Source: Pseudooceanicola nitratireducens (GTDB lineage: Bacteria > Pseudomonadota > Alphaproteobacteria > Rhodobacterales > Rhodobacteraceae). From it: a DNA stretch of 64,000 nucleotides. Where the stretch lies: assembly GCF_900109195.1 (NCBI RefSeq), contig NZ_FNZG01000002.1, positions 566,191 to 630,190 on the forward strand. The letters are read 5' to 3'. Under the pieces are notes generated by a model. It did no database searches. It saw only the letters and a list, made by a program, of their open reading frames with translations, and had not been told where the DNA came from. This document shows positions 1 to 64,000 of the stretch, piece by piece; position 1 is the stretch's first letter; each line of letters begins with the position of its first letter. A program made the translations under genes and the position numbers.

Positions 1-87
1 ATCTGAACCGGGCGGGCTAAGGCCCGCGCCCGGGCCGCAACGCGGATCCGGCGCTGTCTGGTGCCCCCAACTAAAGGGCCCGATCAC

Positions 88-163
88 TCAGGCCCATTTG
101 GTCAGGTCCATTTGATCAGGTTTGCCCCGAAGAAACCGCGCCCTCGCCGGATCAGGTCCATTT
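88..163 (-). repeat. three copies of the hemF stop-region 12-mer
   Basis: The 12-mer AAATGGACCTGA (read on the minus strand), which encodes the last three residues of HemF (KWT) plus the stop codon, occurs at 152-163. It recurs at 102-113, and with one change at 88-99. The two distal copies lie just past the stop codon. This looks like a small local duplication at the 3' end of the gene; no terminator function is visible. Confidence 0.6.
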
Positions 164-1036
164 CGCCATGGGCGGCAGCGACATCAGCACCGCGTTGGCG
201 TCATGCCCGGTGGCCAGGCCGAACTTCGTGCCCCGGTCATAGACCAGGTTGTATTCGGCATAGAGCCCGCGATGCACCAGCTGGGCGTCCTTGTCGGCCT
301 CGTCCCAGGGCTGGACCCGGCGCTTTTCGATCAGCGGCAGATAGGCGGGCAGGAAGGCCCGGCCGATATCCTGGACAAAGGCGAAGTCCGCCTCCCAGTC
401 GCCGGTGCAATGATCGTCCAGGAAAATCCCGCCGACCCCGCGCGCCCGGTGGCGGTGCGGGATATAGAAATACTCGTCCGCCCAGGCCTTCAGCCGGTCA
501 TATTCGCCCGCCCCGTGCGGATCGCAATGGGCCTTTTGAACGGCGTGGAAATGTGTGGTGTCCTCGGCATATTCGATACAGGGGTTCAGGTCCGACCCGC
601 CGCCGAACCACCAGCCATGCGGGGTCCAGAACATGCGCGTGTTCATATGGACGGCCGGGCAATGCGGGTTCTGCATATGCGCCACCAGCGAAATGCCCGA
701 GGCCCAGAACCGCGGATCATCCTTCATGCCGGGCAGCCCCTTGCGTGCCGCCATGGCGGCCTGCGCCTCGGCTCCCAGTTCGCCATAGACGGTCGAGACA
801 TTGACGCCGACCTTCTCGAAGACCCGGCCGCCGCGCATCACGCTCATAAGACCGCCGCCGGCATCGCCACCTGCCGGGGCCTCGCGCCGGGTCTCGGTCA
901 CCTCGAACCGGCCGGGGGCGCGATCCGCCGTCGGCCCACTGTCCTGGCTGTCCTCAAGACCTTCAAAGGCGGCGACGATCTCGTCCCGCAGCTGCCGGAA
1001 CCATCCCGAGGCCCGCTCTTTCTCTGACTGCATCAT
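152..1036 (-). CDS. hemF: oxygen-dependent coproporphyrinogen III oxidase
   Basis: Cytosolic enzyme of heme synthesis that oxidatively decarboxylates coproporphyrinogen III to protoporphyrinogen IX using O2. The 294-residue length fits the family. Family blocks seen include the stretch around residues 95-135 (SLVAHMQNPHCPAVHMNTR, then GGGSDLNP), EYFYIPHR, RGVGGIFLDD, and the C-terminal VYDRGTKFGL and SLPP blocks. Conserved His and Asp residues lie in these segments. It is the last gene of a co-directional set clpS, methyltransferase, SDR, hemF. The start is one of two adjacent ATGs (1036 or 1033). A dispersed repeat sits about 20 bases upstream of the start. Confidence 0.97.
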   Translation of the reverse strand: MMQSEKERASGWFRQLRDEIVAAFEGLEDSQDSGPTADRAPGRFEVTETRREAPAGGDAGGGLMSVMRGGRVFEKVGVNVSTVYGELGAEAQAAMAARKGLPGMKDDPRFWASGISLVAHMQNPHCPAVHMNTRMFWTPHGWWFGGGSDLNPCIEYAEDTTHFHAVQKAHCDPHGAGEYDRLKAWADEYFYIPHRHRARGVGGIFLDDHCTGDWEADFAFVQDIGRAFLPAYLPLIEKRRVQPWDEADKDAQLVHRGLYAEYNLVYDRGTKFGLATGHDANAVLMSLPPMAKWT

Positions 1037-1053
1037 CCTGCGACACCCCCCAT

Positions 1054-1086
1054 GATCATCTTGCCCAAAATACTCCCGCCGGAGGC
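1054..1086 (-). repeat. dispersed GAGTATTT repeat, copy A
   Basis: Read on the minus strand this is CTCC-GGCG-GGAG (a short stem-loop) running into GAGTATTT, then GGGCAAGATGATC. It ends about 18 bases before the hemF start codon. The same core recurs at 15703, 18639, 24121, 25662, 41111, 42397 and 44966. Confidence 0.75.
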
Positions 1087-1146
1087 GTCCCTTCGTCGAC
1101 GCCTCGCCTGCGTCCCGGTTAATGCGCCCCAGTCAAAGCACCGCGA

Positions 1147-1953
1147 TCAATGCGCGGGTGCGGCGACCGGATCCAGCAGGGTGCGCCCGCCGTCCACGGT
1201 GATCACCTGGCCGGTCATGAAGCTTGATGCGTCGCAGGCCAGGTATTGCGCGGCCTCGGCCAGCTCTCCGGCGGCGGCGATGCGGTTCAGCGGCGTGTGA
1301 TCCTCGATGTCGCTGCGGAACTCGCTGTGGTCCTTCAGCGTGGTCTTCAGGCTCTCGCTCATCACGGACCCGAAGGCCAGGGCGTTCACCCGGATGCGAT
1401 GCGGGGCCAGGGCCACGGCCAGCGACCGGGTCATCTGGTCCAGCGCGGCGGTCGACACCGAATAGGCCAGCAGCTCGGGGTGGGTCCGGCGCGCGGCGAT
1501 GGACGACAGGTTGACGATGGACCCGGCGGGCGCATCTTCGCGGTCGTCTTCCTCGGATTGCTTGATCATGCGCTTGGCGATGGTCTGGCTCAGCCGCAGG
1601 GCGGTCTTCAGGTTCTGCTCCAGCAGCGTCTCGACCGCGTCGTCATCGGGGTTCAGCGGGTCCGACACGATCACCTGCCGCGAGGCGTTCACCAGGATGT
1701 CGACCCGGTCAAAGGCGTCGATGGTGGCCGAAAGCAGGTTGGCGATGGTCAGCTTTTCACGCAGGTCGCCGGCGAAATAGCGGATGTTCTCGCTTTCGGG
1801 GTTTTCGCCCAGCTCGCGGATCAGCGCCTCTTCATCGAGGTCGGCGAAGATGACGTTGGCACCGCGGTCGGCAAAATGCTTGCCGATGGCCAGGCCGATG
1901 CCATTCGCGGCCCCGGTGACGATGGCCGTCTTGCCGGCGATGGAAAAGGACAT
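1147..1953 (-). CDS. SDR family protein with altered active site
   Basis: A 268-residue classical short-chain dehydrogenase/reductase fold. The nucleotide-binding TGxxxGIG motif is at about residues 14-21 (TGAANGIG), with an acidic DLDEE patch after beta-2, LVNAS in place of the usual NNAG, Ser151 (NLSSIAARR), and Tyr164. In the family YxxxK motif the lysine is replaced: residues 164-168 read YSVST. The C-terminal block (FMTGQVITVDGG) is typical. The missing lysine, confirmed at codon level, suggests weak or absent classical dehydrogenase activity. It sits between the RsmC-like gene and hemF in the same direction. The substrate cannot be told from sequence. Confidence 0.85.
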   Translation of the reverse strand: MSFSIAGKTAIVTGAANGIGLAIGKHFADRGANVIFADLDEEALIRELGENPESENIRYFAGDLREKLTIANLLSATIDAFDRVDILVNASRQVIVSDPLNPDDDAVETLLEQNLKTALRLSQTIAKRMIKQSEEDDREDAPAGSIVNLSSIAARRTHPELLAYSVSTAALDQMTRSLAVALAPHRIRVNALAFGSVMSESLKTTLKDHSEFRSDIEDHTPLNRIAAAGELAEAAQYLACDASSFMTGQVITVDGGRTLLDPVAAPAH

Positions 1954-1980
1954 GGGAATGCTCCTTCGGAAGGGTCCGGA

Positions 1981-2994
1981 TCAGGATCTGGGTTTGCGCC
2001 GCAGCTGGCGTGAGGCACCGGGGCCACGGGGCGCGGCGGCCCGGATGACCTTGAAGGCACCGGTTCCGGCGATCTCTTCGTGTTCGGCAAAACACTCGGC
2101 CAGCACGGGTTCATAGGGCAGGTGGCGGTTGGCCACCATCCACAGGGTGCCGCGCGGCGACAGGCTTGCGGCGGCCTTGCGGATAAAGGCACGGCCCAGT
2201 TCGGGGTCGGCCTTGCGTTCGGTATGGAAGGGCGGGTTCATCACCACCGCATCGGCGCGGGTCTGCGGCGACCAGGCGGTGGCATCGGCCCAGTGGAAGC
2301 TGACGCGCGGGTCGGTCAGGTTCAGCCGGGCACAGGCTAGCGCGGCATGGTCGGCCTCGACCAGGTCCACATGGGCGACACCGGCGCGGGTCAGCACCTG
2401 CGCGGTCAGATAGCCCCAGCCGCCGCCCAGGTCGATCACCCGCGACCCCAGCTTTTCCGGCAGAGAGGCCCCCAGCAGCGCCGAGGCCGGGTCGATCCCG
2501 TCGGCGGAAAAGACGCCGGGCGCGGTGTGGAACCCCTGTTCCAAGACCTGCGGGCCGGCCGCCCAGTCGGCGAAATCGCCGCCTTCGAACCAGAACAGTT
2601 TTCCATGCGCCTTGTTCACGGGGCCCGAGACCTCGGCCCGCTTGCGGCAGTCGCGCAGCACGGATTCGATCCCTGCGTCCTTGGTGCCGTCCACGGCGAT
2701 CACGCCGTCGCAGATCTCGGACGCCTGGGCGATCCAGGCGCGGGCCAGTGCCTTGGCGCGGGGCAGCAGGACCAGCACCAGGTCATAGCGCCCCTCGGGC
2801 ACGGTGCGGCAGGTCAGCCCCTGGCGTTCGAAATACTGGTGATCGGGGAAGAACCCGGTGATGACCTCGGTGCGGTCTTTGGGCAGGGCGTCAAGGGGCG
2901 CGCCCGCGCGCGGACCCAGAACGGCGATCCGGCCTTCGGGCAGGGTCAGCCCGCCAGAGGCGAGCGCGATGTCGAGCCTGGGATAAGAGGACAA
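1981..2994 (-). CDS. class I SAM-dependent methyltransferase, RsmC/RlmG-like
   Basis: A 337-residue protein of the two-domain RsmC type, in which an N-terminal methyltransferase-like domain without catalytic motifs precedes a catalytic one. Around residues 185-200 VIDLGGGWGYL is the SAM-binding loop. NPPFH near residue 255 is the NPPY-like signature of enzymes that methylate the exocyclic N2 of guanine in rRNA, and the following LSPRGTLWMVANRHLPYE segment is typical. The likely product is an rRNA m2G methyltransferase, but whether it acts on 16S or 23S cannot be settled here. It begins seven bases after clpS, which suggests co-transcription. The C terminus is basic (RQLRRKPRS). Confidence 0.85.
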   Translation of the reverse strand: MSSYPRLDIALASGGLTLPEGRIAVLGPRAGAPLDALPKDRTEVITGFFPDHQYFERQGLTCRTVPEGRYDLVLVLLPRAKALARAWIAQASEICDGVIAVDGTKDAGIESVLRDCRKRAEVSGPVNKAHGKLFWFEGGDFADWAAGPQVLEQGFHTAPGVFSADGIDPASALLGASLPEKLGSRVIDLGGGWGYLTAQVLTRAGVAHVDLVEADHAALACARLNLTDPRVSFHWADATAWSPQTRADAVVMNPPFHTERKADPELGRAFIRKAAASLSPRGTLWMVANRHLPYEPVLAECFAEHEEIAGTGAFKVIRAAAPRGPGASRQLRRKPRS

Positions 2995-3001
2995 GGCCCC
3001 G

Positions 3002-3379
3002 TTATTCCTTTTCCATGGTGCATTGCAGCGGATGCTGATGCTGTCGGGCGAAATCCATCACCTGGGCGACCTTGGTTTCCGCGATCTCGTGGCTGAAGAC
3101 GCCGACCACGGCGACGCCCTTCTTGTGCACGGTCAGCATGATTTCAAAGGCCTGGGCGTGGGTCATGCCAAAGAACCGCTCCAGCACCGCGACGACGAAT
3201 TCCATCGGGGTGTAATCGTCGTTCAGCAGCAGGACCTTGTACAGCGGCGGGCGTTTCGTCTTGGGCTTGGTGTCGACGATGACCGAGGTGTCGCCCTCGT
3301 CGTCATCGCCCATGCGGTCGCCAATCGACATCACGGGTGCCGTCTTCGAAGACCACGAATATGTCGGCGTCTGGACCAT
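3002..3379 (-). CDS. clpS: ATP-dependent Clp protease adaptor ClpS
   Basis: Adaptor that binds N-degron substrates and hands them to ClpAP. The core is clear: [26 protein letters not shown] carries the conserved NDD(Y/F)TP loop that binds the N-terminal residue, followed by [21 protein letters not shown] and a short C terminus. The 125-residue form given here starts at 3379, where CGGAA lies about 9 bases upstream. ATGs at 3331 and 3313 would give 109 or 103 residues, closer to the usual length, so the true start is uncertain. It is first in the set leading to hemF and is divergent from the HAD gene. Confidence 0.95.
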
Positions 3380-3494
3380 CGAATTTCCGTCTGGATCGCT
3401 TGGGAAGGGTTTCGGGATTTGGCTCTTCTATATAACGTCCGTTCCGAGCTTTGGAAGGGGTGCCGTGTGGACCCGCAGGAAAAGGGGCCCGGGA

Positions 3495-4196
3495 ATGGCG
3501 CAAAATCTGACGGTCGTGGGCTTCGATGCGGATGACACGTTGTGGCACAACGAACGGTTCTTCCAATTGACGCAGGATCGTTTCGCCACGCTTCTGGCCG
3601 ATCATGCCGAGCCTGATCACCTGGCCGAACGGCTTCTTGCGGCCGAGCGTCGCAACATCGGCCACTATGGATTCGGCATCAAAGGCTTCGTGCTGTCGAT
3701 GATCGAAACCGCGCTTGAGGTCACCGACAAGCGCGTCCCGGGCGAGGTGATCGCCGAGCTGATCGCCGCCGGCCAAGAGATGCTGGCCCATCCGATCGAG
3801 CTTTTGCCCCACGCAAGGGACGTCGTCACCCGCGTGGCCGACAGCCACAGGGTCGTGTTGATCACCAAGGGCGATCTGCTGGACCAGGAACGCAAGCTGG
3901 CGCAATCCGGCCTGGGCGATCTGTTCCACGGGGTCGAGATCGTGTCGGACAAGACGCCTGCCACCTATGCCCGGATCTTTGCCAACCACGGCGACGGGGC
4001 AGGGCGCGGCATGATGGTGGGCAATTCGATGAAATCCGACGTGGTCCCGATGATCGAGGCCGGCGGCTGGGGCGTTTATGTCCCCACGGATCTGATCTGG
4101 GCGCTGGAACGGGCCGAGGCCCCGGAAGACCACCCGAAGTATCACCAGATTAACGATCTGTCGGGCCTTCCCGCGATCCTGGATCGACTCGGCTGA
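3495..4196 (+). CDS. HAD family hydrolase
   Basis: A 233-residue haloacid dehalogenase-superfamily phosphatase. Motif I is FDADDTLW (nucleophile Asp11, acid/base Asp13). Motif II is the VLITKGD segment, a following Lys serves motif III, and MVGNSMKSDV is motif IV with its Asp. A helical C1 cap lies between motifs I and II. The ATG at 3495 follows a purine-rich stretch and places motif I at the very N terminus as expected; upstream in-frame starts would overlap clpS. The substrate is unknown. Confidence 0.88.
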   Translation: MAQNLTVVGFDADDTLWHNERFFQLTQDRFATLLADHAEPDHLAERLLAAERRNIGHYGFGIKGFVLSMIETALEVTDKRVPGEVIAELIAAGQEMLAHPIELLPHARDVVTRVADSHRVVLITKGDLLDQERKLAQSGLGDLFHGVEIVSDKTPATYARIFANHGDGAGRGMMVGNSMKSDVVPMIEAGGWGVYVPTDLIWALERAEAPEDHPKYHQINDLSGLPAILDRLG

Positions 4197-4414
4197 ATTT
4201 TCAGCACGGGGGCGGGTGCCGCAATTCTGCCTCAATTGCTTGTTTAGTCTGCAATAAGTTTTGACCAACCAGATCTGCCGTGGGTGATGCGCGCAAAAGC
4301 GCGAATGCCCCTTAAATTCCGGTTTCGTACGCGCCTAAGGATATGTTAGGCTGTGGGTAATTATAAATGGTCAGTCGAATAATCGGCGGCCGAGGCAGTG
4401 AAGTGAGAGGCAAG

Positions 4415-5941
4415 ATGGAGCGGCAGAATAAGCCGACCCGTTGGCGGGCACTCGTATTCTACTTTCTATGTGCGATCTTTGCGCTGGCACCGGGGTTCGG
4501 TCTCCGGGGTGCGGCGGCAGCCCCCTATGCGGCAATGGTGATGGACGCCCGGACGGGCGAGGTATTGCATTCGCGAAACGCGGACGCCCGGTTGCACCCG
4601 GCGTCCCTGACCAAGATGATGACGCTCTACATCGCGTTCGAGGCGGTGAAGAACGGTGAAATCACGCTGGACACCCCGGTGCGCATCTCGCGCAACGCCG
4701 CGGCGGAACCGCCGTCGAAACTGGGGCTGGCCGCGGGTCAGAAGATCAAGCTGCGCTACCTGATCCGTGCGGCGGCGGTGAAATCCGCCAACGACGCCGC
4801 CACCGCGATCGGCGAGGCGCTGGAAGGATCCGAAGCGGCCTTTGCCCGGCGCATGAACCGCACCGCCAAGGCGCTTGGCATGACGCGCACGACCTTCAAG
4901 AACGCCCATGGCCTGACGGAAAGCGGGCATCTGTCCTCGGCCCGGGACATGACGCTGCTGGGCCGTCACCTGCTGTTCGACTACCCCGAATATTACAACC
5001 TGTTCTCCCGCACGCAGACCGATGCGGGGATCAAGCAGGTGAACAACACCAACCGCCGTCTGCTGTCGAACTATCGCGGTGCCGACGGGATCAAGACCGG
5101 CTATACCCGCGCCGCAGGTTTCAACCTTGTGGCGTCGGCCGTGCGGGGCAATGAACGGATCATCGCCACCGTTTTCGGCGGCCGGTCCTCGGCTTCGCGC
5201 AATGCCAAGGTGGCCGAGCTTCTGGACCTGGGCTTCAAACGCGCGCCCTCGAACGCGCCGAACCGCGCGCCCGATGCACCGGTCTATGCCGCCGTCAAGA
5301 CGATCGAGCAGGCGGATGGCAAGATGCGCGCCGCCGGCAAGGTCATTCGCCTGAACACCGCCGTCAGCCGGTCGCTGCGTCCGCAGGCCCGTCCGGGATC
5401 CGTTGCGGCACCGGTTCTCGTGGCCTCGGCCGGGGGGGCGGCGCCGATGACCGACTCCATGGCCGATACGATCGACGCCGTGGTGGCCGAAGTCGCGCAG
5501 AAGGCCAGCCTGATGCCGCAGACCAAGCCCGCCGCGCCGCGCAGCGCCCCGGAAGAGGTCATGGATGCCTCGGCCGCGTCGGCGGCAAACGGCGTTCTGG
5601 TGCCGGTCGCGCGACCCGTGGGCCTGTTCAACCGGATGCTGACCGAGGAAACCACCATGGCCCCGGAAATGCCGCGCGTCGTGACCCGTGTCTCGACCTC
5701 GGGCGGGCGTCACTGGGGGATCAACATCGGCCGCTACAAGTCGCACAACGCCGCCGAACGCGTGCTGTTGCAGACCGCGCTGAAGGAAACCGACACGCTG
5801 GACGGGGCCCTGCGCAAGGTCGTGCGCAAGCCGACCGGCTTTGACGCGAACTTCCTGGGGATGGAGCGTGAGATGGCCGACCTGGCCTGCCGCCGCCTTC
5901 AGGCCCGCAACCAGACCTGTTTCATGATCGGCCCGTCCTGA
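4415..5941 (+). CDS. D-alanyl-D-alanine carboxypeptidase with C-terminal SPOR-like domain
   Basis: Secreted penicillin-binding protein that trims the terminal D-Ala of peptidoglycan stem peptides. With the ATG at 4415 (GAGAGG eight bases before it) the protein is 508 residues. An N-terminal signal segment (LVFYFLCAIFALAPGFG) ends near AAAA. The active-site motifs are SLTK (Ser64, Lys67), SAN (124-126) and KTG (227-229). After the penicillin-binding domain comes a long Ala/Pro-rich linker (about 275-430). A terminal segment beginning RHWGINIGRYKS has the look of a SPOR domain, which binds denuded glycan at the division site. Two cysteines lie near the C terminus. A rho-independent terminator follows. 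Confidence 0.93.
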   Translation: MERQNKPTRWRALVFYFLCAIFALAPGFGLRGAAAAPYAAMVMDARTGEVLHSRNADARLHPASLTKMMTLYIAFEAVKNGEITLDTPVRISRNAAAEPPSKLGLAAGQKIKLRYLIRAAAVKSANDAATAIGEALEGSEAAFARRMNRTAKALGMTRTTFKNAHGLTESGHLSSARDMTLLGRHLLFDYPEYYNLFSRTQTDAGIKQVNNTNRRLLSNYRGADGIKTGYTRAAGFNLVASAVRGNERIIATVFGGRSSASRNAKVAELLDLGFKRAPSNAPNRAPDAPVYAAVKTIEQADGKMRAAGKVIRLNTAVSRSLRPQARPGSVAAPVLVASAGGAAPMTDSMADTIDAVVAEVAQKASLMPQTKPAAPRSAPEEVMDASAASAANGVLVPVARPVGLFNRMLTEETTMAPEMPRVVTRVSTSGGRHWGINIGRYKSHNAAERVLLQTALKETDTLDGALRKVVRKPTGFDANFLGMEREMADLACRRLQARNQTCFMIGPS

Positions 5942-5968
5942 GCCGATCTTGAGACGCGAAATCAAAGA

Positions 5969-5997
5969 AACCGCCGGTCGCAGGATCGGCGGTTTTT
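5969..5997 (+). terminator. rho-independent terminator of the carboxypeptidase gene
   Basis: AACCGCC and GGCGGTT pair around a 12-base loop, and the 3' arm runs into TTTTTC. It lies 28 bases after the stop codon at 5941. Confidence 0.85.
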
Positions 5998-6047
5998 CTT
6001 TGTGCGTGTCGCGGCGGGTTCAGGGCTTGGGCCGTGTGGCTTGGGCC

Positions 6048-6206
6048 TTAAGGCTTGGGATGATCGTCCCATTCCTTTGACAGGATGCGCTGACTGTCGC
6101 CCTCGGGGTCGTCGTATTGGTTCGACTTCACCGTGTAGATGAACCCGATCAGGCCAACGGCCCCAAGGAACAGCGAAATCGGGATGAGCCAGACAAGGAC
6201 GTCCAT
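6048..6206 (-). CDS. ccoS: cbb3-type cytochrome oxidase assembly protein CcoS
   Basis: A 52-residue membrane protein beginning MDVLVWLIPISLFLG. One transmembrane helix covers residues 4-24, followed by the family signature around YTVKSNQYDDPEGDSQRIL. CcoS is needed for cofactor insertion into cbb3 oxidase. It starts 3 bases after the ccoI stop and is the last gene of ccoGHIS. It is short and easily missed by length cut-offs. Confidence 0.93.
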   Translation of the reverse strand: MDVLVWLIPISLFLGAVGLIGFIYTVKSNQYDDPEGDSQRILSKEWDDHPKP

Positions 6207-6209
6207 GGT

Positions 6210-8384
6210 TTACCTCAGGCGCAGGGCGTTCAGCGACACGGTGATCGAACTGGTCGACATCGCCAGCGCCGCGATCAGGGGGGTGGCCAGACCGGCAATC
6301 GCCAGCGGCACCGCGATGATATTGTAAAGCGTCGCGATGCGGAAGTTTTCCCGGATGCGACGGGTGGCGGCGCGGGCCGTGGTCAGGGCCGAGGGGATCG
6401 GCGACAGATCGCCCCCCAGCAGCACGATGTCCGAGGCCACGCGCGCCGCATCCAGCGCCGTCGCCGGAGAGATCGAGACATCCGCCGCCGTCAGCGCGGC
6501 GGTGTCGTTCAGCCCGTCGCCGACCATCAGCACCTTGGCCCCGCCGTCCTGAAGCGCCTGGATGCGGGCGGATTTGTCGCCCGGCAGGGCCTCGGCGGTC
6601 CAGTCGGTGATCTTCAGCCGTGCGGCCAGATCCGCGACCGCGGCCTGCCGGTCGCCCGAGATCAGGGCGACATGGATGCCCGCCGCCTGCAGCGCCGCGA
6701 CGGCCTGTTCCGCGCCGGGGCGCAGATCATCGGCAAAGGTGAATTCGACCACCTGTTCGCCGATGGACAACACCGCACCCGTGCCGCCGTTCTGCGACGG
6801 ACCGGCCCAGCCGGCGCGGCCCAGCCTGACGGTCTGCCCGTTCAGCTGCGCCTGGGTGCCATAGCCCGGCATCTCGGTCAGGTCGGTCACGGGGGCGGGC
6901 GGGACGGCCAGATCACGTAGGGCGCGGGTCAGGGACTGCGACAGCGGATGGGCCGACCCCTCGGCCAGCGCCAGGGCCACCGACAGGCTGGCGTCGTCGA
7001 TCCGGTCCAGGCCCAGGGGCAGGGGGCGGCCGGCGGTCAGCGTGCCGGTCTTGTCAAAAACCACCGTATCGACCGAGGCCAGGCGTTCCAGCGCGGTTTC
7101 ATGCTTCACCAGCATGCCGCGTTTGAACAGCCGCCCGCTGGCGGCGGTGGTCACCGCTGGCACGGCAAGGCCAAGGGCGCAGGGGCAGGTGATGATCAAC
7201 ACGGCGGCGGCGATGTTCAGCGCCGTGCGCAGGTCCCAGGAATACAGATACCAGCCGACAAAGGCCAAAGCCGACAGGATATGCACGCCCGGCGCGTAAA
7301 GCTTGGCCGCACTGTCCGCCAGCGAGGTATAGCGCGACCGCCCGCTTTCGGCGACGGCCACCAGATCTGCCATCCGGTGCAGCGATGTGTCCTGCCCGAC
7401 GGCGGTGGCGCGCAGCAGCAGGGGGCCGGTCAGGTTGACCTCACCCGCGCTGACGGCGGTGCCGGGTTCGGCGGGGACGGGCAGGGTTTCCCCGGTCAAT
7501 AGGGACCGGTCAAGCTCGCTCCTGCCCTCGATGATCTCTCCATCCACGGGCATGCGTGCGCCGGGGCGGACACGGATCAGGTCGCCGATGTGCAGATCGG
7601 CCACGGGGGTTTGGATCTCCTCGCCATCCACGACACGCCAGGCGCGGGGGACTTCCAGGGCGGTCAGCTCCTCGGCCGCGGATCGGGCGATGGCGCGGGT
7701 GCGGTGATCCAGGTAACGGCCCGCCAGAAGGAAGAAGGTCAGCGCCAGCGCGGCGTCGAAATAGGCGTGTTCGCCCGACAGAGTGGTTTCCCAAAGCGAG
7801 GTCACCAGCGCCAGAAGGATCGCCAGGGTAATCGGCACGTCCATGTTCAGGCGTTTTACCTTCAGCGCGCTCCAGGCGTTGCGAAAGAAGGGCTGGGCGG
7901 AAAAGGCGATGGTGGGGAAGGTGATGAAGGCGCTGATCCAGTGGAACAGATCGCGGGTGGCATCCGCCGCGCCGGACCAGACCGCCACCGACAGAAGCAT
8001 CACGTTCATGGAGGCAAAGCCCGCCACCGCCAGCCGCATCAGCAGATCGCGCCCGGCCTTGTCGGTCGCGGTGACGGCGGCGCTGCCGGGGTCCAGCTCA
8101 TGCGCCTCGTAGCCGATGGCGGCGAGCGTATGCACCAACTCGTCCGCCGTGACGGCGCTGCCCGCATCGACCTGCGCCCGTTTCAGCGTCAGGTTCACGC
8201 GGGCGTCGTTGACCCCGGGATGGGCGTTCAGCGCCTGTTCCACCGCCGAGATGCAGGCCGAACAGTGGATCGTAGGCAGCGACAGGGTCAGCTTGACGTC
8301 GCGGATCGCGGCGCGGGCGGCAATATCCTGGGCCGAGGGGGCGGCCGAACAGGCCGGACAGGCCGAAAGTGTGGCGGTGCTCAT
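6210..8384 (-). CDS. ccoI: copper-translocating P1B-type ATPase CcoI
   Basis: Inner-membrane copper pump (724 residues) that supplies Cu for the CuB centre of cbb3 oxidase. Seen in order: a Cys pair near the N terminus (ACPAC), a heavy-metal-associated domain with CSAC at about residues 41-45, and membrane helices. TGET then marks the actuator domain, and the metal-binding TCPCAL precedes the phosphorylation site DKTGTLT. SAHPLS (HP motif), GDGLNDTAAL and a final helix pair close the protein. The CPC and double-Cys features mark Cu(I) specificity. It starts 1 base after ccoH ends. Confidence 0.96.
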   Translation of the reverse strand: MSTATLSACPACSAAPSAQDIAARAAIRDVKLTLSLPTIHCSACISAVEQALNAHPGVNDARVNLTLKRAQVDAGSAVTADELVHTLAAIGYEAHELDPGSAAVTATDKAGRDLLMRLAVAGFASMNVMLLSVAVWSGAADATRDLFHWISAFITFPTIAFSAQPFFRNAWSALKVKRLNMDVPITLAILLALVTSLWETTLSGEHAYFDAALALTFFLLAGRYLDHRTRAIARSAAEELTALEVPRAWRVVDGEEIQTPVADLHIGDLIRVRPGARMPVDGEIIEGRSELDRSLLTGETLPVPAEPGTAVSAGEVNLTGPLLLRATAVGQDTSLHRMADLVAVAESGRSRYTSLADSAAKLYAPGVHILSALAFVGWYLYSWDLRTALNIAAAVLIITCPCALGLAVPAVTTAASGRLFKRGMLVKHETALERLASVDTVVFDKTGTLTAGRPLPLGLDRIDDASLSVALALAEGSAHPLSQSLTRALRDLAVPPAPVTDLTEMPGYGTQAQLNGQTVRLGRAGWAGPSQNGGTGAVLSIGEQVVEFTFADDLRPGAEQAVAALQAAGIHVALISGDRQAAVADLAARLKITDWTAEALPGDKSARIQALQDGGAKVLMVGDGLNDTAALTAADVSISPATALDAARVASDIVLLGGDLSPIPSALTTARAATRRIRENFRIATLYNIIAVPLAIAGLATPLIAALAMSTSSITVSLNALRLR

Positions 8385-8385
8385 G

Positions 8386-8856
8386 TCAGCGCTTCACATG
8401 CAGGATGACGCGTTGCTGGAACCGGCTGCCGTCTTCGGCCAGCGCGGTCATGCGGATGTTCCAATTGCCGGGGCCCAGGTCCAGCGGGGCCTCGTAGACC
8501 GTGCCGTTGAAGGCAAAGGCGGGTTCCACATCGTCGTTCACATGGGTGGCGCGGCCGACGACGGCGTGCAGGTCGCGGACCCGCACCGGGCCATCGGCAT
8601 CGGTGATCGACAGATGCACCATGCCGTCCTGCCAGTCGGCGAAGATCGTCCAGCCAAGCGCCTGCTGTTCGGCGCGGCGGTCGTCGAATTCCTGGCTGGC
8701 GACATAGGAATTCTTGACCTCGAGCCCGGGGAAGGTGCGGATCGCCTGGGTCGCCATCACCAGATTGACGGTGATGATGATCCCGAAGGCGGCGGTGAAG
8801 CCGGCCAGCACATGCCAGCCCTTCAGGCGGAAGCCGGTGTCGTCAGCGTGGGTCAT
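8386..8856 (-). CDS. ccoH: cbb3 oxidase assembly protein CcoH (FixH family)
   Basis: A 156-residue protein with a single N-terminal membrane anchor (LAGFTAAFGIIITVNLVMATQAI) and a periplasmic beta-rich FixH domain ending in VILHVKR. FixH/CcoH proteins contact the oxidase subunits during assembly. Its ATG overlaps the ccoG stop as TGATG, so translation is probably coupled. Confidence 0.93.
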   Translation of the reverse strand: MTHADDTGFRLKGWHVLAGFTAAFGIIITVNLVMATQAIRTFPGLEVKNSYVASQEFDDRRAEQQALGWTIFADWQDGMVHLSITDADGPVRVRDLHAVVGRATHVNDDVEPAFAFNGTVYEAPLDLGPGNWNIRMTALAEDGSRFQQRVILHVKR

Positions 8857-10391
8857 CAGTTGCTCCTTCCGTTGAAGATGGATTCCGCATGGGCGCGGTC
8901 GCCGTTGGTGATGTCCTCGACCCAGAAGCGGAACTCGGTCCGTTCGTCTTCTGCCGGGGCCGAGTCGGCCGGGGCCACGACGTAGACGCGCACCAGCTTG
9001 GCGGTGTCGGCGGGGACGGTGACGGTTTCATAGGGCGTGCCCTCGATCTGGATGCGCAGGGCCGGGTTGCCGGTCAGCGACATGCGGAAGGGGCGCTCCT
9101 CTCCGTGCTTGTTGCGCAGGCGGACGTCATAGGTGTTGCGGATCGACCCGTCCGAGAGCGTGACAAAGGTCGGGTTGCGCACCGGGGCGACGGTCATGTC
9201 GATGTCGGGCCGGATGAACAGGGCCACGACCAGCGCCACGCCGACCAGCGACCACAGCGCGGTGTAAAGGATCGTGCGCGGGCGCAGGATGTGTTTCCAG
9301 ATCTGGCGCGGCTGGGCCCCGGCCCGTTCGGCCTGTTCGTCGGTCAGCGCCATGTAGTCGATCAGCCCGCGCGGCTTGCCGATCTTGTCCATCACGTCGT
9401 CGCAGGCGTCTATGCAGAGCGCGCAGGTGATACAGGCCAGCTGCTGGCCGTCACGGATGTCGATGCCCATGGGGCATACGTTCACGCAGGCATTGCAGTC
9501 GATGCAGTCGCCCAGTTCCAGCACCGGCGGCTTGCCCACGCCCGAGGGCATGCCCGGCATCGGGATCTTGGGCGAGGTGCCGCCGTGCTTTTCGCCGGCG
9601 GCCCCGGTGATGCGTTCCGGCTGGGCGGCGCGGCGCTTGCCCTTGCCGCGCGGTTCACCCCGCCATTCGCGATAGGCGACGGTGATCGTGTCCTCGTCCA
9701 TCATGGCGGCCTGGATGCGCGGCCAGGGGCAGGCGTAGATGCAGATCTGTTCGCGGGCGAAGCCGCCGAAGATGAAGGTGGTCATCGTCAGCACGAAGAT
9801 CGTCGTATAGGCGACCGGATGGGCGTTCAGCGTGAACAGGTCGGTCAGAAGCGTCGGCGCATCGGCAAAGTAGAAGACCCAGGCCCCGCCGGTGGCCAGT
9901 CCGATGCCGAACCAGGCGATCCATTTGGTCAGCCGCAGGCGGGCCTTGCGGAAATCCCATTTCTTCTGGCGGTGCAGGCGGATGCGGGCGTTCCGGTCGC
10001 CCTCGATCCAGCGTTCCACCAGGATGAACAGGTCGGTCCAGACGGTCTGAGGGCAGGTATAGCCGCACCAGACCCGGCCAAGCGCCGAGGTGAAGAGGAA
10101 CAGCCCAAGCCCCGCCATCACAAGTAGGCCCGCAACGAAGTAGAATTCGTGGGGCCAGATCTCGATCCAGAAAAAGAAGAACCGCCGGTTCGCCAGGTCC
10201 ACCAGCACCGCCTGATCGGGCAGGTTCGGGCCGCGGTCGAACCGGATCCAGGGCGTCAGGTAATAGACGCCCAGGGTCAGGATCATGATGATCCATTTCA
10301 GGTTGCGGAACTTGCCCATAACGCGGCGCGGGAAAATCGGTTCTCGCGGGGCGTAAAGATTCTCTGGCTGGTTCTGGTCTGTCGCGGCCAC
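8856..10391 (-). CDS. ccoG: cbb3 oxidase accessory protein CcoG (FixG family, Fe-S)
   Basis: A 511-residue membrane protein with five or so hydrophobic helices. Motifs seen are CGYTCPQTVWTDLF, CIYACPWPRIQ and a two-cluster ferredoxin segment (CIDCNACVNVCP, later CITCALCIDACD). A C-terminal immunoglobulin-like domain follows (about 390-511). CcoG is thought to reduce Cu(II) to Cu(I) for the oxidase. It is first in ccoGHIS. In many relatives ccoNOQP lies directly upstream; here a LysR gene does instead. An FNR-type box lies 64 bases before the start. Confidence 0.95.
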   Translation of the reverse strand: MAATDQNQPENLYAPREPIFPRRVMGKFRNLKWIIMILTLGVYYLTPWIRFDRGPNLPDQAVLVDLANRRFFFFWIEIWPHEFYFVAGLLVMAGLGLFLFTSALGRVWCGYTCPQTVWTDLFILVERWIEGDRNARIRLHRQKKWDFRKARLRLTKWIAWFGIGLATGGAWVFYFADAPTLLTDLFTLNAHPVAYTTIFVLTMTTFIFGGFAREQICIYACPWPRIQAAMMDEDTITVAYREWRGEPRGKGKRRAAQPERITGAAGEKHGGTSPKIPMPGMPSGVGKPPVLELGDCIDCNACVNVCPMGIDIRDGQQLACITCALCIDACDDVMDKIGKPRGLIDYMALTDEQAERAGAQPRQIWKHILRPRTILYTALWSLVGVALVVALFIRPDIDMTVAPVRNPTFVTLSDGSIRNTYDVRLRNKHGEERPFRMSLTGNPALRIQIEGTPYETVTVPADTAKLVRVYVVAPADSAPAEDERTEFRFWVEDITNGDRAHAESIFNGRSN

Positions 10392-10454
10392 GGCGGTTCA
10401 CCTGCATTCAACACATTTCGTGCATGCTTGTGGCAGGCGGCGCGGGTCGGAACC

Positions 10455-10468
10455 TTGACCTGCATCAA
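10455..10468 (-). promoter_or_regulatory. FNR/FixK-type box upstream of ccoG
   Basis: TTGAC-CTGC-ATCAA matches the FNR/Anr consensus TTGAT-N4-ATCAA at nine of ten positions. It is centred about 70 bases upstream of the ccoG start on the minus strand. That fits a class II activated promoter with a start site near 10420, and oxygen-limited induction of ccoGHIS. Confidence 0.8.
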
Positions 10469-10506
10469 ATCAGATATTTTCGATCTACCTATTTCAGCGT
10501 CGAAAC

Positions 10507-10523
10507 CCCCTGTATTACAGGGG
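10507..10523. other. perfect 8-bp inverted repeat between the LysR gene and ccoG
   Basis: CCCCTGTA, one base, TACAGGGG. It lies 21 bases beyond the LysR stop and about 40 bases upstream of the FNR box. On the minus strand it is followed by GTTTCG, so it could be a weak terminator for the LysR transcript or a protein-binding dyad. Confidence 0.45.
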
Positions 10524-10543
10524 TACGGGCCGAAATCGTGCCG

Positions 10544-11419
10544 CTATGTCGCAGCTGATCGCGATTGCGTGATCAGCCAGCGGTGCAGCGCCTTGGCCGA
10601 GGGGCGCATGATTCCGATGCGCCGCACCAGGTGATAGCCCTTCTTGCGCTGATCCTGAAACAGCAGCCGAAGCCGCCCTGACTCGAGGTCGGGTTCGACA
10701 AAGGCGCGGGCGGTCACGGCGATGCCCTGGCCGGCGCGCGCGGCCTCGACCATCAGGTTGCCGGGAAGGGATGTCAGGCCCCGCGCGCGGTTCACCGTCG
10801 CCCCGTGATCCAGCAGGTATTGCGTGGCCTCGTTCGTGCCCAGTTCCTGCAGCCAGTGGAAATCGGTCAGATCGGCCGGGGTTTCATAGGGCTTGTCCCC
10901 GATCAGGTCCGGCGAGGCGACGACCGCGATCGGGGTTTCGACCAGCAGCTCGGCCTCCAGCCCCGGCCAGGAGCCGTTGCCGTAGCGTACCGCCATGTCG
11001 ATCCCGCCGGGCGACAGCTCTCGCAGCTCGGGCGAGGGGTCGACCATCAGCGAAAGGTCCGGGTGCCGCGCCCGGAAGTCCGCCAGACGCGGCATCAGCC
11101 AGGACGAGGCAAACAGCGGCGTGGTCGAGATATGCAGCGGGCGGTCGGCATCGCGCCCGGTCAGTTCCGCCGTCAGCCGCGCGATGTCGGCGAACCCGGT
11201 CAGCGTCGTTTCGGCCAGCATCTGGCCTTCAGGCGTCAGGGATTTGGCCTTCCGGTCGATCAGGGTCAGGCCCAGGTGGTCCTCTAGCGTGCGGATCTGC
11301 TGGCTGATGGCCGCATGGCTGACATTCAGCCGCGCGCCCGCTTCGGCCATGGATCTTGTGTCGGCATAGGCGGCAAAGGCGCGCAGCGCGGTCAGAGGGG
11401 GCAAGTTGGTCCAGTCCAT
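10544..11419 (-). CDS. LysR family transcriptional regulator (GcvA-like)
   Basis: A 291-residue LysR regulator. The N-terminal winged helix-turn-helix spans about residues 7-66 (LTALRAFAAYADTRSMAEAGARL, then AAISQQIRTLEDHLG). The two-lobed co-inducer domain follows, with GcvA-like features such as GGIDMAVRYGNGSWPGLEAELL. It diverges from two 44-residue ORFs, as LysR genes often do from their targets, and is convergent with nothing. The effector is unknown. Confidence 0.92.
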   Translation of the reverse strand: MDWTNLPPLTALRAFAAYADTRSMAEAGARLNVSHAAISQQIRTLEDHLGLTLIDRKAKSLTPEGQMLAETTLTGFADIARLTAELTGRDADRPLHISTTPLFASSWLMPRLADFRARHPDLSLMVDPSPELRELSPGGIDMAVRYGNGSWPGLEAELLVETPIAVVASPDLIGDKPYETPADLTDFHWLQELGTNEATQYLLDHGATVNRARGLTSLPGNLMVEAARAGQGIAVTARAFVEPDLESGRLRLLFQDQRKKGYHLVRRIGIMRPSAKALHRWLITQSRSAAT

Positions 11420-11518
11420 TGTAAGGTCAGCTTACATCGTGCGGAAATTCCTGAATAGCCCTGAGTTGGGATCAGGCCATATACCAAGGGCAGTCACCCA
11501 GAGATGAAAGGACGGGTC

Positions 11519-11653
11519 ATGACACAGAAGACCAATGAAACTTTCATGCTGGCCGCCGGGCTGCCCAATGCCGCAACCCTGTCGCCACGGGGGCTGCGCC
11601 ACCGTCGCCAGCCGCGGATCGACTGGGAACGCCGTTTTCACCGCACCGCCTGA
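11519..11653 (+). CDS. small uncharacterised ORF (44 aa), first of a pair
   Basis: ATG preceded at good spacing by AAGGA (11508-11512). The 44-residue product starts MTQKTNETFMLAAGLPNAAT and ends in an Arg/His-rich basic tail (RGLRHRRQPRIDWERRFHRTA). There is no signal peptide or known motif. It reads away from the LysR gene. Support is the ribosome-binding site and the similar second ORF; family conservation is not known to me. Confidence 0.45.
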   Translation: MTQKTNETFMLAAGLPNAATLSPRGLRHRRQPRIDWERRFHRTA

Positions 11654-11663
11654 CCTTCGCGCC

Positions 11664-11709
11664 GGCCCCATCCCCGGGGCCCATCCATCGGGCCCCATCC
11701 CCGGGGGCC
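11664..11709. repeat. two tandem GGCCCCATCCCCGGGGCC dyads
   Basis: Two near-identical self-complementary segments lie at 11664-11681 and 11691-11709, between the two small ORFs. Each can fold into a GC-rich hairpin (GGCCCC/GGGGCC). There is no U-tract, so an mRNA-stability or attenuation role is more plausible than termination. Confidence 0.6.
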
Positions 11710-11747
11710 TCTGCACTGCACATCCCTTTGTCAGAAAGGACATCCCC

Positions 11748-11882
11748 ATGCTTGGCATCTATGCAAACAGCTTCCTGACCGCGACCCGGTCGTCCGACCG
11801 CCCCGCAGGGCCGCGCCCGACCAAGGCAGCGTCGCCGCGCTGGCGTCGCCCCGGCTGGGTCTCTTCCCCGAAAGACTACTGA
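11748..11882 (+). CDS. small uncharacterised ORF (44 aa), second of a pair
   Basis: ATG with AAAGGA seven bases upstream. The 44-residue product starts MLGIYANSFLTATRSSDRPA and is basic and Pro/Trp-rich (PRWRRPGWVSSPKDY). It has the same length as the preceding small ORF and comparable translation signals, about 95 bases downstream of it. The function is unknown. It ends 27 bases before the 3' end of dinB, to which it is convergent. Confidence 0.45.
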   Translation: MLGIYANSFLTATRSSDRPAGPRPTKAASPRWRRPGWVSSPKDY

Positions 11883-11909
11883 CCCGATTCCGAAACGGGT
11901 GTGCCTGCC

Positions 11910-13175
11910 CTAGCGCAGGGCGCGCCCCTTGAGGATCGCGTCGGGGCCGAACTTCTTGCGGATCGCGTCGGTGGCGCGTTCCGCGTTCCCCCGCCGCGTG
12001 GCATCGGGATCGAGCAGATCGCCAGACACGCCCCCGTCGTTGTCCGGCACGAGGTCCGCGATGCCAACCCCGATCAGGCGATAGGGCCCCTCGGCCCCGA
12101 CGCTGTCGAACAGGCCCCGCGCGGTGCGATAGATCGTATCGGCCAGCTGCGCGGGGTCGCGCAGGGACAGCCGCCGCGACAGGGCGGAATGATCGCGGCG
12201 CTTCAGCTTCAGCGTGACGACGCGCCCGGCCAGCCCCTTGGCCTTGGCGCGGTCCGACACCTTTTCCGCCAGCCGCCACAGATGCCCGTCCAGCAGGTCG
12301 GGGTCATTGGTGTCCTCGAAGAACGTCGTCTCGTTCGAGATCGACTTCATCGGCGCATTGCGGGTGATCCGCCGCCGGTCCTGGCCGCGTGCCAGGTGCC
12401 ACAGCCGGTCGCCCATGGATCCGAAGCGCGCGGCCAGGTCCGCGCGGTCCCATCTGAGCAGATCGGTGAAGGTGCGGATACCGGCCTTTTCCAGCGACGC
12501 CTGGGTCGCGGCACCGACGCCCCAGATCAGGCGCACCGGCTTGTCGTGCAGGAAATCCGCCGTCTCGGCCGCGCCGATCACCGAAAATCCATGCGGCTTG
12601 TCCAGATCCGAGGCCACCTTGGCCAGGAACTTGTTGTGGCTCAGGCCGACGGACCCGGTCAGCCGCAATTCCGTTCGCATGCGCCGGATCAGCCGTGCCA
12701 GCATGTAACTGGGCGGATGGCCGTGCAGCCGGGCGGTGCCGGTCAGGTCGATGAAGGCCTCGTCCAGCGACAGCGGCTCGATACTGGGGGTCAGTTCCTC
12801 CATCATGTCGCGGATCTCGCGCGAGGCGGCGACATAGGCCTCCATCCTCGGTTTGATCACCACCGCCTCGGGGCAGAGCTTGAGCGCCTGGAACATCGGC
12901 ATGGCCGAGCGTACGCCCTTGATCCGGGCCACGTAGCAGGCGGTCGACACGACGCCGCGTTTGCCGCCGCCGATGATCACCGGTTTGCTGGCCAGCGCCG
13001 GGTTGTCGCGCTTCTCGACCGAGGCATAGAAGGCGTCGCAATCCATATGGGCGATCGACAGGCTGTTCAGTTCCTCGTGCGCGACGCAGCGCGGGCTGCG
13101 GCAGGCCGGACAGCGCAACCCCTTGCGCGCGGGCGCGTCAAAGGCGGTCAGGCAATCGCGGCAGAGGGCGTCCAT
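11910..13175 (-). CDS. dinB: DNA polymerase IV (Y family) with N-terminal Cys-rich extension
   Basis: Error-prone translesion polymerase, 421 residues from the ATG at 13175. The catalytic core is clear: MDCDAFYASVEK (first metal Asp), SLDEAFIDLT (second acidic pair), the GVG-type helix-hairpin-helix in the thumb, and the little-finger domain with LKLKRRDHS. Before the core, residues 1-40 hold CRDC and CPACRSPRC, a zinc-ribbon-like set of cysteines not present in E. coli DinB. A longer in-frame start at 13367 would overlap the divergent LysR gene, so 13175 is preferred. No LexA box could be assigned with certainty. Confidence 0.93.
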   Translation of the reverse strand: MDALCRDCLTAFDAPARKGLRCPACRSPRCVAHEELNSLSIAHMDCDAFYASVEKRDNPALASKPVIIGGGKRGVVSTACYVARIKGVRSAMPMFQALKLCPEAVVIKPRMEAYVAASREIRDMMEELTPSIEPLSLDEAFIDLTGTARLHGHPPSYMLARLIRRMRTELRLTGSVGLSHNKFLAKVASDLDKPHGFSVIGAAETADFLHDKPVRLIWGVGAATQASLEKAGIRTFTDLLRWDRADLAARFGSMGDRLWHLARGQDRRRITRNAPMKSISNETTFFEDTNDPDLLDGHLWRLAEKVSDRAKAKGLAGRVVTLKLKRRDHSALSRRLSLRDPAQLADTIYRTARGLFDSVGAEGPYRLIGVGIADLVPDNDGGVSGDLLDPDATRRGNAERATDAIRKKFGPDAILKGRALR

Positions 13176-13341
13176 TGCAAAGATCCGGGGGCAGCTGAGG
13201 GGCGGGTCGGGCCCAATATAGGCCGCACGGGCAGGGCGCGCCATATGCTGCGCAAGCTCCGTGATCTGCCCTTGCGCTTCCGCACGAAAATCGGTTTTCT
13301 TGCGCCTCGATGTTATCTGACGCACGAAACGGGACAGCTGC

Positions 13342-14310
13342 ATGGACAATTGGGACGAGATCCGCACCGCCTTTCAAGTGGCCCGCCTGGGCACGGTGTC
13401 TGGCGCGGCCGAGGTTCTGGGCGTGCACCATGCCACCGTGATCCGCCATATCGACGCGCTGGAGACCCGGCTGGGCGTCAAGCTGTTCCAGCGCCATGCC
13501 CGTGGCTATACCGCGACCGAGGCCGGGCAGGACCTGCTGCGCGTGGCCCAGGCGACGGACGATCAGTTCAGCCAGCTGGCCGGGCGGATCAAGGGGCGCG
13601 GTAACGATGTGTCGGGCGAGCTGGTGGTGACCACCATCGGCGGGATTGCCGAATTCATGGTGCCGGTGCTGGCGAAGTTCCAGAAGGATTACCCGGATGT
13701 GATCCTGCGCTACCTGACCTCGGCCCGGCTGTTCCGGCTGGAGTATGGAGAGGCCCATGTGGCGATCCGCGCCGGCAGCCCGCCCAGCCAACCCGACAAC
13801 GTCGTGCAGCCCTTCCTGCACCTGCAATTCGCGATCTACGGCAGCAAGGAGTACATCGAACGCCATGGCATGCCGTCCTTCCCGGACGGGATGGCGGGGC
13901 ACCGCTTCGTAGGGCACGATGATCCCGCCAGCCGCGCGCCCTTTGCGCGCTGGATGCGGGACAATATCCCCGCCAACCAGATCGTCTTCCGCTCGGGTGA
14001 CGATGTGGCGACGCGGCAGGCGGTGCTGGACGGGGTCGGCCTGGGCTTCATGCGGACCTTCGAATGCGCCAGCCACGACCTGGTGCAGGTGCATCCGCCG
14101 CTGCCCGACTGGGACAGCGTGCTTTGGCTGGTGACCCACATGGACCTGCACCGCACGAACAAGGTGCAGACCTTCCTGCGGTATCTCAAGGAACACACCA
14201 CCCATCTGCGCGACCCCAAGCTGCCCGAGATGACGGCGCCTGAACAGAAGGCTCCTGACCAAAAAGCCCCGGGCCAGAAGACACCGACCCAGAAAGCCCC
14301 CGGCGCGTGA
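13342..14310 (+). CDS. LysR family transcriptional regulator with PxQK-repeat tail
   Basis: A 322-residue LysR protein. The winged HTH is at residues 3-62 (IRTAFQVARLGTVSGAAEVLGVHHATVIRHIDALETRLG), followed by the substrate-binding domain. The last 25 residues are a low-complexity series PEQKAP, PDQKAP, PGQKTP, PTQKAP. It is divergent from dinB. Its stop overlaps the start of the downstream exporter gene as GTGA, so the two are co-transcribed and the regulator may control that exporter. Confidence 0.9.
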   Translation: MDNWDEIRTAFQVARLGTVSGAAEVLGVHHATVIRHIDALETRLGVKLFQRHARGYTATEAGQDLLRVAQATDDQFSQLAGRIKGRGNDVSGELVVTTIGGIAEFMVPVLAKFQKDYPDVILRYLTSARLFRLEYGEAHVAIRAGSPPSQPDNVVQPFLHLQFAIYGSKEYIERHGMPSFPDGMAGHRFVGHDDPASRAPFARWMRDNIPANQIVFRSGDDVATRQAVLDGVGLGFMRTFECASHDLVQVHPPLPDWDSVLWLVTHMDLHRTNKVQTFLRYLKEHTTHLRDPKLPEMTAPEQKAPDQKAPGQKTPTQKAPGA

Positions 14311-15182
14311 CGCCTTCCCGCGCGGGTCACCTGGCGATGCTGCTGTTCTCGGCCCTCGTGGCCGGGTCCTTTTCCCTTGGCGTGCTGGCCGCGCCGCATA
14401 TCGCACCGGCGGCGCTGAACGCGGTGCGCTTTGTGATCGCGGCGGTCATCGTGGGCACGGCGGCGGCCCTGACCACCGGCATCCCGCGCAGCGCCTTCCG
14501 GGGGTTCTGGCGCTATCTTCTGATGGGCGGCGTCTTCGGCACCTATTTCGTCCTGATGTTCGAAGGCTTGAAGACGGCCGACGCGGTCGCGGCCTCGGCG
14601 GTTTTCACGCTGGTCCCTGTGATGGCCGCCGGTTTCGGCTGGCTGCTGCTGCGCCAGCGCACGACACCCCGGATGGCGCTGGCCCTGGCGATCGGCGGGG
14701 CGGGGGCAGTCTGGGTGATCTTCCGGGCCGATCCGGTCGCGCTGCTGCGGTTCCAGATCGGCAAGGGTGAGATGATCTATTTCTGGGGCTGCGTGGCGCA
14801 TGCGCTTTACACGCCGCTGGTGCCGAAACTGAACCGGGGTGAACCGGCGGTGGTCTTCACCTTCGGCATGCTCTGCGGGGCGACGATCATGGTGGGGGGC
14901 TATGGCGCGGCAGACATCCTGGCGACCGACTGGCTGAACCTGCCCGGCATCGTCTGGATCACGATCCTCTACGTGGCGGTCTTCGCCTCGGCCTCGACCT
15001 TTGTGCTGATGCAGTTCGCCTCGCTCCGGCTGCCCTCGGCCAAGGTGATGGCCTATACCTACCTGGTGCCGTCCTGGGTGATCCTCTGGGAAATCGGCAA
15101 GGGCGCGGGGCTGCCTCCGCTGGCGATCCTCGCGGGCGTGGCGCTGACCATCCTGTCGCTGCTTCTGCTGCTGAAGGACTAG
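14307..15182 (+). CDS. EamA/DMT family transporter
   Basis: A 291-residue inner-membrane protein with about ten hydrophobic helices and two repeated EamA halves (first half: VAGSFSLGVLAAPHIAPAALNAVRFVIAA, with the typical Arg in the third helix). Members export metabolites or amino acids; the substrate is not deducible. It starts at a GTG overlapping the LysR stop and ends one base before the convergent arsR-family gene. Confidence 0.88.
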   Translation: MTPSRAGHLAMLLFSALVAGSFSLGVLAAPHIAPAALNAVRFVIAAVIVGTAAALTTGIPRSAFRGFWRYLLMGGVFGTYFVLMFEGLKTADAVAASAVFTLVPVMAAGFGWLLLRQRTTPRMALALAIGGAGAVWVIFRADPVALLRFQIGKGEMIYFWGCVAHALYTPLVPKLNRGEPAVVFTFGMLCGATIMVGGYGAADILATDWLNLPGIVWITILYVAVFASASTFVLMQFASLRLPSAKVMAYTYLVPSWVILWEIGKGAGLPPLAILAGVALTILSLLLLLKD

Positions 15183-15183
15183 T

Positions 15184-15552
15184 TTACTCTTCCTCGTCCC
15201 GATTGCCCTCGTCCTCGGGGGGCTCGGTCAACTCCCGGGCCAGGAAGGCCTCGAAATGATCCAGGTTCACCGGCTCGAACTGGCCAAAGCCCTGCATCCA
15301 GACCGAGGCATCGCGCAGCGCGTCGGGCTCCAGCTTGCACCATTTCACGCGGCCGCGCTTTTCCTGGCTGATCAGTCCCGCGCGGGTCAGGATCGTCAGG
15401 TGCTTGGAAATCGCCGCCAGCGACATGTCGAAGGGTTCGGCCACGTCGGTCACCGCCATGTCGTCTTCCAGCAACATGGTCAGGATCGCCCGGCGGGTCG
15501 GATCGGCAAGGGCGGCAAAGGCACTGTCTAGCGGGCTGCTCATGGCTGCCAT
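15184..15552 (-). CDS. ArsR/SmtB-family winged-helix repressor
   Basis: A 122-residue ArsR-type regulator. The DNA-binding core runs from LDSAFAALADPTRRAILTMLLE to FDMSLAAISKHLTILTRAGLI, followed by the beta-hairpin wing (KRGRVKWCKL). The classical metal-binding ELCVCDL motif is absent (AVTDVAEPFDM stands there), so it is probably not a metal sensor. The C terminus is acidic. The ATG at 15552 or 15543 is preferred over a TTG at 15579 that falls inside an operator. Two inverted repeats upstream suggest autoregulation. Confidence 0.85.
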   Translation of the reverse strand: MAAMSSPLDSAFAALADPTRRAILTMLLEDDMAVTDVAEPFDMSLAAISKHLTILTRAGLISQEKRGRVKWCKLEPDALRDASVWMQGFGQFEPVNLDHFEAFLARELTEPPEDEGNRDEEE

Positions 15553-15573
15553 CTGGGGCGGATGCCCCACGAT

Positions 15574-15648
15574 GGTCAACCACTTCGTTGAACGTCCCGC
15601 CCCGCCGCCCGCGCCCCGCTGAGAGAAGATTCAACCAAAGCGTTGAAT
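15574..15648. promoter_or_regulatory. paired operators upstream of the ArsR-family gene
   Basis: ATTCAAC-N6-GTTGAAT (15629-15648) is a perfect 7-bp inverted repeat. A second copy, GGTCAAC-N6-GTTGAAC (15574-15593), matches six of seven pairs. Centres are 55 bases apart, roughly five helical turns. The position just before the coding start and the symmetry fit dimer binding by the ArsR-family protein itself. Confidence 0.75.
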
Positions 15649-15702
15649 ATGCCCTGCTGGGATGTTTGCGCCCAAACTGCCTGCGGCGTGCTGTCCCGCT
15701 GG

Positions 15703-15724
15703 CATCATCTTGCCAAAAATACTC
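15703..15724 (-). repeat. dispersed GAGTATTT repeat, copy B
   Basis: On the minus strand it reads GAGTATTTTTGG followed by CAAGATGATG, the core of the dispersed repeat. It lies in the gap between the ArsR-family gene and atpI, about 150 bases upstream of the former. The stem-loop half is replaced by an A/T run here. Confidence 0.7.
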
Positions 15725-15827
15725 AAAAAAATCAGCACCTTACCGCCGGCGGTGCGGCGCAATGACTCGCCTTGACTAAAACCCGCCCCCCGCTTAGCAA
15801 AGCGTCAACTTTTCCTTGGGGGCAGAT

Positions 15828-16175
15828 GTGGCCGATCCCGACCAGAAACGTCAGCTTGCAGATCTTGAAGCCAAGATCGCAGCGGCGAAGCAGGGACAGG
15901 CACCGAAACCCCGGGGGGACGAGCACTATTCGACGGCGAACCTCGCCTGGCGCATGGTGATCGAGCTTGTTTCCGGTCTTGGGATCGGTTTCGGCATCGG
16001 CTTCGGGCTGGACTCCGTGTTCGGCACAACACCGTTCCTGATGCTGATCTTTACATTGCTGGGCCTGGCCGCTGGCATCAAGACGATGATGCGCACCGCG
16101 GCCGAGCTTGGCGGGACGAATGAAGCGGCCGGCACAGCACCGGCGACACGCGAAGGGGACCGAGATGGCGACTGA
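15828..16175 (+). CDS. atpI: F0F1 ATP synthase accessory protein AtpI
   Basis: A 115-residue protein with a charged N-terminal coil ([18 protein letters not shown]) and two membrane helices ([22 protein letters not shown] and [20 protein letters not shown]). AtpI aids assembly of the c-ring. GTG at 15828 is chosen because GGGGG lies at a suitable distance; a TTG at 15816 is the alternative. It opens the F0 operon and overlaps atpB by 11 bases. Confidence 0.9.
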
Positions 16176-16929
16176 AACCGCAGCGGCACACGGCGAAGAA
16201 GGCGGCCTTGTCTTCCACCCGATGGATCAGTTCATCGTCAAGCCGCTGTTCGGCGGCACCGAGGTGCATTGGTACACGATCACCAACGTGACCCTGTGGA
16301 TGGCGCTGGCCGTCGTCGCGATCTTCGCGCTGATGGTCCTGGCCACCTCGCGCCGCGCCACGATCCCGTCGCGCGGTCAGTCGATCGCCGAACTGGCCTA
16401 TGGCTTCATCTACAAGATGGTCGAAGACGTGGCCGGCAAGGATGCCGTGGGCTTCTTCCCCTACGTGATGACGCTGTTCATGTTCATCGTCTTCGCCAAC
16501 TTCCTGGGCCTGATCCCTATGTCCTTCACGACCACGTCGCATTTTGCCGTGACGATCGTGCTGGCGCTTTGCGTGTTCCTGACCGTGACCATCTATGGTC
16601 TGGCCAAGCACGGCACCAAGTTCCTGGGCCTGTTCTGGGTGACCTCGGCCCCGCTGCCGCTGCGCCCGATCCTGGCCGTGATCGAACTGATTTCCTACTT
16701 CGTCCGTCCCGTCAGCCATTCCATTCGTCTGGCCGGCAACGTGATGGCCGGTCACGCCGTGATCAAGGTGTTCGCAGGCTTTGCCGCCATCGCCGTCGTG
16801 TCGCCCGTATCCATCCTGGCGATCACCGCGATGTACGGGCTCGAAGTTCTCGTGGCCTTCATTCAGGCCTATGTCTTCACCATTCTGACGTGCGTTTACC
16901 TCAAGGATGCGCTGCACCCGTCGCACTAA
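16165..16929 (+). CDS. atpB: F0F1 ATP synthase subunit a
   Basis: A 254-residue membrane subunit that forms the proton half-channels against the c-ring. The key helix reads [23 protein letters not shown] and carries the essential Arg. The C-terminal helix [24 protein letters not shown] also matches the family. The ATG at 16165 has AAGGGGA before it; a longer in-frame start lies inside atpI. Confidence 0.97.
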
Positions 16930-17005
16930 GAACCGGGATGCGCGGCGGTAGCGGCGCATCCAACGTCACCAGATTTCCAACTTCCAACCGTAAGGAGATA
17001 CACCA

Positions 17006-17230
17006 ATGGAAGGTCAACTCGCACACATCGGCGCAGGCATCGCAGGTCTCGGCACGGGCATCGCAGCCCTGGGTGTCGGCAACGTTGCCGCAAACTTCCT
17101 GGCCGGCGCTCTGCGCAACCCCTCCGCAGCTGCTTCGCAGACTGCAACCCTCTTCATCGGCATCGCATTTGCAGAAGCACTGGGCATCTTCTCGTTCCTG
17201 ATCGCTCTGCTGCTGATGTTCGCCGTCTAA
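17006..17230 (+). CDS. atpE: F0F1 ATP synthase subunit c
   Basis: A 74-residue two-helix proteolipid forming the rotor ring. Helix 1 is glycine-rich ([17 protein letters not shown]), the polar loop is LRNPSA, and helix 2 carries the proton-binding glutamate in [29 protein letters not shown] stands seven bases before the ATG, a strong translation signal in keeping with high c-subunit stoichiometry. Confidence 0.98.
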
Positions 17231-17255
17231 TCTGACAGCGATTATCCTTACGCAG

Positions 17256-17277
17256 GGGCGGAGCCACGGCTCCGCCC
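17256..17277 (+). other. intercistronic hairpin after atpE
   Basis: GGGCGGAG and CTCCGCCC pair perfectly around a CCACGG loop, with no U-run after it. It sits 26 bases past the atpE stop in a 143-base gap before the b' gene. A likely role is stabilising the atpE mRNA or partial attenuation, so that subunit c exceeds the b subunits. Confidence 0.7.
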
Positions 17278-17373
17278 ATTGCGAGGCCCCCGGACGGGGT
17301 TCCCACGGGAAAACAGTCCTGACGACCGGGAAAGACCGATAGAATTCCACCTTGCGTTCCGACGGAGGACACC

Positions 17374-17931
17374 ATGGCCACACCAACCGGAGACGGTCTT
17401 GCCGATGCAACCGGCGTCGCGACGCACGCCGAAGGCGCAGCCCCGGGCATGCCGCAGCTGAACTTCGACCATTGGGGCAACCAGGTCTTCTGGCTGCTGA
17501 TCACTCTGGTCGTGATCTACCTGATCCTGTCCCGCGTGGCGCTGCCCCGCATCTCGGCCGTTCTGGCCGAACGGACCGGCACGATCACCAATGACATCGC
17601 CGCCGCGGAAGACCTGAAGCAGAAGGCCGTCGAAGCCGAAGCCGCTTACGACAAAGCCCTGGCCGACGCCCGCGTCGAAGCCGGCAAGATCGTTGCGGAC
17701 ACCAAGGCCGAGATCCAGGCCGACCTAGACGCCGCCACCGCCAAGGCCGATGCCGAAATCGCCGCCAAGGCCGCCGAGGGCGAAAAGGCCATCGCCGAGA
17801 TCCGCGCCAACGCGCTGGAAAGCATCGAGGCCGTCGCCAAGGACACCGCCGCCGCCATCGTCAGCGGGCTCGGGTTCTCGGCCGAAGCCAAGACGGTCGA
17901 TCAGGCCGTCGCAGACCGGATGAAAGGCTAA
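17374..17931 (+). CDS. atpF': F0F1 ATP synthase subunit b'
   Basis: A 185-residue peripheral-stalk subunit. After an Ala/Gly-rich N terminus there is one membrane helix ([21 protein letters not shown]), then a long Ala/Glu/Lys coiled coil. Photosynthetic and related alphaproteobacteria use a b/b' heterodimer rather than a b2 homodimer; the longer soluble N-terminal extension identifies this copy as b'. Confidence 0.95.
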
Positions 17932-17935
17932 CACC

Positions 17936-18493
17936 ATGCGTTTTGCTGTTTTCACCGCCGCCCTGGTCGCCGCCTCTCCGGCTGCTGCCGCATCGGGTCC
18001 GTTCTTTTCGCTGCGCAACACCGATTTCATCGTGCTGCTAGCCTTCCTGGTCTTCCTGGCCGTCCTGATCTACTTCAAGGTTCCGTCGATCCTTGCCGGT
18101 CTGCTGGACAAGCGCGCCGAGCAGATCACGTCCGAGCTGAACGAAGCCAAGTCGCTGCGCGAAGAAGCCCAGGCTCTGCTGGCCTCCTACGAGCGCAAGC
18201 AGAAGGACGTTCAGGCCCAGGCGGATCGCATCGTCGAAGCCGCGAAGAAAGAGGCATCCGACGCCGCGGCCCAGGCCAAGCTGGATCTGGAAGCCTCGAT
18301 CAAGCGCCGCCTGGCGGCTGCCGAAGAGCAGATCGCCTCGGCCGAAGCCTCGGCTGTGAAAGAGGTCAAGGACCGCGCCGTGACTGTCGCCGTGGCTGCT
18401 GCCCGCGAAGTCATCGCCTCGCAGATCAAGGCGGCCGACGCCAACAAGATGATCGACGACGCCATCGCGACCGTCGAGCAGAAGCTGCACTAA
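17936..18493 (+). CDS. atpF: F0F1 ATP synthase subunit b
   Basis: A 185-residue stalk subunit with an N-terminal leader-like segment ([18 protein letters not shown]), a membrane helix ([20 protein letters not shown]), and a coiled coil to the end. Four bases separate it from b'. It closes the F0 operon and is followed by a strong terminator. The F1 genes are not in the window. Confidence 0.95.
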
Positions 18494-18513
18494 GCGGATC
18501 TGTGAAGAATTGG

Positions 18514-18545
18514 AAAAGGCCCGGGGTTCTGCCCTGGGCCTTTTT
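18514..18545 (+). terminator. rho-independent terminator of the atp F0 operon
   Basis: AAAAGGCCC and GGGCCTTTT pair, with an inner GGG/CCC extension, followed by a run of T. It is 21 bases after the atpF stop. Confidence 0.9.
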
Positions 18546-18638
18546 CGTTTGGGCGTTTGGTTGGGTCGTGTTGGTCCGCGTCGGTGTCGCGTGATGTGAC
18601 CTTGGAGTGACCTTGCCCGGATGGGCAAGGACGTAGAG

Positions 18639-18724
18639 GGGGGCAGGGGGCTGTCTGCCCCCTGCGCCACGACGGCCGGGGCCGTCATGGCTACCCCCGA
18701 GGATATTTCCGGCAAGAGGATGGT
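18639..18724 (+). repeat. dispersed GGATATTT repeat, copy C (long form)
   Basis: Long form with two hairpins. GGGGGCAG/CTGCCCCC is at 18639-18662 and GACGGCC/GGCCGTC is at 18671-18686. Then come CCCCCGAGGATATTT, two bases, and GGCAAGAGGATG. The same architecture recurs at 44966-45029. Here it lies between the atp terminator and the convergent 3' end of cobO. Confidence 0.8.
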
Positions 18725-18746
18725 GGGGGGTGACGGGATTCCTGGG

Positions 18747-19355
18747 TCAGAACTCGACGCCGATTTGGGCCTTGATGCCGGAGCGGAAGGGGTGCTTGAT
18801 CAGCTCCATTTCAGTGACGAGGTCGGCGGCCTCGATCAGGTCTTCCTTGGCGTTGCGGCCGGTCAGCACGACATGGGTCATGTCCGGTTTTTCCGTGGTG
18901 AGGAAGCGGACGACCTCGTTGATGTCGAGGTAGTCGTAGCGCAGGGCGATGTTGATTTCGTCCAGAAGCACCATGCGGTTGGCGGGGTCGCGGATCAGTT
19001 CCTTGGCCTTTTCCCAAGCGGCCTGGGCCATTTCGGTGTCGCGGGTGCGGTCCTGGGTTTCCCAGGTGAAGCCCTCGCCCATGGTGTGGAAGGCGCAGGT
19101 GTCGGAGAATTTCGACAGGATCAGGTCGCGTTCGCCGGTGGACATGCCGCCCTTGATGAACTGCACCACGGCGCATTGCATGTCATGGGCGATGCAGCGG
19201 AAGATCATGCCAAAGGCGGCCGAGCTTTTGCCCTTGCCCTTGCCGGTATGGACGATGATCAGGCCCTTTTCGTCGGTCTTGGTGGCCATGATCTTGTCAC
19301 GGGCGACCTTTTTCTTTGCCATCTTCTCGGCGTGGCGGTCGGGATCCTGGGTCAT
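18747..19355 (-). CDS. cobO: cob(I)yrinic acid a,c-diamide adenosyltransferase
   Basis: A 202-residue CobA/CobO/BtuR-type ATP:corrinoid adenosyltransferase that attaches the 5'-deoxyadenosyl ligand to Co(I). The P-loop is GKGKGKSS (residues 38-45, the family's unusual GxGKGKS form), followed by VVQFIKGG, the FHTMGEGFTWETQD segment, and LLDEINIAL as the Walker B-like region. It is the first of several cobalamin genes in this stretch. The C terminus IKAQIGVEF is family-typical. Confidence 0.97.
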   Translation of the reverse strand: MTQDPDRHAEKMAKKKVARDKIMATKTDEKGLIIVHTGKGKGKSSAAFGMIFRCIAHDMQCAVVQFIKGGMSTGERDLILSKFSDTCAFHTMGEGFTWETQDRTRDTEMAQAAWEKAKELIRDPANRMVLLDEINIALRYDYLDINEVVRFLTTEKPDMTHVVLTGRNAKEDLIEAADLVTEMELIKHPFRSGIKAQIGVEF

Positions 19356-19411
19356 CGCGTTCTCCGGTTGTCGTGTCAGACAGGGGTAGCGCGGCGCGGG
19401 TGTGCGGACAA

Positions 19412-19440
19412 GGAAAAGGGCGGCCCCGAGGGTCGCCCTT
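19412..19440 (-). terminator. terminator after the TsoY-like gene
   Basis: On the minus strand AAGGGCG and CGCCCTT pair, extended by GACCC/GGGCC-type inner pairs, and run into TTTTCC. It lies 26 bases after the stop of the TsoY-like gene and before cobO, so the two are probably separate units. Confidence 0.75.
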
Positions 19441-19465
19441 GAGGGGATGTATGGCTGGGGCCGCG

Positions 19466-20677
19466 TTATTCCGCCGGGATGGCGCGGGCCGTCGAGGGGC
19501 GCGCAAAGTGCTGGCGGTTCAGGCGGAAGACCAGCGCGATCATCGCGATTTGCGAGGCCAGGGTCAGGGCGATCAGCGCCCAGTAGGGGGCCGAGAACTT
19601 GTCGATGACCTCGGCGGCGACAAGGCCTTTGTGCACGAAGAAGAAGAGCAACACGTTGAAGGCGACGCCGGGGCAGACCAGGGCATAGGAGCCAGGCGAG
19701 GTTTTCGACCCGAAGACGAAGTCGCGGAAGTAGCCCTGCCGCCGCATCACCGTCAGGCCGAGGGCCAGGAAGAGGACCTGGACGCTGATGAAGCGGGCGA
19801 GGAAGACCAGGGTCTCACCGGCAGAGGTATGGCCGTCGAAGGTGACGTGCAGCCCATGGTCCTGGCGCATCAGCAGAATGCCGAGGATGGTCATCAGCGG
19901 CACGACAATCATCAGGGTGGGCGCGGCCTCTTTCGCGGTGCCGTGGTGCAGCATCGACGACATGGCCGTGATCAGGGCGATGACGGCATAGACGAAGGCC
20001 GCCGTGCCAAAGAGGGTCGAGAGCACAAGCGCCGCGCCAACCGTCTGAGGGCTGTGGGACATGGCCGCGGGGGCGGCAAGGCCGACGCCGGTCATGGCAA
20101 AGGCGAAGGCGGGCAGAAGCTGGCCAAAGCTGTTGTGCTGGGTCATGTCGAACGCGCCGCCGGTCGACAGGATCCGGCCCAGGTAGCGGCCGATGTCGCG
20201 GAAGGCGAGAGCTCCGATCAGGACGAAGGCCACCATGGCGGCTGGGAAGAGGATTTCCACCACGCTCCAGAGGTTGGGCACGAAGACCAGGCCCAGGATG
20301 AAAAGCGCGTTCACCGACATGGCCAGCGCCAGGGGGCGGGCCAGCAGCGTGGCCTCGGCATTGGTGGTGCGCAGTTTCGCGTAGGCCTCGGTTATCGACC
20401 AGGCGGAGAAGCGGGTGAGGTTCCAGGCCAGCGCCCGAAGGTTCAGCGCCGCGAAAAGCGCGATGCCGGCCATGGCGATGGCAATGGCAAGGCGCAGGGC
20501 CGGCGTGCCGGTTGTCCAGGCGGCGGTGATGTCTTCGAAGATCGGCACCGGGCGGCCGGGGTGTGGGACCCAGAACATCAGGTACATGAAGAAGGTGACG
20601 GCAAGGCCGCCAGAGCCGACGGAAGCCAGGAAATACAGCGGGTTGTATGTGTCTGCGGGACGGGGCTGCAAGGACAT
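19466..20677 (-). CDS. multi-spanning membrane protein, TsoY-like
   Basis: A 403-residue integral membrane protein with about ten hydrophobic helices arranged like the TehA/SLAC1 group (YNPLYFLASVGSGGLAVTFFMYLMFW near the N terminus). A conserved-looking ALVCPGVAFN with one cysteine lies near residue 340. It resembles the TsoY family linked to sulfur-compound metabolism; this is a memory-based match and not certain. The ATG at 20677 has AAAGGA upstream; an in-frame start at 20725 falls inside the operators and is rejected. Two ATTC-N8-GAAT sites lie just upstream, which would fit control by a sulfide-sensing repressor. Confidence 0.6.
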   Translation of the reverse strand: MSLQPRPADTYNPLYFLASVGSGGLAVTFFMYLMFWVPHPGRPVPIFEDITAAWTTGTPALRLAIAIAMAGIALFAALNLRALAWNLTRFSAWSITEAYAKLRTTNAEATLLARPLALAMSVNALFILGLVFVPNLWSVVEILFPAAMVAFVLIGALAFRDIGRYLGRILSTGGAFDMTQHNSFGQLLPAFAFAMTGVGLAAPAAMSHSPQTVGAALVLSTLFGTAAFVYAVIALITAMSSMLHHGTAKEAAPTLMIVVPLMTILGILLMRQDHGLHVTFDGHTSAGETLVFLARFISVQVLFLALGLTVMRRQGYFRDFVFGSKTSPGSYALVCPGVAFNVLLFFFVHKGLVAAEVIDKFSAPYWALIALTLASQIAMIALVFRLNRQHFARPSTARAIPAE

Positions 20678-20696
20678 GATGCGATCCTTTCTACGC

Positions 20697-20735
20697 ATTC
20701 GGAATGCGGAATATATAATATTCAAGAAATGGAAT
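20697..20735 (-). promoter_or_regulatory. tandem ATTC-N8-GAAT operators upstream of the TsoY-like gene
   Basis: Two copies of ATTC-N8-GAAT lie at 20697-20712 and 20720-20735, centres 23 bases apart. They overlap two dyads (CGCATTC-G-GAATGCG at 20694-20708 and GAATAT-ATA-ATATTC at 20709-20723). From memory this spacing is the recognition pattern of the BigR/SqrR group of persulfide-responsive ArsR repressors. No such regulator gene is in the window. Confidence 0.65.
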
Positions 20736-21149
20736 GTATAGGGGCAGCATGTCGCAGGGGTTTGGGTTCTATGTTCTGGGTTCAGGGTTTGTTAACCCTG
20801 ATGGGATTAAGTGAGGGGATGTGGCGTCTGTGTCTGTTCCTTCTGCTGGCTGGTTGTGCGGCTCCGACCTCGGGGTTTCGCGGGGCTGTTGTCAGCGACC
20901 ACGCGGTCGAGGGCAGCCGCTTCAAGGTCTATCGCAGCGGGGATCAGGCACAGGCGGTGCGCATCACCCGCCAGTTCGCGCCTAGGATCGGGCCGCTGGC
21001 CGGGCGGGCGGCGATCGCCATGCAACAGGGCACGGGCTGTCGCGTGACCGAAATGGCGGGGGATGCGGCGGTTCTGGTTGCGCGGCTGTCCTGCGGTGCA
21101 CCGCATCCGTCCTGCAAGGTCGACGCGGTGCTGAAGGGGCGTCGCGGCT

Positions 21150-21878
<729 letters not shown>

Positions 21879-21881
21879 GGG

Positions 21882-24800
21882 TTAGCCCTTGCCCGCCCGC
21901 AGGTCTTCGATCCGGGCGCGCGCGGAATTTGAACGCGGGGACCAGAGGCCGCGGTCGATGGCCTCTTGCAGGCGATCGGCGATCTCCGCCAAGGCGGCGG
22001 GGTTGGCATCGGCGATGAAGGCACGGGTGTCCTCGTCTTCCAGGAAGGCCTGTTCCACCATGTCGAAGTGGTGGTTCTTTACCGCGCCCGTCGTGGCCGA
22101 GAAGGCGAAAAGGTAATCGACCGTCGCGGCGATCTCGAACGCGCCCTTGTAGCCGTGACGCTTGATCCCTTCGATCCACTTGGGATTCACCACGCGGGAC
22201 CGCAGCACGCGGGCGATTTCTTCGTCCAGGGTGCGGATCACGGGACGTTCGGGGCGGGAATGGTCGTTGTGATAGATCGGGCGCGCCTGACCCTGAAGAT
22301 GCTGGATCGCGGCCGAGGCCCCGCCTTCGAATTGATAGTAGTCGTCGCTGTCCAGCAGGTCGTGTTCGCGGTTGTCCTGGTTCTGGACGATGGCTTCGGT
22401 CTGGGACAGGCGTTGTTCCAGGCCTGCGCGGTCGGCCTCGCCCTCGGTCTTGGCCCCATAGGCGTAGGAGCCCCAGGTCAGGTAGGCGCGGCCCAGATCG
22501 GCGGGGTCGGACCAGAGCCGTTCGTCGATCATCGCCTGAAGGCCCGCGCCATAGGCCCCGGGTTTAGAGCCGTAGATGCGATGCGCGGCCTCGCCCGCGC
22601 GGATGCGGGCGGCGGCGGGGTTCTGGTCTTCGGATTCCTCCAACGCCTGGACGGCGCGGGCGGCGCTGTCGAACAGCGCGATCAGCTGGGGGAAGGCATC
22701 GCGGAAAAAGCCCGAGATGCGCAGCGTGACGTCGACGCGGGGTCGGCCAAGGACGCCTTCGGGGATGATCTCGAACCCGGTCACGCGGCGGTTGGCGCTG
22801 TCCCAGGTTGGCTTCACGCCCATCAGGGCCAAGGCCTGGGCGATATCGTCGCCGCCGGTGCGCATGTTGGCGGTGCCCCAGGCGGTCAGCAGCAGGGTGC
22901 GGGGATAATCGCCGTGGTCTTGAAGGTGGCGGTCGATCAGCATGTTGGCGGATTTCCAGCCCAGTTTCCACGCGGTCGGGGTGGGCACGGCCCGGCTGTC
23001 GACGCTGAAAAAGTTGCGTCCCGTGGGCAGAGTGTCAAGGCGGCCACGGGTCGGCGCACCGCTAGGTGCCGGGGCGACGAAGTGCCCTGCAAGGGCGGTG
23101 AGAAGGCCCGCGCCTTCGTCGGGGCCGCAGTTGGCCAGGGTCGGGGCGATATGGTCGTGGATTTCGGACAGGACTGCGCTGCTCGCCGGTCCTATCAGAC
23201 CCGTCTCGCCCTGCGGGGCGTCGAGCAGGGAGATGGCCAGTTCTTCCAGCCGTTCGACCGTATCGCCATGGCTCCGCCAGGGATCGGTTGAGACCTGGGC
23301 CAGGGCATCGGGTTTGAGCCCGGTCCAGGGGGCGGACATGTCGCAATCGAGCGGGTCGAAATCCAGGCCCAGATCGGCGGCCAGCGCGCGGGGGAGGGAG
23401 GCGTCCTTGCCCTTGCCATCGCCGCGCGGGATCCGGGTGAGGGCGATCAGCAGGTCGCGGAACAGCCGGCCCTGGGGCGATTGGCCGAAGATATGGAGGC
23501 CGTCGCGGATCTGCGCCTCTTTCAGCTCGCAGAGCCAGGCGTCAAGTTTGGCAAGGTCGGTGTCGGCATCACCGGTGAAGCCCGCATCCTGATCAACACC
23601 GGTCGCCTGCGTCAGCGACAGGATTTCCTTGCGCAGATGGGTGATGCGGCGGGGATCGACGCCGGCGGCCTCGTAATATTCGTCCACCAGTGCTTCGAGA
23701 TCGCGCAGGGGGCCATAGCTTTCGGCGCGGGTCAGTGGCGGCGTCAGGTGGTCGATGATCACCGCCTGCGCCCGGCGCTTGGCCTGGGTGCCTTCGCCTG
23801 GGTCGTTGACGATGAAGGGGTAGATATGCGGCACGGGGCCAAGGACGGCCTCGGGGATACAGGTTTCCGACAGGGCGATGGCCTTGCCGGGCAGCCATTC
23901 GAGGTTGCCGTGCTTGCCCATGTGGATCAGCGCGTGGGCGCCCCAGACTTCGCGCAGGGCGATGTAGAAGGCGAGGTAATTGTGCGGCGGAACGAGATCG
24001 GGGGAGTGGTAGGTCTCTTCCGGGTCGATGTTGTAGCCGCGGGCGGGCTGGACGCCGACCATGACATTGCCGTGGGGATGCAGCGAGAGCTTGAAGCCCT
24101 TGCGCGTCGTGGGGGCCGGGGCCTCCGGCGGGAGTATTTCGGGCAAGATGATCGAGGGATCATCGCCGGGGATCTCCGTCAGGAAGGGGTCATCTTCGGG
24201 CGCGCCCCATTGGGTGGTGATCTTTTCCTTCACGTCCCAGGGCAGGGCGTTGAAGTGGTCGAGATAGGTGGAATGGGGCAGGAAAGTGCCACCCTGACGA
24301 TCCGCGCGGTCGGTGAGGTAATTGGTGGGGCCGGAGGTGATTTCCGCCATCAGCGCGGCACTGTCGGAGGGGGCGTTTTCGACGCTGTAGCCCGCGTCGC
24401 GCAAGAGGTGCAGGGCATGCACGGTGGCGGCGGGCGTGTCGAGGCCGACGCCATTGGCCAGGCGGCCGTCCTTATTGGGGTAGTTCGCGAGGATGATCGC
24501 GGCGCGACGCTCGGCAGGCGCGGTGCGGCGCAGGCGTGTCCAATTGGCGGCGAGGCGGGTGACAAAGTCGATGCGGTCGCCACGGGTCTGCCAGCCGGCG
24601 ATCGGGCATTGGGTGGCCTCGTCGAAGTAGACCTCGCCCTTGAAGGCCACGGCGCGCGACAGGATGCGGCCATCGACCTCGGGCAGAGCCACGTTCATGG
24701 CGATGTCGCGGGCGGAGAGGCCGGTGAGGGTTTCGGACCATGTGTCCTCGGAGGTGGCCGAGAGGACAACCTGGAAGACCGGGCTTTGGTTGGCGGAAGC

Positions 24801-25649
24801 CGCGGTCAGAGGGTTCGAGGCGCTGTCGTCACCATGTGGGGAGCCGACGGCGAAGCTGGTGAGGTTCAGGATCAGTTCGGGGCGCGTCTCAGTGAACAGG
24901 TGGTCGAGCGTGGCGGCCGAGACCGGGTCCTTGAGCGAGGAGACAAACAGCGGCAGCGGGTTGAGGCCGGCGCGCAGCAGGGTTTTCGTCAGGCGGTTGA
25001 CGGGGCCGAGGTCACCGGCCTGCAGGAGCGCGCGGTAGAAGACAATGGGCACCGTGGGGGCATCGGGCGTCCAGGCGCTGCGCAGGGTGGAGAGGTCGGG
25101 ATCCGTCTGACCGGGCCAGTAGAGCCCGGCCTTGAGCAGGGGGCGTGCGGGGGCGGGGCGGTCGGTGCCCGCGATCATCGCACGCGCCTGGGCGAGGAAG
25201 GTGGTGGCATTGTCCGGCCCGCCTTCGACCAGCGCCTGCCAGAGCGCGGTGTAGTCGTCTTCGTCAACGGTGGAGAGCGCACGCAGGTCGGCGTCGGGTT
25301 TGTCGTCGCCCGGCAGGGCGGCGAAGGGCACCCCGACTTCGCGCAGGCGGGCGGCGTATTGTTCCAGCCCGTATTTCCAATAGGCCGCACCGCCGAGGAT
25401 CCGCGCCACCACCAGTTTCGACTTTGTTGCCGTCTGATCGAGGTGCAGGTCCACCGACATCGGGTGCTGCAGGTTGGTCAGATTGGCCAGCCGCATGTCG
25501 GGCGGGGCGTCCATGACCGACCGGGCATGGCTGAGGGCGGCCAGTTCGGTGTCGGCGGCAGAGATCACCACCAGGTCGGCGGGCGTCTGGTTCAGGTCGA
25601 CCGCTTCGTCGTCGTCGATCCGTCCGGGCGTGGCAGCGAGAAGGTGCAT
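21882..25649 (-). CDS. cobN: aerobic cobaltochelatase subunit CobN
   Basis: The large (1255-residue) chelatase subunit that inserts Co2+ into hydrogenobyrinic acid a,c-diamide with CobS and CobT, which are not in this window. Family blocks include VVARILGGAAYWKYGLEQYA near the N terminus, GNVMVGVQPARGYNIDPEETYHSPDLVPPHNYLAFY, HALIHMGKHGNLEWLPGKA with metal-ligand-type His residues, and the C-terminal FEIAATVDYLFAFSATTGAVKNHHFD. Residues 500-510 (IILPEILPPEA) are encoded by a copy of the dispersed repeat, in a variable loop between WGAPEDDPF and the GNV block. A GNAT gene follows 3 bases after the stop. Confidence 0.97.
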   Translation of the reverse strand: MHLLAATPGRIDDDEAVDLNQTPADLVVISAADTELAALSHARSVMDAPPDMRLANLTNLQHPMSVDLHLDQTATKSKLVVARILGGAAYWKYGLEQYAARLREVGVPFAALPGDDKPDADLRALSTVDEDDYTALWQALVEGGPDNATTFLAQARAMIAGTDRPAPARPLLKAGLYWPGQTDPDLSTLRSAWTPDAPTVPIVFYRALLQAGDLGPVNRLTKTLLRAGLNPLPLFVSSLKDPVSAATLDHLFTETRPELILNLTSFAVGSPHGDDSASNPLTAASANQSPVFQVVLSATSEDTWSETLTGLSARDIAMNVALPEVDGRILSRAVAFKGEVYFDEATQCPIAGWQTRGDRIDFVTRLAANWTRLRRTAPAERRAAIILANYPNKDGRLANGVGLDTPAATVHALHLLRDAGYSVENAPSDSAALMAEITSGPTNYLTDRADRQGGTFLPHSTYLDHFNALPWDVKEKITTQWGAPEDDPFLTEIPGDDPSIILPEILPPEAPAPTTRKGFKLSLHPHGNVMVGVQPARGYNIDPEETYHSPDLVPPHNYLAFYIALREVWGAHALIHMGKHGNLEWLPGKAIALSETCIPEAVLGPVPHIYPFIVNDPGEGTQAKRRAQAVIIDHLTPPLTRAESYGPLRDLEALVDEYYEAAGVDPRRITHLRKEILSLTQATGVDQDAGFTGDADTDLAKLDAWLCELKEAQIRDGLHIFGQSPQGRLFRDLLIALTRIPRGDGKGKDASLPRALAADLGLDFDPLDCDMSAPWTGLKPDALAQVSTDPWRSHGDTVERLEELAISLLDAPQGETGLIGPASSAVLSEIHDHIAPTLANCGPDEGAGLLTALAGHFVAPAPSGAPTRGRLDTLPTGRNFFSVDSRAVPTPTAWKLGWKSANMLIDRHLQDHGDYPRTLLLTAWGTANMRTGGDDIAQALALMGVKPTWDSANRRVTGFEIIPEGVLGRPRVDVTLRISGFFRDAFPQLIALFDSAARAVQALEESEDQNPAAARIRAGEAAHRIYGSKPGAYGAGLQAMIDERLWSDPADLGRAYLTWGSYAYGAKTEGEADRAGLEQRLSQTEAIVQNQDNREHDLLDSDDYYQFEGGASAAIQHLQGQARPIYHNDHSRPERPVIRTLDEEIARVLRSRVVNPKWIEGIKRHGYKGAFEIAATVDYLFAFSATTGAVKNHHFDMVEQAFLEDEDTRAFIADANPAALAEIADRLQEAIDRGLWSPRSNSARARIEDLRAGKG
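24121..24153 (+). repeat. dispersed GAGTATTT repeat, copy D, inside cobN
   Basis: GCCTCC-GGCG-GGAGTATTT, two bases, GGCAAGATGATC, nearly identical to copies A and G, but lying antisense within cobN. The minus strand reads it in frame as IILPEILPPEA (residues 500-510), so the gene stays open. Confidence 0.85.
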
Positions 25650-25661
25650 GGGGGTCTCCTG

Positions 25662-25716
25662 ACGCGCCTTGGGGCGCGTGCCTTCGGCGAGGATATTTGG
25701 GGAAAACCAAAGAGGG
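25662..25716 (+). repeat. dispersed GGATATTT repeat, copy E (diverged)
   Basis: ACGCGCC-TTGG-GGCGCGT hairpin (25662-25679), then CCTTCGGCGAGGATATTT followed by GGGGAAAACCAAAGAGG. The hairpin-plus-GGATATTT layout matches copies C and H, but the distal part has diverged. It occupies the gap between the cobN start and the upstream GNAT gene. Confidence 0.65.
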
Positions 25717-25768
25717 GCAGGTCTGGGGATCAGAATTGGCTATCAGATCCGGTTCTCAGATCTGGTCC

Positions 25769-26227
25769 TCAAACTGGGGGCAGGGTTTTCTCCATGAAGA
25801 CCGAGGTGCCGTTTTCCGCGTAGGCGCCGAAGGGGCCGCGGCGGGCAAAGCCGTGGCGTTCATAAAGGCGGCAGGCGGCGTCGAGCAATTCGGCGGTTTC
25901 CAGTTTCAGGTCGGTCACGCCTTCGGTTCGGGCGGTGTCCTCGATCTGGCGCAGCAGGGCCGCGCCGATGCCACGTCCGCGGGCGGCGTCGGTGACGAAG
26001 AAGGACTTGATTTCGGCGTAGTCGCCGCAGAGCTTCAGCGCCGCCGTGCCCAGGACCTCGGACCCGTCGCGCGCGATGAAGAAGCGCACGTCGGGCTGGG
26101 CCAGGGCATCGTGGCTGAGGAAATGGTTTTCCTCGGGGTTGAAGAGGCGGCGCATCAGGGCCTGGCTGGCGTCCAGCAGGTCCGAGGCCGGGGGCTCTAG
26201 CGGGTTGCCAGGTTCGACGATGATCAT
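25769..26227 (-). CDS. GNAT family N-acetyltransferase
   Basis: A 152-residue acetyltransferase. The acetyl-CoA loop is at about 80-95 (SFFVTDAARGRGIGAALLRQIEDTA), with LKLETAELLDAACRLYERHGF as the final helix-strand unit and a short C-terminal strand (SVFMEKTLPPV). Its start overlaps the cobW stop as ATGA, so it is co-transcribed with cobW. The substrate is not deducible. Confidence 0.9.
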   Translation of the reverse strand: MIIVEPGNPLEPPASDLLDASQALMRRLFNPEENHFLSHDALAQPDVRFFIARDGSEVLGTAALKLCGDYAEIKSFFVTDAARGRGIGAALLRQIEDTARTEGVTDLKLETAELLDAACRLYERHGFARRGPFGAYAENGTSVFMEKTLPPV

Positions 26228-27318
26228 GCGGCCACGGTGTCTTCGGTCAGGGCCTTTTCGATCGCGGGGCGGTCCAGCCCGGCCTGGCCGATCACCACAA
26301 GGCGGGTTTCGCGAAGGGCAGCGCCGAAGGGGGCGTCGAAATAGGTGTCGATGCGGGGGCCCACGGCCTGAAGCGTCAGGCGCATCGGCTTGCCCTGAAC
26401 GGCGGCGAAGCCCTTGAGGCGCAGGATGCCATGGGCGCGGATGACCGAAACGACATGATCGGCAAAGGCCTTGGCATCGGTGATCTCGCCCCGGGTGACG
26501 ACGAAAGATTCGAACTCGTCATGGCCGTGTTCGTGTTCATGATCGTGGTGGTGATCCCCGTCTTCGTGGTCTTCGTCGTCATCGTGGTGATGATGGTGGT
26601 GCACCTCGTGGCGGGCCTCCATGTCGGATTCCGCCGCCGTCTCGAGCCCCAGCAGGACAGAGGTGGGCAGCGCCCCCATGGAGGCCTGGACGACGCGGAC
26701 ACCGGGGCGCGAGGCCTCGGTCAGGGTCTTGGTCGTGGCGTCCAGGGCGGTGCTGTCCATCAGGTCGGATTTGTTCACCACGATCATGTCGGCGCAGGCC
26801 AGCTGATCTTCGAACAGCTCCGACAGGGGCGTTTCGTGGTCCAGGTTGTCGTCCTGCGCGCGCTGCGCGTCCACGGCCGCCACGTCATGCGCGAAGGTGC
26901 CGGCGTGATGGGCCGGGCCGTCCACCACCGTGACCACGCCGTCGACGGTGACGCGGGTGGAGATGCCGGGCCAGTTGAAGGCGCGCACCAGCGGCTGGGG
27001 CAGGGCCAGGCCCGAAGTCTCGATCACGATGTGATCGGGGGCGTCGTCGCGGTCCAGCAGCTTTTCCATCGTCGGGATGAAATCATCGGCGACGGTGCAG
27101 CAGATGCAGCCGTTCGACAGTTCCATGATGTCTTCTTCGCGGCAGGTCTCGTCGCCGCAGCCGCGCAGGATGTCGCCGTCGACGCCGAGGTCGCCGAATT
27201 CGTTGATGATCAGCGCGATCCGTTTGCCGTTTGCATTCTGCAGCATGTGGCGGATCAGGGTGGTTTTCCCGGCGCCGAGGAAACCGGTGACGACAGTGGC
27301 AGGGATCTTGGCGGGCAT
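26224..27318 (-). CDS. cobW: CobW family GTPase with His-rich insert
   Basis: A 364-residue G3E GTPase of the metal-chaperone class, associated with cobalt delivery in aerobic B12 synthesis. Seen: Walker A GFLGAGKTT (12-20), the metal-binding CxCC in NGCICCT, an ETSG switch, NKSD for guanine recognition, and the C-terminal CobW domain. Between the two domains is a His/Asp/Glu-rich insert (about 240-272, HEVHHHHHHDDDEDHEDGDHH and on) that likely stores or transfers Co2+. It is divergent from a DUF1636 gene and upstream of GNAT and cobN. Confidence 0.95.
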   Translation of the reverse strand: MPAKIPATVVTGFLGAGKTTLIRHMLQNANGKRIALIINEFGDLGVDGDILRGCGDETCREEDIMELSNGCICCTVADDFIPTMEKLLDRDDAPDHIVIETSGLALPQPLVRAFNWPGISTRVTVDGVVTVVDGPAHHAGTFAHDVAAVDAQRAQDDNLDHETPLSELFEDQLACADMIVVNKSDLMDSTALDATTKTLTEASRPGVRVVQASMGALPTSVLLGLETAAESDMEARHEVHHHHHHDDDEDHEDGDHHHDHEHEHGHDEFESFVVTRGEITDAKAFADHVVSVIRAHGILRLKGFAAVQGKPMRLTLQAVGPRIDTYFDAPFGAALRETRLVVIGQAGLDRPAIEKALTEDTVAA

Positions 27319-27394
27319 CGGGGGCCTCTTGCGGTTGCGGTGATGGCTGTGAAGGGCCTATCAGCGTAGGGGGATCTGGAAAAGGGGCGGCGTC

Positions 27395-27691
27395 TTGATC
27401 TTTGTCTGTGCGAATTGCGACGGCGGGGCGGATCTGGCCGCAGCTGTCGAAGCCACCGGGGCGGAGGTGCGGCTGACGGGCTGCATGAACGTCTGTGCCT
27501 CGGCCCCCGTGATGGCGGTGCGCGAGCCGGGGCGAGAGGCGTATCTGTTCGGCCCCGTCAGCGCGAAGGCCGCCCGAGAGGCAGGCGACTTTCTGGATCT
27601 GTACCACGCGGCCCCGAAGGGGCGCATCGGGGATGCCACCGGGCTGCCGGTTCTCAGGCATTGTCTGATCGGACGGATCCCTGCGGTGTGA
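27395..27691 (+). CDS. DUF1636 family protein, 2Fe-2S ferredoxin-like
   Basis: A 98-residue protein starting at a TTG with AAAGGGG upstream. The cysteines are CANC (5 and 8) and GCMNVC (about 30 and 34), in the pattern of thioredoxin-fold 2Fe-2S proteins that the DUF1636 family resembles. The family recurs next to cobalamin and cobalt genes in alphaproteobacteria, so a redox or metal role there is inferred. Its 3' end runs into a 39-bp tandem repeat. Confidence 0.8.
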   Translation: MIFVCANCDGGADLAAAVEATGAEVRLTGCMNVCASAPVMAVREPGREAYLFGPVSAKAAREAGDFLDLYHAAPKGRIGDATGLPVLRHCLIGRIPAV

Positions 27692-27780
27692 TCCGTCGCG
27701 GGTCTGATCGGACGGATCCCCGAGGGGAGATCCGTCGCGGGTCTGATCGGGCAAATGCCGGTGGCGCGATCCGTCATGGG
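27664..27780. repeat. three tandem 39-bp repeats between convergent genes
   Basis: Units lie at 27664-27702, 27703-27741 and 27742-27780, all beginning TCTGATCGG and ending in GATCCGTC plus CGCGGG or ATGGG. The first two contain the inverted repeat GGACGGATC ... GATCCGTC and can fold into hairpins. The first unit starts inside the DUF1636 coding end, and the third overlaps the stop codon of the convergent gene. A bidirectional termination role is possible. Confidence 0.85.
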
Positions 27781-28256
27781 ATCGTGATGTCCTGCGTGAC
27801 CTCCACAGGCTGACCGTTATTGGCCAGCTGTTCGTGGCTGTTCACGTTCAGGGTGACGCGCAGGGTGGCGGGGCCGGATTCAAGACCCGACAGGTGGATC
27901 CATTCGCCGTAGATCCGCGCCTCTTTCACGCCGTTGACGTAGACATGGGCGTGGCCTTCGCCGGGCACATGTTCACCGTTCACCGACCCGGGCGCAAAGC
28001 GCATGCCTTCGGGAAGGACGCGCAGGTTGATCGCGCCGGGGCCATCGGGCGTGACCGCAACGCTGACCGAGGCCGCGGGGCCTTCGATCAGCATGCCGTG
28101 GTCATGCGCCATGGGGCCTGCGTCATCGTGCGCCTCGCCATGGGCGGCGTGGTCGTGGGAATGGCCCTCGGGGGCGTCGACCTGCTGGCCCACAAGGAAC
28201 CCCGCACCGGTGCCGAAGAATAGCCCGATGATCAGAAGGGCAAGGTTGGCCTTCAT
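27774..28256 (-). CDS. secreted/membrane-anchored His-rich protein of the cbt operon
   Basis: A 160-residue protein. An N-terminal hydrophobic segment (LALLIIGLFFGTGAGFLVGQQV) is a signal or anchor. Next comes a His/Asp-rich stretch (EGHSHDHAAHGEAHDD, then AHDHG) suited to metal binding. The C-terminal beta-rich domain has GEGHAHVYVNGVKEARIYGEWIHLSGL. Its ATG overlaps the cbtA stop (ATGA), placing it third in the riboswitch-controlled cbtB-cbtA transcript. A periplasmic cobalt-binding role is inferred from context; the family name is unknown to me. Confidence 0.75.
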   Translation of the reverse strand: MKANLALLIIGLFFGTGAGFLVGQQVDAPEGHSHDHAAHGEAHDDAGPMAHDHGMLIEGPAASVSVAVTPDGPGAINLRVLPEGMRFAPGSVNGEHVPGEGHAHVYVNGVKEARIYGEWIHLSGLESGPATLRVTLNVNSHEQLANNGQPVEVTQDITIP

Positions 28257-28930
28257 GCCGGCTCCTCCCGCGACCAGATGTAGCCGGCAAGCGTGCCAAG
28301 GATAGCCCAGGCCATCAGGCCGACGCCAAGGGCGCGCGCGGCGAACAGCCCGGCAAGCTCTGGCGGCACGGGGCCGACATAATCGGCGTGTTCCGGCGCG
28401 CCGAAGGCATGCGGGGCCAGGATCAGCACAACGGCGGTGGCGACAGGCACCCAGCCTTTGCCGAAGGCCAGCAGCCACAGGCCCGCGGCCGTGACTGCGA
28501 GGGTGGCGAACCACCAGACCTGGCGCGCGCCGACCTCGGCCGCGGCATTGCCGGGAAGCTCGGGCGGGAGAGAGAACGCCGGGGCGAACTGCACGGCGAC
28601 AAAGCCCGCGATCCCCCAGATCAGCCCGGTCCGGGCGTTGATCTGCGCGCCGCGTGCCTGGGCCAGCGCCATCAGCGCCACCAGCATCATGCCATAGCCG
28701 CTGTAGATCAGCGCCGAGAACAGCACCGACAGCGCATCGCGCACGGGGTCGATGGCAAAGGGCATGTCAGGCACCGGGGTGGACCCGGAACCGAAATGAA
28801 CAAGCGCCCCGGATTCGAACAGTTCAGACCGCAGCAGGGTCGGTTGCACGAACACGAGTTGAAGCGCGGCGGCCGCGAGGCCCGCCACGAATCCAGCGAA
28901 CAACGCGCTGGTCAGCAATTTCTGGAACAT
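28253..28930 (-). CDS. cbtA: CbtA family cobalt transporter subunit
   Basis: A 225-residue inner-membrane protein with about five or six helices (LLTSALFAGFVAGLAAAALQLVFVQP first). It carries the family segment GLIWGIAGFVAVQFAPAFSLPPELPG in the middle. CbtA, with the small CbtB, is a predicted B12-regulated cobalt importer. It follows cbtB by 17 bases and lies downstream of a cobalamin riboswitch, which fits that role. Confidence 0.92.
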   Translation of the reverse strand: MFQKLLTSALFAGFVAGLAAAALQLVFVQPTLLRSELFESGALVHFGSGSTPVPDMPFAIDPVRDALSVLFSALIYSGYGMMLVALMALAQARGAQINARTGLIWGIAGFVAVQFAPAFSLPPELPGNAAAEVGARQVWWFATLAVTAAGLWLLAFGKGWVPVATAVVLILAPHAFGAPEHADYVGPVPPELAGLFAARALGVGLMAWAILGTLAGYIWSREEPA

Positions 28931-28947
28931 CTGACTGGGTCAGGGTC

Positions 28948-29130
28948 TCAGTGGCAGGGGAAGCCGGTGGCGTGACGCACGTCATGTGCGGCGTCATGCA
29001 GGGCCGACGCCTGGGCGTGGCCGGCAACGAAGACAATGCCAAGGCCGATCAGCGCAACGGTGAAGATCGCGGCGATCTCGGTGCGGACGGCGGATTGGCC
29101 CAGGGTCTTTGCGGTGGTTTGGGTCGTCAT
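28948..29130 (-). CDS. cbtB: CbtB family cobalt transporter subunit
   Basis: A 60-residue protein with one membrane helix (IAAIFTVALIGLGIVFVAGHA) and the family's C-terminal metal-ligand tail HDAAHDVRHATGFPCH (several His and a Cys). AAGGAG stands at good spacing before the ATG. It is the first gene after the cobalamin riboswitch and partner of CbtA. Confidence 0.93.
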   Translation of the reverse strand: MTTQTTAKTLGQSAVRTEIAAIFTVALIGLGIVFVAGHAQASALHDAAHDVRHATGFPCH

Positions 29131-29182
29131 GTGTCTGGCTCCTTCGCCGTCATCCCCGACAGCGGTTTGGGTTTCGCTTCAC

Positions 29183-29376
29183 ACGGCCGGTCTCCTGGCT
29201 GGCGGGTCGTCGCGGGCCTGTGCCTTCCCGACCCGCAGGGGCCAGTGGCGTCTTTCAGGCACGCTCTCCGCTTTACAGTCGCGGGGGCGGCTGCGGCTGT
29301 GGACCCCGATGTGGGTCATCCATTCCGCATTCCCGATTATCCCCGGACGCTTTGCGCCCATGTGGGGAACCGTATC
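29183..29376 (-). promoter_or_regulatory. cobalamin (B12) riboswitch controlling cbtB-cbtA
   Basis: On the minus strand the conserved parts appear in order. GGTTCCCC (29364-29371) pairs with GGGGATAATCGGG. The B12-box region GCCGCCCCCGCGACTGTAA is at 29273-29291, GCCACTGGC at 29241-29249, GGGAAGG at 29223-29229, and AGCCAGGAGACCGGCC closes at 29185-29200. Such elements shut off expression when adenosylcobalamin is plentiful. About 50 bases separate its 3' end from the cbtB start, room for an RBS-sequestering switch. Confidence 0.93.
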
Positions 29377-29590
29377 TGGATCTTTTCGGCTGTGGCGGGC
29401 GGTCAGGTCAAGGGAAAATGCAGATGCAGCATAGGAAAATGCACCTGTGCAGCGGGCCGAAACGATCCCCAGGGTGCGATATCTTGTGGGTAACTGGCGG
29501 GATCACGCTATATCCTGCGGGTCAGCGTTGACTCGGGGCAGGGTGCGGATCACTCTGGGTAGATCACCTTGGAATCAGGCGGCCTGCTAC

Positions 29591-32500
29591 GTGCGCTTCT
29601 CTAAACTCAGACTGACGGGATTCAAGAGCTTTGTCGATCCGACAGAGCTGCTGATTCACGATGGCCTGACGGGCGTCGTGGGGCCGAACGGCTGTGGCAA
29701 ATCCAATCTGCTGGAAGCGCTGAGATGGGTCATGGGCGAAAACCGTCCCACGGCCATGCGCGGCGGCGGGATGGAGGATGTGATCTTTGCCGGGGCCTCG
29801 TCGCGGCCGGCGCGGAACTTTGCCGAAGTCTGCCTGACCATGGACAATTCCGAACGGTTGGCCCCGGCGGGGTTCAACGACAGTGACCAGCTGGACATCG
29901 TGCGGCGGATCACCCGCGACGTCGGGTCGGCCTACAAGGCGAACTCCAAGGACGTCCGGGCGCGCGACGTGCAGATGCTGTTCGCCGATGCCTCGACCGG
30001 GTCGCAGTCGCCCGCGCTGGTGCGGCAGGGGCAGATTTCTGAACTGATCAACGCCAAGCCCAAGGCGCGGCGGCGCATCTTGGAAGAGGCGGCGGGGATC
30101 TCGGGCCTGTATCAGCGGCGGCACGAGGCCGAGCTCAAGCTGAAGGGTGCCGAACAGAACCTGGCCCGGGTCGATGACGTGATCGAGACGCTGGCCCAGC
30201 AGCTGGCCACGCTGGAACGGCAGGCCCGCCAGGCACAGCGCTATCGTGCCATCGGGGCCGATCTGCGCCGGGCCGAGGGCATGTTGCTGTACCGTCGCTG
30301 GAAAGAGGCCGACGACGCCCGCACTGCCGCCCGGGACGGTCTGAAGGCGCAAGTTGCCGCCGCCGGTCAGGCCGAGGCGGATGCCAAGAAGTCCGCCCAG
30401 GCGCGCGCCGCAACCGAAGAGGCGCTGCCGCCGAAGCGCGAGGAAGAGGCCGTCGCCAGCGCCATCCTGCAAAGGCTTCAGGTCGAACGCGACGCCATGG
30501 CCGAGGACGAGGCCCGCGCGATCGAGACGATCAATACGCTCAAGGCCCGGATCGAACAGTTGATCAAGGACCGCGAACGGGAACAGGGTCTGAACCGCGA
30601 CGCGGGCGAGACCATCGACCGGCTGGACTGGGAACGGCAGGAACTGGCGAAGGCCAGCGACGGCCATGATGGGCGCCTGGCCGAACTGGCCGAAACCGCG
30701 CGTCAGGCGGCGGCGGTGCTGGCGCAGCGCGAGGATGACCTGTCGTCCCTGACCGAGGATGTGGCGCGGCTTGCGGCGCGGCACCAGTCGGCGCAGCGGA
30801 TGTATGACGACAGCCTGCGCAACGTTACCCGCATTGAATCCGAGGGCGAGAAGGCCCGCCATGCGGTCGATCAGGCCCGCGCGGTTCTGTCGGAGGCCGC
30901 CGAGGATCGGGCCCAGGCGGAAGGGGAGCTTGAGACCGCCCAGAAGACCGCCGTGAACGCCGAAGACACCCTGGCCGCCGCCGAAGCCGCCCGGGCCGAA
31001 ACCCAGGTGCGCGAGGCCGATGCCCGCGCCGCGCTGTCCTCGGCCCAGGGCGAGATGAACGCGCTGAGCGCCGAGACCACGGCGCTGGCCCGGCTGGTGC
31101 AGCGCGAAGCGGCGGAAGGCGGGCAGGTGCTGGACGATGTCCGGGTTGCCTCGGGCTATGAAAAGGCGCTTGGCGCGGCGCTGTCGGACGACCTGCGCGC
31201 GCCGATCGTGTCGGATGACGGCCCCTCGGGCTGGGTGGCCTTGCCCGAGTATTCCGAAACCGCGCCGCTGCCCGATGGCGCGATGCCCCTGACCGAGGTC
31301 GTGACCGTGCCCGGCGTCCTGTCCCGGCGGATCACCCAGGTCGGGCTGATCGACGCCGAAGATGCAGGGCGGTTGCAGCCCCTGCTGCGGCCCGGTCAGC
31401 GCCTGGTTTCGATCGAAGGGGACCTGTGGCGTTGGGACGGGTTCCGGGCCTGGGCCGAGGATGCGCCCTCGGCCGCGGCCATGCGGTTGCAGCAGATGAA
31501 CCGGCTGGAAGAGCTGAAGCAGGAGCTGGAGCGCGCCACCGCCCAGGCCGATGGGGCCCGCGCCGCGCACGAGGTGCTGTCGAAACGCCTGGCCGATCTG
31601 ACCGACGCCGACAAACGCGCCCGCGCCGCCCGGCGTCAGGCCGATCAGCTGGTGGCCGATGCCACGCGCAAGCTGAACCGCGCCGAGGGCGACGCGACCC
31701 TGGCCGAGGGCCGGTTGGAAAACCTTGGCCTGTCGGTTGCCCGCTACGAGGAAGAGGCGCTGAGCGCCTCGACCCAGCTGAAAGAGGCCGAGCGTGCCCT
31801 GGCCGATCTGCCCGATCTGGATCAGGCACGCCTGACCGTGGACGAGGTCAAGCTGGCGGTCGAGGCCGCGCGCGTGACCATGATGTCCCGCCGCGCCGCC
31901 CATGACGAATTGCGCCGCGAAGGCGAGGCCCGGGTGCGCCGGTCGCAGGAGGTGACCAAGGAAATCAGCGGCTGGAAGCTGCGGCTTGAGACCGCCGACA
32001 AGCGCATCGCCGAGATCGACCAGCGCCGGGGCGAAAGCGAAGAGGCCCTGAAAGGGGCCGCGCAGGTGCCCGAAGCCCTGGCCGCCAAGCGCGAAGAGCT
32101 GAGCACAGCGATTGCCAAGGCCGAAGCCCGTCGGGCCGCGGCCTCGGACGCGCTGGCCGGGGCCGAAGGCACCCTGCGCGAAGCCGTTGCCGCCGAGCGG
32201 GATGCCGAGCGCGCTGCGTCGGACGCGCGAGAGGCCCGCGCCCGCGCCGAGGCCCGCGTCGACGCCGCGCAGGAGGCCGTCGAAGGGGCCGCCGAACGCA
32301 TCGCCGAGGCGCAGGAGATGGTGCCGAAGCAGCTTCTGGACAGCCTCGGGGTCGAAGTTTCGGCCATGCCGCCCGCCGATGCGATCGAAAATGACCTGAA
32401 CCGTCTGCGGCGTCAGCGCGATGCGCTTGGCGCGGTGAACCTGCGGGCGGAAGAGGATGCCAAAGAGGTCGCGGGGGAACATCTGACCCTGATCCGCGAC

Positions 32501-33046
32501 AAGGAAGACCTGACCGAGGCGATCGCGACCCTGCGCGGCGGCATTGCCGGGCTGAACCGCGAAGGGCGCGACCGTCTGCTGTCGGCCTTTGCGCAGGTGA
32601 ACCGCAACTTCGGCATGCTGTTCCGGCATCTTTTTGGCGGTGGCGAAGCGAACCTTGTGCTGGTGGAATCCGACGACCCGCTGGAAGCGGGGCTGGAGAT
32701 CATGTGCCAGCCTCCGGGCAAGAAACTGTCGGTGTTGTCGCTTCTGTCGGGCGGGGAACAGACCCTGACCGCGCTGGCGCTGATCTTTGCGGTCTTCCTG
32801 GTGACGCCCGCGCCGATCTGCGTGCTGGACGAGGTCGACGCGCCACTGGACGACGCCAACGTCACCCGGTTCTGCGACCTGCTGGACGAAATGTGCCGCC
32901 GTACCGACACGCGGTTCCTGATCATCACGCACCACGCGGTGACCATGGCGCGGATGGACCGCCTGTTTGGCGTGACCATGCAGGAACAGGGCGTGTCGCA
33001 ACTTGTCTCGGTCGATCTGAAGAAGGCCGAGGCGCTGGTCGCCTGA
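29591..33046 (+). CDS. smc: chromosome segregation protein SMC
   Basis: A 1151-residue ATPase that compacts and separates chromosomes with ScpAB. Walker A is GPNGCGKSN (31-39). Long Ala/Glu/Arg coiled coils flank a hinge near residues 510-640 (GYEKALGAALSDDLRAP ... PGVLSRRITQVGLID). The C-terminal head carries the signature LSGGEQTLTALALIFAVF and Walker B VLDEVDAPLDD. The GTG at 29591 (VRFSKLRLTGF) is the start, as the family begins with this motif; upstream in-frame codons run into the divergent cbt leader region. Confidence 0.97.
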   Translation: MRFSKLRLTGFKSFVDPTELLIHDGLTGVVGPNGCGKSNLLEALRWVMGENRPTAMRGGGMEDVIFAGASSRPARNFAEVCLTMDNSERLAPAGFNDSDQLDIVRRITRDVGSAYKANSKDVRARDVQMLFADASTGSQSPALVRQGQISELINAKPKARRRILEEAAGISGLYQRRHEAELKLKGAEQNLARVDDVIETLAQQLATLERQARQAQRYRAIGADLRRAEGMLLYRRWKEADDARTAARDGLKAQVAAAGQAEADAKKSAQARAATEEALPPKREEEAVASAILQRLQVERDAMAEDEARAIETINTLKARIEQLIKDREREQGLNRDAGETIDRLDWERQELAKASDGHDGRLAELAETARQAAAVLAQREDDLSSLTEDVARLAARHQSAQRMYDDSLRNVTRIESEGEKARHAVDQARAVLSEAAEDRAQAEGELETAQKTAVNAEDTLAAAEAARAETQVREADARAALSSAQGEMNALSAETTALARLVQREAAEGGQVLDDVRVASGYEKALGAALSDDLRAPIVSDDGPSGWVALPEYSETAPLPDGAMPLTEVVTVPGVLSRRITQVGLIDAEDAGRLQPLLRPGQRLVSIEGDLWRWDGFRAWAEDAPSAAAMRLQQMNRLEELKQELERATAQADGARAAHEVLSKRLADLTDADKRARAARRQADQLVADATRKLNRAEGDATLAEGRLENLGLSVARYEEEALSASTQLKEAERALADLPDLDQARLTVDEVKLAVEAARVTMMSRRAAHDELRREGEARVRRSQEVTKEISGWKLRLETADKRIAEIDQRRGESEEALKGAAQVPEALAAKREELSTAIAKAEARRAAASDALAGAEGTLREAVAAERDAERAASDAREARARAEARVDAAQEAVEGAAERIAEAQEMVPKQLLDSLGVEVSAMPPADAIENDLNRLRRQRDALGAVNLRAEEDAKEVAGEHLTLIRDKEDLTEAIATLRGGIAGLNREGRDRLLSAFAQVNRNFGMLFRHLFGGGEANLVLVESDDPLEAGLEIMCQPPGKKLSVLSLLSGGEQTLTALALIFAVFLVTPAPICVLDEVDAPLDDANVTRFCDLLDEMCRRTDTRFLIITHHAVTMARMDRLFGVTMQEQGVSQLVSVDLKKAEALVA

Positions 33047-33136
33047 GCCGGATCCGCGCGTCTCAATCCTTGGTTAATCGTTTGTGACCTAGCCTGCCGT
33101 CGCCGTGACACTTCGCGGCGCAAGGAGGTGATTCAT

Positions 33137-33229
33137 CTGAACGAAGAAAAATATCGTAAGTGGATGGTGGTTCTGGCAGCCGCAACAGTTGTCATAGCGA
33201 TCATCAAGCTCTGGTCCGGCCAACCATAG
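33137..33229 (+). CDS. probable 30-aa single-pass membrane protein with CTG start
   Basis: AAGGAGGTGAT (33122-33132) is almost the full complement of the 16S rRNA 3' end. Eight bases after GGAGG comes CTG, opening a 30-codon frame: NEEKYRKW, then a hydrophobic helix MVVLAAATVVIAIIKLW, then SGQP. A GTG at 33128 lies inside the Shine-Dalgarno and is less likely. A perfect terminator follows 13 bases after the stop, so the unit looks like a real short gene. The function is unknown; the shape (charged N terminus, one helix) is that of a small regulatory or structural membrane peptide. Confidence 0.6.
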   Translation: MNEEKYRKWMVVLAAATVVIAIIKLWSGQP

Positions 33230-33242
33230 GTCGGGACAGAGT

Positions 33243-33277
33243 GGCCCGGCAGAGCGGCAACTCTGCCGGGCCTTTTT
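33243..33277 (+). terminator. strong rho-independent terminator after the 30-aa ORF
   Basis: GGCCCGGCAGAG and CTCTGCCGGGCC, a perfect 12-bp stem with loop CGGCAA, followed by TTTTT. It ends the transcript of the small membrane ORF and possibly smc. Confidence 0.95.
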
Positions 33278-33360
33278 GGTGATGTCACTGAACGTGATCA
33301 ATATCGCTGCTTCACACTCTACCACAAACCCTAAGATCCGGTAAAGCGCGGCCCCGAAGG

Positions 33361-34530
33361 TCAGAGGCGGTTCAGAAGGCCGGTCGTCGGCCAGGCGTCG
33401 GCGGGCAGGCCCAGTTGTTTCTGCACGGCCTGAACGGCCTCGCGCGTTTTGGCCCCTAGGATGCCGTCGACCTTGCCCACGTCATAGCCGCGCGCGGACA
33501 GCTTCTTTTGCAGTTGCTTCATCTGAGCGCCGGACAGGCCCGGATCGGGGTTGCCCGCGTCGAAGACCGGGGCCCCCTGCAGGCGGGTGGCGAAATAGGC
33601 GGCGGTCAGCACGTAAGTAAAGCTTTGGTTCCACTCGAAATACACGTTGAAGTTCGGGTAGGCGAGGAAGGCCGGACCCTTATGCCCCTGCGGAATGATG
33701 ACCGACGCGGGCTGGTTCGATAGCCACCGGCCGGAACGCGGGCGCACCCCGACTTTTTCCCATTCGGCGGGCGTCAGCGTGGTGCGCAGCCCGGTCCAGG
33801 ACCAGTCCATCTGCTGCGGCAGGGTGATTTCCTGGATCCAGGGCTGGTTCGAACGCCAGCCCAGGTGGCGCAGCATCTTGGCCCCTGACATCAGCGCATC
33901 CGGGGCAGATCCCTTCAGATCCACATGGCCGTCGCCGTCGCCATCCACGCCGTTTTCGATGATGTCGCCGGGCAGCATCTGTACCATGCCGATTTCTCCG
34001 GCCCAGGCACCGGTGGTGCGGGCGGGGTCGAAATCGCCGTGTTCGAAGAGTTCTAGCGCGGCGAAGATCTGCGGGCGGAACAGGTCGGGCCGGCGGCAGT
34101 CATGGGCCAGGGTCGCCAGGGCGTTCAACGTGTTGAAATCGCCCTGGAAGGCACCGTAGTCGGTCTCGAACGCCCAGAAGGCCAGAAGCACGCCGCGGTC
34201 GACGCCATAGTCGGCCTCGATCCGGTCGAAGACGCGGTCGTATTTCTTGGCATTCGATACGCCGGAATTCACGCGGTTCTGCGAAATCAGACGGCGGGCA
34301 AAGGTGGTGAAGTCCAGCTGAAAGACACCCTGTGCGCGGTCGGCCTTGATCACTTTGGGATCCTGCCGGACCGAGGCGAAGAACCGGTCGACGGTGGTGG
34401 CGGCATGGCCGCGCTGCACGGCCTCGGCCTTCAGGCCCTGAACGAAACTGCCAAAGCCACCGCCGCAGGCGGCCAGACTAGGCTGGGATGACAGGCACAG
34501 GGCAAGGAGGGCTGGGAGGATGGGGCGCAT
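33361..34530 (-). CDS. lytic murein transglycosylase (MltB type) with peptidoglycan-binding domain
   Basis: A 389-residue secreted enzyme that cleaves the MurNAc-GlcNAc bond. The signal peptide is MRPILPALLALCLSSQPSLAA. The transglycosylase core has the catalytic Glu in LLAFWAFETDYG (near 125) and GEIGMVQMLPGDIIENGVDGDGDGHVDL, with a DGDGDG acidic loop. Residues about 330-389 are a PG_binding_1 domain (MKQLQKKLSARGYDVGKVDGILGAKTREAVQAVQKQLGL). It is a single-gene unit. Confidence 0.94.
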   Translation of the reverse strand: MRPILPALLALCLSSQPSLAACGGGFGSFVQGLKAEAVQRGHAATTVDRFFASVRQDPKVIKADRAQGVFQLDFTTFARRLISQNRVNSGVSNAKKYDRVFDRIEADYGVDRGVLLAFWAFETDYGAFQGDFNTLNALATLAHDCRRPDLFRPQIFAALELFEHGDFDPARTTGAWAGEIGMVQMLPGDIIENGVDGDGDGHVDLKGSAPDALMSGAKMLRHLGWRSNQPWIQEITLPQQMDWSWTGLRTTLTPAEWEKVGVRPRSGRWLSNQPASVIIPQGHKGPAFLAYPNFNVYFEWNQSFTYVLTAAYFATRLQGAPVFDAGNPDPGLSGAQMKQLQKKLSARGYDVGKVDGILGAKTREAVQAVQKQLGLPADAWPTTGLLNRL

Positions 34531-34650
34531 GAAACTTCCTTCTGGCCTGCAGGCGTTTGCCGCAGGATAGCAACTTGGGCCCTTAGGGCAATGCCTTAGC
34601 CGGATCGCGGCCGGTCAGGCCGGCAAGGGGATCGGACGTGGGGGAGAGAG

Positions 34651-35565
34651 TCACGCCAGGACTAGGGCCGGGATCAGGGCAAGGATCAGCATCAGCGCCC
34701 AAGCCCGCCATTGCAGGGTGACGGCGCGATCGACGTCATCTGCGCCGATGCTGCGGGCCCCGCCGGCATGGACCCAGGGAAAATCCTGCGTCGTGCCGTG
34801 ATAGGTGCGCGGCCCGGCCAGCGCGACGTTCAGGGATTGCGCCATGGCGGCCTCGGGCCAACCGGCATTGGGCGAACGGTGCAGCCGGGCGTCCCGCGCC
34901 AGCTGCCCCCAGGCGGGCCACCGCCCCGAGCCGAGCGAGATCAGGGCCGCCGTCAGACGCGCCGGCACAAGGTTCAGCAGGTCGTCCATCCGGGCGCTGG
35001 CCCAGCCGAAATCCTGATGCCGGGGGGTGCGATAGCCGACCATGCTGTCGGCGGTGTTCACGGCCTTGTAGGCCAGCATCGCGGGCAGCCCGCCGACCAG
35101 GAACCAGAAGGCCGGGGCGATCACCCCGTCCGACAGGTTCTCGGCCCCGCTTTCGATGGCGGCGCGGGCGATGCCGGCGTCGTCCAGCGCGGCGGTGTCG
35201 CGGCCGACGATGCGGGCCACGGCGATCCGCGCCGACCCGGTCGAGACCCGCAGCGCATCGCCGACCTGCGCCACATGCTGGGCCAGGGACTTCTGCGCCA
35301 GAAGGATCGCGGCGGCGAGCGCCTCGACCAGCGGGCCAAAGGCCTGAAGGATCGTGCCTATCAGCAGGCCGCCCAGGATCAGCGAAGCACACAGCAGCAC
35401 ACCCCGCAGCTTGCGGGCGGTGCCATGATTGAACCGCCGGTCCGCCCAGCCGATGGCGCGGCCGATCAGAACCGCCGGATGCGGCACCCGCGACCAGAGC
35501 CAGCGGGGTTCGCCAAAGATCGCGTCCAGGATCAGCGCCAGGGAAAGGGTCAGCCCAAGGGTCAC
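34651..35565 (-). CDS. cobD: adenosylcobinamide-phosphate synthase CobD/CbiB
   Basis: A 304-residue membrane protein that attaches the aminopropanol (phosphate) arm to adenosylcobyric acid. Family blocks are LILDAIFGEPRWLWSRVPHPAVLIGRAIGWADRRFN at the N terminus, ESGAENLSDGVIAPAFWFLVGGLPAMLAYKAVNTADSMVGYRTPRHQDFGWASARMDDL in the middle, and SPNAGWPEAAMAQSLNVALAGP. The start is the GTG at 35565, overlapping the cobC stop as GTGA. In-frame codons upstream are inside cobC. Confidence 0.96.
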   Translation of the reverse strand: MTLGLTLSLALILDAIFGEPRWLWSRVPHPAVLIGRAIGWADRRFNHGTARKLRGVLLCASLILGGLLIGTILQAFGPLVEALAAAILLAQKSLAQHVAQVGDALRVSTGSARIAVARIVGRDTAALDDAGIARAAIESGAENLSDGVIAPAFWFLVGGLPAMLAYKAVNTADSMVGYRTPRHQDFGWASARMDDLLNLVPARLTAALISLGSGRWPAWGQLARDARLHRSPNAGWPEAAMAQSLNVALAGPRTYHGTTQDFPWVHAGGARSIGADDVDRAVTLQWRAWALMLILALIPALVLA

Positions 35566-36521
35566 GCGAAATCCCCAAGTGCGGCGCTTAGGCGGTCCCA
35601 CTGCGCCGGGGCGGGCAGGCCAAAGCGAATCGCGCTGGCCGACCAGGGGAAGGTCCGGGTCCAGATGTGACGGCTGGCCAGATGCTCGTGCAGGTCCTTG
35701 GCGCGCGGGTGGTCGTACAGGCGAAACAGCGACGTGCCGCCCGCATAGCTGCCGCCCTTCGCCAGCACGGCCCGGTCCAGACGGGTGACATCGGCGTCCA
35801 GATAGGCGCGGGTGCGGATCGCCCAGTCGGGGTCGTTCAGCGCCGCGGTGCCCACGGCCAGCGCCGGGCCAGAGACCGCCCAGGGCCCCAGGCGCAGCGC
35901 CAGCTTGCGCACCAGATCCGGGTCGCCGATCACGAAGCCCAGGCGCAGCCCGGCCAGCCCCCAGAACTTGCCAAAGCTTTTCAGGATCAGCACGCCGGGG
36001 CGGGTGGCACAGTCCATCAGCGACCGGTCGGGATCCACGTCGCAAAAGCTTTCGTCGATCACGGTCATGGGCGATTCCGCCTGATGGGCGGTGTACCAAT
36101 GGCCGTCGGGGTTGTTGGGATGCACCAGCACGCGGGCCTTGGCGGCGTCGGTGTCGGTGATGCTCCACCCGGCGGCGGTGAAGGCGGCGGCGTGTTCGTT
36201 GTAGCTGGGCGTGCGCAGGCGGACCGACCCGGCGGCGGTCAGGAAGGGGATCTGCGCAATCGCGATCGAGGCCCCGGGCACCGGCAGGATCGCCACATCG
36301 CGCGGCACGGCCCAGAAGCGGCGGGCGGCCTGGATGATGGCCTCGGTTGCGGAGCTGTCGGGCAGGGCGGTGAAGCTGTGCGGCTCCATCCGGGGGGGCG
36401 GATAGGGGACGGGGTTGATCCCGGTGGACAGGTCGATCCAGGCCGACCGGTCGCCGCCATAGGTGGCCACGGCCTGATCGATGCGGCCGCCGTGGTCGCG
36501 GTTGTCATAGTCGAATTGCAT
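35562..36521 (-). CDS. cobC: threonine-phosphate decarboxylase CobC (PLP-dependent)
   Basis: A 319-residue class I/II aminotransferase-fold enzyme that makes (R)-1-amino-2-propanol phosphate for the nucleotide loop of B12. Seen: DLSTGINPVPYP near the N terminus, HPNNPDG, and the PLP lysine in LILKSFGKFWGLAGLRLGF, a family signature. IRFGLPAP stands near the end. It is translationally coupled to cobD and is the first gene of this minus-strand pair. Confidence 0.94.
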   Translation of the reverse strand: MQFDYDNRDHGGRIDQAVATYGGDRSAWIDLSTGINPVPYPPPRMEPHSFTALPDSSATEAIIQAARRFWAVPRDVAILPVPGASIAIAQIPFLTAAGSVRLRTPSYNEHAAAFTAAGWSITDTDAAKARVLVHPNNPDGHWYTAHQAESPMTVIDESFCDVDPDRSLMDCATRPGVLILKSFGKFWGLAGLRLGFVIGDPDLVRKLALRLGPWAVSGPALAVGTAALNDPDWAIRTRAYLDADVTRLDRAVLAKGGSYAGGTSLFRLYDHPRAKDLHEHLASRHIWTRTFPWSASAIRFGLPAPAQWDRLSAALGDFA

Positions 36522-36645
36522 GGCCCGCCCTCGTGTCCCGGATCCGCATCCCTTGGTTGGGGCGAAGTCCTAGACCAATGCGGGGCAGGCCGGAAGGATT
36601 TTTGCTTCTCCGGCCCGCGTTTGGCGTGTCACATGCGCCGGGCGC

Positions 36646-37620
36646 TCAGCCCCGGCCGTGCGGCGACATCAGGTCCAGATCCGGGGTGATCGGCACGATC
36701 CGGTTCGGATTGATGTGGTCGTGGCTGTAGTAATAGTGCCGCGTGATGTGGTCGAAGTTCACCGTCTCTGCCACGCCCGGCACCTGGTACAATTCCTTCA
36801 GATAGCCCCACATATTGGGGAAATCGAGGACCCGGCTGCGGTTGCACTTGAAGTGCGTGTGATAGACCTTGTCGAAGCGGATCAGCGTGGTGAACAGCCG
36901 CCAGTCGGCCTCGGTCAGGGTGTCGCCGGTCAGGTACCGGTTTTTGGCCAGGATCCCCTCGATCCAGTCGAGGCTGCCGAACAGGGCGGTGACGGCCTTG
37001 TCATAGGCCTTTTGGGACGAGGCGAAGCCGGATTTGTAGACGCCGTTATTGACGGTGTCGTAGATCCGGTCGTTGATCTCGTCGATGCGGGGGCGCAGGG
37101 CTTCGGGGTAGTCGTCCGTGGTGTTGCCGGTCAGCCCGTTGAAGGCGCTGTTGAACATGCGGATGATCTCGGCGCTTTCGTTCGACACGATCTGACCGGT
37201 GGCCTTGTCCCACAGCACGGGCACGGTGACGCGGGTCGTCGCCGTGGGATCGGCCTGGGTGTAGACCTCGTGCAGGTGGGATTTGCCCAGCAGATCGTCG
37301 CCGGTGGCCCCGGGGAAATCGCTGTCAAAGCTCCACCCCTTGTCCAGCATGTCGGGGTGCACGACCGACACCGAAATGTGGTCCGCAAGATCCTTGAGCT
37401 GGCGGAAGATCAGCGTGCGATGCGCCCAGGGGCAGGCGTATGAGACATACAGGTGATAGCGTCCGCTTTCCGCCTTGAAGCCAGCCTCGCCCGAAGGTCC
37501 GGCGCTGCCGTCGGCGGTGATCCAGCTGCGATAGGACGATTCCTTGCGTTTGAATTCCCCGCCCGAGGAGAGCGCGGCCAGGTTCTCGGCCTCCCAGGTG
37601 CCGTCGATCAATTGTCCCAT
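36646..37620 (-). CDS. glutathionyl-hydroquinone reductase (Xi-class GST)
   Basis: A 324-residue cytosolic enzyme that reduces glutathionyl-hydroquinones. Catalytic Cys is in RYHLYVSYACPWAHRTLIFRQLKDL (the YxxxCPWAxR hallmark, about residues 58-74), followed by SNESAEIIRMFN for glutathione binding. The C-terminal helical domain ends in VNFDHITRHYYYSHDHINPNRIVPI, typical of the YqjG/ECM4 group. The ATG at 37620 has GGGAGAG upstream. It separates cobC from the cbiX operon, with no evident link to cobalamin. Confidence 0.93.
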   Translation of the reverse strand: MGQLIDGTWEAENLAALSSGGEFKRKESSYRSWITADGSAGPSGEAGFKAESGRYHLYVSYACPWAHRTLIFRQLKDLADHISVSVVHPDMLDKGWSFDSDFPGATGDDLLGKSHLHEVYTQADPTATTRVTVPVLWDKATGQIVSNESAEIIRMFNSAFNGLTGNTTDDYPEALRPRIDEINDRIYDTVNNGVYKSGFASSQKAYDKAVTALFGSLDWIEGILAKNRYLTGDTLTEADWRLFTTLIRFDKVYHTHFKCNRSRVLDFPNMWGYLKELYQVPGVAETVNFDHITRHYYYSHDHINPNRIVPITPDLDLMSPHGRG

Positions 37621-37992
37621 CGGTCTCTCCCTTGCGGTGCGGTTGCGGCCCGATCGGGGGGAAGGGGCGGCGCGGTGATGGGGCAAACTTATGCCATGTG
37701 CCGGACAGGTCCAGCCAAACGGGCCGCGCAGGTGTCGTGCGGGGATGCACAGCTGCCCGTGATCTGGCCGCCGCGGGGCGTGCCACCAAAGTACGTCGCC
37801 CGGGGTGCCCCATAGGTCGGGATCGCGCATTGCGTCACGGGGGTGGTGCCAATATAGAGGACAGCACGATGCCCCGCAGGGGCCGGAGAGGTGCTGGCCA
37901 ATCGCATCGACCCAATCAGGGGATGTCAGGCCGGATCGTCGGATGCCCCAAGCGGTCGTTCGACCTTTCCACGCAATAAGGAGAGGAAGACC
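37621..37992. other. divergent intergenic region (GST gene / cbiX operon)
   Basis: A 372-base gap holding the promoters of the minus-strand GST gene and the plus-strand small His-rich gene and cbiX. I looked for the B12 box seen at 29273 and found none. GC-rich short dyads occur around 37790-37900, but none that I can assign. Confidence 0.4.
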
Positions 37993-38241
37993 ATGCGTAT
38001 CACATTTGCCAAACCCGCCGCCGCAATTGCGACTGCCGCCGGTTTCGCCGCCCCGGCGCAGGCCCATGTCGGCCACCTGGGCGAAGTGGCGGGCCACGGC
38101 CATTGGCTGGGCGCTGCGGCCATCGGGGCCGCGATCGCCATCGGCCTGTGGCAGGGACTGAAGGGCAAATCCGACGCGCAGGGCGATCAGGAGGGGGCAG
38201 AGGCCTCCGACCTGACGGATGAAGAGCCCCAGGAGGCCTGA
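37993..38241 (+). CDS. small secreted/membrane protein preceding cbiX
   Basis: An 82-residue protein with a signal peptide (KPAAAIATAAGFAAPAQA), then HVGHLGEVAGHGHWLG with four His, one membrane helix (AAAIGAAIAIGLWQGLKG), and an acidic tail (DQEGAEASDLTDEEPQEA). AAGGAGAGG precedes the ATG. It ends 4 bases before cbiX and probably shares its transcript. The His cluster and acidic tail could bind Co2+; this is inference, and no family was recognised with certainty. Confidence 0.75.
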   Translation: MRITFAKPAAAIATAAGFAAPAQAHVGHLGEVAGHGHWLGAAAIGAAIAIGLWQGLKGKSDAQGDQEGAEASDLTDEEPQEA

Positions 38242-38245
38242 TCCC

Positions 38246-39487
38246 ATGAAAACCGGAGTGATGATCTGCGGCCACGGCTCTCGCAGCCAGGCCGCCGTGG
38301 ACGAATTTGCCGTGCTAGCCGAGAAACTGCCAGCGCTTCTGCCCGACTGGCCGGTGGAATACGGCTATCTGGAATTTGCCAACCCGGTGATCCGCGACGG
38401 GCTGGACAAGCTGCGCGAGGCGGGCTGCGAGAGGATCCTGGCGGTGCCGGGGATGCTGTTTGCGGCGATGCACGCCAAGAACGACATCCCGACCGTTCTG
38501 AACACCTATGCCGAAAAGCATGGGATCGAGATTTCCTATGGCCGCGAACTGGGGGTCGATCCCAAGATGATCGCCGCCGCCGCCGCCCGCATCCGCGAGG
38601 CCCTGGCCAGTGCCGACAGCGATGTGCCGCTTGAGGAAACCTGCCTGGTGGTGATCGGGCGCGGGGCCTCGGACCCCGATGCCAACGGCAATGTCGCCAA
38701 GGTCGCCCGCCTGCTGCACGAAGGCCTGGGTTTCGGCTGGTGCGAGGTCGGGTTCTCCGGCGTGACCTTCCCGCTGGTCGAACCCTGCCTGAACCACGTG
38801 GTGAAACTGGGCTACAAACGCGTCGTCGTTTTCCCCTATTTCCTCTTCACCGGCATCCTGATCGACCGGATCTACGGCTTTACCGACCGCGTGGCAGACC
38901 GTCATCCCGAGATCGAATTCCTCAAGGCCGGTTATCTGAACGACCACCCCAAGGTGCTGGAAACCTTCGCTGAACGGGTGCGCGAACTCGACGGGCCCTC
39001 GGCGATCCCCAATTGCGGAATCTGCGCCTATCGCGAACAGGTCCTGGCGCTTGAGTCCGGCGAACACCGCCATATCTCGCCCGAGGATCGCCAGCACCCG
39101 GCCTTTGCCGATGTGCCGCCGCCGACCTGCGTGCTGTGCAAATACCGGGTCGAGGTCGTGGGATTCGAGGGCGAGGTCGGCGCGGTGCAGGAAAGCCATC
39201 ACCACCACGTGGAAGGACAGGGAGCTTCGGCACCCGGCTCCAACGTGGCGGATTGTGCGCTGTGCGATACCTTCTGCACGGGCGAATGCCGGCTGCAAAT
39301 GGGGCATCACCACCATCATGGCCACGATCACGGGCACGATCATGGGCATGGGCACCACCATCATCACGACCACGACCACGACCACGATCACGGGCACGGG
39401 CATGATCACGGGCACGGCCATCACCATCACGCCGAATACCCCCATGCGAAACACCCGCATGGCCCCGAAAGCGCGCGCCGGAAATGA
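38246..39487 (+). CDS. cbiX: sirohydrochlorin cobaltochelatase CbiX, long form with Cys-rich and His-rich C terminus
   Basis: A 413-residue class II chelatase. Two CbiX halves are seen: the N-terminal MICGHGSRSQAAVDEFAVLAEKL with the metal-site His, and a second beginning LVVIGRGASDPDANG. VFPYFLFTGILIDRI follows. After residue 255 comes a cysteine-rich part (CGICAYRE, CVLCKYRV, CALCDTFCTGECRL) that could hold an Fe-S cluster. A tail of about 35 His in a His-Asp-Gly repeat (residues 350-395) follows. Start ATG 38246 has CAGGAGG upstream. The stop overlaps the next gene (ATGA). Long CbiX proteins with Fe-S and His-rich ends are known in Bacillus. Confidence 0.95.
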   Translation: MKTGVMICGHGSRSQAAVDEFAVLAEKLPALLPDWPVEYGYLEFANPVIRDGLDKLREAGCERILAVPGMLFAAMHAKNDIPTVLNTYAEKHGIEISYGRELGVDPKMIAAAAARIREALASADSDVPLEETCLVVIGRGASDPDANGNVAKVARLLHEGLGFGWCEVGFSGVTFPLVEPCLNHVVKLGYKRVVVFPYFLFTGILIDRIYGFTDRVADRHPEIEFLKAGYLNDHPKVLETFAERVRELDGPSAIPNCGICAYREQVLALESGEHRHISPEDRQHPAFADVPPPTCVLCKYRVEVVGFEGEVGAVQESHHHHVEGQGASAPGSNVADCALCDTFCTGECRLQMGHHHHHGHDHGHDHGHGHHHHHDHDHDHDHGHGHDHGHGHHHHAEYPHAKHPHGPESARRK

Positions 39488-41064
39488 GCGTCGGTCCCGA
39501 TCGCGCCGGTGCGGCGTTCGACGGCTATGTCATGGTCGACTGGTCCGCAGCCTCGGTGCGCCGCACGGGTGCGGATTCGATCTGGATCGCCGCCCTGAGC
39601 GGGGACGCGCTGCGGCTTGAAAACCCCGCCACGCGAGAGGCTGCGATGCAGATCGTGCAGGACCTGTTGGCCCGCGCAACGGACCAGGGGCAGCGCCTGC
39701 TGGTCGGCTTCGACTTTGCCTTCGGCTATCCCTCTGGCCTGGCCCAGGCGCTGGCCGCGAATGGCGACTGGGCGACCGTCTGGGCGCGCATCGCCGCGGG
39801 CCTGCAGGACGGGCCCGACAATGCCAACACCCGCTTCGATCTGGCTGCCGATCTGAATGCCGCCTTCCCCGGCGACGGCCCCTTCTGGGGCAACGGGCTG
39901 ACCCGCGACATCCCCGGCCTGCCGCGCAAGAAACCCTCGGGCTGGGGCGATACCCTGCCTGCAAACCTGCGCGACGCCGACAGCCGCGCCTCGGCCGCGC
40001 AGGAGGTCTGGAAACTCTCCGGGGCCGGGTCCGTCGGCGGCCAGGCCCTGACCGGCATCGCACGGCTTGAAACACTGCGCCAGGCTACCGGGGCCCAGGT
40101 CTGGCCCTTCGAGACGCTTGGAGACGGCTCCTCCCATGTCATGGCCGAGGTCTTCCCCTCGCTCGTGCCGATGACCTTCCCCGAAGCTGCGGTGCGCGAT
40201 GCCGTCCAGGTCGAGGTCACGGCGCGGGCGCTGGCCCATCTCGACGCCTCGGGCGATCTGCTGGCGCTGCTGCGCGCGCCCGCCGCCCTGCCGCCAGAAG
40301 TGCGCAGCCACGAAGGCTCCATCCTCGGGCTCGACCACCAGGACCAGCTGGCCGAGGCCGTCAGGGCCGTTCAGGCCGCGACACCCCCCTCGGCCCCGCG
40401 CCTCGCGCGGACAAGTGCGCGCCCGGTGCCGCCCTATGAACACGACCCCGCCGCGATCTATGCCGAAAGCTTCGCCACCGTCCGGCGCGAGGCGCGGCTG
40501 GACCGCTTCCCGCAGGGGCTGCAATCCATGGCGATCCGCTTGATCCATGCCTGCGGCATGGTCGATGTGGCGGACCGGCTGGCCTTTTCCGCCGGTGCCT
40601 GGGACGCGGGCCGCGCGGCCATGCTCTCGGGCAAGCCGGTGCTCTGCGATTGTGAAATGGTGGGGGCGGGGATCATCCGCCGCAGCCTTCCGGCGGAAAA
40701 CCCGGTCATCGTCACCCTGAACGACCCCTCCGTTCCGGATCGCGCCCGCGCCATCGGCAACACCCGCTCTGCCGCCGCGGTCGAGCTGTGGGAGCCGTAC
40801 CTCGACGGGGCCGTCGTGGCCATCGGCAACGCGCCGACCGCGCTCTTCCACCTGCTCGACCTGATCGGTCAGGGCGCGCCGAAACCGGCGGTGATCCTGG
40901 GCTTTCCCGTGGGCTTCGTCGGGGCCGCCGAAAGCAAGGCCGAACTGGCCGCCCATCCGCGCGGCTGCGACTTCGTCGCGCTGCGCGGGCGGCGGGGCGG
41001 CTCGGCCATGGCCTCGGCCGCGGTCAACGCCCTGGCGGCCGGTCTTCCGGGGGAACAACTATGA
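39484..41064 (+). CDS. cobH: fusion: DUF429-like N-terminal domain plus precorrin-8X methylmutase CobH
   Basis: A 526-residue two-part protein. Residues about 317-526 are a full CobH, which moves the methyl from C-11 to C-12 to give hydrogenobyrinic acid: YEHDPAAIYAESFATVR, catalytic His355 in LIHACGMVD, CDCEMVGAGI, GNTRSAAAVELW, VVAIGNAPTALFHLLDL, and GFPVGFVGAAESK. Residues 1-310 are a separate domain with VDWSAAS ... IWIA and VGFDFAFGYPSG, the layout of a DUF429/RNase H-like fold with two acidic strands. Its role is unknown. The frame is open throughout. The start overlaps cbiX by 4 bases. Confidence 0.92.
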   Translation: MSVGPDRAGAAFDGYVMVDWSAASVRRTGADSIWIAALSGDALRLENPATREAAMQIVQDLLARATDQGQRLLVGFDFAFGYPSGLAQALAANGDWATVWARIAAGLQDGPDNANTRFDLAADLNAAFPGDGPFWGNGLTRDIPGLPRKKPSGWGDTLPANLRDADSRASAAQEVWKLSGAGSVGGQALTGIARLETLRQATGAQVWPFETLGDGSSHVMAEVFPSLVPMTFPEAAVRDAVQVEVTARALAHLDASGDLLALLRAPAALPPEVRSHEGSILGLDHQDQLAEAVRAVQAATPPSAPRLARTSARPVPPYEHDPAAIYAESFATVRREARLDRFPQGLQSMAIRLIHACGMVDVADRLAFSAGAWDAGRAAMLSGKPVLCDCEMVGAGIIRRSLPAENPVIVTLNDPSVPDRARAIGNTRSAAAVELWEPYLDGAVVAIGNAPTALFHLLDLIGQGAPKPAVILGFPVGFVGAAESKAELAAHPRGCDFVALRGRRGGSAMASAAVNALAAGLPGEQL

Positions 41065-41110
41065 TGCTCTCCGCCTGGTGTCCCACGTCCGGGGGCTTCA
41101 CATCCCGCAG

Positions 41111-41132
41111 CATCATCTTGCCAGAAATACTC
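41111..41132 (-). repeat. dispersed GAGTATTT repeat, copy F
   Basis: On the minus strand it reads GAGTATTT, CT, GGCAAGATGATG. It sits in the 115-base gap between the cobH fusion and cobL, oriented against both genes. Confidence 0.75.
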
Positions 41133-41179
41133 ACCGGCCCGGCATCCGCCGCCCGCGTGCAACGATCAGAGGTCCGCGC

Positions 41180-42382
41180 ATGAGCACCCCCTGGCTGCAT
41201 ATCGTTGGCATCGGCGAAGACGGCATGGACGGGCTGACCCCCGCCACCCGCGCGGTGGTCGAGGCCGCCGAGGTCATCATCGGCGGCGACCGTCATCACG
41301 CGTTGTCAGATACCGTCACGGCGGAACGTATCGCCTGGCCCTCGCCCTTCGATGCGCTGATCGAACTCCTGACCTCGCATCGGGGTCGCCGGGTTGTGGT
41401 GCTGGCCACCGGGGATCCGCTGTGGTTCTCGGTCGGGGCGCGGATCGGACGGTCGATCCCGGCGGATGAGATCCTGTATCACCCGCAGCTGTCGGCCTTT
41501 CAGCTGGCCTCGGCCCGGATGGGCTGGTCCATGGCGGACCTGGAAACGCTGACCGTGCATGGCCGCCCGGTCGAGCAGATGATCGCCTTCATCCAGCCCG
41601 ATGCGCGGCTCTTGATCCTGACCACCGGGGCCGAGACCCCGGGCCAGATCGCGCGCTTCCTGGTGGAACGCGGGTTCGGACAATCGCGGATGGCCGTCCT
41701 TGCCAACATGGGCGGCGAGAAAGAGCTGCGCTTTGACGGGCTGGCGGAAAGCTGGGATCACGATGTCCCGGCCTTCAACACGCTGGCGGTCGAATGTATC
41801 GCCGCACCCGAGGCCGCGCTGATGCCGCGCGTGCCGGGGCTGGCGGATGATCTTTTTGTCTCGGACGGGACAATGACGAAACGCGAGGTCCGGGCCGTCA
41901 CCCTGGCCAAGCTGATGCCGATGCGCGGTGCGCTGTTGTGGGACGTGGGCACGGGCTGTGGCTCGGTCGCGGTGGAATGGATGCGCGGTGCGCGCTATGC
42001 CCGGGCCACCGGGATCGAACCCCGCGCAGACCGCCGCGACATGGCCGCCCGGAATGCGCTGGCGCTTGGCGTGCCCGGTCTCCGCCTGGTTGAAGGCACC
42101 GCACCCGAGGCCTTCGCAGGGCTTGAGCGTCCCGACGCGGTCTTCATCGGCGGCGGGCTGAGCGAGGCCGTTTTCGACGCCGCCTGGGCGCAGCTGAAAC
42201 CTCTGGGCCGGCTGGTCGCCAATGCGGTCACCATCGAAAGCGAACAGGCCATGCTGGCGCTGCGCAAAAAGCACGGAGGAGAGCTGGCCAAGATCCAGGT
42301 CGCCCGTGCCGAAGCCGTCGGGCGTCTGTCTGGCTGGAAACCGGCCATGGCCGTGACGCAGTGGAGCCTGGTGAAACGATGA
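41180..42382 (+). CDS. cobL: bifunctional precorrin-6Y C5,15-methyltransferase / C12-decarboxylase CobL
   Basis: A 400-residue fusion of CbiE-like (N) and CbiT-like (C) domains. It methylates C-5 and C-15 and removes the acetate carboxyl at C-12. The N-terminal SAM site is IVGIGEDGMDGLTPA, with ATGDPLWFSVGARI and LTVHGRP further on. The C-terminal class I methyltransferase loop is LLWDVGTGCGSVAVEWMR, preceded by GTMTKREVRA. The ATG at 41180 is chosen over an in-frame start at 41078 because the family begins at WLHIVGIG. Confidence 0.97.
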   Translation: MSTPWLHIVGIGEDGMDGLTPATRAVVEAAEVIIGGDRHHALSDTVTAERIAWPSPFDALIELLTSHRGRRVVVLATGDPLWFSVGARIGRSIPADEILYHPQLSAFQLASARMGWSMADLETLTVHGRPVEQMIAFIQPDARLLILTTGAETPGQIARFLVERGFGQSRMAVLANMGGEKELRFDGLAESWDHDVPAFNTLAVECIAAPEAALMPRVPGLADDLFVSDGTMTKREVRAVTLAKLMPMRGALLWDVGTGCGSVAVEWMRGARYARATGIEPRADRRDMAARNALALGVPGLRLVEGTAPEAFAGLERPDAVFIGGGLSEAVFDAAWAQLKPLGRLVANAVTIESEQAMLALRKKHGGELAKIQVARAEAVGRLSGWKPAMAVTQWSLVKR

Positions 42383-42396
42383 CGGCACGTGTGGAT

Positions 42397-42429
42397 GCCT
42401 CCTGCGGGAGTATTTCCGGCAAGATGATG
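42397..42429 (+). repeat. dispersed GAGTATTT repeat, copy G, providing the cobI start
   Basis: GCCTCC-TGCG-GGAGTATTT, two bases, GGCAAGATGATG. It fills the gap after the cobL stop (42382). Its final ATGATG supplies both candidate start codons of cobI. Confidence 0.85.
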
Positions 42430-43125
42430 GGGAAACTCTATGGCGTGGGTCTGGGGCCGGGCGATCCCGATCTGATGACCCTGCGGGCGGCGCGGCTGAT
42501 CGGGGCGGCCCGGGTGGTGGCCTATCCGGCGCTGGCGGGCGGTGAGAGTTTCGCGCGGTCGATCGCGGCGGATCTGATCGCCGCGGAGGCGCGGGAAATC
42601 GTCATGGACGTGCCCATGACCGTGGACCGCGCCCCGGCGCAGGCGGCCTATGACAAGGGCGCGGCGGAAATCGCGGCGGCGCTTGAGGCGGGCGAGGATG
42701 TCGTCTGCCTCTGCGAGGGGGATCCGTTCTTCTACGGGTCCTTCATGTATGTCTTTGCGCGGCTGTCGGACCGGTTCGAGGTTGAAGTGGTGCCCGGGGT
42801 AACCTCCGTTTCGGCCTGCGCGGCGCGGGCCGGCCGGCCGCTGGTGGCCCGGAACGAGAGGCTGACGGTCCTGCCCGGACCCTTGCCAGAGGCCGAATTG
42901 CGCGACCGGATCGGCGGAGCCGAGGCGGTGGCGATCATGAAGGTGGGCCGCCACATGGGCAAGATCCGCGGGGTCTTTGCCGATCTGGGTCTTCTGGACC
43001 GGGCGGTCTATGTGGCGCGTGTGGGCCTGCCGGACGAGGTGGTCTGCCCGCTGGCCGAGGCACCCGAAGCCGCGCCCTATTTCTCGATGATCCTGATGAA
43101 CAAGGGGGATGACCCATGGCTGTGA
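42424..43125 (+). CDS. cobI: precorrin-2 C20-methyltransferase CobI
   Basis: A 233-residue SAM-dependent tetrapyrrole methylase acting on precorrin-2 to give precorrin-3A. The signature GVGLGPGDPDLMTLRA is at residues 6-21, with LCEGDPFFYGSFMYVFARL, EVVPGVTSVSACAARAGRPL and ARVGLPDEVV further on. The start is one of two ATGs at 42424/42427, both within repeat copy G. Upstream in-frame starts lie inside the cobL coding end. It overlaps the next gene by 10 bases. Confidence 0.95.
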   Translation: MMGKLYGVGLGPGDPDLMTLRAARLIGAARVVAYPALAGGESFARSIAADLIAAEAREIVMDVPMTVDRAPAQAAYDKGAAEIAAALEAGEDVVCLCEGDPFFYGSFMYVFARLSDRFEVEVVPGVTSVSACAARAGRPLVARNERLTVLPGPLPEAELRDRIGGAEAVAIMKVGRHMGKIRGVFADLGLLDRAVYVARVGLPDEVVCPLAEAPEAAPYFSMILMNKGDDPWL

Positions 43126-45017
43126 CGCCTGTTGTGATGGTGGTGTCTTCGGCCGGTGCGCCGGTGGCGCGGCGGGTTGCGGATGCGCTTGGCGTGCCGC
43201 TCTGGGGGCGCGAGGGGCGCGTTGACGGCGCGGATGAGACGTTCCCGAATGCGCTGCATTTCGCACGGGACATGTTCGCCGCCGGGCGTCCGGTGATCGG
43301 CGTCTGCGCCAGCGGGATTCTGGTGCGGGCGGTGGCGCCGCTTTTGGGGTCGAAGATGGCCGAACCGCCGGTTGTCTCGGTCAGCGATGACGGGGCCGTG
43401 GTCGTACCGCTTCTGGGCGGGCACCGGGGGGGCAACCGTCTGGCGCGGCAGATCGCGGATGTGCTGGGCGCGGTGCCGGCGGTGACCACGGCGGGCGACA
43501 TCGCCATCGGCGTGGCGCTGGATGCCCCGCCCGAGGGCTACCGCCTGGCCAATCGCGGCGATGCCCAGGCGGCAATGGCCGCGCTGGTCAATGGCGCGGG
43601 GCTGGTGGTGAAGGGGCCGAACATCTTTGGCGTGGAGCCGAAAGAGGGCGCGGGCGCGGTCGAGCTGCGCGTGGTCGAGCAACCCTGGGAGGGCGGGCCG
43701 GACCGATTGGTCTATCACCCGCAGCGCTTCTGTATCGGCGTGGGGTGTGCCCGGAATGCGGAGCCCGAGGAGCTTTGGACCCTGGTCCAGGCGTCGCTGC
43801 GCGAAGCGAATATCGCGCCGGGGGCCGTGGCGGGTGTGGGCACGATTGCGCTTAAGGCCGATGAGCCGGCGATCCTGGCACTGGCGCAGCGGCTGGACGT
43901 GCCCCTGCGGCTGTTCTCGGCCGAGGAGCTTGAGGCGCAGGCGGATTATCTGGCCAACCCCTCCGACGTGGTCTTTGCCGAGGTCGGCTGCCACGGTGTA
44001 TCCGAGGGCGCGGCGCTATGCCTTGCGGGACCGGAGAGCCATTTCGAGGTGACCAAGCGCAAGACGGCCAATACCACCTGTGCCATTGCCGCGGCCCCCG
44101 CGCCGGTGACCAAATTCACCGGGCGTCCGCGCGGGAAACTGTCGGTCGTGGGGATCGGGCCGGGGCAGGCCAGCTGGCGCACGCCCGAGGTGTCGCAGTT
44201 GATCTCCCAGGCCGAGGAACTGGTCGGCTATGGCTTGTATATCGATCTGCTGGGGCCGCTGGCAGCGGGCAAGCATCGGGCGGATTTCCCCCTTGGCGGG
44301 GAAGAGGACCGCTGTCGCTATGCGCTGGAACGCGCGGCCGAGGGGCGCAACGTGGCGCTGGTTTGTTCGGGCGATGCGGGCATCTACGCCATGGGCGCGC
44401 TGGTGTTCGAGCTGCTGAACCGCAGCGACGACACCGGCGTCAGCGACGCTGCGCGGCGGGTCGAGGTGGTCTGTTCGCCGGGCGTATCCGCCTTGCAGGC
44501 GGCGGCGGCGCGGGCGGGCGCGCCATTGGGCCACGATTTCTGCGCCATCTCGCTAAGCGATCTGCTGACGCCCCGGGACGACATCCTGCGGCGGCTGCGG
44601 GCGGCGGCCGAAGGCGATTTCGTCATCGCCTTCTACAACCCGGTCTCCAAGACGCGGCGCACCCTGCTGGCCGAGGCGCGCAAGATCCTGTTGCAGCATC
44701 GCCCGGCGGATACGCCGGTGATGCTGGCGACCTCGCTTGGGCGACCGGAAGAAAACCTGCGCTACCGGCGGCTGGACGAGCTGGAGGTGGACGAGGTCGA
44801 CATGCTGACCGTCGTGCTGATCGGATCGTCCAATTCGCAGCTGGCCATGCTGGGCGAGGGGCCACGCATGTACACACCGCGCGGCTATGCGCGGCGGATC
44901 GATGGCGACCTCGTGGAGGTCGGCAACCGTCACATCGGATCAGGAGCCCTGTGGGAGCCGGAAGAGGGGGGCACTGCCCCCGTCCGGCCCGAGGCCGGAC
45001 TCCCCCGGGATATTTGA
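43116..45017 (+). CDS. cobJ: fusion: CbiG-like domain plus precorrin-3B C17-methyltransferase CobJ
   Basis: A 633-residue two-part protein. Residues 1-330 are CbiG-like: an N-terminal part with IGVCASGILVRAVAPLLGSK and VPLLGGHRGGNRLA, and a C-terminal part RFCIGVGCARNAE ... VFAEVGCHGVSEGAAL. Residues 341-600 are CobJ (KLSVVGIGPGQASWRTPE, CSGDAGIYAMGALVFELL, CSPGVSALQAAAARAGAPLGHDFCAISLSDLLTP, FYNPVSKTR). CbiG belongs to the anaerobic route, CobJ to the aerobic one. The last 18 residues are encoded by repeat copy H, whose ATATTTGA core gives the stop codon. Confidence 0.95.
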   Translation: MAVTPVVMVVSSAGAPVARRVADALGVPLWGREGRVDGADETFPNALHFARDMFAAGRPVIGVCASGILVRAVAPLLGSKMAEPPVVSVSDDGAVVVPLLGGHRGGNRLARQIADVLGAVPAVTTAGDIAIGVALDAPPEGYRLANRGDAQAAMAALVNGAGLVVKGPNIFGVEPKEGAGAVELRVVEQPWEGGPDRLVYHPQRFCIGVGCARNAEPEELWTLVQASLREANIAPGAVAGVGTIALKADEPAILALAQRLDVPLRLFSAEELEAQADYLANPSDVVFAEVGCHGVSEGAALCLAGPESHFEVTKRKTANTTCAIAAAPAPVTKFTGRPRGKLSVVGIGPGQASWRTPEVSQLISQAEELVGYGLYIDLLGPLAAGKHRADFPLGGEEDRCRYALERAAEGRNVALVCSGDAGIYAMGALVFELLNRSDDTGVSDAARRVEVVCSPGVSALQAAAARAGAPLGHDFCAISLSDLLTPRDDILRRLRAAAEGDFVIAFYNPVSKTRRTLLAEARKILLQHRPADTPVMLATSLGRPEENLRYRRLDELEVDEVDMLTVVLIGSSNSQLAMLGEGPRMYTPRGYARRIDGDLVEVGNRHIGSGALWEPEEGGTAPVRPEAGLPRDI

Positions 45018-45029
45018 GGCAAGAGGATG
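44966..45029 (+). repeat. dispersed GGATATTT repeat, copy H (long form), at the cobJ/cobM junction
   Basis: GGGGGCACTGCCCCC hairpin (within 44966-44981), GTCCGGCC-CGA-GGCCGGAC hairpin (44982-45000), then TCCCCCGGGATATTT, GA, GGCAAGAGGATG. It provides the C-terminal codons and stop of cobJ as well as AAGAGG and the ATG of cobM. The layout is the same as copy C. Confidence 0.85.
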
Positions 45030-45803
45030 ACAGTTTACTTTATCGGGGCGGGGCCGGGTGATCCCGAGCTTCTGACGTTGAAGGCGCAGCGGGTGATCGG
45101 GTCCTGTCCGGTCTGCCTCTATGCCGGGTCTCTGGTGCCGGCCGAGGTCGTGGCCTGCGCGCCCGAGGGGGCGCGGGTTCTGGACACGGCCCCCATGACG
45201 CTGGACGAAACCCACGCCGAGATCGCCGCGGCCCACGGGCGCGGAGAGGATGTGGCGCGGGTGCATTCGGGCGATCCGTCGCTGTACGGTGCAATTGCCG
45301 AACAGATCCGGCGGCTGCGGGCCGATGGCATCGGGTACGAGATCATTCCCGGCGTGCCCGCCTATGCGGCGGCGGCGGCGGCCCTGGGGCAGGAGCTGAC
45401 GGTGCCGGAAGTGGCGCAGTCGATCGTGCTGACGCGGGTGTCGATGAAATCCACCGCCATGCCTGCGGGAGAGACGCTTGAGAACTTTGCCCGCACCGGC
45501 GCGACCCTGGCGATCCATCTGGGCGTGCGCAACCTGCGCGAGATCGAGCGCCAGCTGACCCCCTATTACGGTGCGGAGTGTCCGGTGATCGTCGCCTATC
45601 GCGTGGGCTGGCCGGACCAGATGTTCATCCGGGGCACGCTGGCCGATATCCATGCCAAGGTGCGGGCGGAAAAGATCACCCGAACGGCGCTGACCCTTGT
45701 GGGCCCGGTGCTGGGCGAGATCCGCGATTTCAAGGACAGCGCGCTGTATGACGAGGCGATCCCGCATGTGCTGCGCCCCAAGGTCCGGGTCCGCGAAGGC
45801 TGA
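45027..45803 (+). CDS. cobM: precorrin-4 C11-methyltransferase CobM
   Basis: A 258-residue SAM-dependent methylase that converts precorrin-4 to precorrin-5. Blocks seen are VYFIGAGPGDPELLTLKAQ at the N terminus, LYAGSLVPAEVVACAP, VHSGDPSLYGAIAEQIRRL, YEIIPGVPAYAAAAAALGQELTVPEV and VAYRVGWPDQMFIRGTL. The start ATG and the purine-rich AAGAGG before it belong to repeat copy H. It is the last cobalamin gene of this block. Confidence 0.96.
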   Translation: MTVYFIGAGPGDPELLTLKAQRVIGSCPVCLYAGSLVPAEVVACAPEGARVLDTAPMTLDETHAEIAAAHGRGEDVARVHSGDPSLYGAIAEQIRRLRADGIGYEIIPGVPAYAAAAAALGQELTVPEVAQSIVLTRVSMKSTAMPAGETLENFARTGATLAIHLGVRNLREIERQLTPYYGAECPVIVAYRVGWPDQMFIRGTLADIHAKVRAEKITRTALTLVGPVLGEIRDFKDSALYDEAIPHVLRPKVRVREG

Positions 45804-45900
45804 CCCAGAGGTCACACCGTGCCGGGAAGTCGGATTTTCCTGGCCGGTTAACTTGACGTGAAGCCCTTGCGCGTCATCCTGATCCGCGGAGGAGCGGATC

Positions 45901-46260
45901 ATGACGACTTATTTCTCGAAAGAGGTGCGCGAGGGCCTGGCCGCCGCGCACCGGAAGGCGCTGAAGCGGCGCAACCGTCTGCGTGTCCAGGCCGGAGAGG
46001 AGATCTTTCCGGTGGTGCGCCTGAAGGACGACGGTTTCGTGGTGGCGGCCGAGGGCGTGCCGAAGCTGCGCGGCCGGGTCGACCTGTTCGATGGCACGCG
46101 GCACCTGTGGAACTGCCTGATCGTCGCGGCCGAGGAAGAGGGCGGCGAGATGATCTATGAGTTCAAGCGCCAGACCCCGACCACCAGTGGCCCGGCGCTG
46201 GATTTCGCCCGCGACGACACTGCACCGGCTGGCTACCTGACCCGCTCCCCCGAGGTGTGA
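45901..46260 (+). CDS. conserved-looking hypothetical protein (119 aa)
   Basis: A 119-residue soluble protein: a basic N-terminal helix (EVREGLAAAHRKALKRRNRLRVQ), then a beta-rich middle (FPVVRLKDDGFVVAAEGVPKLRGRVDLFDGTRHLWNCLIVAAEEEGGEMIYEFKRQ) and a polar tail. GGAGGAG stands well placed before the ATG. It is about 97 bases after cobM. I do not recognise the family; length, codon use and RBS support a real gene. Confidence 0.75.
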   Translation: MTTYFSKEVREGLAAAHRKALKRRNRLRVQAGEEIFPVVRLKDDGFVVAAEGVPKLRGRVDLFDGTRHLWNCLIVAAEEEGGEMIYEFKRQTPTTSGPALDFARDDTAPAGYLTRSPEV

Positions 46261-46572
46261 GGCCCGGTTCGCAGCTGGGCGTCGGCCCCGATCCCTTCCC
46301 GCGCAAGAGGGCGATTCGGGCCGATGAAACGGTTCATTCCGGGCAAAACCACCGCTTCGTGAAAATTTGTTTCCCTGTAAACATGTTGCAGTGACACTTA
46401 TTTTCCGGATCGGGGGGCAATTCTCCTTATGAGCGTTTGACAAAGCCGCGTTTGCACGGGCATCTTCAGTCGGCAGAACGCTTTTTTCGATGGGCTGATC
46501 CCGGAGGGCCGGGACTGAAAGCACCCAAGTTGCACCCGCTGGAAATCCGTTCGAAATGACTGGGAGGAACAA
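46261..46572 (+). promoter_or_regulatory. leader region of the TRAP operon with possible promoter
   Basis: A 312-base gap. A TTGACA at 46437-46442 is followed, with an 18-base spacer, by CATCTT, a weak sigma-70-type pair. Upstream an AACATGTT dyad (46379-46386) may bind a regulator. GGGAGGA lies before the dctP ATG. Nothing else is evident. Confidence 0.4.
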
Positions 46573-47607
46573 ATGTCATTCATGCAAACGGCACTTCGCG
46601 GGATCGCCGCCGCAGCCCTGATCGCCGGCACCGGAACGGTCGCCATGGCGCAGGAAGTTACCCTGAAATTGCACCAGTTTCTGCCGGCGCAGGCATCCGT
46701 GCCGAAGCAGATCCTGGACGTCTGGGCCGACAAGGTCGAGGCGGATTCCGATGGTCGGATCAAGATCGACCGCTACCCCTCGATGCAGCTGGGCGGTCGC
46801 CCGCCTGAACTGGTGGACCAGGTGATCGACGGCGTCGCCGACATCATCTGGACCGTGACCGGCTATACCCCCGGCCGCTTCCCCAGCTCGGAAGCCTTCG
46901 AGATGCCGTTTGTCATGACCAATGGCGAAGACACCAGCCGCGCCTACTGGCAGTATGTCGAGAAGAACATGCTGGATACCGAGTTCGCGGACCTCAAGAT
47001 GCTGGGCGTCTGGGTGCACGGCCCCGGCCTGATCCATTCCAAGGATCCGATCACCAGCGTGGCTGACCTGAACGGCGTCAAGCTGCGCGCCCCGACCCGC
47101 GTGACCAACAAGATGTTCACCGATATGGGTGCAACCACCGTCGGCATGCCGGTTCCCGCCGTGCCCGAGGCGCTGTCCAAGGGCGTGATCGACGCCACCG
47201 TGATCCCGTGGGAAGTGACCACCGCGCTGAAAGTGTCGGAGCTGGTCGGCAACCACACCACCTGGCCGAACAACGCGCTGTACACGACCACCTTCATCTG
47301 GGCGATGAACAAGGACAAGTACGCAGCACTGCCGGATGATCTGAAGAAGGTCATCGACGACAACTCGGGCGAGGAATTCTCGGCCTTCGCGGGCAAGACG
47401 ATGCAGGCCGCGGACCAGCAGGGTTTCGACTTTGCGAAAGAGCGTGGCAACAACATCATCGATCTGAATGAAGACCAGATCGCCGAGTGGAAAGCCGCCG
47501 CCGCCCCGATCGAGGCATGGTGGGTCGAAGAGGTGACCAAGGCCGGTCTGGACGGCCAGGCCCTGCTGGATGAAGCCAAGGCGCTGATCCAGGAAAACAC
47601 CAAGTAA
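46573..47607 (+). CDS. dctP: TRAP transporter substrate-binding protein (DctP family)
   Basis: A 344-residue periplasmic protein with a signal peptide ending AMA-QE. The mature part begins VTLKLHQFLPAQASVPKQILDVWADKVEADS. The family arginine region that binds the substrate carboxylate is visible as LNGVKLRAPTRVTNKMFTDMGA. It is the first gene of a P-Q-M operon. The ligand (a carboxylic acid) cannot be named from sequence. A hairpin after the gene probably gives excess of this subunit. Confidence 0.93.
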   Translation: MSFMQTALRGIAAAALIAGTGTVAMAQEVTLKLHQFLPAQASVPKQILDVWADKVEADSDGRIKIDRYPSMQLGGRPPELVDQVIDGVADIIWTVTGYTPGRFPSSEAFEMPFVMTNGEDTSRAYWQYVEKNMLDTEFADLKMLGVWVHGPGLIHSKDPITSVADLNGVKLRAPTRVTNKMFTDMGATTVGMPVPAVPEALSKGVIDATVIPWEVTTALKVSELVGNHTTWPNNALYTTTFIWAMNKDKYAALPDDLKKVIDDNSGEEFSAFAGKTMQAADQQGFDFAKERGNNIIDLNEDQIAEWKAAAAPIEAWWVEEVTKAGLDGQALLDEAKALIQENTK

Positions 47608-47641
47608 GACAGGCTGGCCGCGCGGGTCGCGGCCGCTTTTG

Positions 47642-47666
47642 CGCCGGGTCTTCGGGCCCGGCGTTT
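47642..47666 (+). other. intercistronic hairpin between dctP and dctQ
   Basis: CGCCGGG and CCCGGCG with an 8-base loop, followed by only three T. Its position after a binding-protein gene fits partial termination or 3' end protection that raises the DctP:DctQM ratio. Confidence 0.7.
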
Positions 47667-47705
47667 CCGTAGAAACGGGGTTTATGGCAGATAGGGGGGA
47701 CTGAC

Positions 47706-48287
47706 ATGACACGACTATTCCTTGCGCTGGCACGGCTGGCTGCAATTCTGGGCGGAATCGTCCTGACCTTTCTCATTCTTCTGACCTGTGTCTCGGTGAT
47801 CGGGCGGGGCCTGAACACGCTGATGCACGGTCTGGTGGACGCGGGCATCCTGGGCGGGTTCGCGCAATCGATCCTGGATGCGGGCGTCGGTCCGGTTCTG
47901 GGCGACTTCGAGCTGGTCGAGGCCGGCATCGCCTTCTGCATCTTCTCGTTCCTGCCGCTGGCGCAGATCACCGGGGCCCATGCCACCGTGGACATCCTGG
48001 TGTCGCAGTTCCCGCAGAAATGGATCCGCGCGCTGACCACCCTGTGGGAGGTCGTCTTTGCCGTGGTCATGATCGTCATCGCCTGGAAGCTGTATGACGG
48101 GATGGCGGGCAAGATGCGCTACAACGAAACGACCATGCTGCTGCAGTTCCCCGTGTGGTGGGCCTATGCGGCGTCCTTCGCGATGGCCTGTGTCGCGGCT
48201 GTTGTCGCGGTCTACGTGGCCGGCGCGCGCGTCGTCGAAATTCTATCCGGTCGGGTCATCCTGACCATCGAAGGAGGGGCTCACTGA
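47706..48287 (+). CDS. dctQ: TRAP transporter small permease (DctQ)
   Basis: A 193-residue membrane protein with four helices. First is AILGGIVLTFLILLTCVSVIGRGL, and later ones include VDILVSQFPQKWIRALTTLWEVVFAVVMIVIAWKLY and WWAYAASFAMACVAAVVAVYVAG. An insert between helices 1 and 2 (residues 37-70) is longer than in the shortest members. Its stop overlaps the dctM start (TGATG). Confidence 0.92.
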   Translation: MTRLFLALARLAAILGGIVLTFLILLTCVSVIGRGLNTLMHGLVDAGILGGFAQSILDAGVGPVLGDFELVEAGIAFCIFSFLPLAQITGAHATVDILVSQFPQKWIRALTTLWEVVFAVVMIVIAWKLYDGMAGKMRYNETTMLLQFPVWWAYAASFAMACVAAVVAVYVAGARVVEILSGRVILTIEGGAH

Positions 48288-49609
48288 TGAGCAACTTTGA
48301 CCTGGGGTTGCTGTCCTTCCCCATCCTGATGCTGCTGATCTTCCTGCGCATGCCGATCGGCCTGGCGATGTTCACCGTGGGCTTCGGCGGCATGTACTAT
48401 GTGACCGGCGGCACCGTGGTGGCTCTGGCCCGGTTGAAAAGCGAAACCTTCTCGACCTTCTCCAGCTATTCGCTGTCGATCGTGCCGATGTTCCTCCTGA
48501 TGGGGCAGTTCGCGACCCTGGGCGGCATGTCCCAGGCGCTGTTCAAGGCGGCGGAAAACTGGCTGGGTCATCTGCGCGGCGGCGTGGCCATGGCGGCCAT
48601 CGGGGCCTGCGCGGGGTTCGGCGCGATCTGCGGATCGTCGCTGGCGACGGCGGCCACCATGGGGCAGGTCGCCCTGCCTGAGATGAAGCGCTATGGCTAT
48701 TCCGGGGGCTTCTCCTCGGCGACGCTGGCGGCGGGGGGCACGCTTGGCATCCTGATCCCGCCTTCGGTGATCCTGGTGATCTACGCGATCCTGGCCGAGC
48801 AGAACATCGCCAAGCTGTTCCTGGCGGCCTTCATCCCCGGCATCCTTGCGGCGATCGGATACATGATCACCGTGTCGATCTACGTGCGCCTGAACCCGGA
48901 TGCGGCGGGTGTGCGCCCGCCGGTGCCCATGGCGGAACGCTTCCGGTCGATGATCGACGTGCTGCCCGTGCTGGTGGTCTTCCTTGTGGTGGTGGGCGGC
49001 ATCTATGCCGGTCTCTTCACCCCGACCGAAGGTGCGGCCGTAGGCGCGGCCGGCACCGGGCTGATCGCCTGGGTCAATGGCGGGCTGCGCGGACGCGCCT
49101 GGCTGGACAGCTTCTTTGCCACGGCGAAATCCACCGCGATGATCTTCTTCATCGTGTTGGGCGCGGCCTTCTACAACGGCTTCCTGGCGCTGACCCAGGT
49201 GCCGCAGGAACTGGCCACCTGGGTGGTCGAACAGGGCTATAACCCCTGGCTGGTCCTGGTGATGATCCTGGCGTTGTACCTGGTCTTTGGCTGCCTGATG
49301 GACAGCCTGTCGATGATCCTGCTGACGATCCCGATCTTCTTCCCGATCGTCTCGGCGCTGGATTTCGGCCTGTCGTCCGAGGAATTCGCGATCTGGTTCG
49401 GGATCATCGTGCTGATCGTGGTCGAGGTCGGGCTGATCACGCCGCCCGTGGGGATGAACCTGTTCGTCATCAACTCGATGGACCGGGAAACCCCGATCGT
49501 GAAGACCTATGGCGCGGTGATGTATTTCGTGGGCTCGGACCTGATGCGCGTGGCGATCCTGGTGCTGTTCCCCGGCATCACCCTGTTCCTGCTGCGGATC
49601 TTCAGCTGA
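48287..49609 (+). CDS. dctM: TRAP transporter large permease (DctM)
   Basis: A 440-residue membrane protein with about twelve helices, the sodium-coupled transport subunit. Family blocks are FLRMPIGLAMFTVGFGG, SIVPMFLLMGQFATLGGMS, CAGFGAICGSSLATAATMGQVALPEM, GGTLGILIPPSVILVIYAIL and the C-terminal GLITPPVGMNLFVINS. AAGGAGGGG before the ATG at 48287 fixes the start. Confidence 0.95.
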   Translation: MSNFDLGLLSFPILMLLIFLRMPIGLAMFTVGFGGMYYVTGGTVVALARLKSETFSTFSSYSLSIVPMFLLMGQFATLGGMSQALFKAAENWLGHLRGGVAMAAIGACAGFGAICGSSLATAATMGQVALPEMKRYGYSGGFSSATLAAGGTLGILIPPSVILVIYAILAEQNIAKLFLAAFIPGILAAIGYMITVSIYVRLNPDAAGVRPPVPMAERFRSMIDVLPVLVVFLVVVGGIYAGLFTPTEGAAVGAAGTGLIAWVNGGLRGRAWLDSFFATAKSTAMIFFIVLGAAFYNGFLALTQVPQELATWVVEQGYNPWLVLVMILALYLVFGCLMDSLSMILLTIPIFFPIVSALDFGLSSEEFAIWFGIIVLIVVEVGLITPPVGMNLFVINSMDRETPIVKTYGAVMYFVGSDLMRVAILVLFPGITLFLLRIFS

Positions 49610-49670
49610 GGCACCGCAGGGGCCGATCATGGGACGATCATGGCCCGGGTGCCTGATGATCCGAGATAAG

Positions 49671-49706
49671 AAAGCCTGCCGCATCCATCGGGTGCGGCAG
49701 GCTTTT
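49671..49706. terminator. bidirectional terminator between dctM and ald
   Basis: AAAGCCTGCCGCA and TGCGGCAGGCTTT pair with a 9-base loop; T runs occur on both strands (AAAG upstream, TTTT downstream). It serves the plus-strand TRAP operon and the minus-strand alanine dehydrogenase gene. Confidence 0.92.
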
Positions 49707-49729
49707 CCCTTCTGATCCGGGAGGATGGA

Positions 49730-50848
49730 TCACAGGGCGGCGACGGCCTCGTCCGCGGTGATCCAGTCCAGGCCCTGGGCCTCGGCCACCGCCTCATAGG
49801 TCAGCTTCCCGGCCGAGACGTTCAGCCCGGCCCGCAGATGCACGTCGCGTTCCAGCGCCGCCTTCACGCCCAGATCAGCCAGACGCAGCAGGTGCGGCAG
49901 CGTCGCGTTGTTCAGCGCATAGGTTGAGGTCCGCGCCACGCCGCCGGGCATGTTGGCCACGCAGTAGTGGACCACGCCTTCCTCGACATAGATCGGGTCC
50001 TGATGGGTGGTTGCGCGCGAGGTTTCGAAGCAGCCGCCCTGGTCGATGGCCACGTCGACGACCACGGCACCGGGCATCATGGTCTTCAGCATGGCGCGGG
50101 TCACCAGCTTGGGTGCGGCGGCCCCGGGGATCAGCACCGCGCCGATCACCATGTCGGCGGTCTGCACCAGCTGTTCCAGCGCGGTGGCGGTGGAATAGAC
50201 GGTGCGCACCTGGCCGCCGAACTGGCGGTCGATGTCCTCAAGCACGTCGTTCGAGCGGTCCAGAACGGTCACATCCGCGCCCATGCCCACGGCCATCTGC
50301 GCCGCGTTACGGCCCACGACGCCACCGCCGATGACGATGACCTTGGCGGGGGCCACGCCGGGCACGCCGCCCAGCAGCATGCCGCGTCCGCCCTGCGCCT
50401 TCTCCAGCGCATGGGCCCCGGCCTGCACGGACATCCGCCCGGCAACCTGGCTCATCGGGCGCAGCAGGGGCAGCCCGCCGCCGGGGGCGGTCACGGTTTC
50501 ATAGGCGATGCAGGTCGCGCCGCTGTCGATCAGGTCGCGGGTCTGGTCGGCATCGGGGGCCAAGTGCAGATAGGTATAGAGCGTCTGACCAGCGCGCAGG
50601 CGCTTGCGTTCGACGGCCTGGGGTTCCTTGACCTTCACCACGATGTCGGCGCGGGAAAACAGCGTCTCGACATCGGTCAGGCTGGCCCCAGCGGCGGCAT
50701 AGGCCTCGTCCGTGGCGCCGATGCCTTCGCCGGCTCCGGTCTCGATCAGGACTTCATGGCCATGGGCCACCAGTTCCGACACGCTTTCCGGGGTCAGGCC
50801 GACGCGATATTCGTGGTTCTTGATTTCCTTGGGGCTGCCGATGATCAC
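49730..50848 (-). CDS. ald: alanine dehydrogenase
   Basis: A 372-residue NAD-dependent enzyme interconverting L-alanine and pyruvate plus ammonia. It has the conserved N terminus [27 protein letters not shown] with the substrate Lys, YLHLA with the catalytic His, and [26 protein letters not shown]. The nucleotide-binding [13 protein letters not shown] and [14 protein letters not shown] follow. It is preceded on the same strand by a BKACE gene, but a terminator lies between. Confidence 0.97.
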
Positions 50849-50959
50849 CGTATTCTCCTTGGGTTGGCAGGTTTCCTTGCCCCCATGGGATCACGGGATC
50901 CGTGCAATTTCCTTGTGAAGTTGCGTCTGCCCTAACGTCGCTTCGAAGGATCTTGCGTC

Positions 50960-50996
50960 AAAAAGCGAAAGGGCAGGAGGATTTCCTGCCCTTTCG
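50960..50996 (-). terminator. rho-independent terminator of the BKACE gene
   Basis: CGAAAGGGCAGGA and TCCTGCCCTTTCG form a perfect 13-bp stem with a 5-base loop; on the minus strand CTTTTTG follows. It lies 45 bases after the BKACE stop. Confidence 0.92.
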
Positions 50997-51040
50997 GTTA
51001 GGTGTGCAATCCTGTCCTTTTCGGGCAGTTGTGCGCCGGA

Positions 51041-51877
51041 TCAGGCGGGCATCCGCAGGCCCAGGATCTCGCGCGCCTGTTGCCAGGTGGCGACGGGGCG
51101 GTCGTTCTGGTCGCAGATGTCGACAACCCGCTGCACCAGTGCGGCGTTGGACGGGGCCAGCGTGGTCTTGTCCAGCCGCACGTTGTCTTCCAGCCCACAG
51201 CGGGCATGACCGCCCGAGGTCACGGCCCATTCGTTGATCGTCAGCTGATCGCGGCCGATACCGGCGGCGCACCATTGGCTGTCGGGCAGCAGGCGGGTCA
51301 TCGTCTCGATATAGAAATCAAAGGTCGGACGGTCGACGGGCATGGCGTTCTTCACGCCCATGACGAACTGGACATAGGGGCTGCGCGCGATCTTGCCGGC
51401 GCGGAACATGGCGGCGGCCTGATGAATGTGGCTTAGATCGAAGGCTTCGATTTCCGGCATGACATCATAGGTCAGCATCTCTTCGGCCAGCCAGTTCACC
51501 AGATCCGGCGGGTTCTCGTAGACGCGGGTCGGGAAGTTGTTCGACCCCACGGAGAGCGACGCCATGTCGGGCCGCAAGGGCAGGTGACCGCCGCGCGCCT
51601 GGCCCGCGCCGGACCGGCCGCCGGTCGAGAACTGGATGATCATGCCGGGGCAGTGTTTCTCCAGCCCTTCCTTGAGGGCGGCGAACTTGTCGGGATCGGA
51701 CGAGGGTGTTTCGTCATCGTTGCGCACATGGGCGTGGCAGATGGTGGCCCCGGCCTCGAATGCCTCGTGCGTGGACTCGATCTGTTCCGAGACGGTGACC
51801 GGAACGGCGGGGTTGTCGGCCTTGGTCGGAAGCGATCCGGTGATGGCGACACAAATAATGCAGGGTTTCTGGGTCAT
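51041..51877 (-). CDS. 3-keto-5-aminohexanoate cleavage (BKACE) family enzyme
   Basis: A 278-residue TIM-barrel beta-keto acid cleavage enzyme that transfers acetyl-CoA to a beta-keto acid substrate. Family marks are CIICVAITGSLPTKADNPAVPVT at the start, the metal-binding HAH in GATICHAHVRND, IIQFSTGGRSG and RPDMASLSVGSNNFPT. GGHARCGLEDNVR near the end carries the third His/Glu metal ligands. The keto-acid substrate cannot be told here. Confidence 0.93.
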   Translation of the reverse strand: MTQKPCIICVAITGSLPTKADNPAVPVTVSEQIESTHEAFEAGATICHAHVRNDDETPSSDPDKFAALKEGLEKHCPGMIIQFSTGGRSGAGQARGGHLPLRPDMASLSVGSNNFPTRVYENPPDLVNWLAEEMLTYDVMPEIEAFDLSHIHQAAAMFRAGKIARSPYVQFVMGVKNAMPVDRPTFDFYIETMTRLLPDSQWCAAGIGRDQLTINEWAVTSGGHARCGLEDNVRLDKTTLAPSNAALVQRVVDICDQNDRPVATWQQAREILGLRMPA

Positions 51878-51903
51878 GGGAACAGCTAGTCCATCGCGGC
51901 TTT

Positions 51904-51920
51904 AATTGTCAACGTCAATT
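51904..51920. promoter_or_regulatory. inverted repeat upstream of the BKACE gene
   Basis: AATTG-TCAACGT-CAATT lies about 30 bases before the BKACE start. Arms of five with a seven-base spacer and inner GTCAA direct repeats resemble MarR/GntR-type operators. No regulator gene is adjacent. Confidence 0.45.
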
Positions 51921-52013
51921 ACCTTGGGTCAGTTTCCGCAGGGTCAGGACGTGCCGGGATTGGACAGGAAGGCGCGGCGTCTTGCAAAGGATTTCGCCCG
52001 TCCTGTCGCCACG

Positions 52014-52042
52014 AAAAAGGGGTGGTTCACTGGAACCACCCC
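52014..52042 (-). terminator. rho-independent terminator of the fasciclin gene
   Basis: GGGGTGGTTC and GAACCACCCC form a 10-bp stem with loop ACTG; on the minus strand CCTTTTTCG follows. It lies 38 bases after the fasciclin stop. Confidence 0.9.
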
Positions 52043-52080
52043 CAAAGCATAGGTCTTTTCAGCTGTAATCAGCCGTTGGA

Positions 52081-52641
52081 TCAGCCAGCCTGACCAGCAG
52101 GCAGGATCACGCGGTCGATGACGTGCACGACGCCGTTCGACTGGTCCACATCGGCGGTGGTCACGGTCGCGACGCGGCCGTTTTCATCCTTCAGCTTCAG
52201 CATGCCGCCTTCCATGTAGGCCTGCAGGTTGCAGCCGCCGACGGTCGGGACAACGTGCATGCCGCCGTCATCGGCGATCATGCCCGCGATGTCGGTCGAA
52301 AAGGCTTCGGTCGCGACGACGTGGCAGGTCAGGATCTGCTGCAGCTGCGCCTTGTTGCCTTCTTCCAGCAGCGCGTTCAGCGAGGCTTCCGAGATCTTGC
52401 CGAAGGCACCATTGGTCGGGGCGAAGACGGTGAAGGGACCGTCGCTCATCAGGGTTTCGGCAAGGCCGGCGGCTTTCACGGCGGCAACAAGCGTCGTCAG
52501 GTTGGGCGCCGCCGAGGCGTTCTCGGCGATGGTCATGTCAGCCATCATGGGCGCGCCGCCCACGGTCGGGTTTTCCTTGGCCATGGCGATCGTGGCGATA
52601 CCGGTGGCGGCGAGGGCGGCAATAATCTTGGTTTTCATCAT
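52081..52641 (-). CDS. secreted fasciclin (FAS1) domain protein
   Basis: A 186-residue exported protein. The signal peptide KTKIIAALAATGIATIAMA is followed by a short linker and one FAS1 domain (NLTTLVAAVKAAGLAETLMSDGPFTVFAPTNGAFGKI near 45-85, and GVVHVIDRVILPA at the end). The H1 and H2 boxes of the fold are both present. Two Met codons open the frame; AAAGGA precedes 52641. FAS1 proteins act in adhesion or stress responses; the role here is unknown. Confidence 0.92.
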   Translation of the reverse strand: MMKTKIIAALAATGIATIAMAKENPTVGGAPMMADMTIAENASAAPNLTTLVAAVKAAGLAETLMSDGPFTVFAPTNGAFGKISEASLNALLEEGNKAQLQQILTCHVVATEAFSTDIAGMIADDGGMHVVPTVGGCNLQAYMEGGMLKLKDENGRVATVTTADVDQSNGVVHVIDRVILPAGQAG

Positions 52642-52713
52642 ACGTCCTTTGTTGGGCATTGTTGTAGTGCAACAGGGCTTCTCCCTGTCATCGTGCCCTA
52701 GCTACGGACGGTC

Positions 52714-52738
52714 GCGCCGATCGGTTTCAAATCGGCGC
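52714..52738. promoter_or_regulatory. 8-bp inverted repeat upstream of the fasciclin gene
   Basis: GCGCCGAT, nine bases, ATCGGCGC. It is located 73-97 bases upstream of the fasciclin start. It may be an operator, or a terminator for the Hint gene read from the other side, though no U-run follows on either strand. Confidence 0.4.
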
Positions 52739-52784
52739 AACTGATTGTCATCACGGTTTTGTGGGGTCGGCGTGATCGGGCGGC

Positions 52785-53789
52785 TCAGGCCGCCAGATCC
52801 GCCATCTCGGCCTGGCTGATCTCGGCCAGAAGGAAACGGGCTTCCTGCATGGTCAGCACGGCGGCCGCGTGGCACATCCTGGCGACCAGGGCGGTGCGCC
52901 GGGGATCGGCGTGAAAGTCGCGCCGTTGCAGCGGGCCAAGGGCGGCCATGGCCTGCGGTCCGGGAAAGAAGGTTTCGGCCGCGGTGCCATTGGCGCGCAG
53001 GATCACGTGGCTGTCGCACATGATATGCACATAGGTGACCGCCCGCGCCGAAAGGTCGGTCGTCCCGCCGAAGCCGGCGAAGGCTCCGGCGGGGACAAGG
53101 GCCTGATCCAACCCGAAATGCAGCTGAAGCGCCGCATGCTGCATCAGGATCAGGTGGTTGCGCGACACAGAGAGCGAGCGGCCCCCGTCCCCGCCGGTCA
53201 GGGCGGGCGGTAGAGTGACGGGGGCCAGCGTCGCACGGGTCTCGGACCCGCACGATGAGAGAGCGACGTGCCGCTGCGACGTCCAGAGAATGGCGTGGTC
53301 CCGGCCGTGGATGTCACGGACGCGGTCCCCGGGCCTGAGGTCGATGGCGCGCCTTTCGCCATCGGGTGTCGCGATCATGGTGTCAGCGACGAAACAGGCC
53401 GGAGAGAAGATCGGATAGGGCGTCGGGTCGATATCGACGACAACGGCGATGGCCCCTGTCAGGTCGAGATCCCCGGCGGGATAGTGAAAATACATCTGGC
53501 CGCCGGCTTCGAAGACCACAAGGTCGACCGTCGTGCCAAGGGGGACAGTGCCGACACCGGGGACGAACACCCCCGGTGTCGCAGTTCCCGATCCCACGTA
53601 GGAAATCGGGTTCCCCTGGAAAGTCGCAATTCCATCATCGCCCGGACCAAGGATTCCGTCCGTGTCGGTGATTGTGCCGCTCAGCTGAGTTCCGAAATCG
53701 GCCAGAACGATGTTCTGAACCGAGGACAGCAGATTGGCTGCCAGCAATGCCCCATTATAGGGGATGACGTCGATGGACGCGCTTCCCAT
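52785..53789 (-). CDS. Hint-domain (hedgehog/intein-like) protein
   Basis: A 334-residue protein. Residues 1-130 are a Gly/Asp/Thr-rich beta region (SGTITDTDGILGPGDDGIATFQGNPISYV ...). From about residue 133 the Hint domain begins: CFVADTMIATPDGERRAIDLRPGDRVRD, with the nucleophile-type Cys and the GERRAIDLRPGD signature common in Rhodobacterales. VSRNHLILMQH and a C-terminal block follow. Such proteins are often secreted and may self-cleave; whether this one does is unknown. The ATG at 53789 is preferred over a GTG at 53798. It lies beside an AT-rich gap. Confidence 0.88.
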   Translation of the reverse strand: MGSASIDVIPYNGALLAANLLSSVQNIVLADFGTQLSGTITDTDGILGPGDDGIATFQGNPISYVGSGTATPGVFVPGVGTVPLGTTVDLVVFEAGGQMYFHYPAGDLDLTGAIAVVVDIDPTPYPIFSPACFVADTMIATPDGERRAIDLRPGDRVRDIHGRDHAILWTSQRHVALSSCGSETRATLAPVTLPPALTGGDGGRSLSVSRNHLILMQHAALQLHFGLDQALVPAGAFAGFGGTTDLSARAVTYVHIMCDSHVILRANGTAAETFFPGPQAMAALGPLQRRDFHADPRRTALVARMCHAAAVLTMQEARFLLAEISQAEMADLAA

Positions 53790-54281
53790 AGTAACCACTC
53801 ACTCGTTAACCAGACCTGAACACTCGTTACGCACAGGGTCTTTATGTTGGAGGCATAAGGGCCAACGGGCCCAACCCCATGAACCAAGGCAACGGCCTTG
53901 TATCCTTTACTTTGAACGCGTCCGGTGCCGGGATTATGGCGATAGAAGTGAATTTCGGGTTAAGCTTAGGGTTGTGTTCCGCTGCAGCGCGGCAAGATGA
54001 TGATTTTAATGCGGAAATGCGCGAATGATGAAAAATGCATCTCCGCAAATGCTTTAAGTTAGAAATATCTTTTAAAAGTTGTTTCGTGGATAAATATTAA
54101 CTAATTGGGCATTTTTCTGAATGGAAATTTCCGATTGATAAATGGTTGCATTGTGCAATCACGCAAGGGTGATTGTCTGTGCGTCGCTTTCCCGCCATGT
54201 TTCGCAGGTGCAAAAAATTGCACGTTTGCAATGTATTGGCTGATGATCTCAGCCCGGCTGCGCGGGCGCCCCATGGGGGCA
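53790..54281. other. AT-rich intergenic region with TTGCA/TGCAA dyads
   Basis: About 490 bases with no credible gene, markedly richer in A+T than the surroundings. It contains dyads TTGCA-TTG-TGCAA (54146-54158) and GTGCAA-AAAA-TTGCAC (54208-54223). A 13-mer TTTCGCAGGTGCA (54200-54212) recurs with one change upstream of mcd (56068-56080). It probably holds the regulatory region of the Hint gene. Confidence 0.6.
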
Positions 54282-54313
54282 AAAGCAAAGCGCCGCAGGG
54301 GGACCTGCGGCGC
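54282..54313 (-). terminator. rho-independent terminator of mcd
   Basis: GCGCCGCAGG and CCTGCGGCGC pair with a 4-base loop; on the minus strand TTTGCTTTT follows. It is 26 bases after the mcd stop. Confidence 0.9.
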
Positions 54314-54338
54314 GTTTGGCGTTCCGAAAAAGGGCAGG

Positions 54339-56030
54339 TCAGGCCAGCAGGCGGCGGGCGATGACCTGTGCCTGGATCTCGGCGGCACCTTCAAAGATAT
54401 TCAGGATCCGCGCATCGCACAGGATACGGCTGATCGTGTATTCCAGCGCAAAGCCGTTGCCGCCGTGGATCTGCAGCGCGTTGTCGGCGCTGGCCCAGGC
54501 GACGCGGGCCCCCAGAAGCTTGGCCATGCCGGCCTCAAGATCGCAGCGGCGGTCGTTGTCCTTCTCGTAGGCCGAGAAATAGGTCAGCTGACGCGCGATC
54601 ACGATCTCGACCGCCATCATCGCCAGCTTGCCCGACACACGGGGGAAATTGGCCAGCGGCTGGGCAAAGGCCTTGCGGTCCAGGGCGTATTGCAGACCGA
54701 CGTCCAGCGCGGCCTGGGCCACGCCGATGGCGCGGGCGGCCGTCTGGATGCGCGCGGCCTCGAAGGTTTTCATCAGCTGGCGGAAGCCTTGGCCTTCGAC
54801 GCCACCCAGAAGGTTGTCGCCCTTCACGTGGAAATTGTCGAAGCCAAGTTCGTATTCCTTCATGCCGCGATAGCCCAGCACCTCGATCTCGCCGCCGGTC
54901 ATGCCCTCGGTCGGGAAGGGGGTTTCGTCGGTGCCCGGGGTCTTTTCGGCCAGGAACATCGACAGCCCGTTATGGTCGGTCGACGACGGGTCGGTCCGGG
55001 CCAGCACGGTCATCACGTGGGTCCGGGCGGCGTGGGTGATCCAGGTCTTGTTGCCGGTGATCTTGTAATCGCCGTTGTCGTCCTTGACCGCGCGGGTGCG
55101 CAGCGACGCCAGGTCGGACCCGGTGTTGGGTTCGGTAAAGACCGCCGTGGGCAGGATTTCCCCTGAGGAGATCTTGGGCAGCCAATAGCTGCGCTGTTCG
55201 TCCGTGCCGCCGGCCAGGATCAGTTCGGCCGCGATTTCCGACCGGGTGGCCAGCGACCCGACACCGATATAGCCGCGCGACAGTTCTTCGGACACGACAA
55301 CCATCGCCGCCTTGGGCAGGCCAAAGCCGCCCAGATTTTCCGGGATGGTCAGGCCGAAGACGCCCATCTCGGACAGCTCTTCGATCACCGACATGGGGAT
55401 CAGCTCGTCCTTGAGGTGCCATTCATGGGCATGGGGTTCGACCTTTTCGACCGCGTAGCGGCGGAACTGGTCGCGGATCATCTCTAGCTCTTCGTCCAGG
55501 CCAGAGGCACCGAACATGGTCGCGCCCTGCTGTTCGACCATCAGCTCGGCCAGGCGGGACCGCGCGGCCTGTGTATTGCCGGACTGGCACAGGGTGCTGA
55601 CCGCATCGGCGTTCAGCGTGGCCTGGTCGGCGGGCGACAGGCCAAGGTCCTGCAGGCGCACGATTTCATTCTGGGACATCTGGATGCCGCCGATGATCTG
55701 CCAGAGGTATTCGCCAAAGGCAATCTGGTGGATCAGCTGCTCCATCTCGGCGAATTTGCCTTCGCCGTCCAGCTTTTCGGCCCATTTCTGCATCTGGCGC
55801 AGGGATTCCACATAGGTGGCCAGCCAGGCCAGGCCATGGGTTGCGGTCTGTTCGGCCTCGACCGCGGGGGTGGTGATCTTGTCGCCGCCCTTCAGGACAA
55901 GGGCGCGGACACTGGCCTGCGCCTTTTCCAGAAGGTCGTTCAGCGGAGCAATCGTTGCCCCGGTCAGTTTCAGAAGATCAGGCAGGATGACCTGCCCTGC
56001 CGCGGTGATGTCCTGTCCGTCATGCGCCAT
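54339..56030 (-). CDS. mcd: (2S)-methylsuccinyl-CoA dehydrogenase
   Basis: A 563-residue FAD-dependent acyl-CoA dehydrogenase. The N-terminal extension of about 170 residues (PDLLKLTGATIAPLNDLLEKAQASVRALV ...) before the dehydrogenase core distinguishes Mcd from ordinary acyl-CoA dehydrogenases of about 385 residues. The core shows LTIPENLGGFGL, FTEPNTGSDLASLRTRA, GNKTWITHA, RIQTAARAIGVAQAALD and QIHGGNGFALEY. The enzyme oxidises methylsuccinyl-CoA to mesaconyl-CoA in the ethylmalonyl-CoA pathway of acetate assimilation, which also uses a B12-dependent mutase. Confidence 0.9.
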   Translation of the reverse strand: MAHDGQDITAAGQVILPDLLKLTGATIAPLNDLLEKAQASVRALVLKGGDKITTPAVEAEQTATHGLAWLATYVESLRQMQKWAEKLDGEGKFAEMEQLIHQIAFGEYLWQIIGGIQMSQNEIVRLQDLGLSPADQATLNADAVSTLCQSGNTQAARSRLAELMVEQQGATMFGASGLDEELEMIRDQFRRYAVEKVEPHAHEWHLKDELIPMSVIEELSEMGVFGLTIPENLGGFGLPKAAMVVVSEELSRGYIGVGSLATRSEIAAELILAGGTDEQRSYWLPKISSGEILPTAVFTEPNTGSDLASLRTRAVKDDNGDYKITGNKTWITHAARTHVMTVLARTDPSSTDHNGLSMFLAEKTPGTDETPFPTEGMTGGEIEVLGYRGMKEYELGFDNFHVKGDNLLGGVEGQGFRQLMKTFEAARIQTAARAIGVAQAALDVGLQYALDRKAFAQPLANFPRVSGKLAMMAVEIVIARQLTYFSAYEKDNDRRCDLEAGMAKLLGARVAWASADNALQIHGGNGFALEYTISRILCDARILNIFEGAAEIQAQVIARRLLA

Positions 56031-56067
56031 GAATCATACCCTTTTCCGTTTCGTCCGGTCCTACCGA

Positions 56068-56080
56068 TTTTGCAGGTGCA
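56068..56080. promoter_or_regulatory. TTTTGCAGGTGCA motif upstream of mcd
   Basis: A 13-mer within a cluster of TTGCG/TTGCA half-sites (56068-56140), 38 bases before the mcd start. Twelve of thirteen bases match a motif at 54200-54212. A binding site for a carbon-assimilation regulator is possible; the protein cannot be named. Confidence 0.4.
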
Positions 56081-56171
56081 GCGCAACAATTTTGCGCCTG
56101 CATTCATCGTGGCGACCTAATGTTGCGCAGGTGATTTTCCAGTGGCAAGGCGTCGCAGGGGGGCGTAAGCC

Positions 56172-56948
56172 GTGGCAATGGAAAGCCTTCTGACCCTGAT
56201 CCCACTTCCCGCTTTGGTCGCCTGCCTTCTGGTCGGATTTCTGGCCGGGGTGGTCAAGGGCATGGTCGGTTTTGCCATGCCGATGATCATGATCTCGGGG
56301 ATGGGCAGCTTTGTCGCGCCGGAACTGGCGCTGGCCGGGCTGATCCTGCCGACGCTGGCGACCAACGGCTGGCAGGCGCTGCGGCAGGGGCCGCGGGCGG
56401 CGATCTCCTCGGCCCGGAAGTTCCGGATCTTCCTTTTGGTCGGCTTCGTGGCGCTGATCGTCTCGGCGCAGATGGTGCGGGTGATCCCGGCGGACGTGAT
56501 GCTGTTGATGATCGGGGTGCCGATCGTGATCTTCGCGGTGACCCAGCTGATGGGCCGCCAGCTGGTGCTGGGGGCGAACCCGTCGCGCTGGATCGAGGTG
56601 GCGATTGCCACCTTCGCGGGGTTCATCGGCGGGTTCTCGGGCGTCTGGGGGCCGCCGACGGTGGCCTATCTGACCGCGCTTGGCACACCCAAGCAGGAAC
56701 ATGTCCGGGTGCAGGGCGTGATCTATGGCCTTGGGGCCGTGGCGCTTCTGGGGGCGCATGTGGTCAGCGGTGTCGTGCGGGCGGAAACCATCCCCCTTGC
56801 CATCGCGCTGCTGCCGCCGGCGCTGGCGGGGATGGCCGTGGGCTTTGCCGTTCAGGACCGCATCGACCAGGCGGCCTTTCGCAAGGCGACGCTGGTGGTG
56901 CTGCTGGTGGCGGGCGGGAACCTCGTCCGGCGCGGGCTGATGGGTTAA
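56172..56948 (+). CDS. TauE/SafE (TSUP) family membrane transporter
   Basis: A 258-residue inner-membrane protein with about eight helices. The TSUP repeats are visible: LPALVACLLVGFLAGVVKGMVGFAMPMIMI in the first half and FAGFIGGFSGVWGPPTVAYLTALG in the second. Family members export sulfite, sulfoacetate or related anions. It diverges from mcd and its stop overlaps the convergent DUF3859 gene by 4 bases. The substrate is unknown. Confidence 0.88.
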   Translation: MAMESLLTLIPLPALVACLLVGFLAGVVKGMVGFAMPMIMISGMGSFVAPELALAGLILPTLATNGWQALRQGPRAAISSARKFRIFLLVGFVALIVSAQMVRVIPADVMLLMIGVPIVIFAVTQLMGRQLVLGANPSRWIEVAIATFAGFIGGFSGVWGPPTVAYLTALGTPKQEHVRVQGVIYGLGAVALLGAHVVSGVVRAETIPLAIALLPPALAGMAVGFAVQDRIDQAAFRKATLVVLLVAGGNLVRRGLMG

Positions 56949-57505
56949 GAGATCTGCGCAGACCCCGGGCAGGGGTCGATCGCGTCGATCCGCGAAGGGT
57001 CCACCACGTCAAAGGCCTTCCGGACCACCAGAGCGCCGTCCAGAAAGACATCCAGCGTCCAGGTCCCCGGGGCCAGTTCATAATCGAATTCGAAGACGAA
57101 GTAGCGCGCGCTTGGCCGTCCGCCGGTGATGGTCGAGGGCCAGCTTTCCTGGCTCAGATAGCCTTCGCCAAAGCTGGGATGACTGGTGACCATGGTGACG
57201 GTCCGGGTGCCGGCCGCAGGATCCATGACCATGCGGATGCCGAAGGCCGTGCCGATGCGGGCGGGCACGATGTCGCTTTCCATGTCGAAATGGATCGGCA
57301 CCCCGCCGCGCCGCACCTTTCCGGCGTTGGTTTCGGGGGCGGGCACCTCGGTTCCCTGGGGCAGGTAATCGCAGATCACCCCGTATTCCAGCGACTGGAT
57401 CGGATCGGTGAACATCGTCTCGGCCGCCGAGAGGGGCAGAGCCCAAAGGCAAAACGCCCCGCAAGATGCGAGGCGTTTCAGATTTATGAGCATCAAGGGA
57501 CGCAT
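56945..57505 (-). CDS. secreted DUF3859-type protein
   Basis: A 186-residue protein with a signal peptide (LASCGAFCLWALPLSAAE). A beta-sandwich-like mature part includes SLEYGVICDYLPQG, GTAFGIRMVMDP, FGEGYLSQESWPSTI and YFVFEFDYELAPGTWTLDVFLDGALVVRKAFDVV, a pattern I associate with DUF3859. Its ATG overlaps the pckA stop (TGATG). A hairpin that looks like the pckA terminator lies inside the signal-peptide codons, so expression from pckA read-through may be limited. The function is unknown. Confidence 0.75.
   Translation of the reverse strand: MRPLMLINLKRLASCGAFCLWALPLSAAETMFTDPIQSLEYGVICDYLPQGTEVPAPETNAGKVRRGGVPIHFDMESDIVPARIGTAFGIRMVMDPAAGTRTVTMVTSHPSFGEGYLSQESWPSTITGGRPSARYFVFEFDYELAPGTWTLDVFLDGALVVRKAFDVVDPSRIDAIDPCPGSAQIS
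57452..57478 (-). terminator. terminator-like hairpin after pckA, inside the DUF3859 coding start
   Basis: AAACGCC and GGCGTTT with an inner CGC/GCG pair and a 5-base loop. On the minus strand the 3' arm runs GGCGTTTTGCCTTT. It begins 27 bases after the pckA stop and falls in codons of the DUF3859 signal peptide. Confidence 0.65.
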
Positions 57506-59103
57506 CAGCCGATGGCGGCCGCTTTCACGTCTTCGTCGATGTAGGGCAGGTACTGGGCAAAGTTCTCGGAGAACATGTTGACCAGTTTCGCCGCCTGGGC
57601 GTCATAGGCCGCCTTGTCGTTCCAGGTCGCGCGCGGGTCCAGCAGGGTCGCGTCGACGCCGGGCACGGTCACGGGGACCTCGAAGCCGAAGTTCGGATCC
57701 TTGCGGAAGGTCGCGTCGTTCAGAGATCCGTCCAGCGCGGCGGTCAGCAGGGCGCGGGTTGCCTTGATCGGCATGCGCGAACCCTGGCCGAAGGCACCGC
57801 CGGTCCAGCCGGTGTTCACCAGCCAGCAGGTTGCGCCATGCTTGGCGATCTTTTCGCGCAGCAGGTTGCCGTAGGCTTCCGGGCGACGCGGCATGAAGGG
57901 CGCGCCGAAGCAGGTCGAGAAGGTGGGTTCCGGTTCAACCACGCCACGTTCGGTGCCCGGGGTCTTCGAGGTGAAGCCGGACAGGAAGTGGTACATCGCC
58001 TGCGCGGGCGTCAGACGCGAGATCGGGGGCAGAACGCCATAGGCGTCGCAGGTCAGCAGGATGATGTTCTTGGGGTGACCGCCCAGGGCCGTTTCCGACG
58101 CGTTCGAGATATACTCGAGCGGGTAGGCGCAGCGCATGTTCTCGGTCAGAGAACTGTCTTCGAAGTCCAACTCGAAGGTCTCTTCGTCGTAGACCATGTT
58201 CTCGATCACGGTGCCCGACATCGAGCAAGTGGCGTAGATCTCGGGCTCGGCCTCGGCGCTCAGGTTGATGGTCTTGGCATAGCAGCCGCCTTCGAAGTTA
58301 AAGGTGCCGCGGTCGGACCAGCCGTGTTCGTCGTCACCGATCAGGGTGCGGTTCGGGTCGGCCGACAGGGTCGTCTTGCCGGTGCCCGAGAGGCCGAAGA
58401 AGATCGCGGTGTCGACGGGATTGTCCTTGGCGTGGTTGGCCGAGCAGTGCATCGGCATCACGCCCTTGTCGGGCAGCAGGTAGTTCAGCAGGGTGAAGAC
58501 GGATTTCTTGTTCTCGCCTGCGTATTCGGTGCCACCGATCAGGATCAGCTTCTTTTCGAAGTTCATCGCGATGACGGTTTCGGTGCGGCAGTTGTGACGC
58601 TCCGGGTTCGCCTGGAAGCTGGGGCAGTTGATGACGGTGAATTCCGCCAGGAAGCCGTCCAGCGCGCTGCGGTCGGGACGACGCAGCATGTGGCGGATGA
58701 ACAGGTTGTGCCAGGCCAGTTCGGTGACCATGCGCACGTTGATCGAATAGGCCGGATCAGCGCCACCCACGAGGTCCTGGACATAGTAGTCCTTGCCCTT
58801 CATGTGCTCCAGCATGTCGGCATAGAGGTTGTCGAACCCTTCGGGCGACATTTCCTTGTTGTTTTCCCACCAGATGGTGTCGGCCACATCGGCGGTGCGC
58901 ACGACGTGCTTGTCCTTGGGGGACCGGCCGGTGAATTTGCCCGTGGTGACAAGGAATGCGCCACCCTGGCCCAGCTGGCCTTCGCCGTTGCGAAGCGCGG
59001 TCTGGATCAGCGCGGGCTCCGTAAGGTTGTAATAGACATTGCCCAGACCCTCGATCCCTTGATCTTCAAGCCGGAATTGCGGGTTCACCCGTCCAAATGT
59101 CAT
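57505..59103 (-). CDS. pckA: phosphoenolpyruvate carboxykinase (ATP)
   Basis: A 532-residue gluconeogenic enzyme making PEP from oxaloacetate. Blocks seen are [11 protein letters not shown], the [13 protein letters not shown] region, [21 protein letters not shown] and MHCSANHA. The kinase-1a loop is [15 protein letters not shown], the metal site is [22 protein letters not shown], and LVNTGWTGG stands near the end. All catalytic elements are present. It is divergent from chvI, the arrangement usual in alphaproteobacteria, where ChvI influences pckA. Confidence 0.98.
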
Positions 59104-59453
59104 GTGCCAAGCTCCTGTAGCTGCGCTGAAGCGACGCCTCCTCTGCCGTTCACTTCTGGCAAAGGAACGGCCATCGCGCCGATAGCGGGGCTCTTAACAT
59201 GTCGTTTGCGGGGATGAACAGGACGCTTTGGCGCAGTTAGCGCCATCACGTCGGTTTTAGCGCAATCACCCCCGATCGGGTCCCGCAGAGGTTCGCGATC
59301 GGACAACAATTCAGGCTATTCTAAGACATTTTCGCCACAATTCACAGGTAGCGTCGACAGCGATTCGCGTTTGGGGATTGATTGTAAAGGCCGAACTGAC
59401 GGATAAAGAGGGAAAAACAAGCAAGAACGCTGAGCAGTATAAGGAATATCGCG
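59104..59453. promoter_or_regulatory. divergent pckA/chvI control region with a direct repeat
   Basis: A 350-base gap with promoters for both directions. A 13-base direct repeat TTAGCGC(C/A)ATCAC occurs at 59237-59249 and 59257-59269, exactly 20 bases (two turns) apart. The TTAGCGC core resembles half of a LacI-family TTAGCGCTAA-type operator. The sites lie about 135-165 bases upstream of the pckA start. Confidence 0.55.
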
Positions 59454-60155
59454 ATGTCGAAGATCGCTCTGGTCGACGACGACAGGAATATCCTGACGTC
59501 TGTGGCCATCACTCTCGAGGCAGAGGGTTTTGAGGTAGAGACCTACAACGACGGCCAGGCCGCGTTGGATGCATTCAACAAGAAACTGCCGGACATGGCC
59601 GTGCTGGACATCAAGATGCCCCGCATGGACGGGATGGATCTGCTGCAACGCCTGCGGCAGAAGACCTCGATGCCGGTGATCTTCCTGACCTCCAAGGATG
59701 ACGAGATCGACGAGGTTCTCGGCCTGCGGATGGGTGCGGATGACTATGTGAAAAAGCCCTTCAGCCAGCGCCTGCTGGTCGAACGTATCCGCGCGCTGCT
59801 GCGCCGCCAGGATGCGATCGGTGGCGAAGTCGTTCCCGAAACCGAAGAAACCAAGGTGATGGAACGCGGAAACCTGCGCATGGATCCGCTGCGTCACGCG
59901 GTGGCCTGGAAAGGGCTGGACGTGTCGCTGACCGTGACCGAATTCCTGCTGCTCCAGGCCCTTGCACAGCGTCCCGGCTTCGTGAAGTCGCGCGATCAGC
60001 TGATGGACGTCGCCTATGACGATCAGGTCTATGTGGACGACCGCACGATCGACAGCCACATCAAGCGCCTGCGCAAGAAGATGCGGAGCGTGGATCCCGA
60101 GTTCTCGGCGATTGAGACGCTCTATGGTATCGGATACAGATATAACGAAGAGTAA
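59454..60155 (+). CDS. chvI: response regulator ChvI
   Basis: A 233-residue OmpR-family regulator. The receiver domain has the acidic pair DDD at 8-10, phospho-acceptor Asp52 in [12 protein letters not shown], Thr in FLTSKDD, and Lys in DDYVKKPF. The C-terminal winged helix includes [30 protein letters not shown] and [14 protein letters not shown]. It is paired with ChvG (stop/start overlap TAATG). In related bacteria ChvGI responds to acid and envelope stress and affects pckA and exopolysaccharide. Confidence 0.96.
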
Positions 60156-61873
60156 TGGCTCTCGCCGAAAGGATCAGCTTGCGCGACGGTTCGCACGATA
60201 GCGGCGGCGATGTCGTCCTGGGTGACGATTTTGTCGCCCCGAACGCGACCGTTGACGAAGAACTGCGGGCCCGCCGTGAGCGGCGCGGATTGTTTTCGCT
60301 CAAAGCCTCGCCGCTGACGCGCAAGATCATCATCTTCAACCTGATCGCGCTGAACGTGCTGGTCGCCGGGATCCTCTATCTCTCGGCGTCGCGCGACAGC
60401 CTTGTCACGCAGCGCGCCGGCAGCCTGGTGAGCGAGGCCGAGCTGATCGCCGATGTCTTCGAGGTCGGGCTGAACGTGGCCGAGGCCCCCGCCGGGGTCC
60501 TCGACGACCGCGTGATCGACGCGACACTTGGCGGGCTGGATCTGCGGCGCGGGATCGAACTTTACGTTTTCGACACCGATGGACGGCTGGTTGGCCAGAT
60601 GACCGGGGCCGGCATCCAGGCGCTTGGTTCGTCCGGCGAGGCCGCGCAGGACAATACGATCATCATCAATTTCCTGACCTTCCTCTGGGATGGCATGGCT
60701 TCGGTCTTTTCCTCGGGCAAGCGCGAGGTGGTCGAGCTTCCGGTCGAGGATCAGGCGCGGTCGCTGGTTGATGCCTCGCTGAGCGGGGACACCCAGGTCA
60801 GCATCGGGCGCGGCGACGCGGGCAGTTTCATCGCCGTGGCCTCGCCCGTGATGGTCGACGGCCTGGCCGTGGGCACCGTGGCGCTGGCGTCGTCCGCAGG
60901 GCAGATCGACGCGATCGTCCGGGCCGAACGGGAACGCGTGCTGCAGATGTTCGTCATCGCCACGCTGGTGTCCGTGGGTCTCAGCCTGGTTCTTGCCTCG
61001 ACCATCGCCAATCCGCTGGCCGACCTGGCCGCCGCGGCCGAGGTCGGGCGCGACAAGAAGGGCAACAACGTTGCGCCGGCGCGGGTGCGAATCCCCGATC
61101 TGACCGCCCGCCCGGATGAGATCGGTCGCCTGTCGGGCGCGCTGCGGGGCATGGTTTCCGCGCTATACGAACGGATCGACGCGAACGAACAATTCGCCGC
61201 CGACGTCGCGCATGAGATCAAGAACCCGCTGGCATCGCTCCGCTCGGCCGTGGTGACGCTGCGGCTGGCCAAGCGCGAAGATCAGCGCACCCAGCTTCTG
61301 GACGTGATCGACCACGACGTGCGCCGCCTGGACCGTCTGGTCAGCGACATCTCCAATGCCTCGCGCCTGGACAGCGAGCTGGTGAAGGAAGAACAGGAAG
61401 CCTTCGATCTGGTGAAGATGCTGCGCAACCTCAGCGAATACCTGGGCGAACAGGCGTCGGACAAGGGCATCGACTTCATCTCGGACCTGCCTGACAATTC
61501 CATCGTCCTGGCCGGGCTGGAAGCACGGCTGGCGCAGGTTTTCGTCAACCTGATCACCAATGCGATCAGTTTCTGCGAAGACGGCGATGCGATCCGCGTC
61601 TGGGTGCGGCGGCGGGAAAACCGCGTGCTCGTGGTTGTAGAGGATACCGGGCCGGGCATCCCCGACAACGCGCTGACCAAGATCTTCAAGCGGTTCTATT
61701 CGCACCGTCCGGCGAATGACTTCGGAAACAACTCTGGCCTTGGGCTGGCGATCTCGAAACAGATCGTCGAGGCGCATGGCGGCGTCATCTGGGCCGAGAA
61801 CATCCGCCCGACCGATGCCGACATCACCTCGGATCCGCTTGGCGCGCGGTTCGTCGTCGGTCTTCCGATCTGA
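60155..61873 (+). CDS. chvG: sensor histidine kinase ChvG
   Basis: A 572-residue inner-membrane kinase. The N-terminal cytosolic part (about 50) is followed by TM1 (IIIFNLIALNVLVAGILYL), a periplasmic sensor region of about 190 residues, TM2 (MFVIATLVSVGLSLVLASTIANPLADL), and a HAMP linker. The H box is FAADVAHEIKNPLASLRSA (phospho-His), the N box NLITNAISFCEDG, and the G boxes DTGPGIP and GLGLAISKQIVEAHGG. It is the cognate kinase of ChvI. Confidence 0.96.
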   Translation: MALAERISLRDGSHDSGGDVVLGDDFVAPNATVDEELRARRERRGLFSLKASPLTRKIIIFNLIALNVLVAGILYLSASRDSLVTQRAGSLVSEAELIADVFEVGLNVAEAPAGVLDDRVIDATLGGLDLRRGIELYVFDTDGRLVGQMTGAGIQALGSSGEAAQDNTIIINFLTFLWDGMASVFSSGKREVVELPVEDQARSLVDASLSGDTQVSIGRGDAGSFIAVASPVMVDGLAVGTVALASSAGQIDAIVRAERERVLQMFVIATLVSVGLSLVLASTIANPLADLAAAAEVGRDKKGNNVAPARVRIPDLTARPDEIGRLSGALRGMVSALYERIDANEQFAADVAHEIKNPLASLRSAVVTLRLAKREDQRTQLLDVIDHDVRRLDRLVSDISNASRLDSELVKEEQEAFDLVKMLRNLSEYLGEQASDKGIDFISDLPDNSIVLAGLEARLAQVFVNLITNAISFCEDGDAIRVWVRRRENRVLVVVEDTGPGIPDNALTKIFKRFYSHRPANDFGNNSGLGLAISKQIVEAHGGVIWAENIRPTDADITSDPLGARFVVGLPI

Positions 61874-61887
61874 GGGGCGGGGGCAGC

Positions 61888-62319
61888 ATGACAGACGCCC
61901 CCGCGACCCTGACCCTACATGCCAGCACGATCGCCTGGGATGGGCGTGCGCTTCTGATCGAAGGGCCTTCGGGCGCGGGGAAGTCCGGGCTGGCGCTGGC
62001 GCTGATGGCCCATGGGGCGCAGCTGGTGGCCGATGACCGCACGATTCTGACCCGTGATGGCGACGCGCTGATCGCGCAGGCCCCCGACACGATCCGCGGC
62101 CGGATCGAGGCGCGCGGAATGGGCATCCTGAAGGCCGATCCCGCCGGGCCGACCCCGGTGGCGGCCATCGTCACCATGTCGGATGTGGAAACAGATCGTC
62201 TTCCGCCGCGACGCAGCAGGAATTTGCTGGGGATTCCGCTCCCCTTGCTTCACTATGTGGAGAGCCCGTATTTCGCCGCGTCCCTCTTGCAATATATGAA
62301 GGGGGGTCGTGATGCCTAG
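61888..62319 (+). CDS. hprK: HPr kinase/phosphorylase, short alphaproteobacterial form
   Basis: A 143-residue protein equal to the C-terminal catalytic domain of HprK; the N-terminal domain of Firmicutes enzymes is absent, as is normal in alphaproteobacteria. Walker A is EGPSGAGKSGLA, followed by QLVADDRTIL. The family GIRGxxEARGxGI-type segment is seen as DTIRGRIEARGMGIL. It phosphorylates a serine of HPr. It lies 14 bases after chvG. Confidence 0.94.
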   Translation: MTDAPATLTLHASTIAWDGRALLIEGPSGAGKSGLALALMAHGAQLVADDRTILTRDGDALIAQAPDTIRGRIEARGMGILKADPAGPTPVAAIVTMSDVETDRLPPRRSRNLLGIPLPLLHYVESPYFAASLLQYMKGGRDA

Positions 62320-62331
62320 GGAGGCCTGTTG

Positions 62332-63234
62332 ATGGGCGTTCAGAGCACAACATTGGAAGCCGCCCCGGCCGTGCGCCGGGTGCTGGTCACCGGCCCTTCC
62401 GGGGCCGGGCGCACCACGGCCATCCGTGCGCTGGAAGACCTGGGCTATGAGGCGATCGACAACCTGCCGCTGTCGCTGGTGCCGCGCCTGATGGAAGGCG
62501 GCGCAAGCCCCCGGCCCATGGCGCTTGGCATCGACGTGCGGAACCGCGATTTTTCCACCAATGCGCTGATCGAGACGATCGACACCTGGGGCGCGGACCG
62601 GACCCAGCCTCTTGAGGTGCTGTATATCGATTGCGCGGTCGAGACGCTGGTGAACCGCTTTTCCGAAACCCGCCGCCGCCATCCCATGGCCCCGGCGGAG
62701 ACGCCGCGCGACGGGATCGACAAGGAAATGGACCTGCTGGCCCCGATCCGGGCGCGGGCCGACATGCTGATCGACACGACCGAAATGTCGCCGCATGACC
62801 TGCGCGCCCAGATCGCGCAGTGGTTCGCGGTGTCGGAAACCCGGTCTCTCGCCGTCTCGATCCACTCCTTCAGCTACAAGCGCGGGCTGCCACGGGGCAT
62901 AGACATGGTGCTGGACACCCGATTCCTTTCCAACCCCTATTGGGAGGAAAGCCTGAGGGGGCTGGACGGCACCTCTGCTGCGGTGCAGAATTACGTCGCG
63001 TCAGACGAAAAGTTTACCGGCTTCTTCGACCGGGTTCTGGATCTGACGCGCACGCTTCTTCCCGCGTATGTGGATGAAGGAAAATCATATTTTGCAATCG
63101 CCTTTGGCTGTACGGGCGGGCAGCACCGGTCCGTGACCATGACAGAGCTTTTGGCCAAAGCCCTTGCAGAAGATGGCTGGCAGGTGTCAATTAGGCATCG
63201 GGAGCTTGAACGCCGCAGTGCGGCGCAGGCCTGA
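62332..63234 (+). CDS. rapZ: RNase adapter RapZ (YvcJ family NTPase)
   Basis: A 300-residue P-loop protein. Walker A is [13 protein letters not shown], with [26 protein letters not shown], the ETRRRHPM block, [26 protein letters not shown] and [11 protein letters not shown] near the end. In enterobacteria it steers RNase E processing of the GlmZ sRNA; in alphaproteobacteria its role is less clear. The ATG at 62332 has AGGGAGG upstream. Confidence 0.95.
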
Positions 63235-63244
63235 AAGGGTGGGA

Positions 63245-63694
63245 ATGAACAAGACGGGCGCAATTCGCGCGGATCTGCACCAGGATGAGGGGCACCAGCC
63301 CCGGATCGGCATCGTGATCGTTGCCCATGGTGGACTTGCGCACGAATACCTGGCCGCGGTCGAACATGTCGTCGGGCAACAGGCCGGTATCCGTACCATT
63401 GCCATAGACGCCAATTGTGACCGTGGTGCGAAACAGGCCGAAATTTGCGATGCGGCGGATTCGGTCGACAGCGGCAATGGTGTCGTGGTGGTCGTGGACA
63501 TGTTCGGTGGCTCGCCCTCGAACCTGTCGATGATGGCCTGTCGTCCGCATGACCGGCGGATTCTGTACGGTGCCAACCTGCCTCTTCTGATCAAACTGGC
63601 GAAATGCCGGCACAAACCGTTGTCGGATGCTGTAGATGCCGCTACGGAAGCGGGACGCAAGTATATCGACAGCCAGAATCTCAGCACGCATTGA
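63245..63694 (+). CDS. PTS EIIA component, mannose family
   Basis: A 149-residue ManX-type EIIA. The phospho-His is in GIVIVAHGGLAHEYLAAVEHVVG, and VVDMFGGSPSNLSMM is the second family block. An extra 20-residue polar N-terminal extension precedes it. No EIIB or EIIC is nearby, so this is part of a regulatory phosphorelay with HPr and not a sugar transporter. It starts 10 bases after rapZ. Confidence 0.93.
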   Translation: MNKTGAIRADLHQDEGHQPRIGIVIVAHGGLAHEYLAAVEHVVGQQAGIRTIAIDANCDRGAKQAEICDAADSVDSGNGVVVVVDMFGGSPSNLSMMACRPHDRRILYGANLPLLIKLAKCRHKPLSDAVDAATEAGRKYIDSQNLSTH

Positions 63695-63699
63695 TCCCC

Positions 63700-63978
63700 A
63701 TGACCCAGACAGTGACCCGCACGTTTGAAATCGTGAACGAAAAGGGCCTGCACGCCCGTGCCTCGGCCAAGCTGGTCGAAGTGGTCGAGGATTTCGACGC
63801 CCGGGCCGAAGTCGCCCGCGACGGGATGAGCGCCAGCGGCGACAGCATCATGGGGCTTTTGATGTTGGCAGCGTCGAAGGGAACCACTATTGAGGTCCAA
63901 ACCTCGGGCCCCGAGGCCGTGGCGCTTGCGGATGCACTGCAGGCACTGGTGGCGAACAGGTTCGGCGAGGACATGTGA
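63700..63978 (+). CDS. ptsH: phosphocarrier protein HPr
   Basis: A 92-residue HPr. The EI-dependent phospho-His is in NEKGLHARASAKLVE, and the HprK target serine region is GDSIMGLLMLAASKGTTIEV. It passes phosphate to the adjacent EIIA and is controlled by HprK two genes upstream. It is 5 bases after the EIIA gene. A clear Shine-Dalgarno is not visible, so translation may be coupled. The operon probably continues past the window (ptsI expected). Confidence 0.95.
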   Translation: MTQTVTRTFEIVNEKGLHARASAKLVEVVEDFDARAEVARDGMSASGDSIMGLLMLAASKGTTIEVQTSGPEAVALADALQALVANRFGEDM

Positions 63979-64000
63979 GGCGTCGGGCATAGATCCGACC

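What the first reader, a model, noticed from the sequence alone, without database searches (positions are those of the whole stretch)
1054..45029. Dispersed repeat family: stem-loop plus GAGTATTT/GGATATTT plus GGCAAGATGATG, eight copies
Copies at 1054-1086 (-), 15703-15724 (-), 18639-18724 (+), 24121-24153 (+), 25662-25716 (+), 41111-41132 (-), 42397-42429 (+) and 44966-45029 (+) share a core: a short stem-loop, GAGTATTT or GGATATTT, two free bases, then GGCAAGATGATG or GGCAAGAGGATG. Two long copies (18639, 44966) carry two further hairpins in the same order. Six of eight are in or next to cobalamin genes. The family looks like a small non-autonomous mobile element or a structured RNA module; I know no named family for it.
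Basis: partly seen in the sequence, partly recalled or inferred. Interest (0 to 1): 0.8.

Follow-up and report, generated by a model that had tools for sequence, protein, structure and literature searches.

The report
Dialect DNA repeat with directional footprint
A short hairpin-plus-tag DNA sequence occurs about a hundred times in this marine-type bacterium, is spelled in a species-specific dialect even at positions shared between species, and has a one-sided mutation footprint a few thousand bases long, as if an unknown DNA process starts there.

Summary
The repeat is real and much larger than eight copies: 111 sites in the 4.06-Mb genome at <=1 mismatch, none for the reversed pattern, plus a sister tail class to which copy 25662 belongs. 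It is not tied to cobalamin genes, matches no Rfam family, and I found no description of it.

Three results go beyond a plain repeat. (1) Copies sit at the same positions in related species, even antisense inside cobN, yet mostly carry each species' own tail spelling while two spacer bases drift. (2) 105 of 106 copies are intergenic; tandem gaps hold 39 along and 28 against the genes, divergent gaps only 5. (3) DNA on the 3' side of a copy is enriched in G and T on the copy's strand, fading over 3-4 kb, alike in four gene layouts and absent from control gaps; at two sites it goes with presence of the copy. It is strong in this genome, weaker or not significant in some relatives.

Best reading: a polar recognition site, read by a co-evolving factor, where a strand-exposing DNA process (perhaps DNA exchange) begins. 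Factor and process are not identified.

The parts
1054..1086 (-). GAG-class copy: core 1054-1075, short head 1076-1086, between hemF (152-1036) and an SDR gene (1147-1953)
   Evidence: orthologous copy in G154 and G163, absent in G150
15703..15724 (-). GAG-class core preceded by a hairpin and T-run; near an ArsR-type gene (15184-15543)
   Evidence: orthologous copy in G157 and G150, one-change copy in G154
18639..18724 (+). GGA-class copy: long head with further hairpins, core 18701-18722; between atpF-type (17936-18493) and cobO (18747-19355)
   Evidence: G154 has a GAG-class copy with another head in the same gap
24121..24153 (+). GAG-class copy, antisense inside cobN (21882-25649): short head 24121-24131, core 24132-24153
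   Evidence: copies at the same place in ten other species read, absent in G159 and G160
25662..25716 (+). Sister-class copy: head plus GGATATTT plus tail GGGGAAAACCAAAGAGGG (core starts 25691)
   Evidence: G157 has a GGCAAG-type tail at about the matching place
41111..41132 (-). GAG-class core without evident hairpin head, before cobL (41180-42382)
   Evidence: orthologous copies in G154, G157 and G163, each with a tail-to-tail partner that is missing here
42397..42429 (+). GAG-class copy at the cobL/cobI junction: short head 42397-42407, core 42408-42429
   Evidence: empty in seven of 17 loci read
44966..45029 (+). GGA-class copy with long head, core 45008-45029; its last bases are the start codon of the cobM-type gene (45027-45803)
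   Evidence: the head's second hairpin differs wholly in G154 but still pairs

Best explanation
The element (hairpin head, TATTT, two free bases, 10-12-base tail) is a recognition site for a trans-acting factor that evolves quickly and differs between species. From each site, towards the 3' side of the tail, a DNA process starts that leaves the element-bearing strand single-stranded over about 3-4 kb often enough to leave a G- and T-rich (C-to-T) footprint. The likeliest process is DNA exchange (packaging or uptake of the neighbouring DNA, which would also spread the matching spelling and keep copies uniform); a nick followed by strand displacement is a close alternative. Shown here: dialects, shared positions, indifference to gene layout, the one-sided skew, and its association with presence of the copy. 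Inferred: a trans factor, single-strand exposure, and exchange.
For: Dialects: own tail T at base 20 in 57 of 59 GAG copies; G153 GGAAAGATGAA in 49 of 52, listed G163 rows GGCAAGATGAA; G160 and G162, six more species sampled. At three orthologous sites 18 of 23 copies in ten species match their genome's spelling (my reading against 30, 31, 35, 39, 51, 53). Skew: +0.105 at 150-500 bp 3' (95 of 106 positive), fading to +0.034 at 3-4 kb; same at third codon positions for genes on either strand, with T enrichment; +0.15 to +0.21 in four gene layouts against within 0.03 in gaps without a copy; 3' larger than 5' in 70 of 96, p=4e-9. Carriers against non-carriers: cobI +0.30 against +0.14, upstream gene no difference; dut +0.221 intact, -0.024 decayed, -0.029 absent; six window sites 3' +0.10, 5 of 6, and 5' +0.008.
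Against: No factor found. Asymmetry is not significant in G162 (p=0.19) and G153 (p=0.39), and the 3' excess in G163 is positive in only 16 of 27. G162 shows some excess again at 6-9 kb, and the G154/G157/G150 blocks (11 copies) show excess far out and upstream. At dfp/dut the upstream gene is raised too (+0.126 against -0.016), contrast p=0.057. Control gaps come from other genomes. Carrier comparisons are not corrected for relatedness. Copies of G152, G164, G167 and G150 (five of 23) do not match their dialect. About 100 copies per genome is low for an uptake signal.
Confidence: 0.42

Rival explanations
1. A REP/REPIN-like miniature mobile element moved in trans by an unrecognised enzyme; dialects reflect enzyme co-evolution plus turnover at preferred sites, and the skew reflects insertion into DNA that was already skewed.
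For: Hairpins, tail-to-tail inverted pairs (8 close pairs among 112 own sites; many in G160), intergenic location, filled and empty sites, nine near-identical longer copies.
Against: No Y1 transposase (PF01797) in the genome at E<=0.001 (a fold-level or distant relative is not excluded). Copies keep position between species, even in cobN, while the tail changes and spacer bases differ. Skew is lower where the copy is absent or decayed.
Confidence: 0.25
2. Nick site: a nickase cuts the element strand at the tail and synthesis from the nick displaces that strand 3'-wards for a few kb, as at a rolling-circle origin or transfer origin.
For: Hairpin followed by a short fixed sequence, displaced strand and side match the skew.
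Against: No relaxase or initiator was sought or linked; does not explain why copies are kept uniform.
Confidence: 0.12
3. Gene transfer agent packaging start site: capsids are filled from the element 3'-wards.
For: RcGTA carries ~4 kb (PMC6854486, passages), near the footprint length; the review calls R. capsulatus packaging peaks frequent and low, possibly with low-level specificity (PMC11841831 section 11); the GTA marker PF13547 is in 21 of 22 genomes of the genus.
Against: GTA small terminases seem to lack a DNA-binding domain and no conserved start sequence has been reported; G159, nearly element-free in the spellings tried, also has the GTA marker.
Confidence: 0.1
4. Transcription terminator or 3' UTR RNA element.
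For: GC-rich hairpin then a T-rich stretch; some copies follow a canonical hairpin and T-run; short heads in tandem gaps are mostly in gene direction (19 against 6).
Against: Tandem gaps overall 39 along, 28 against; long heads 14 against 16; antisense copy kept in cobN; conserved tail lies beyond the T-rich stretch; skew equal in all gene layouts.
Confidence: 0.08
5. The skew is only replication strand bias, with copies oriented along replication.
For: Own copy strand agrees with local skew in 88 of 106, some contigs hold mainly one orientation.
Against: The signal peaks beside the copy and fades within 4 kb; in G163 nothing beyond 4 kb; copy strand against 20-kb skew is random in G163 and G153.
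Confidence: 0.05

Closest known systems
DNA uptake sequence dialects of Neisseriaceae (PMC3630211; abstract and passages seen)
   Same: Short motif, uniform within a species, different dialects between related species, permissive intergenic sites, inverted pairs.
   Different: Uptake genomes hold thousands of copies; here about 111 plus a sister class. Hairpin heads and free spacer bases. No uptake function shown.
REP/REPIN elements with RAYT transposase (PMC3116915, passages; PMC3733652, one term search only)
   Same: Short intergenic hairpin repeats, inverted pairs, lineage-specific sequences.
   Different: No PF01797 protein in the genome; mostly singlets; no GTAG/CGTC tag seen (GTAG/CGTC from the title of PMC3733652); copies shared between species re-spelled.
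Gene transfer agents of Rhodobacterales (PMC6854486 passages; PMC11841831 section 11)
   Same: Same order; ~4 kb of DNA, close to the footprint length.
   Different: No packaging motif reported; GTA marker also in G159, nearly element-free.
Intrinsic terminators
   Same: GC-rich hairpin followed by T-rich bases in many copies.
   Different: Little preference for gene direction; conserved 10-12-base tail after the T stretch; species dialects.

Membership tests
REP/REPIN-RAYT | RAYT (Y1-type transposase, PF01797) in the genome | tested here: not met
   0 matches at E<=0.001 in a 99% complete genome; control genomes ring in 5 of 14
REP/REPIN-RAYT | GTAG or CGTC tag at one end | tested here: not met
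   not seen in the 106 aligned own copies, by eye
REP/REPIN-RAYT | Mostly inverted doublets | tested here: not met
   8 close inverted pairs among 112 own sites; more in G160
REP/REPIN-RAYT | Extragenic location | tested here: met
   105 of 106
DNA uptake sequence | Species dialects, uniform within a genome | tested here: met
DNA uptake sequence | Hundreds to thousands of copies | tested here: not met
   111 at <=1 mismatch in the own genome; up to 266 matches at <=2 mismatches in G162
DNA uptake sequence | Raises DNA uptake | not testable with these tools
   needs transformation assays
GTA packaging site | Particle DNA starts at the sequence | not testable with these tools
   no particle sequence data at hand; the D. 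shibae packaging paper is not held
Intrinsic terminator | Follows genes in sense direction | tested here: not met
   39 along, 28 against in tandem gaps
Rfam RNA family | Covariance-model match | tested here: not met
   only the cobalamin riboswitch at 29168-29389 at gathering; four further weak matches up to E=5, none on a copy

The most novel reading that the evidence does not exclude
The copies are a chromosome-wide set of polar start sites for horizontal DNA exchange in Rhodobacterales (packaging into or uptake from gene transfer agents or free DNA), with species dialects acting as mating barriers; each site sends or receives the few kb on its 3' side as one defined strand, and that writes the skew.
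Probability: 0.17. Interest if true: 0.93.

Novelty: new variant of a known kind. Interest (0 to 1): 0.78.

Why it matters
Gene exchange in Rhodobacterales, which are abundant marine bacteria, is thought to be largely blind to sequence. A dispersed site with species dialects and a one-sided mutation footprint would point to a hidden DNA process, offer a candidate barrier to exchange between species, and give a natural case of a site family and its reader co-evolving within one genus. Even if it turns out to be a mobile repeat, the footprint gives a directly testable question.

Tried and rejected
Replication polarity: own copy strand agreed with local GC skew in 88 of 106 and, less, in other genera (84 of 126), but not with 20-kb skew in G163 (15 of 30) and G153 (8 of 21). 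One search showed a local peak beside the copy, so I replaced that reading; some orientation bias by contig remains in this genome.

GTA genes as the reason for presence or absence of the element: PF13547 is in 21 of 22 genomes of the genus, G159 included, so it does not discriminate.

Third-strand heads: in long heads the C-run beside the core equals the G-run of the hairpin's 5' arm in 98 of 132 (permutation mean 41, maximum 57), and asymmetric arms are mirrored in 21 of 59 and directly repeated in 0 of 59. This would suit a pyrimidine triplex, but low-complexity arms and pairing with the tail's GAG or GGA are not excluded.

Resemblance of the GGA core to T-DNA borders is recalled, from no call; the strand and side that would be displaced do not fit the skew, so I dropped it.

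A gene flanked by copies as possible mobiliser: the genes read between close copies looked like ordinary chromosomal genes, judged by eye from protein starts. No covariance model was built. The viral-contig collection was not scanned.

Dropped before counts: in the skew work, copies in inverted pairs within 320 bp were set aside, and per-copy tests kept only copies with enough flank (own 96, other genera 42). In the 18-of-23 dialect count I left out G161, G168 and G149 (dialect not known) and G144 (another genus, diverged copy). At cobL/cobI I read 17 of the 30 loci returned.
Full report
WHAT IS THERE. The eight places are as described. Seven share head + GAGTATTT or GGATATTT + NN + GGCAAGATGAT or GGCAAGAGGATG. 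In the whole genome (G000, 4,063,489 bases) GAGTATTTNNGGCAAGATGA has 53 exact matches, 9 with one mismatch and none with two; the reversed pattern has none. GGATATTTNNGGCAAGAGGATG has 44 exact matches. The combined pattern gives 111 at up to one mismatch, control 0. GAG goes with ATGAT, GGA with AGGAT. A third tail (GGATA[TC]TT, a few bases, AAACCAAAGA) has 16 copies in the 0.82 Mb of own loci held; window copy 25662 is one of them. Nine GGA copies share a further ~35 nt upstream, so copying has been recent for some.

WHERE. With a simple codon-usage gene caller of my own (coding 86%), 105 of 106 copies are intergenic: 39 in tandem gaps along the genes, 28 against them, 33 in convergent gaps and 5 in divergent gaps, although divergent gaps make up 26.7 of 104.6 kb of intergenic DNA. 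The exception lies antisense within cobN. In the order, 43 of 149 genomes match this spelling at <=1 mismatch, several with a single hit. Of plasmid records 31 matched a 33-base query, 20 over at least 80% of it, at most three places per record; the best are Rhodobacterales and the weakest are probably chance. Among phages 11 weak partial matches, none over 80%.

HEADS. In the short head GCCTXCGGCGY, X and Y co-vary (C-G 106, T-A 14, G-C 4, one mismatch of 125), as do bases 1 and 9 (G-C 120, C-G 4, one mismatch). These two sets of pairs overlap and cannot all form at once. Long heads have a G-rich hairpin, often a second hairpin of free sequence, and a C-run before the core; at the cobM site own and G154 have wholly different second hairpins that both pair. 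Some heads are a hairpin plus T-run; others show no hairpin.

DIALECTS AT SHARED POSITIONS. Within one genus of 22 species the tail is spelled differently: own GGCAAGATGAT (57 of 59 GAG copies), G163 GGCAAGATGAA (all rows listed) and G153 GGAAAGATGAA (49 of 52), G160 GCCAGATGA and G162 GGAAAGATGA in most listed rows, G155, G152 and G164 others again, G165/G158/G151 about GCCTGGTGATG, G166/G169 about GACAAGGTGAAG, G167 GCATATTT..GGCAAGATGAAG in small samples. Yet copies occupy the same positions: window copies at 1054, 15703, 24121, 41111 and 42397 have counterparts in G154, G157, G150 or G163, spelled GATGAA there, mostly with other spacer bases. At 18639 G154 has a copy of the other class, and near 25662 G157 has a GGCAAG-type tail, so the class at a site can change too. 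At cobL/cobI 9 of 17 loci read are filled (some diverged), 7 are cleanly empty, one was not resolved. At dfp/dut 7 are intact, 2 decayed, 13 absent of 22. In cobN 11 of 13 species read have a copy, some diverged; G159 and G160 lack it and G162 failed to align. By my reading 18 of 23 copies at these three sites, in ten species with a known dialect, match the dialect of their genome; the five that do not are in G152 (2), G164, G167 and G150 (decayed). Fresh transposition or copying from one master does not easily give shared positions, drifting spacer bases and a changed tail together; a reader with shifting specificity, plus selection or transfer drive on each site, does.

A ONE-SIDED FOOTPRINT. 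On the element strand (G-C)/(G+C) is +0.105 at 150-500 bp 3' of the copy (95 of 106 positive), +0.065 at 1-2 kb and +0.034 at 3-4 kb; on the 5' side +0.051 next to the copy, falling to about 0. At third codon positions the excess over the genome mean is alike for genes on either strand, and AT skew moves towards T. At 100-400 bp the excess is +0.169, +0.148, +0.214 and +0.178 in the four gene layouts (95 copies in all); in gaps without a copy, taken from G163, G153 and G162, it is within 0.03. Per copy over 0.1-2 kb: own 3' +0.134 (87 of 96 positive), 5' +0.058, 3' larger in 70 of 96 (p=4e-9); G163 +0.049 and 0.000 (27 copies, p=0.017); other genera +0.079 and +0.031 (42 copies, p=0.012); G162 +0.100 and +0.067 (29, p=0.19); G153 +0.028 and +0.005 (20, p=0.39). 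In G163 it is gone beyond 4 kb; in G162 some excess returns at 6-9 kb; in the copy-dense G154/G157/G150 blocks it is spread wide. The sister class shows 3' skew above zero in 10 of 13 and 5' in 7 of 12, too few to judge. With and without the copy: cobI +0.30 (9 species) against +0.14 (7), next gene +0.28 against +0.16, upstream cobL +0.17 against +0.19; within-species 3'-minus-5' contrast p=0.006. dut +0.221 intact (7), -0.024 decayed (2), -0.029 absent (13), but upstream dfp is raised too (+0.126 against -0.016); contrast p=0.057. Six window sites: 3' difference +0.10, 5 of 6 positive; 5' +0.008, 2 of 6. Species are related, so these tests suggest rather than prove.

READING. G and T enrichment on one strand is what deamination of cytosine in single-stranded DNA leaves (recalled, general knowledge). 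The element would mark where a process exposes its own strand on the 3' side for a few kb, whatever the genes. Candidates are DNA exchange (uptake, GTA packaging), nick and displacement, or insertion into DNA already skewed. RcGTA carries about 4 kb (PMC6854486, passages), and a review finds its packaging peaks frequent, low and possibly of low-level specificity (PMC11841831, section 11); but GTA small terminases seem to lack a DNA-binding domain, and G159, nearly element-free in the spellings tried, has the GTA marker. Exchange is therefore my leading but unproven process, and the reader protein is unknown.

COMPARISON. Uptake-sequence dialects are nearest in behaviour (PMC3630211, abstract and passages), REPINs in form (PMC3116915, passages). 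The element fails REP features tested (no PF01797; mostly singlets) and the copy number of uptake sequences. No description turned up (search listings); PMC2267715 and PMC3733652, searched for a few genus names each, do not mention Rhodobacter, Roseobacter, Silicibacter or Paracoccus in the main text. The library holds open-licence papers only.

Noticed in passing
window 25691-25716; L126, L133, L139, L140, L147, L153, L169, L172, L176, L181, L204, L215: A sister tail class, GGATA[TC]TT then a few bases then AAACCAAAGA, with the same kinds of head; L133 and L169 hold tail-to-tail pairs of it.
   Followed up: partly
window 42361-42429: The copy at cobL/cobI can be read in frame as an N-terminal extension of cobI from the overlapping start codon, here and in L217 (by eye).
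   Followed up: no
long heads, e.g. L124, L162, L206, L209 next to the core: Arm before the core mirrors the hairpin's 3' arm (21 of 59 asymmetric cases, 0 direct copies), as a triplex-forming strand would; run lengths match in 98 of 132.
   Followed up: partly
window 29168-29389 (-): Cobalamin riboswitch, 103 bits.
   Followed up: no
G160 chromosome: Many copies in this species are tail-to-tail pairs with starts about 34-48 bp apart, far more often than in the own genome.
   Followed up: no
L152 3999-4020: The dut start codon appears to lie within the tail of a copy, as for cobM in the window.
   Followed up: no
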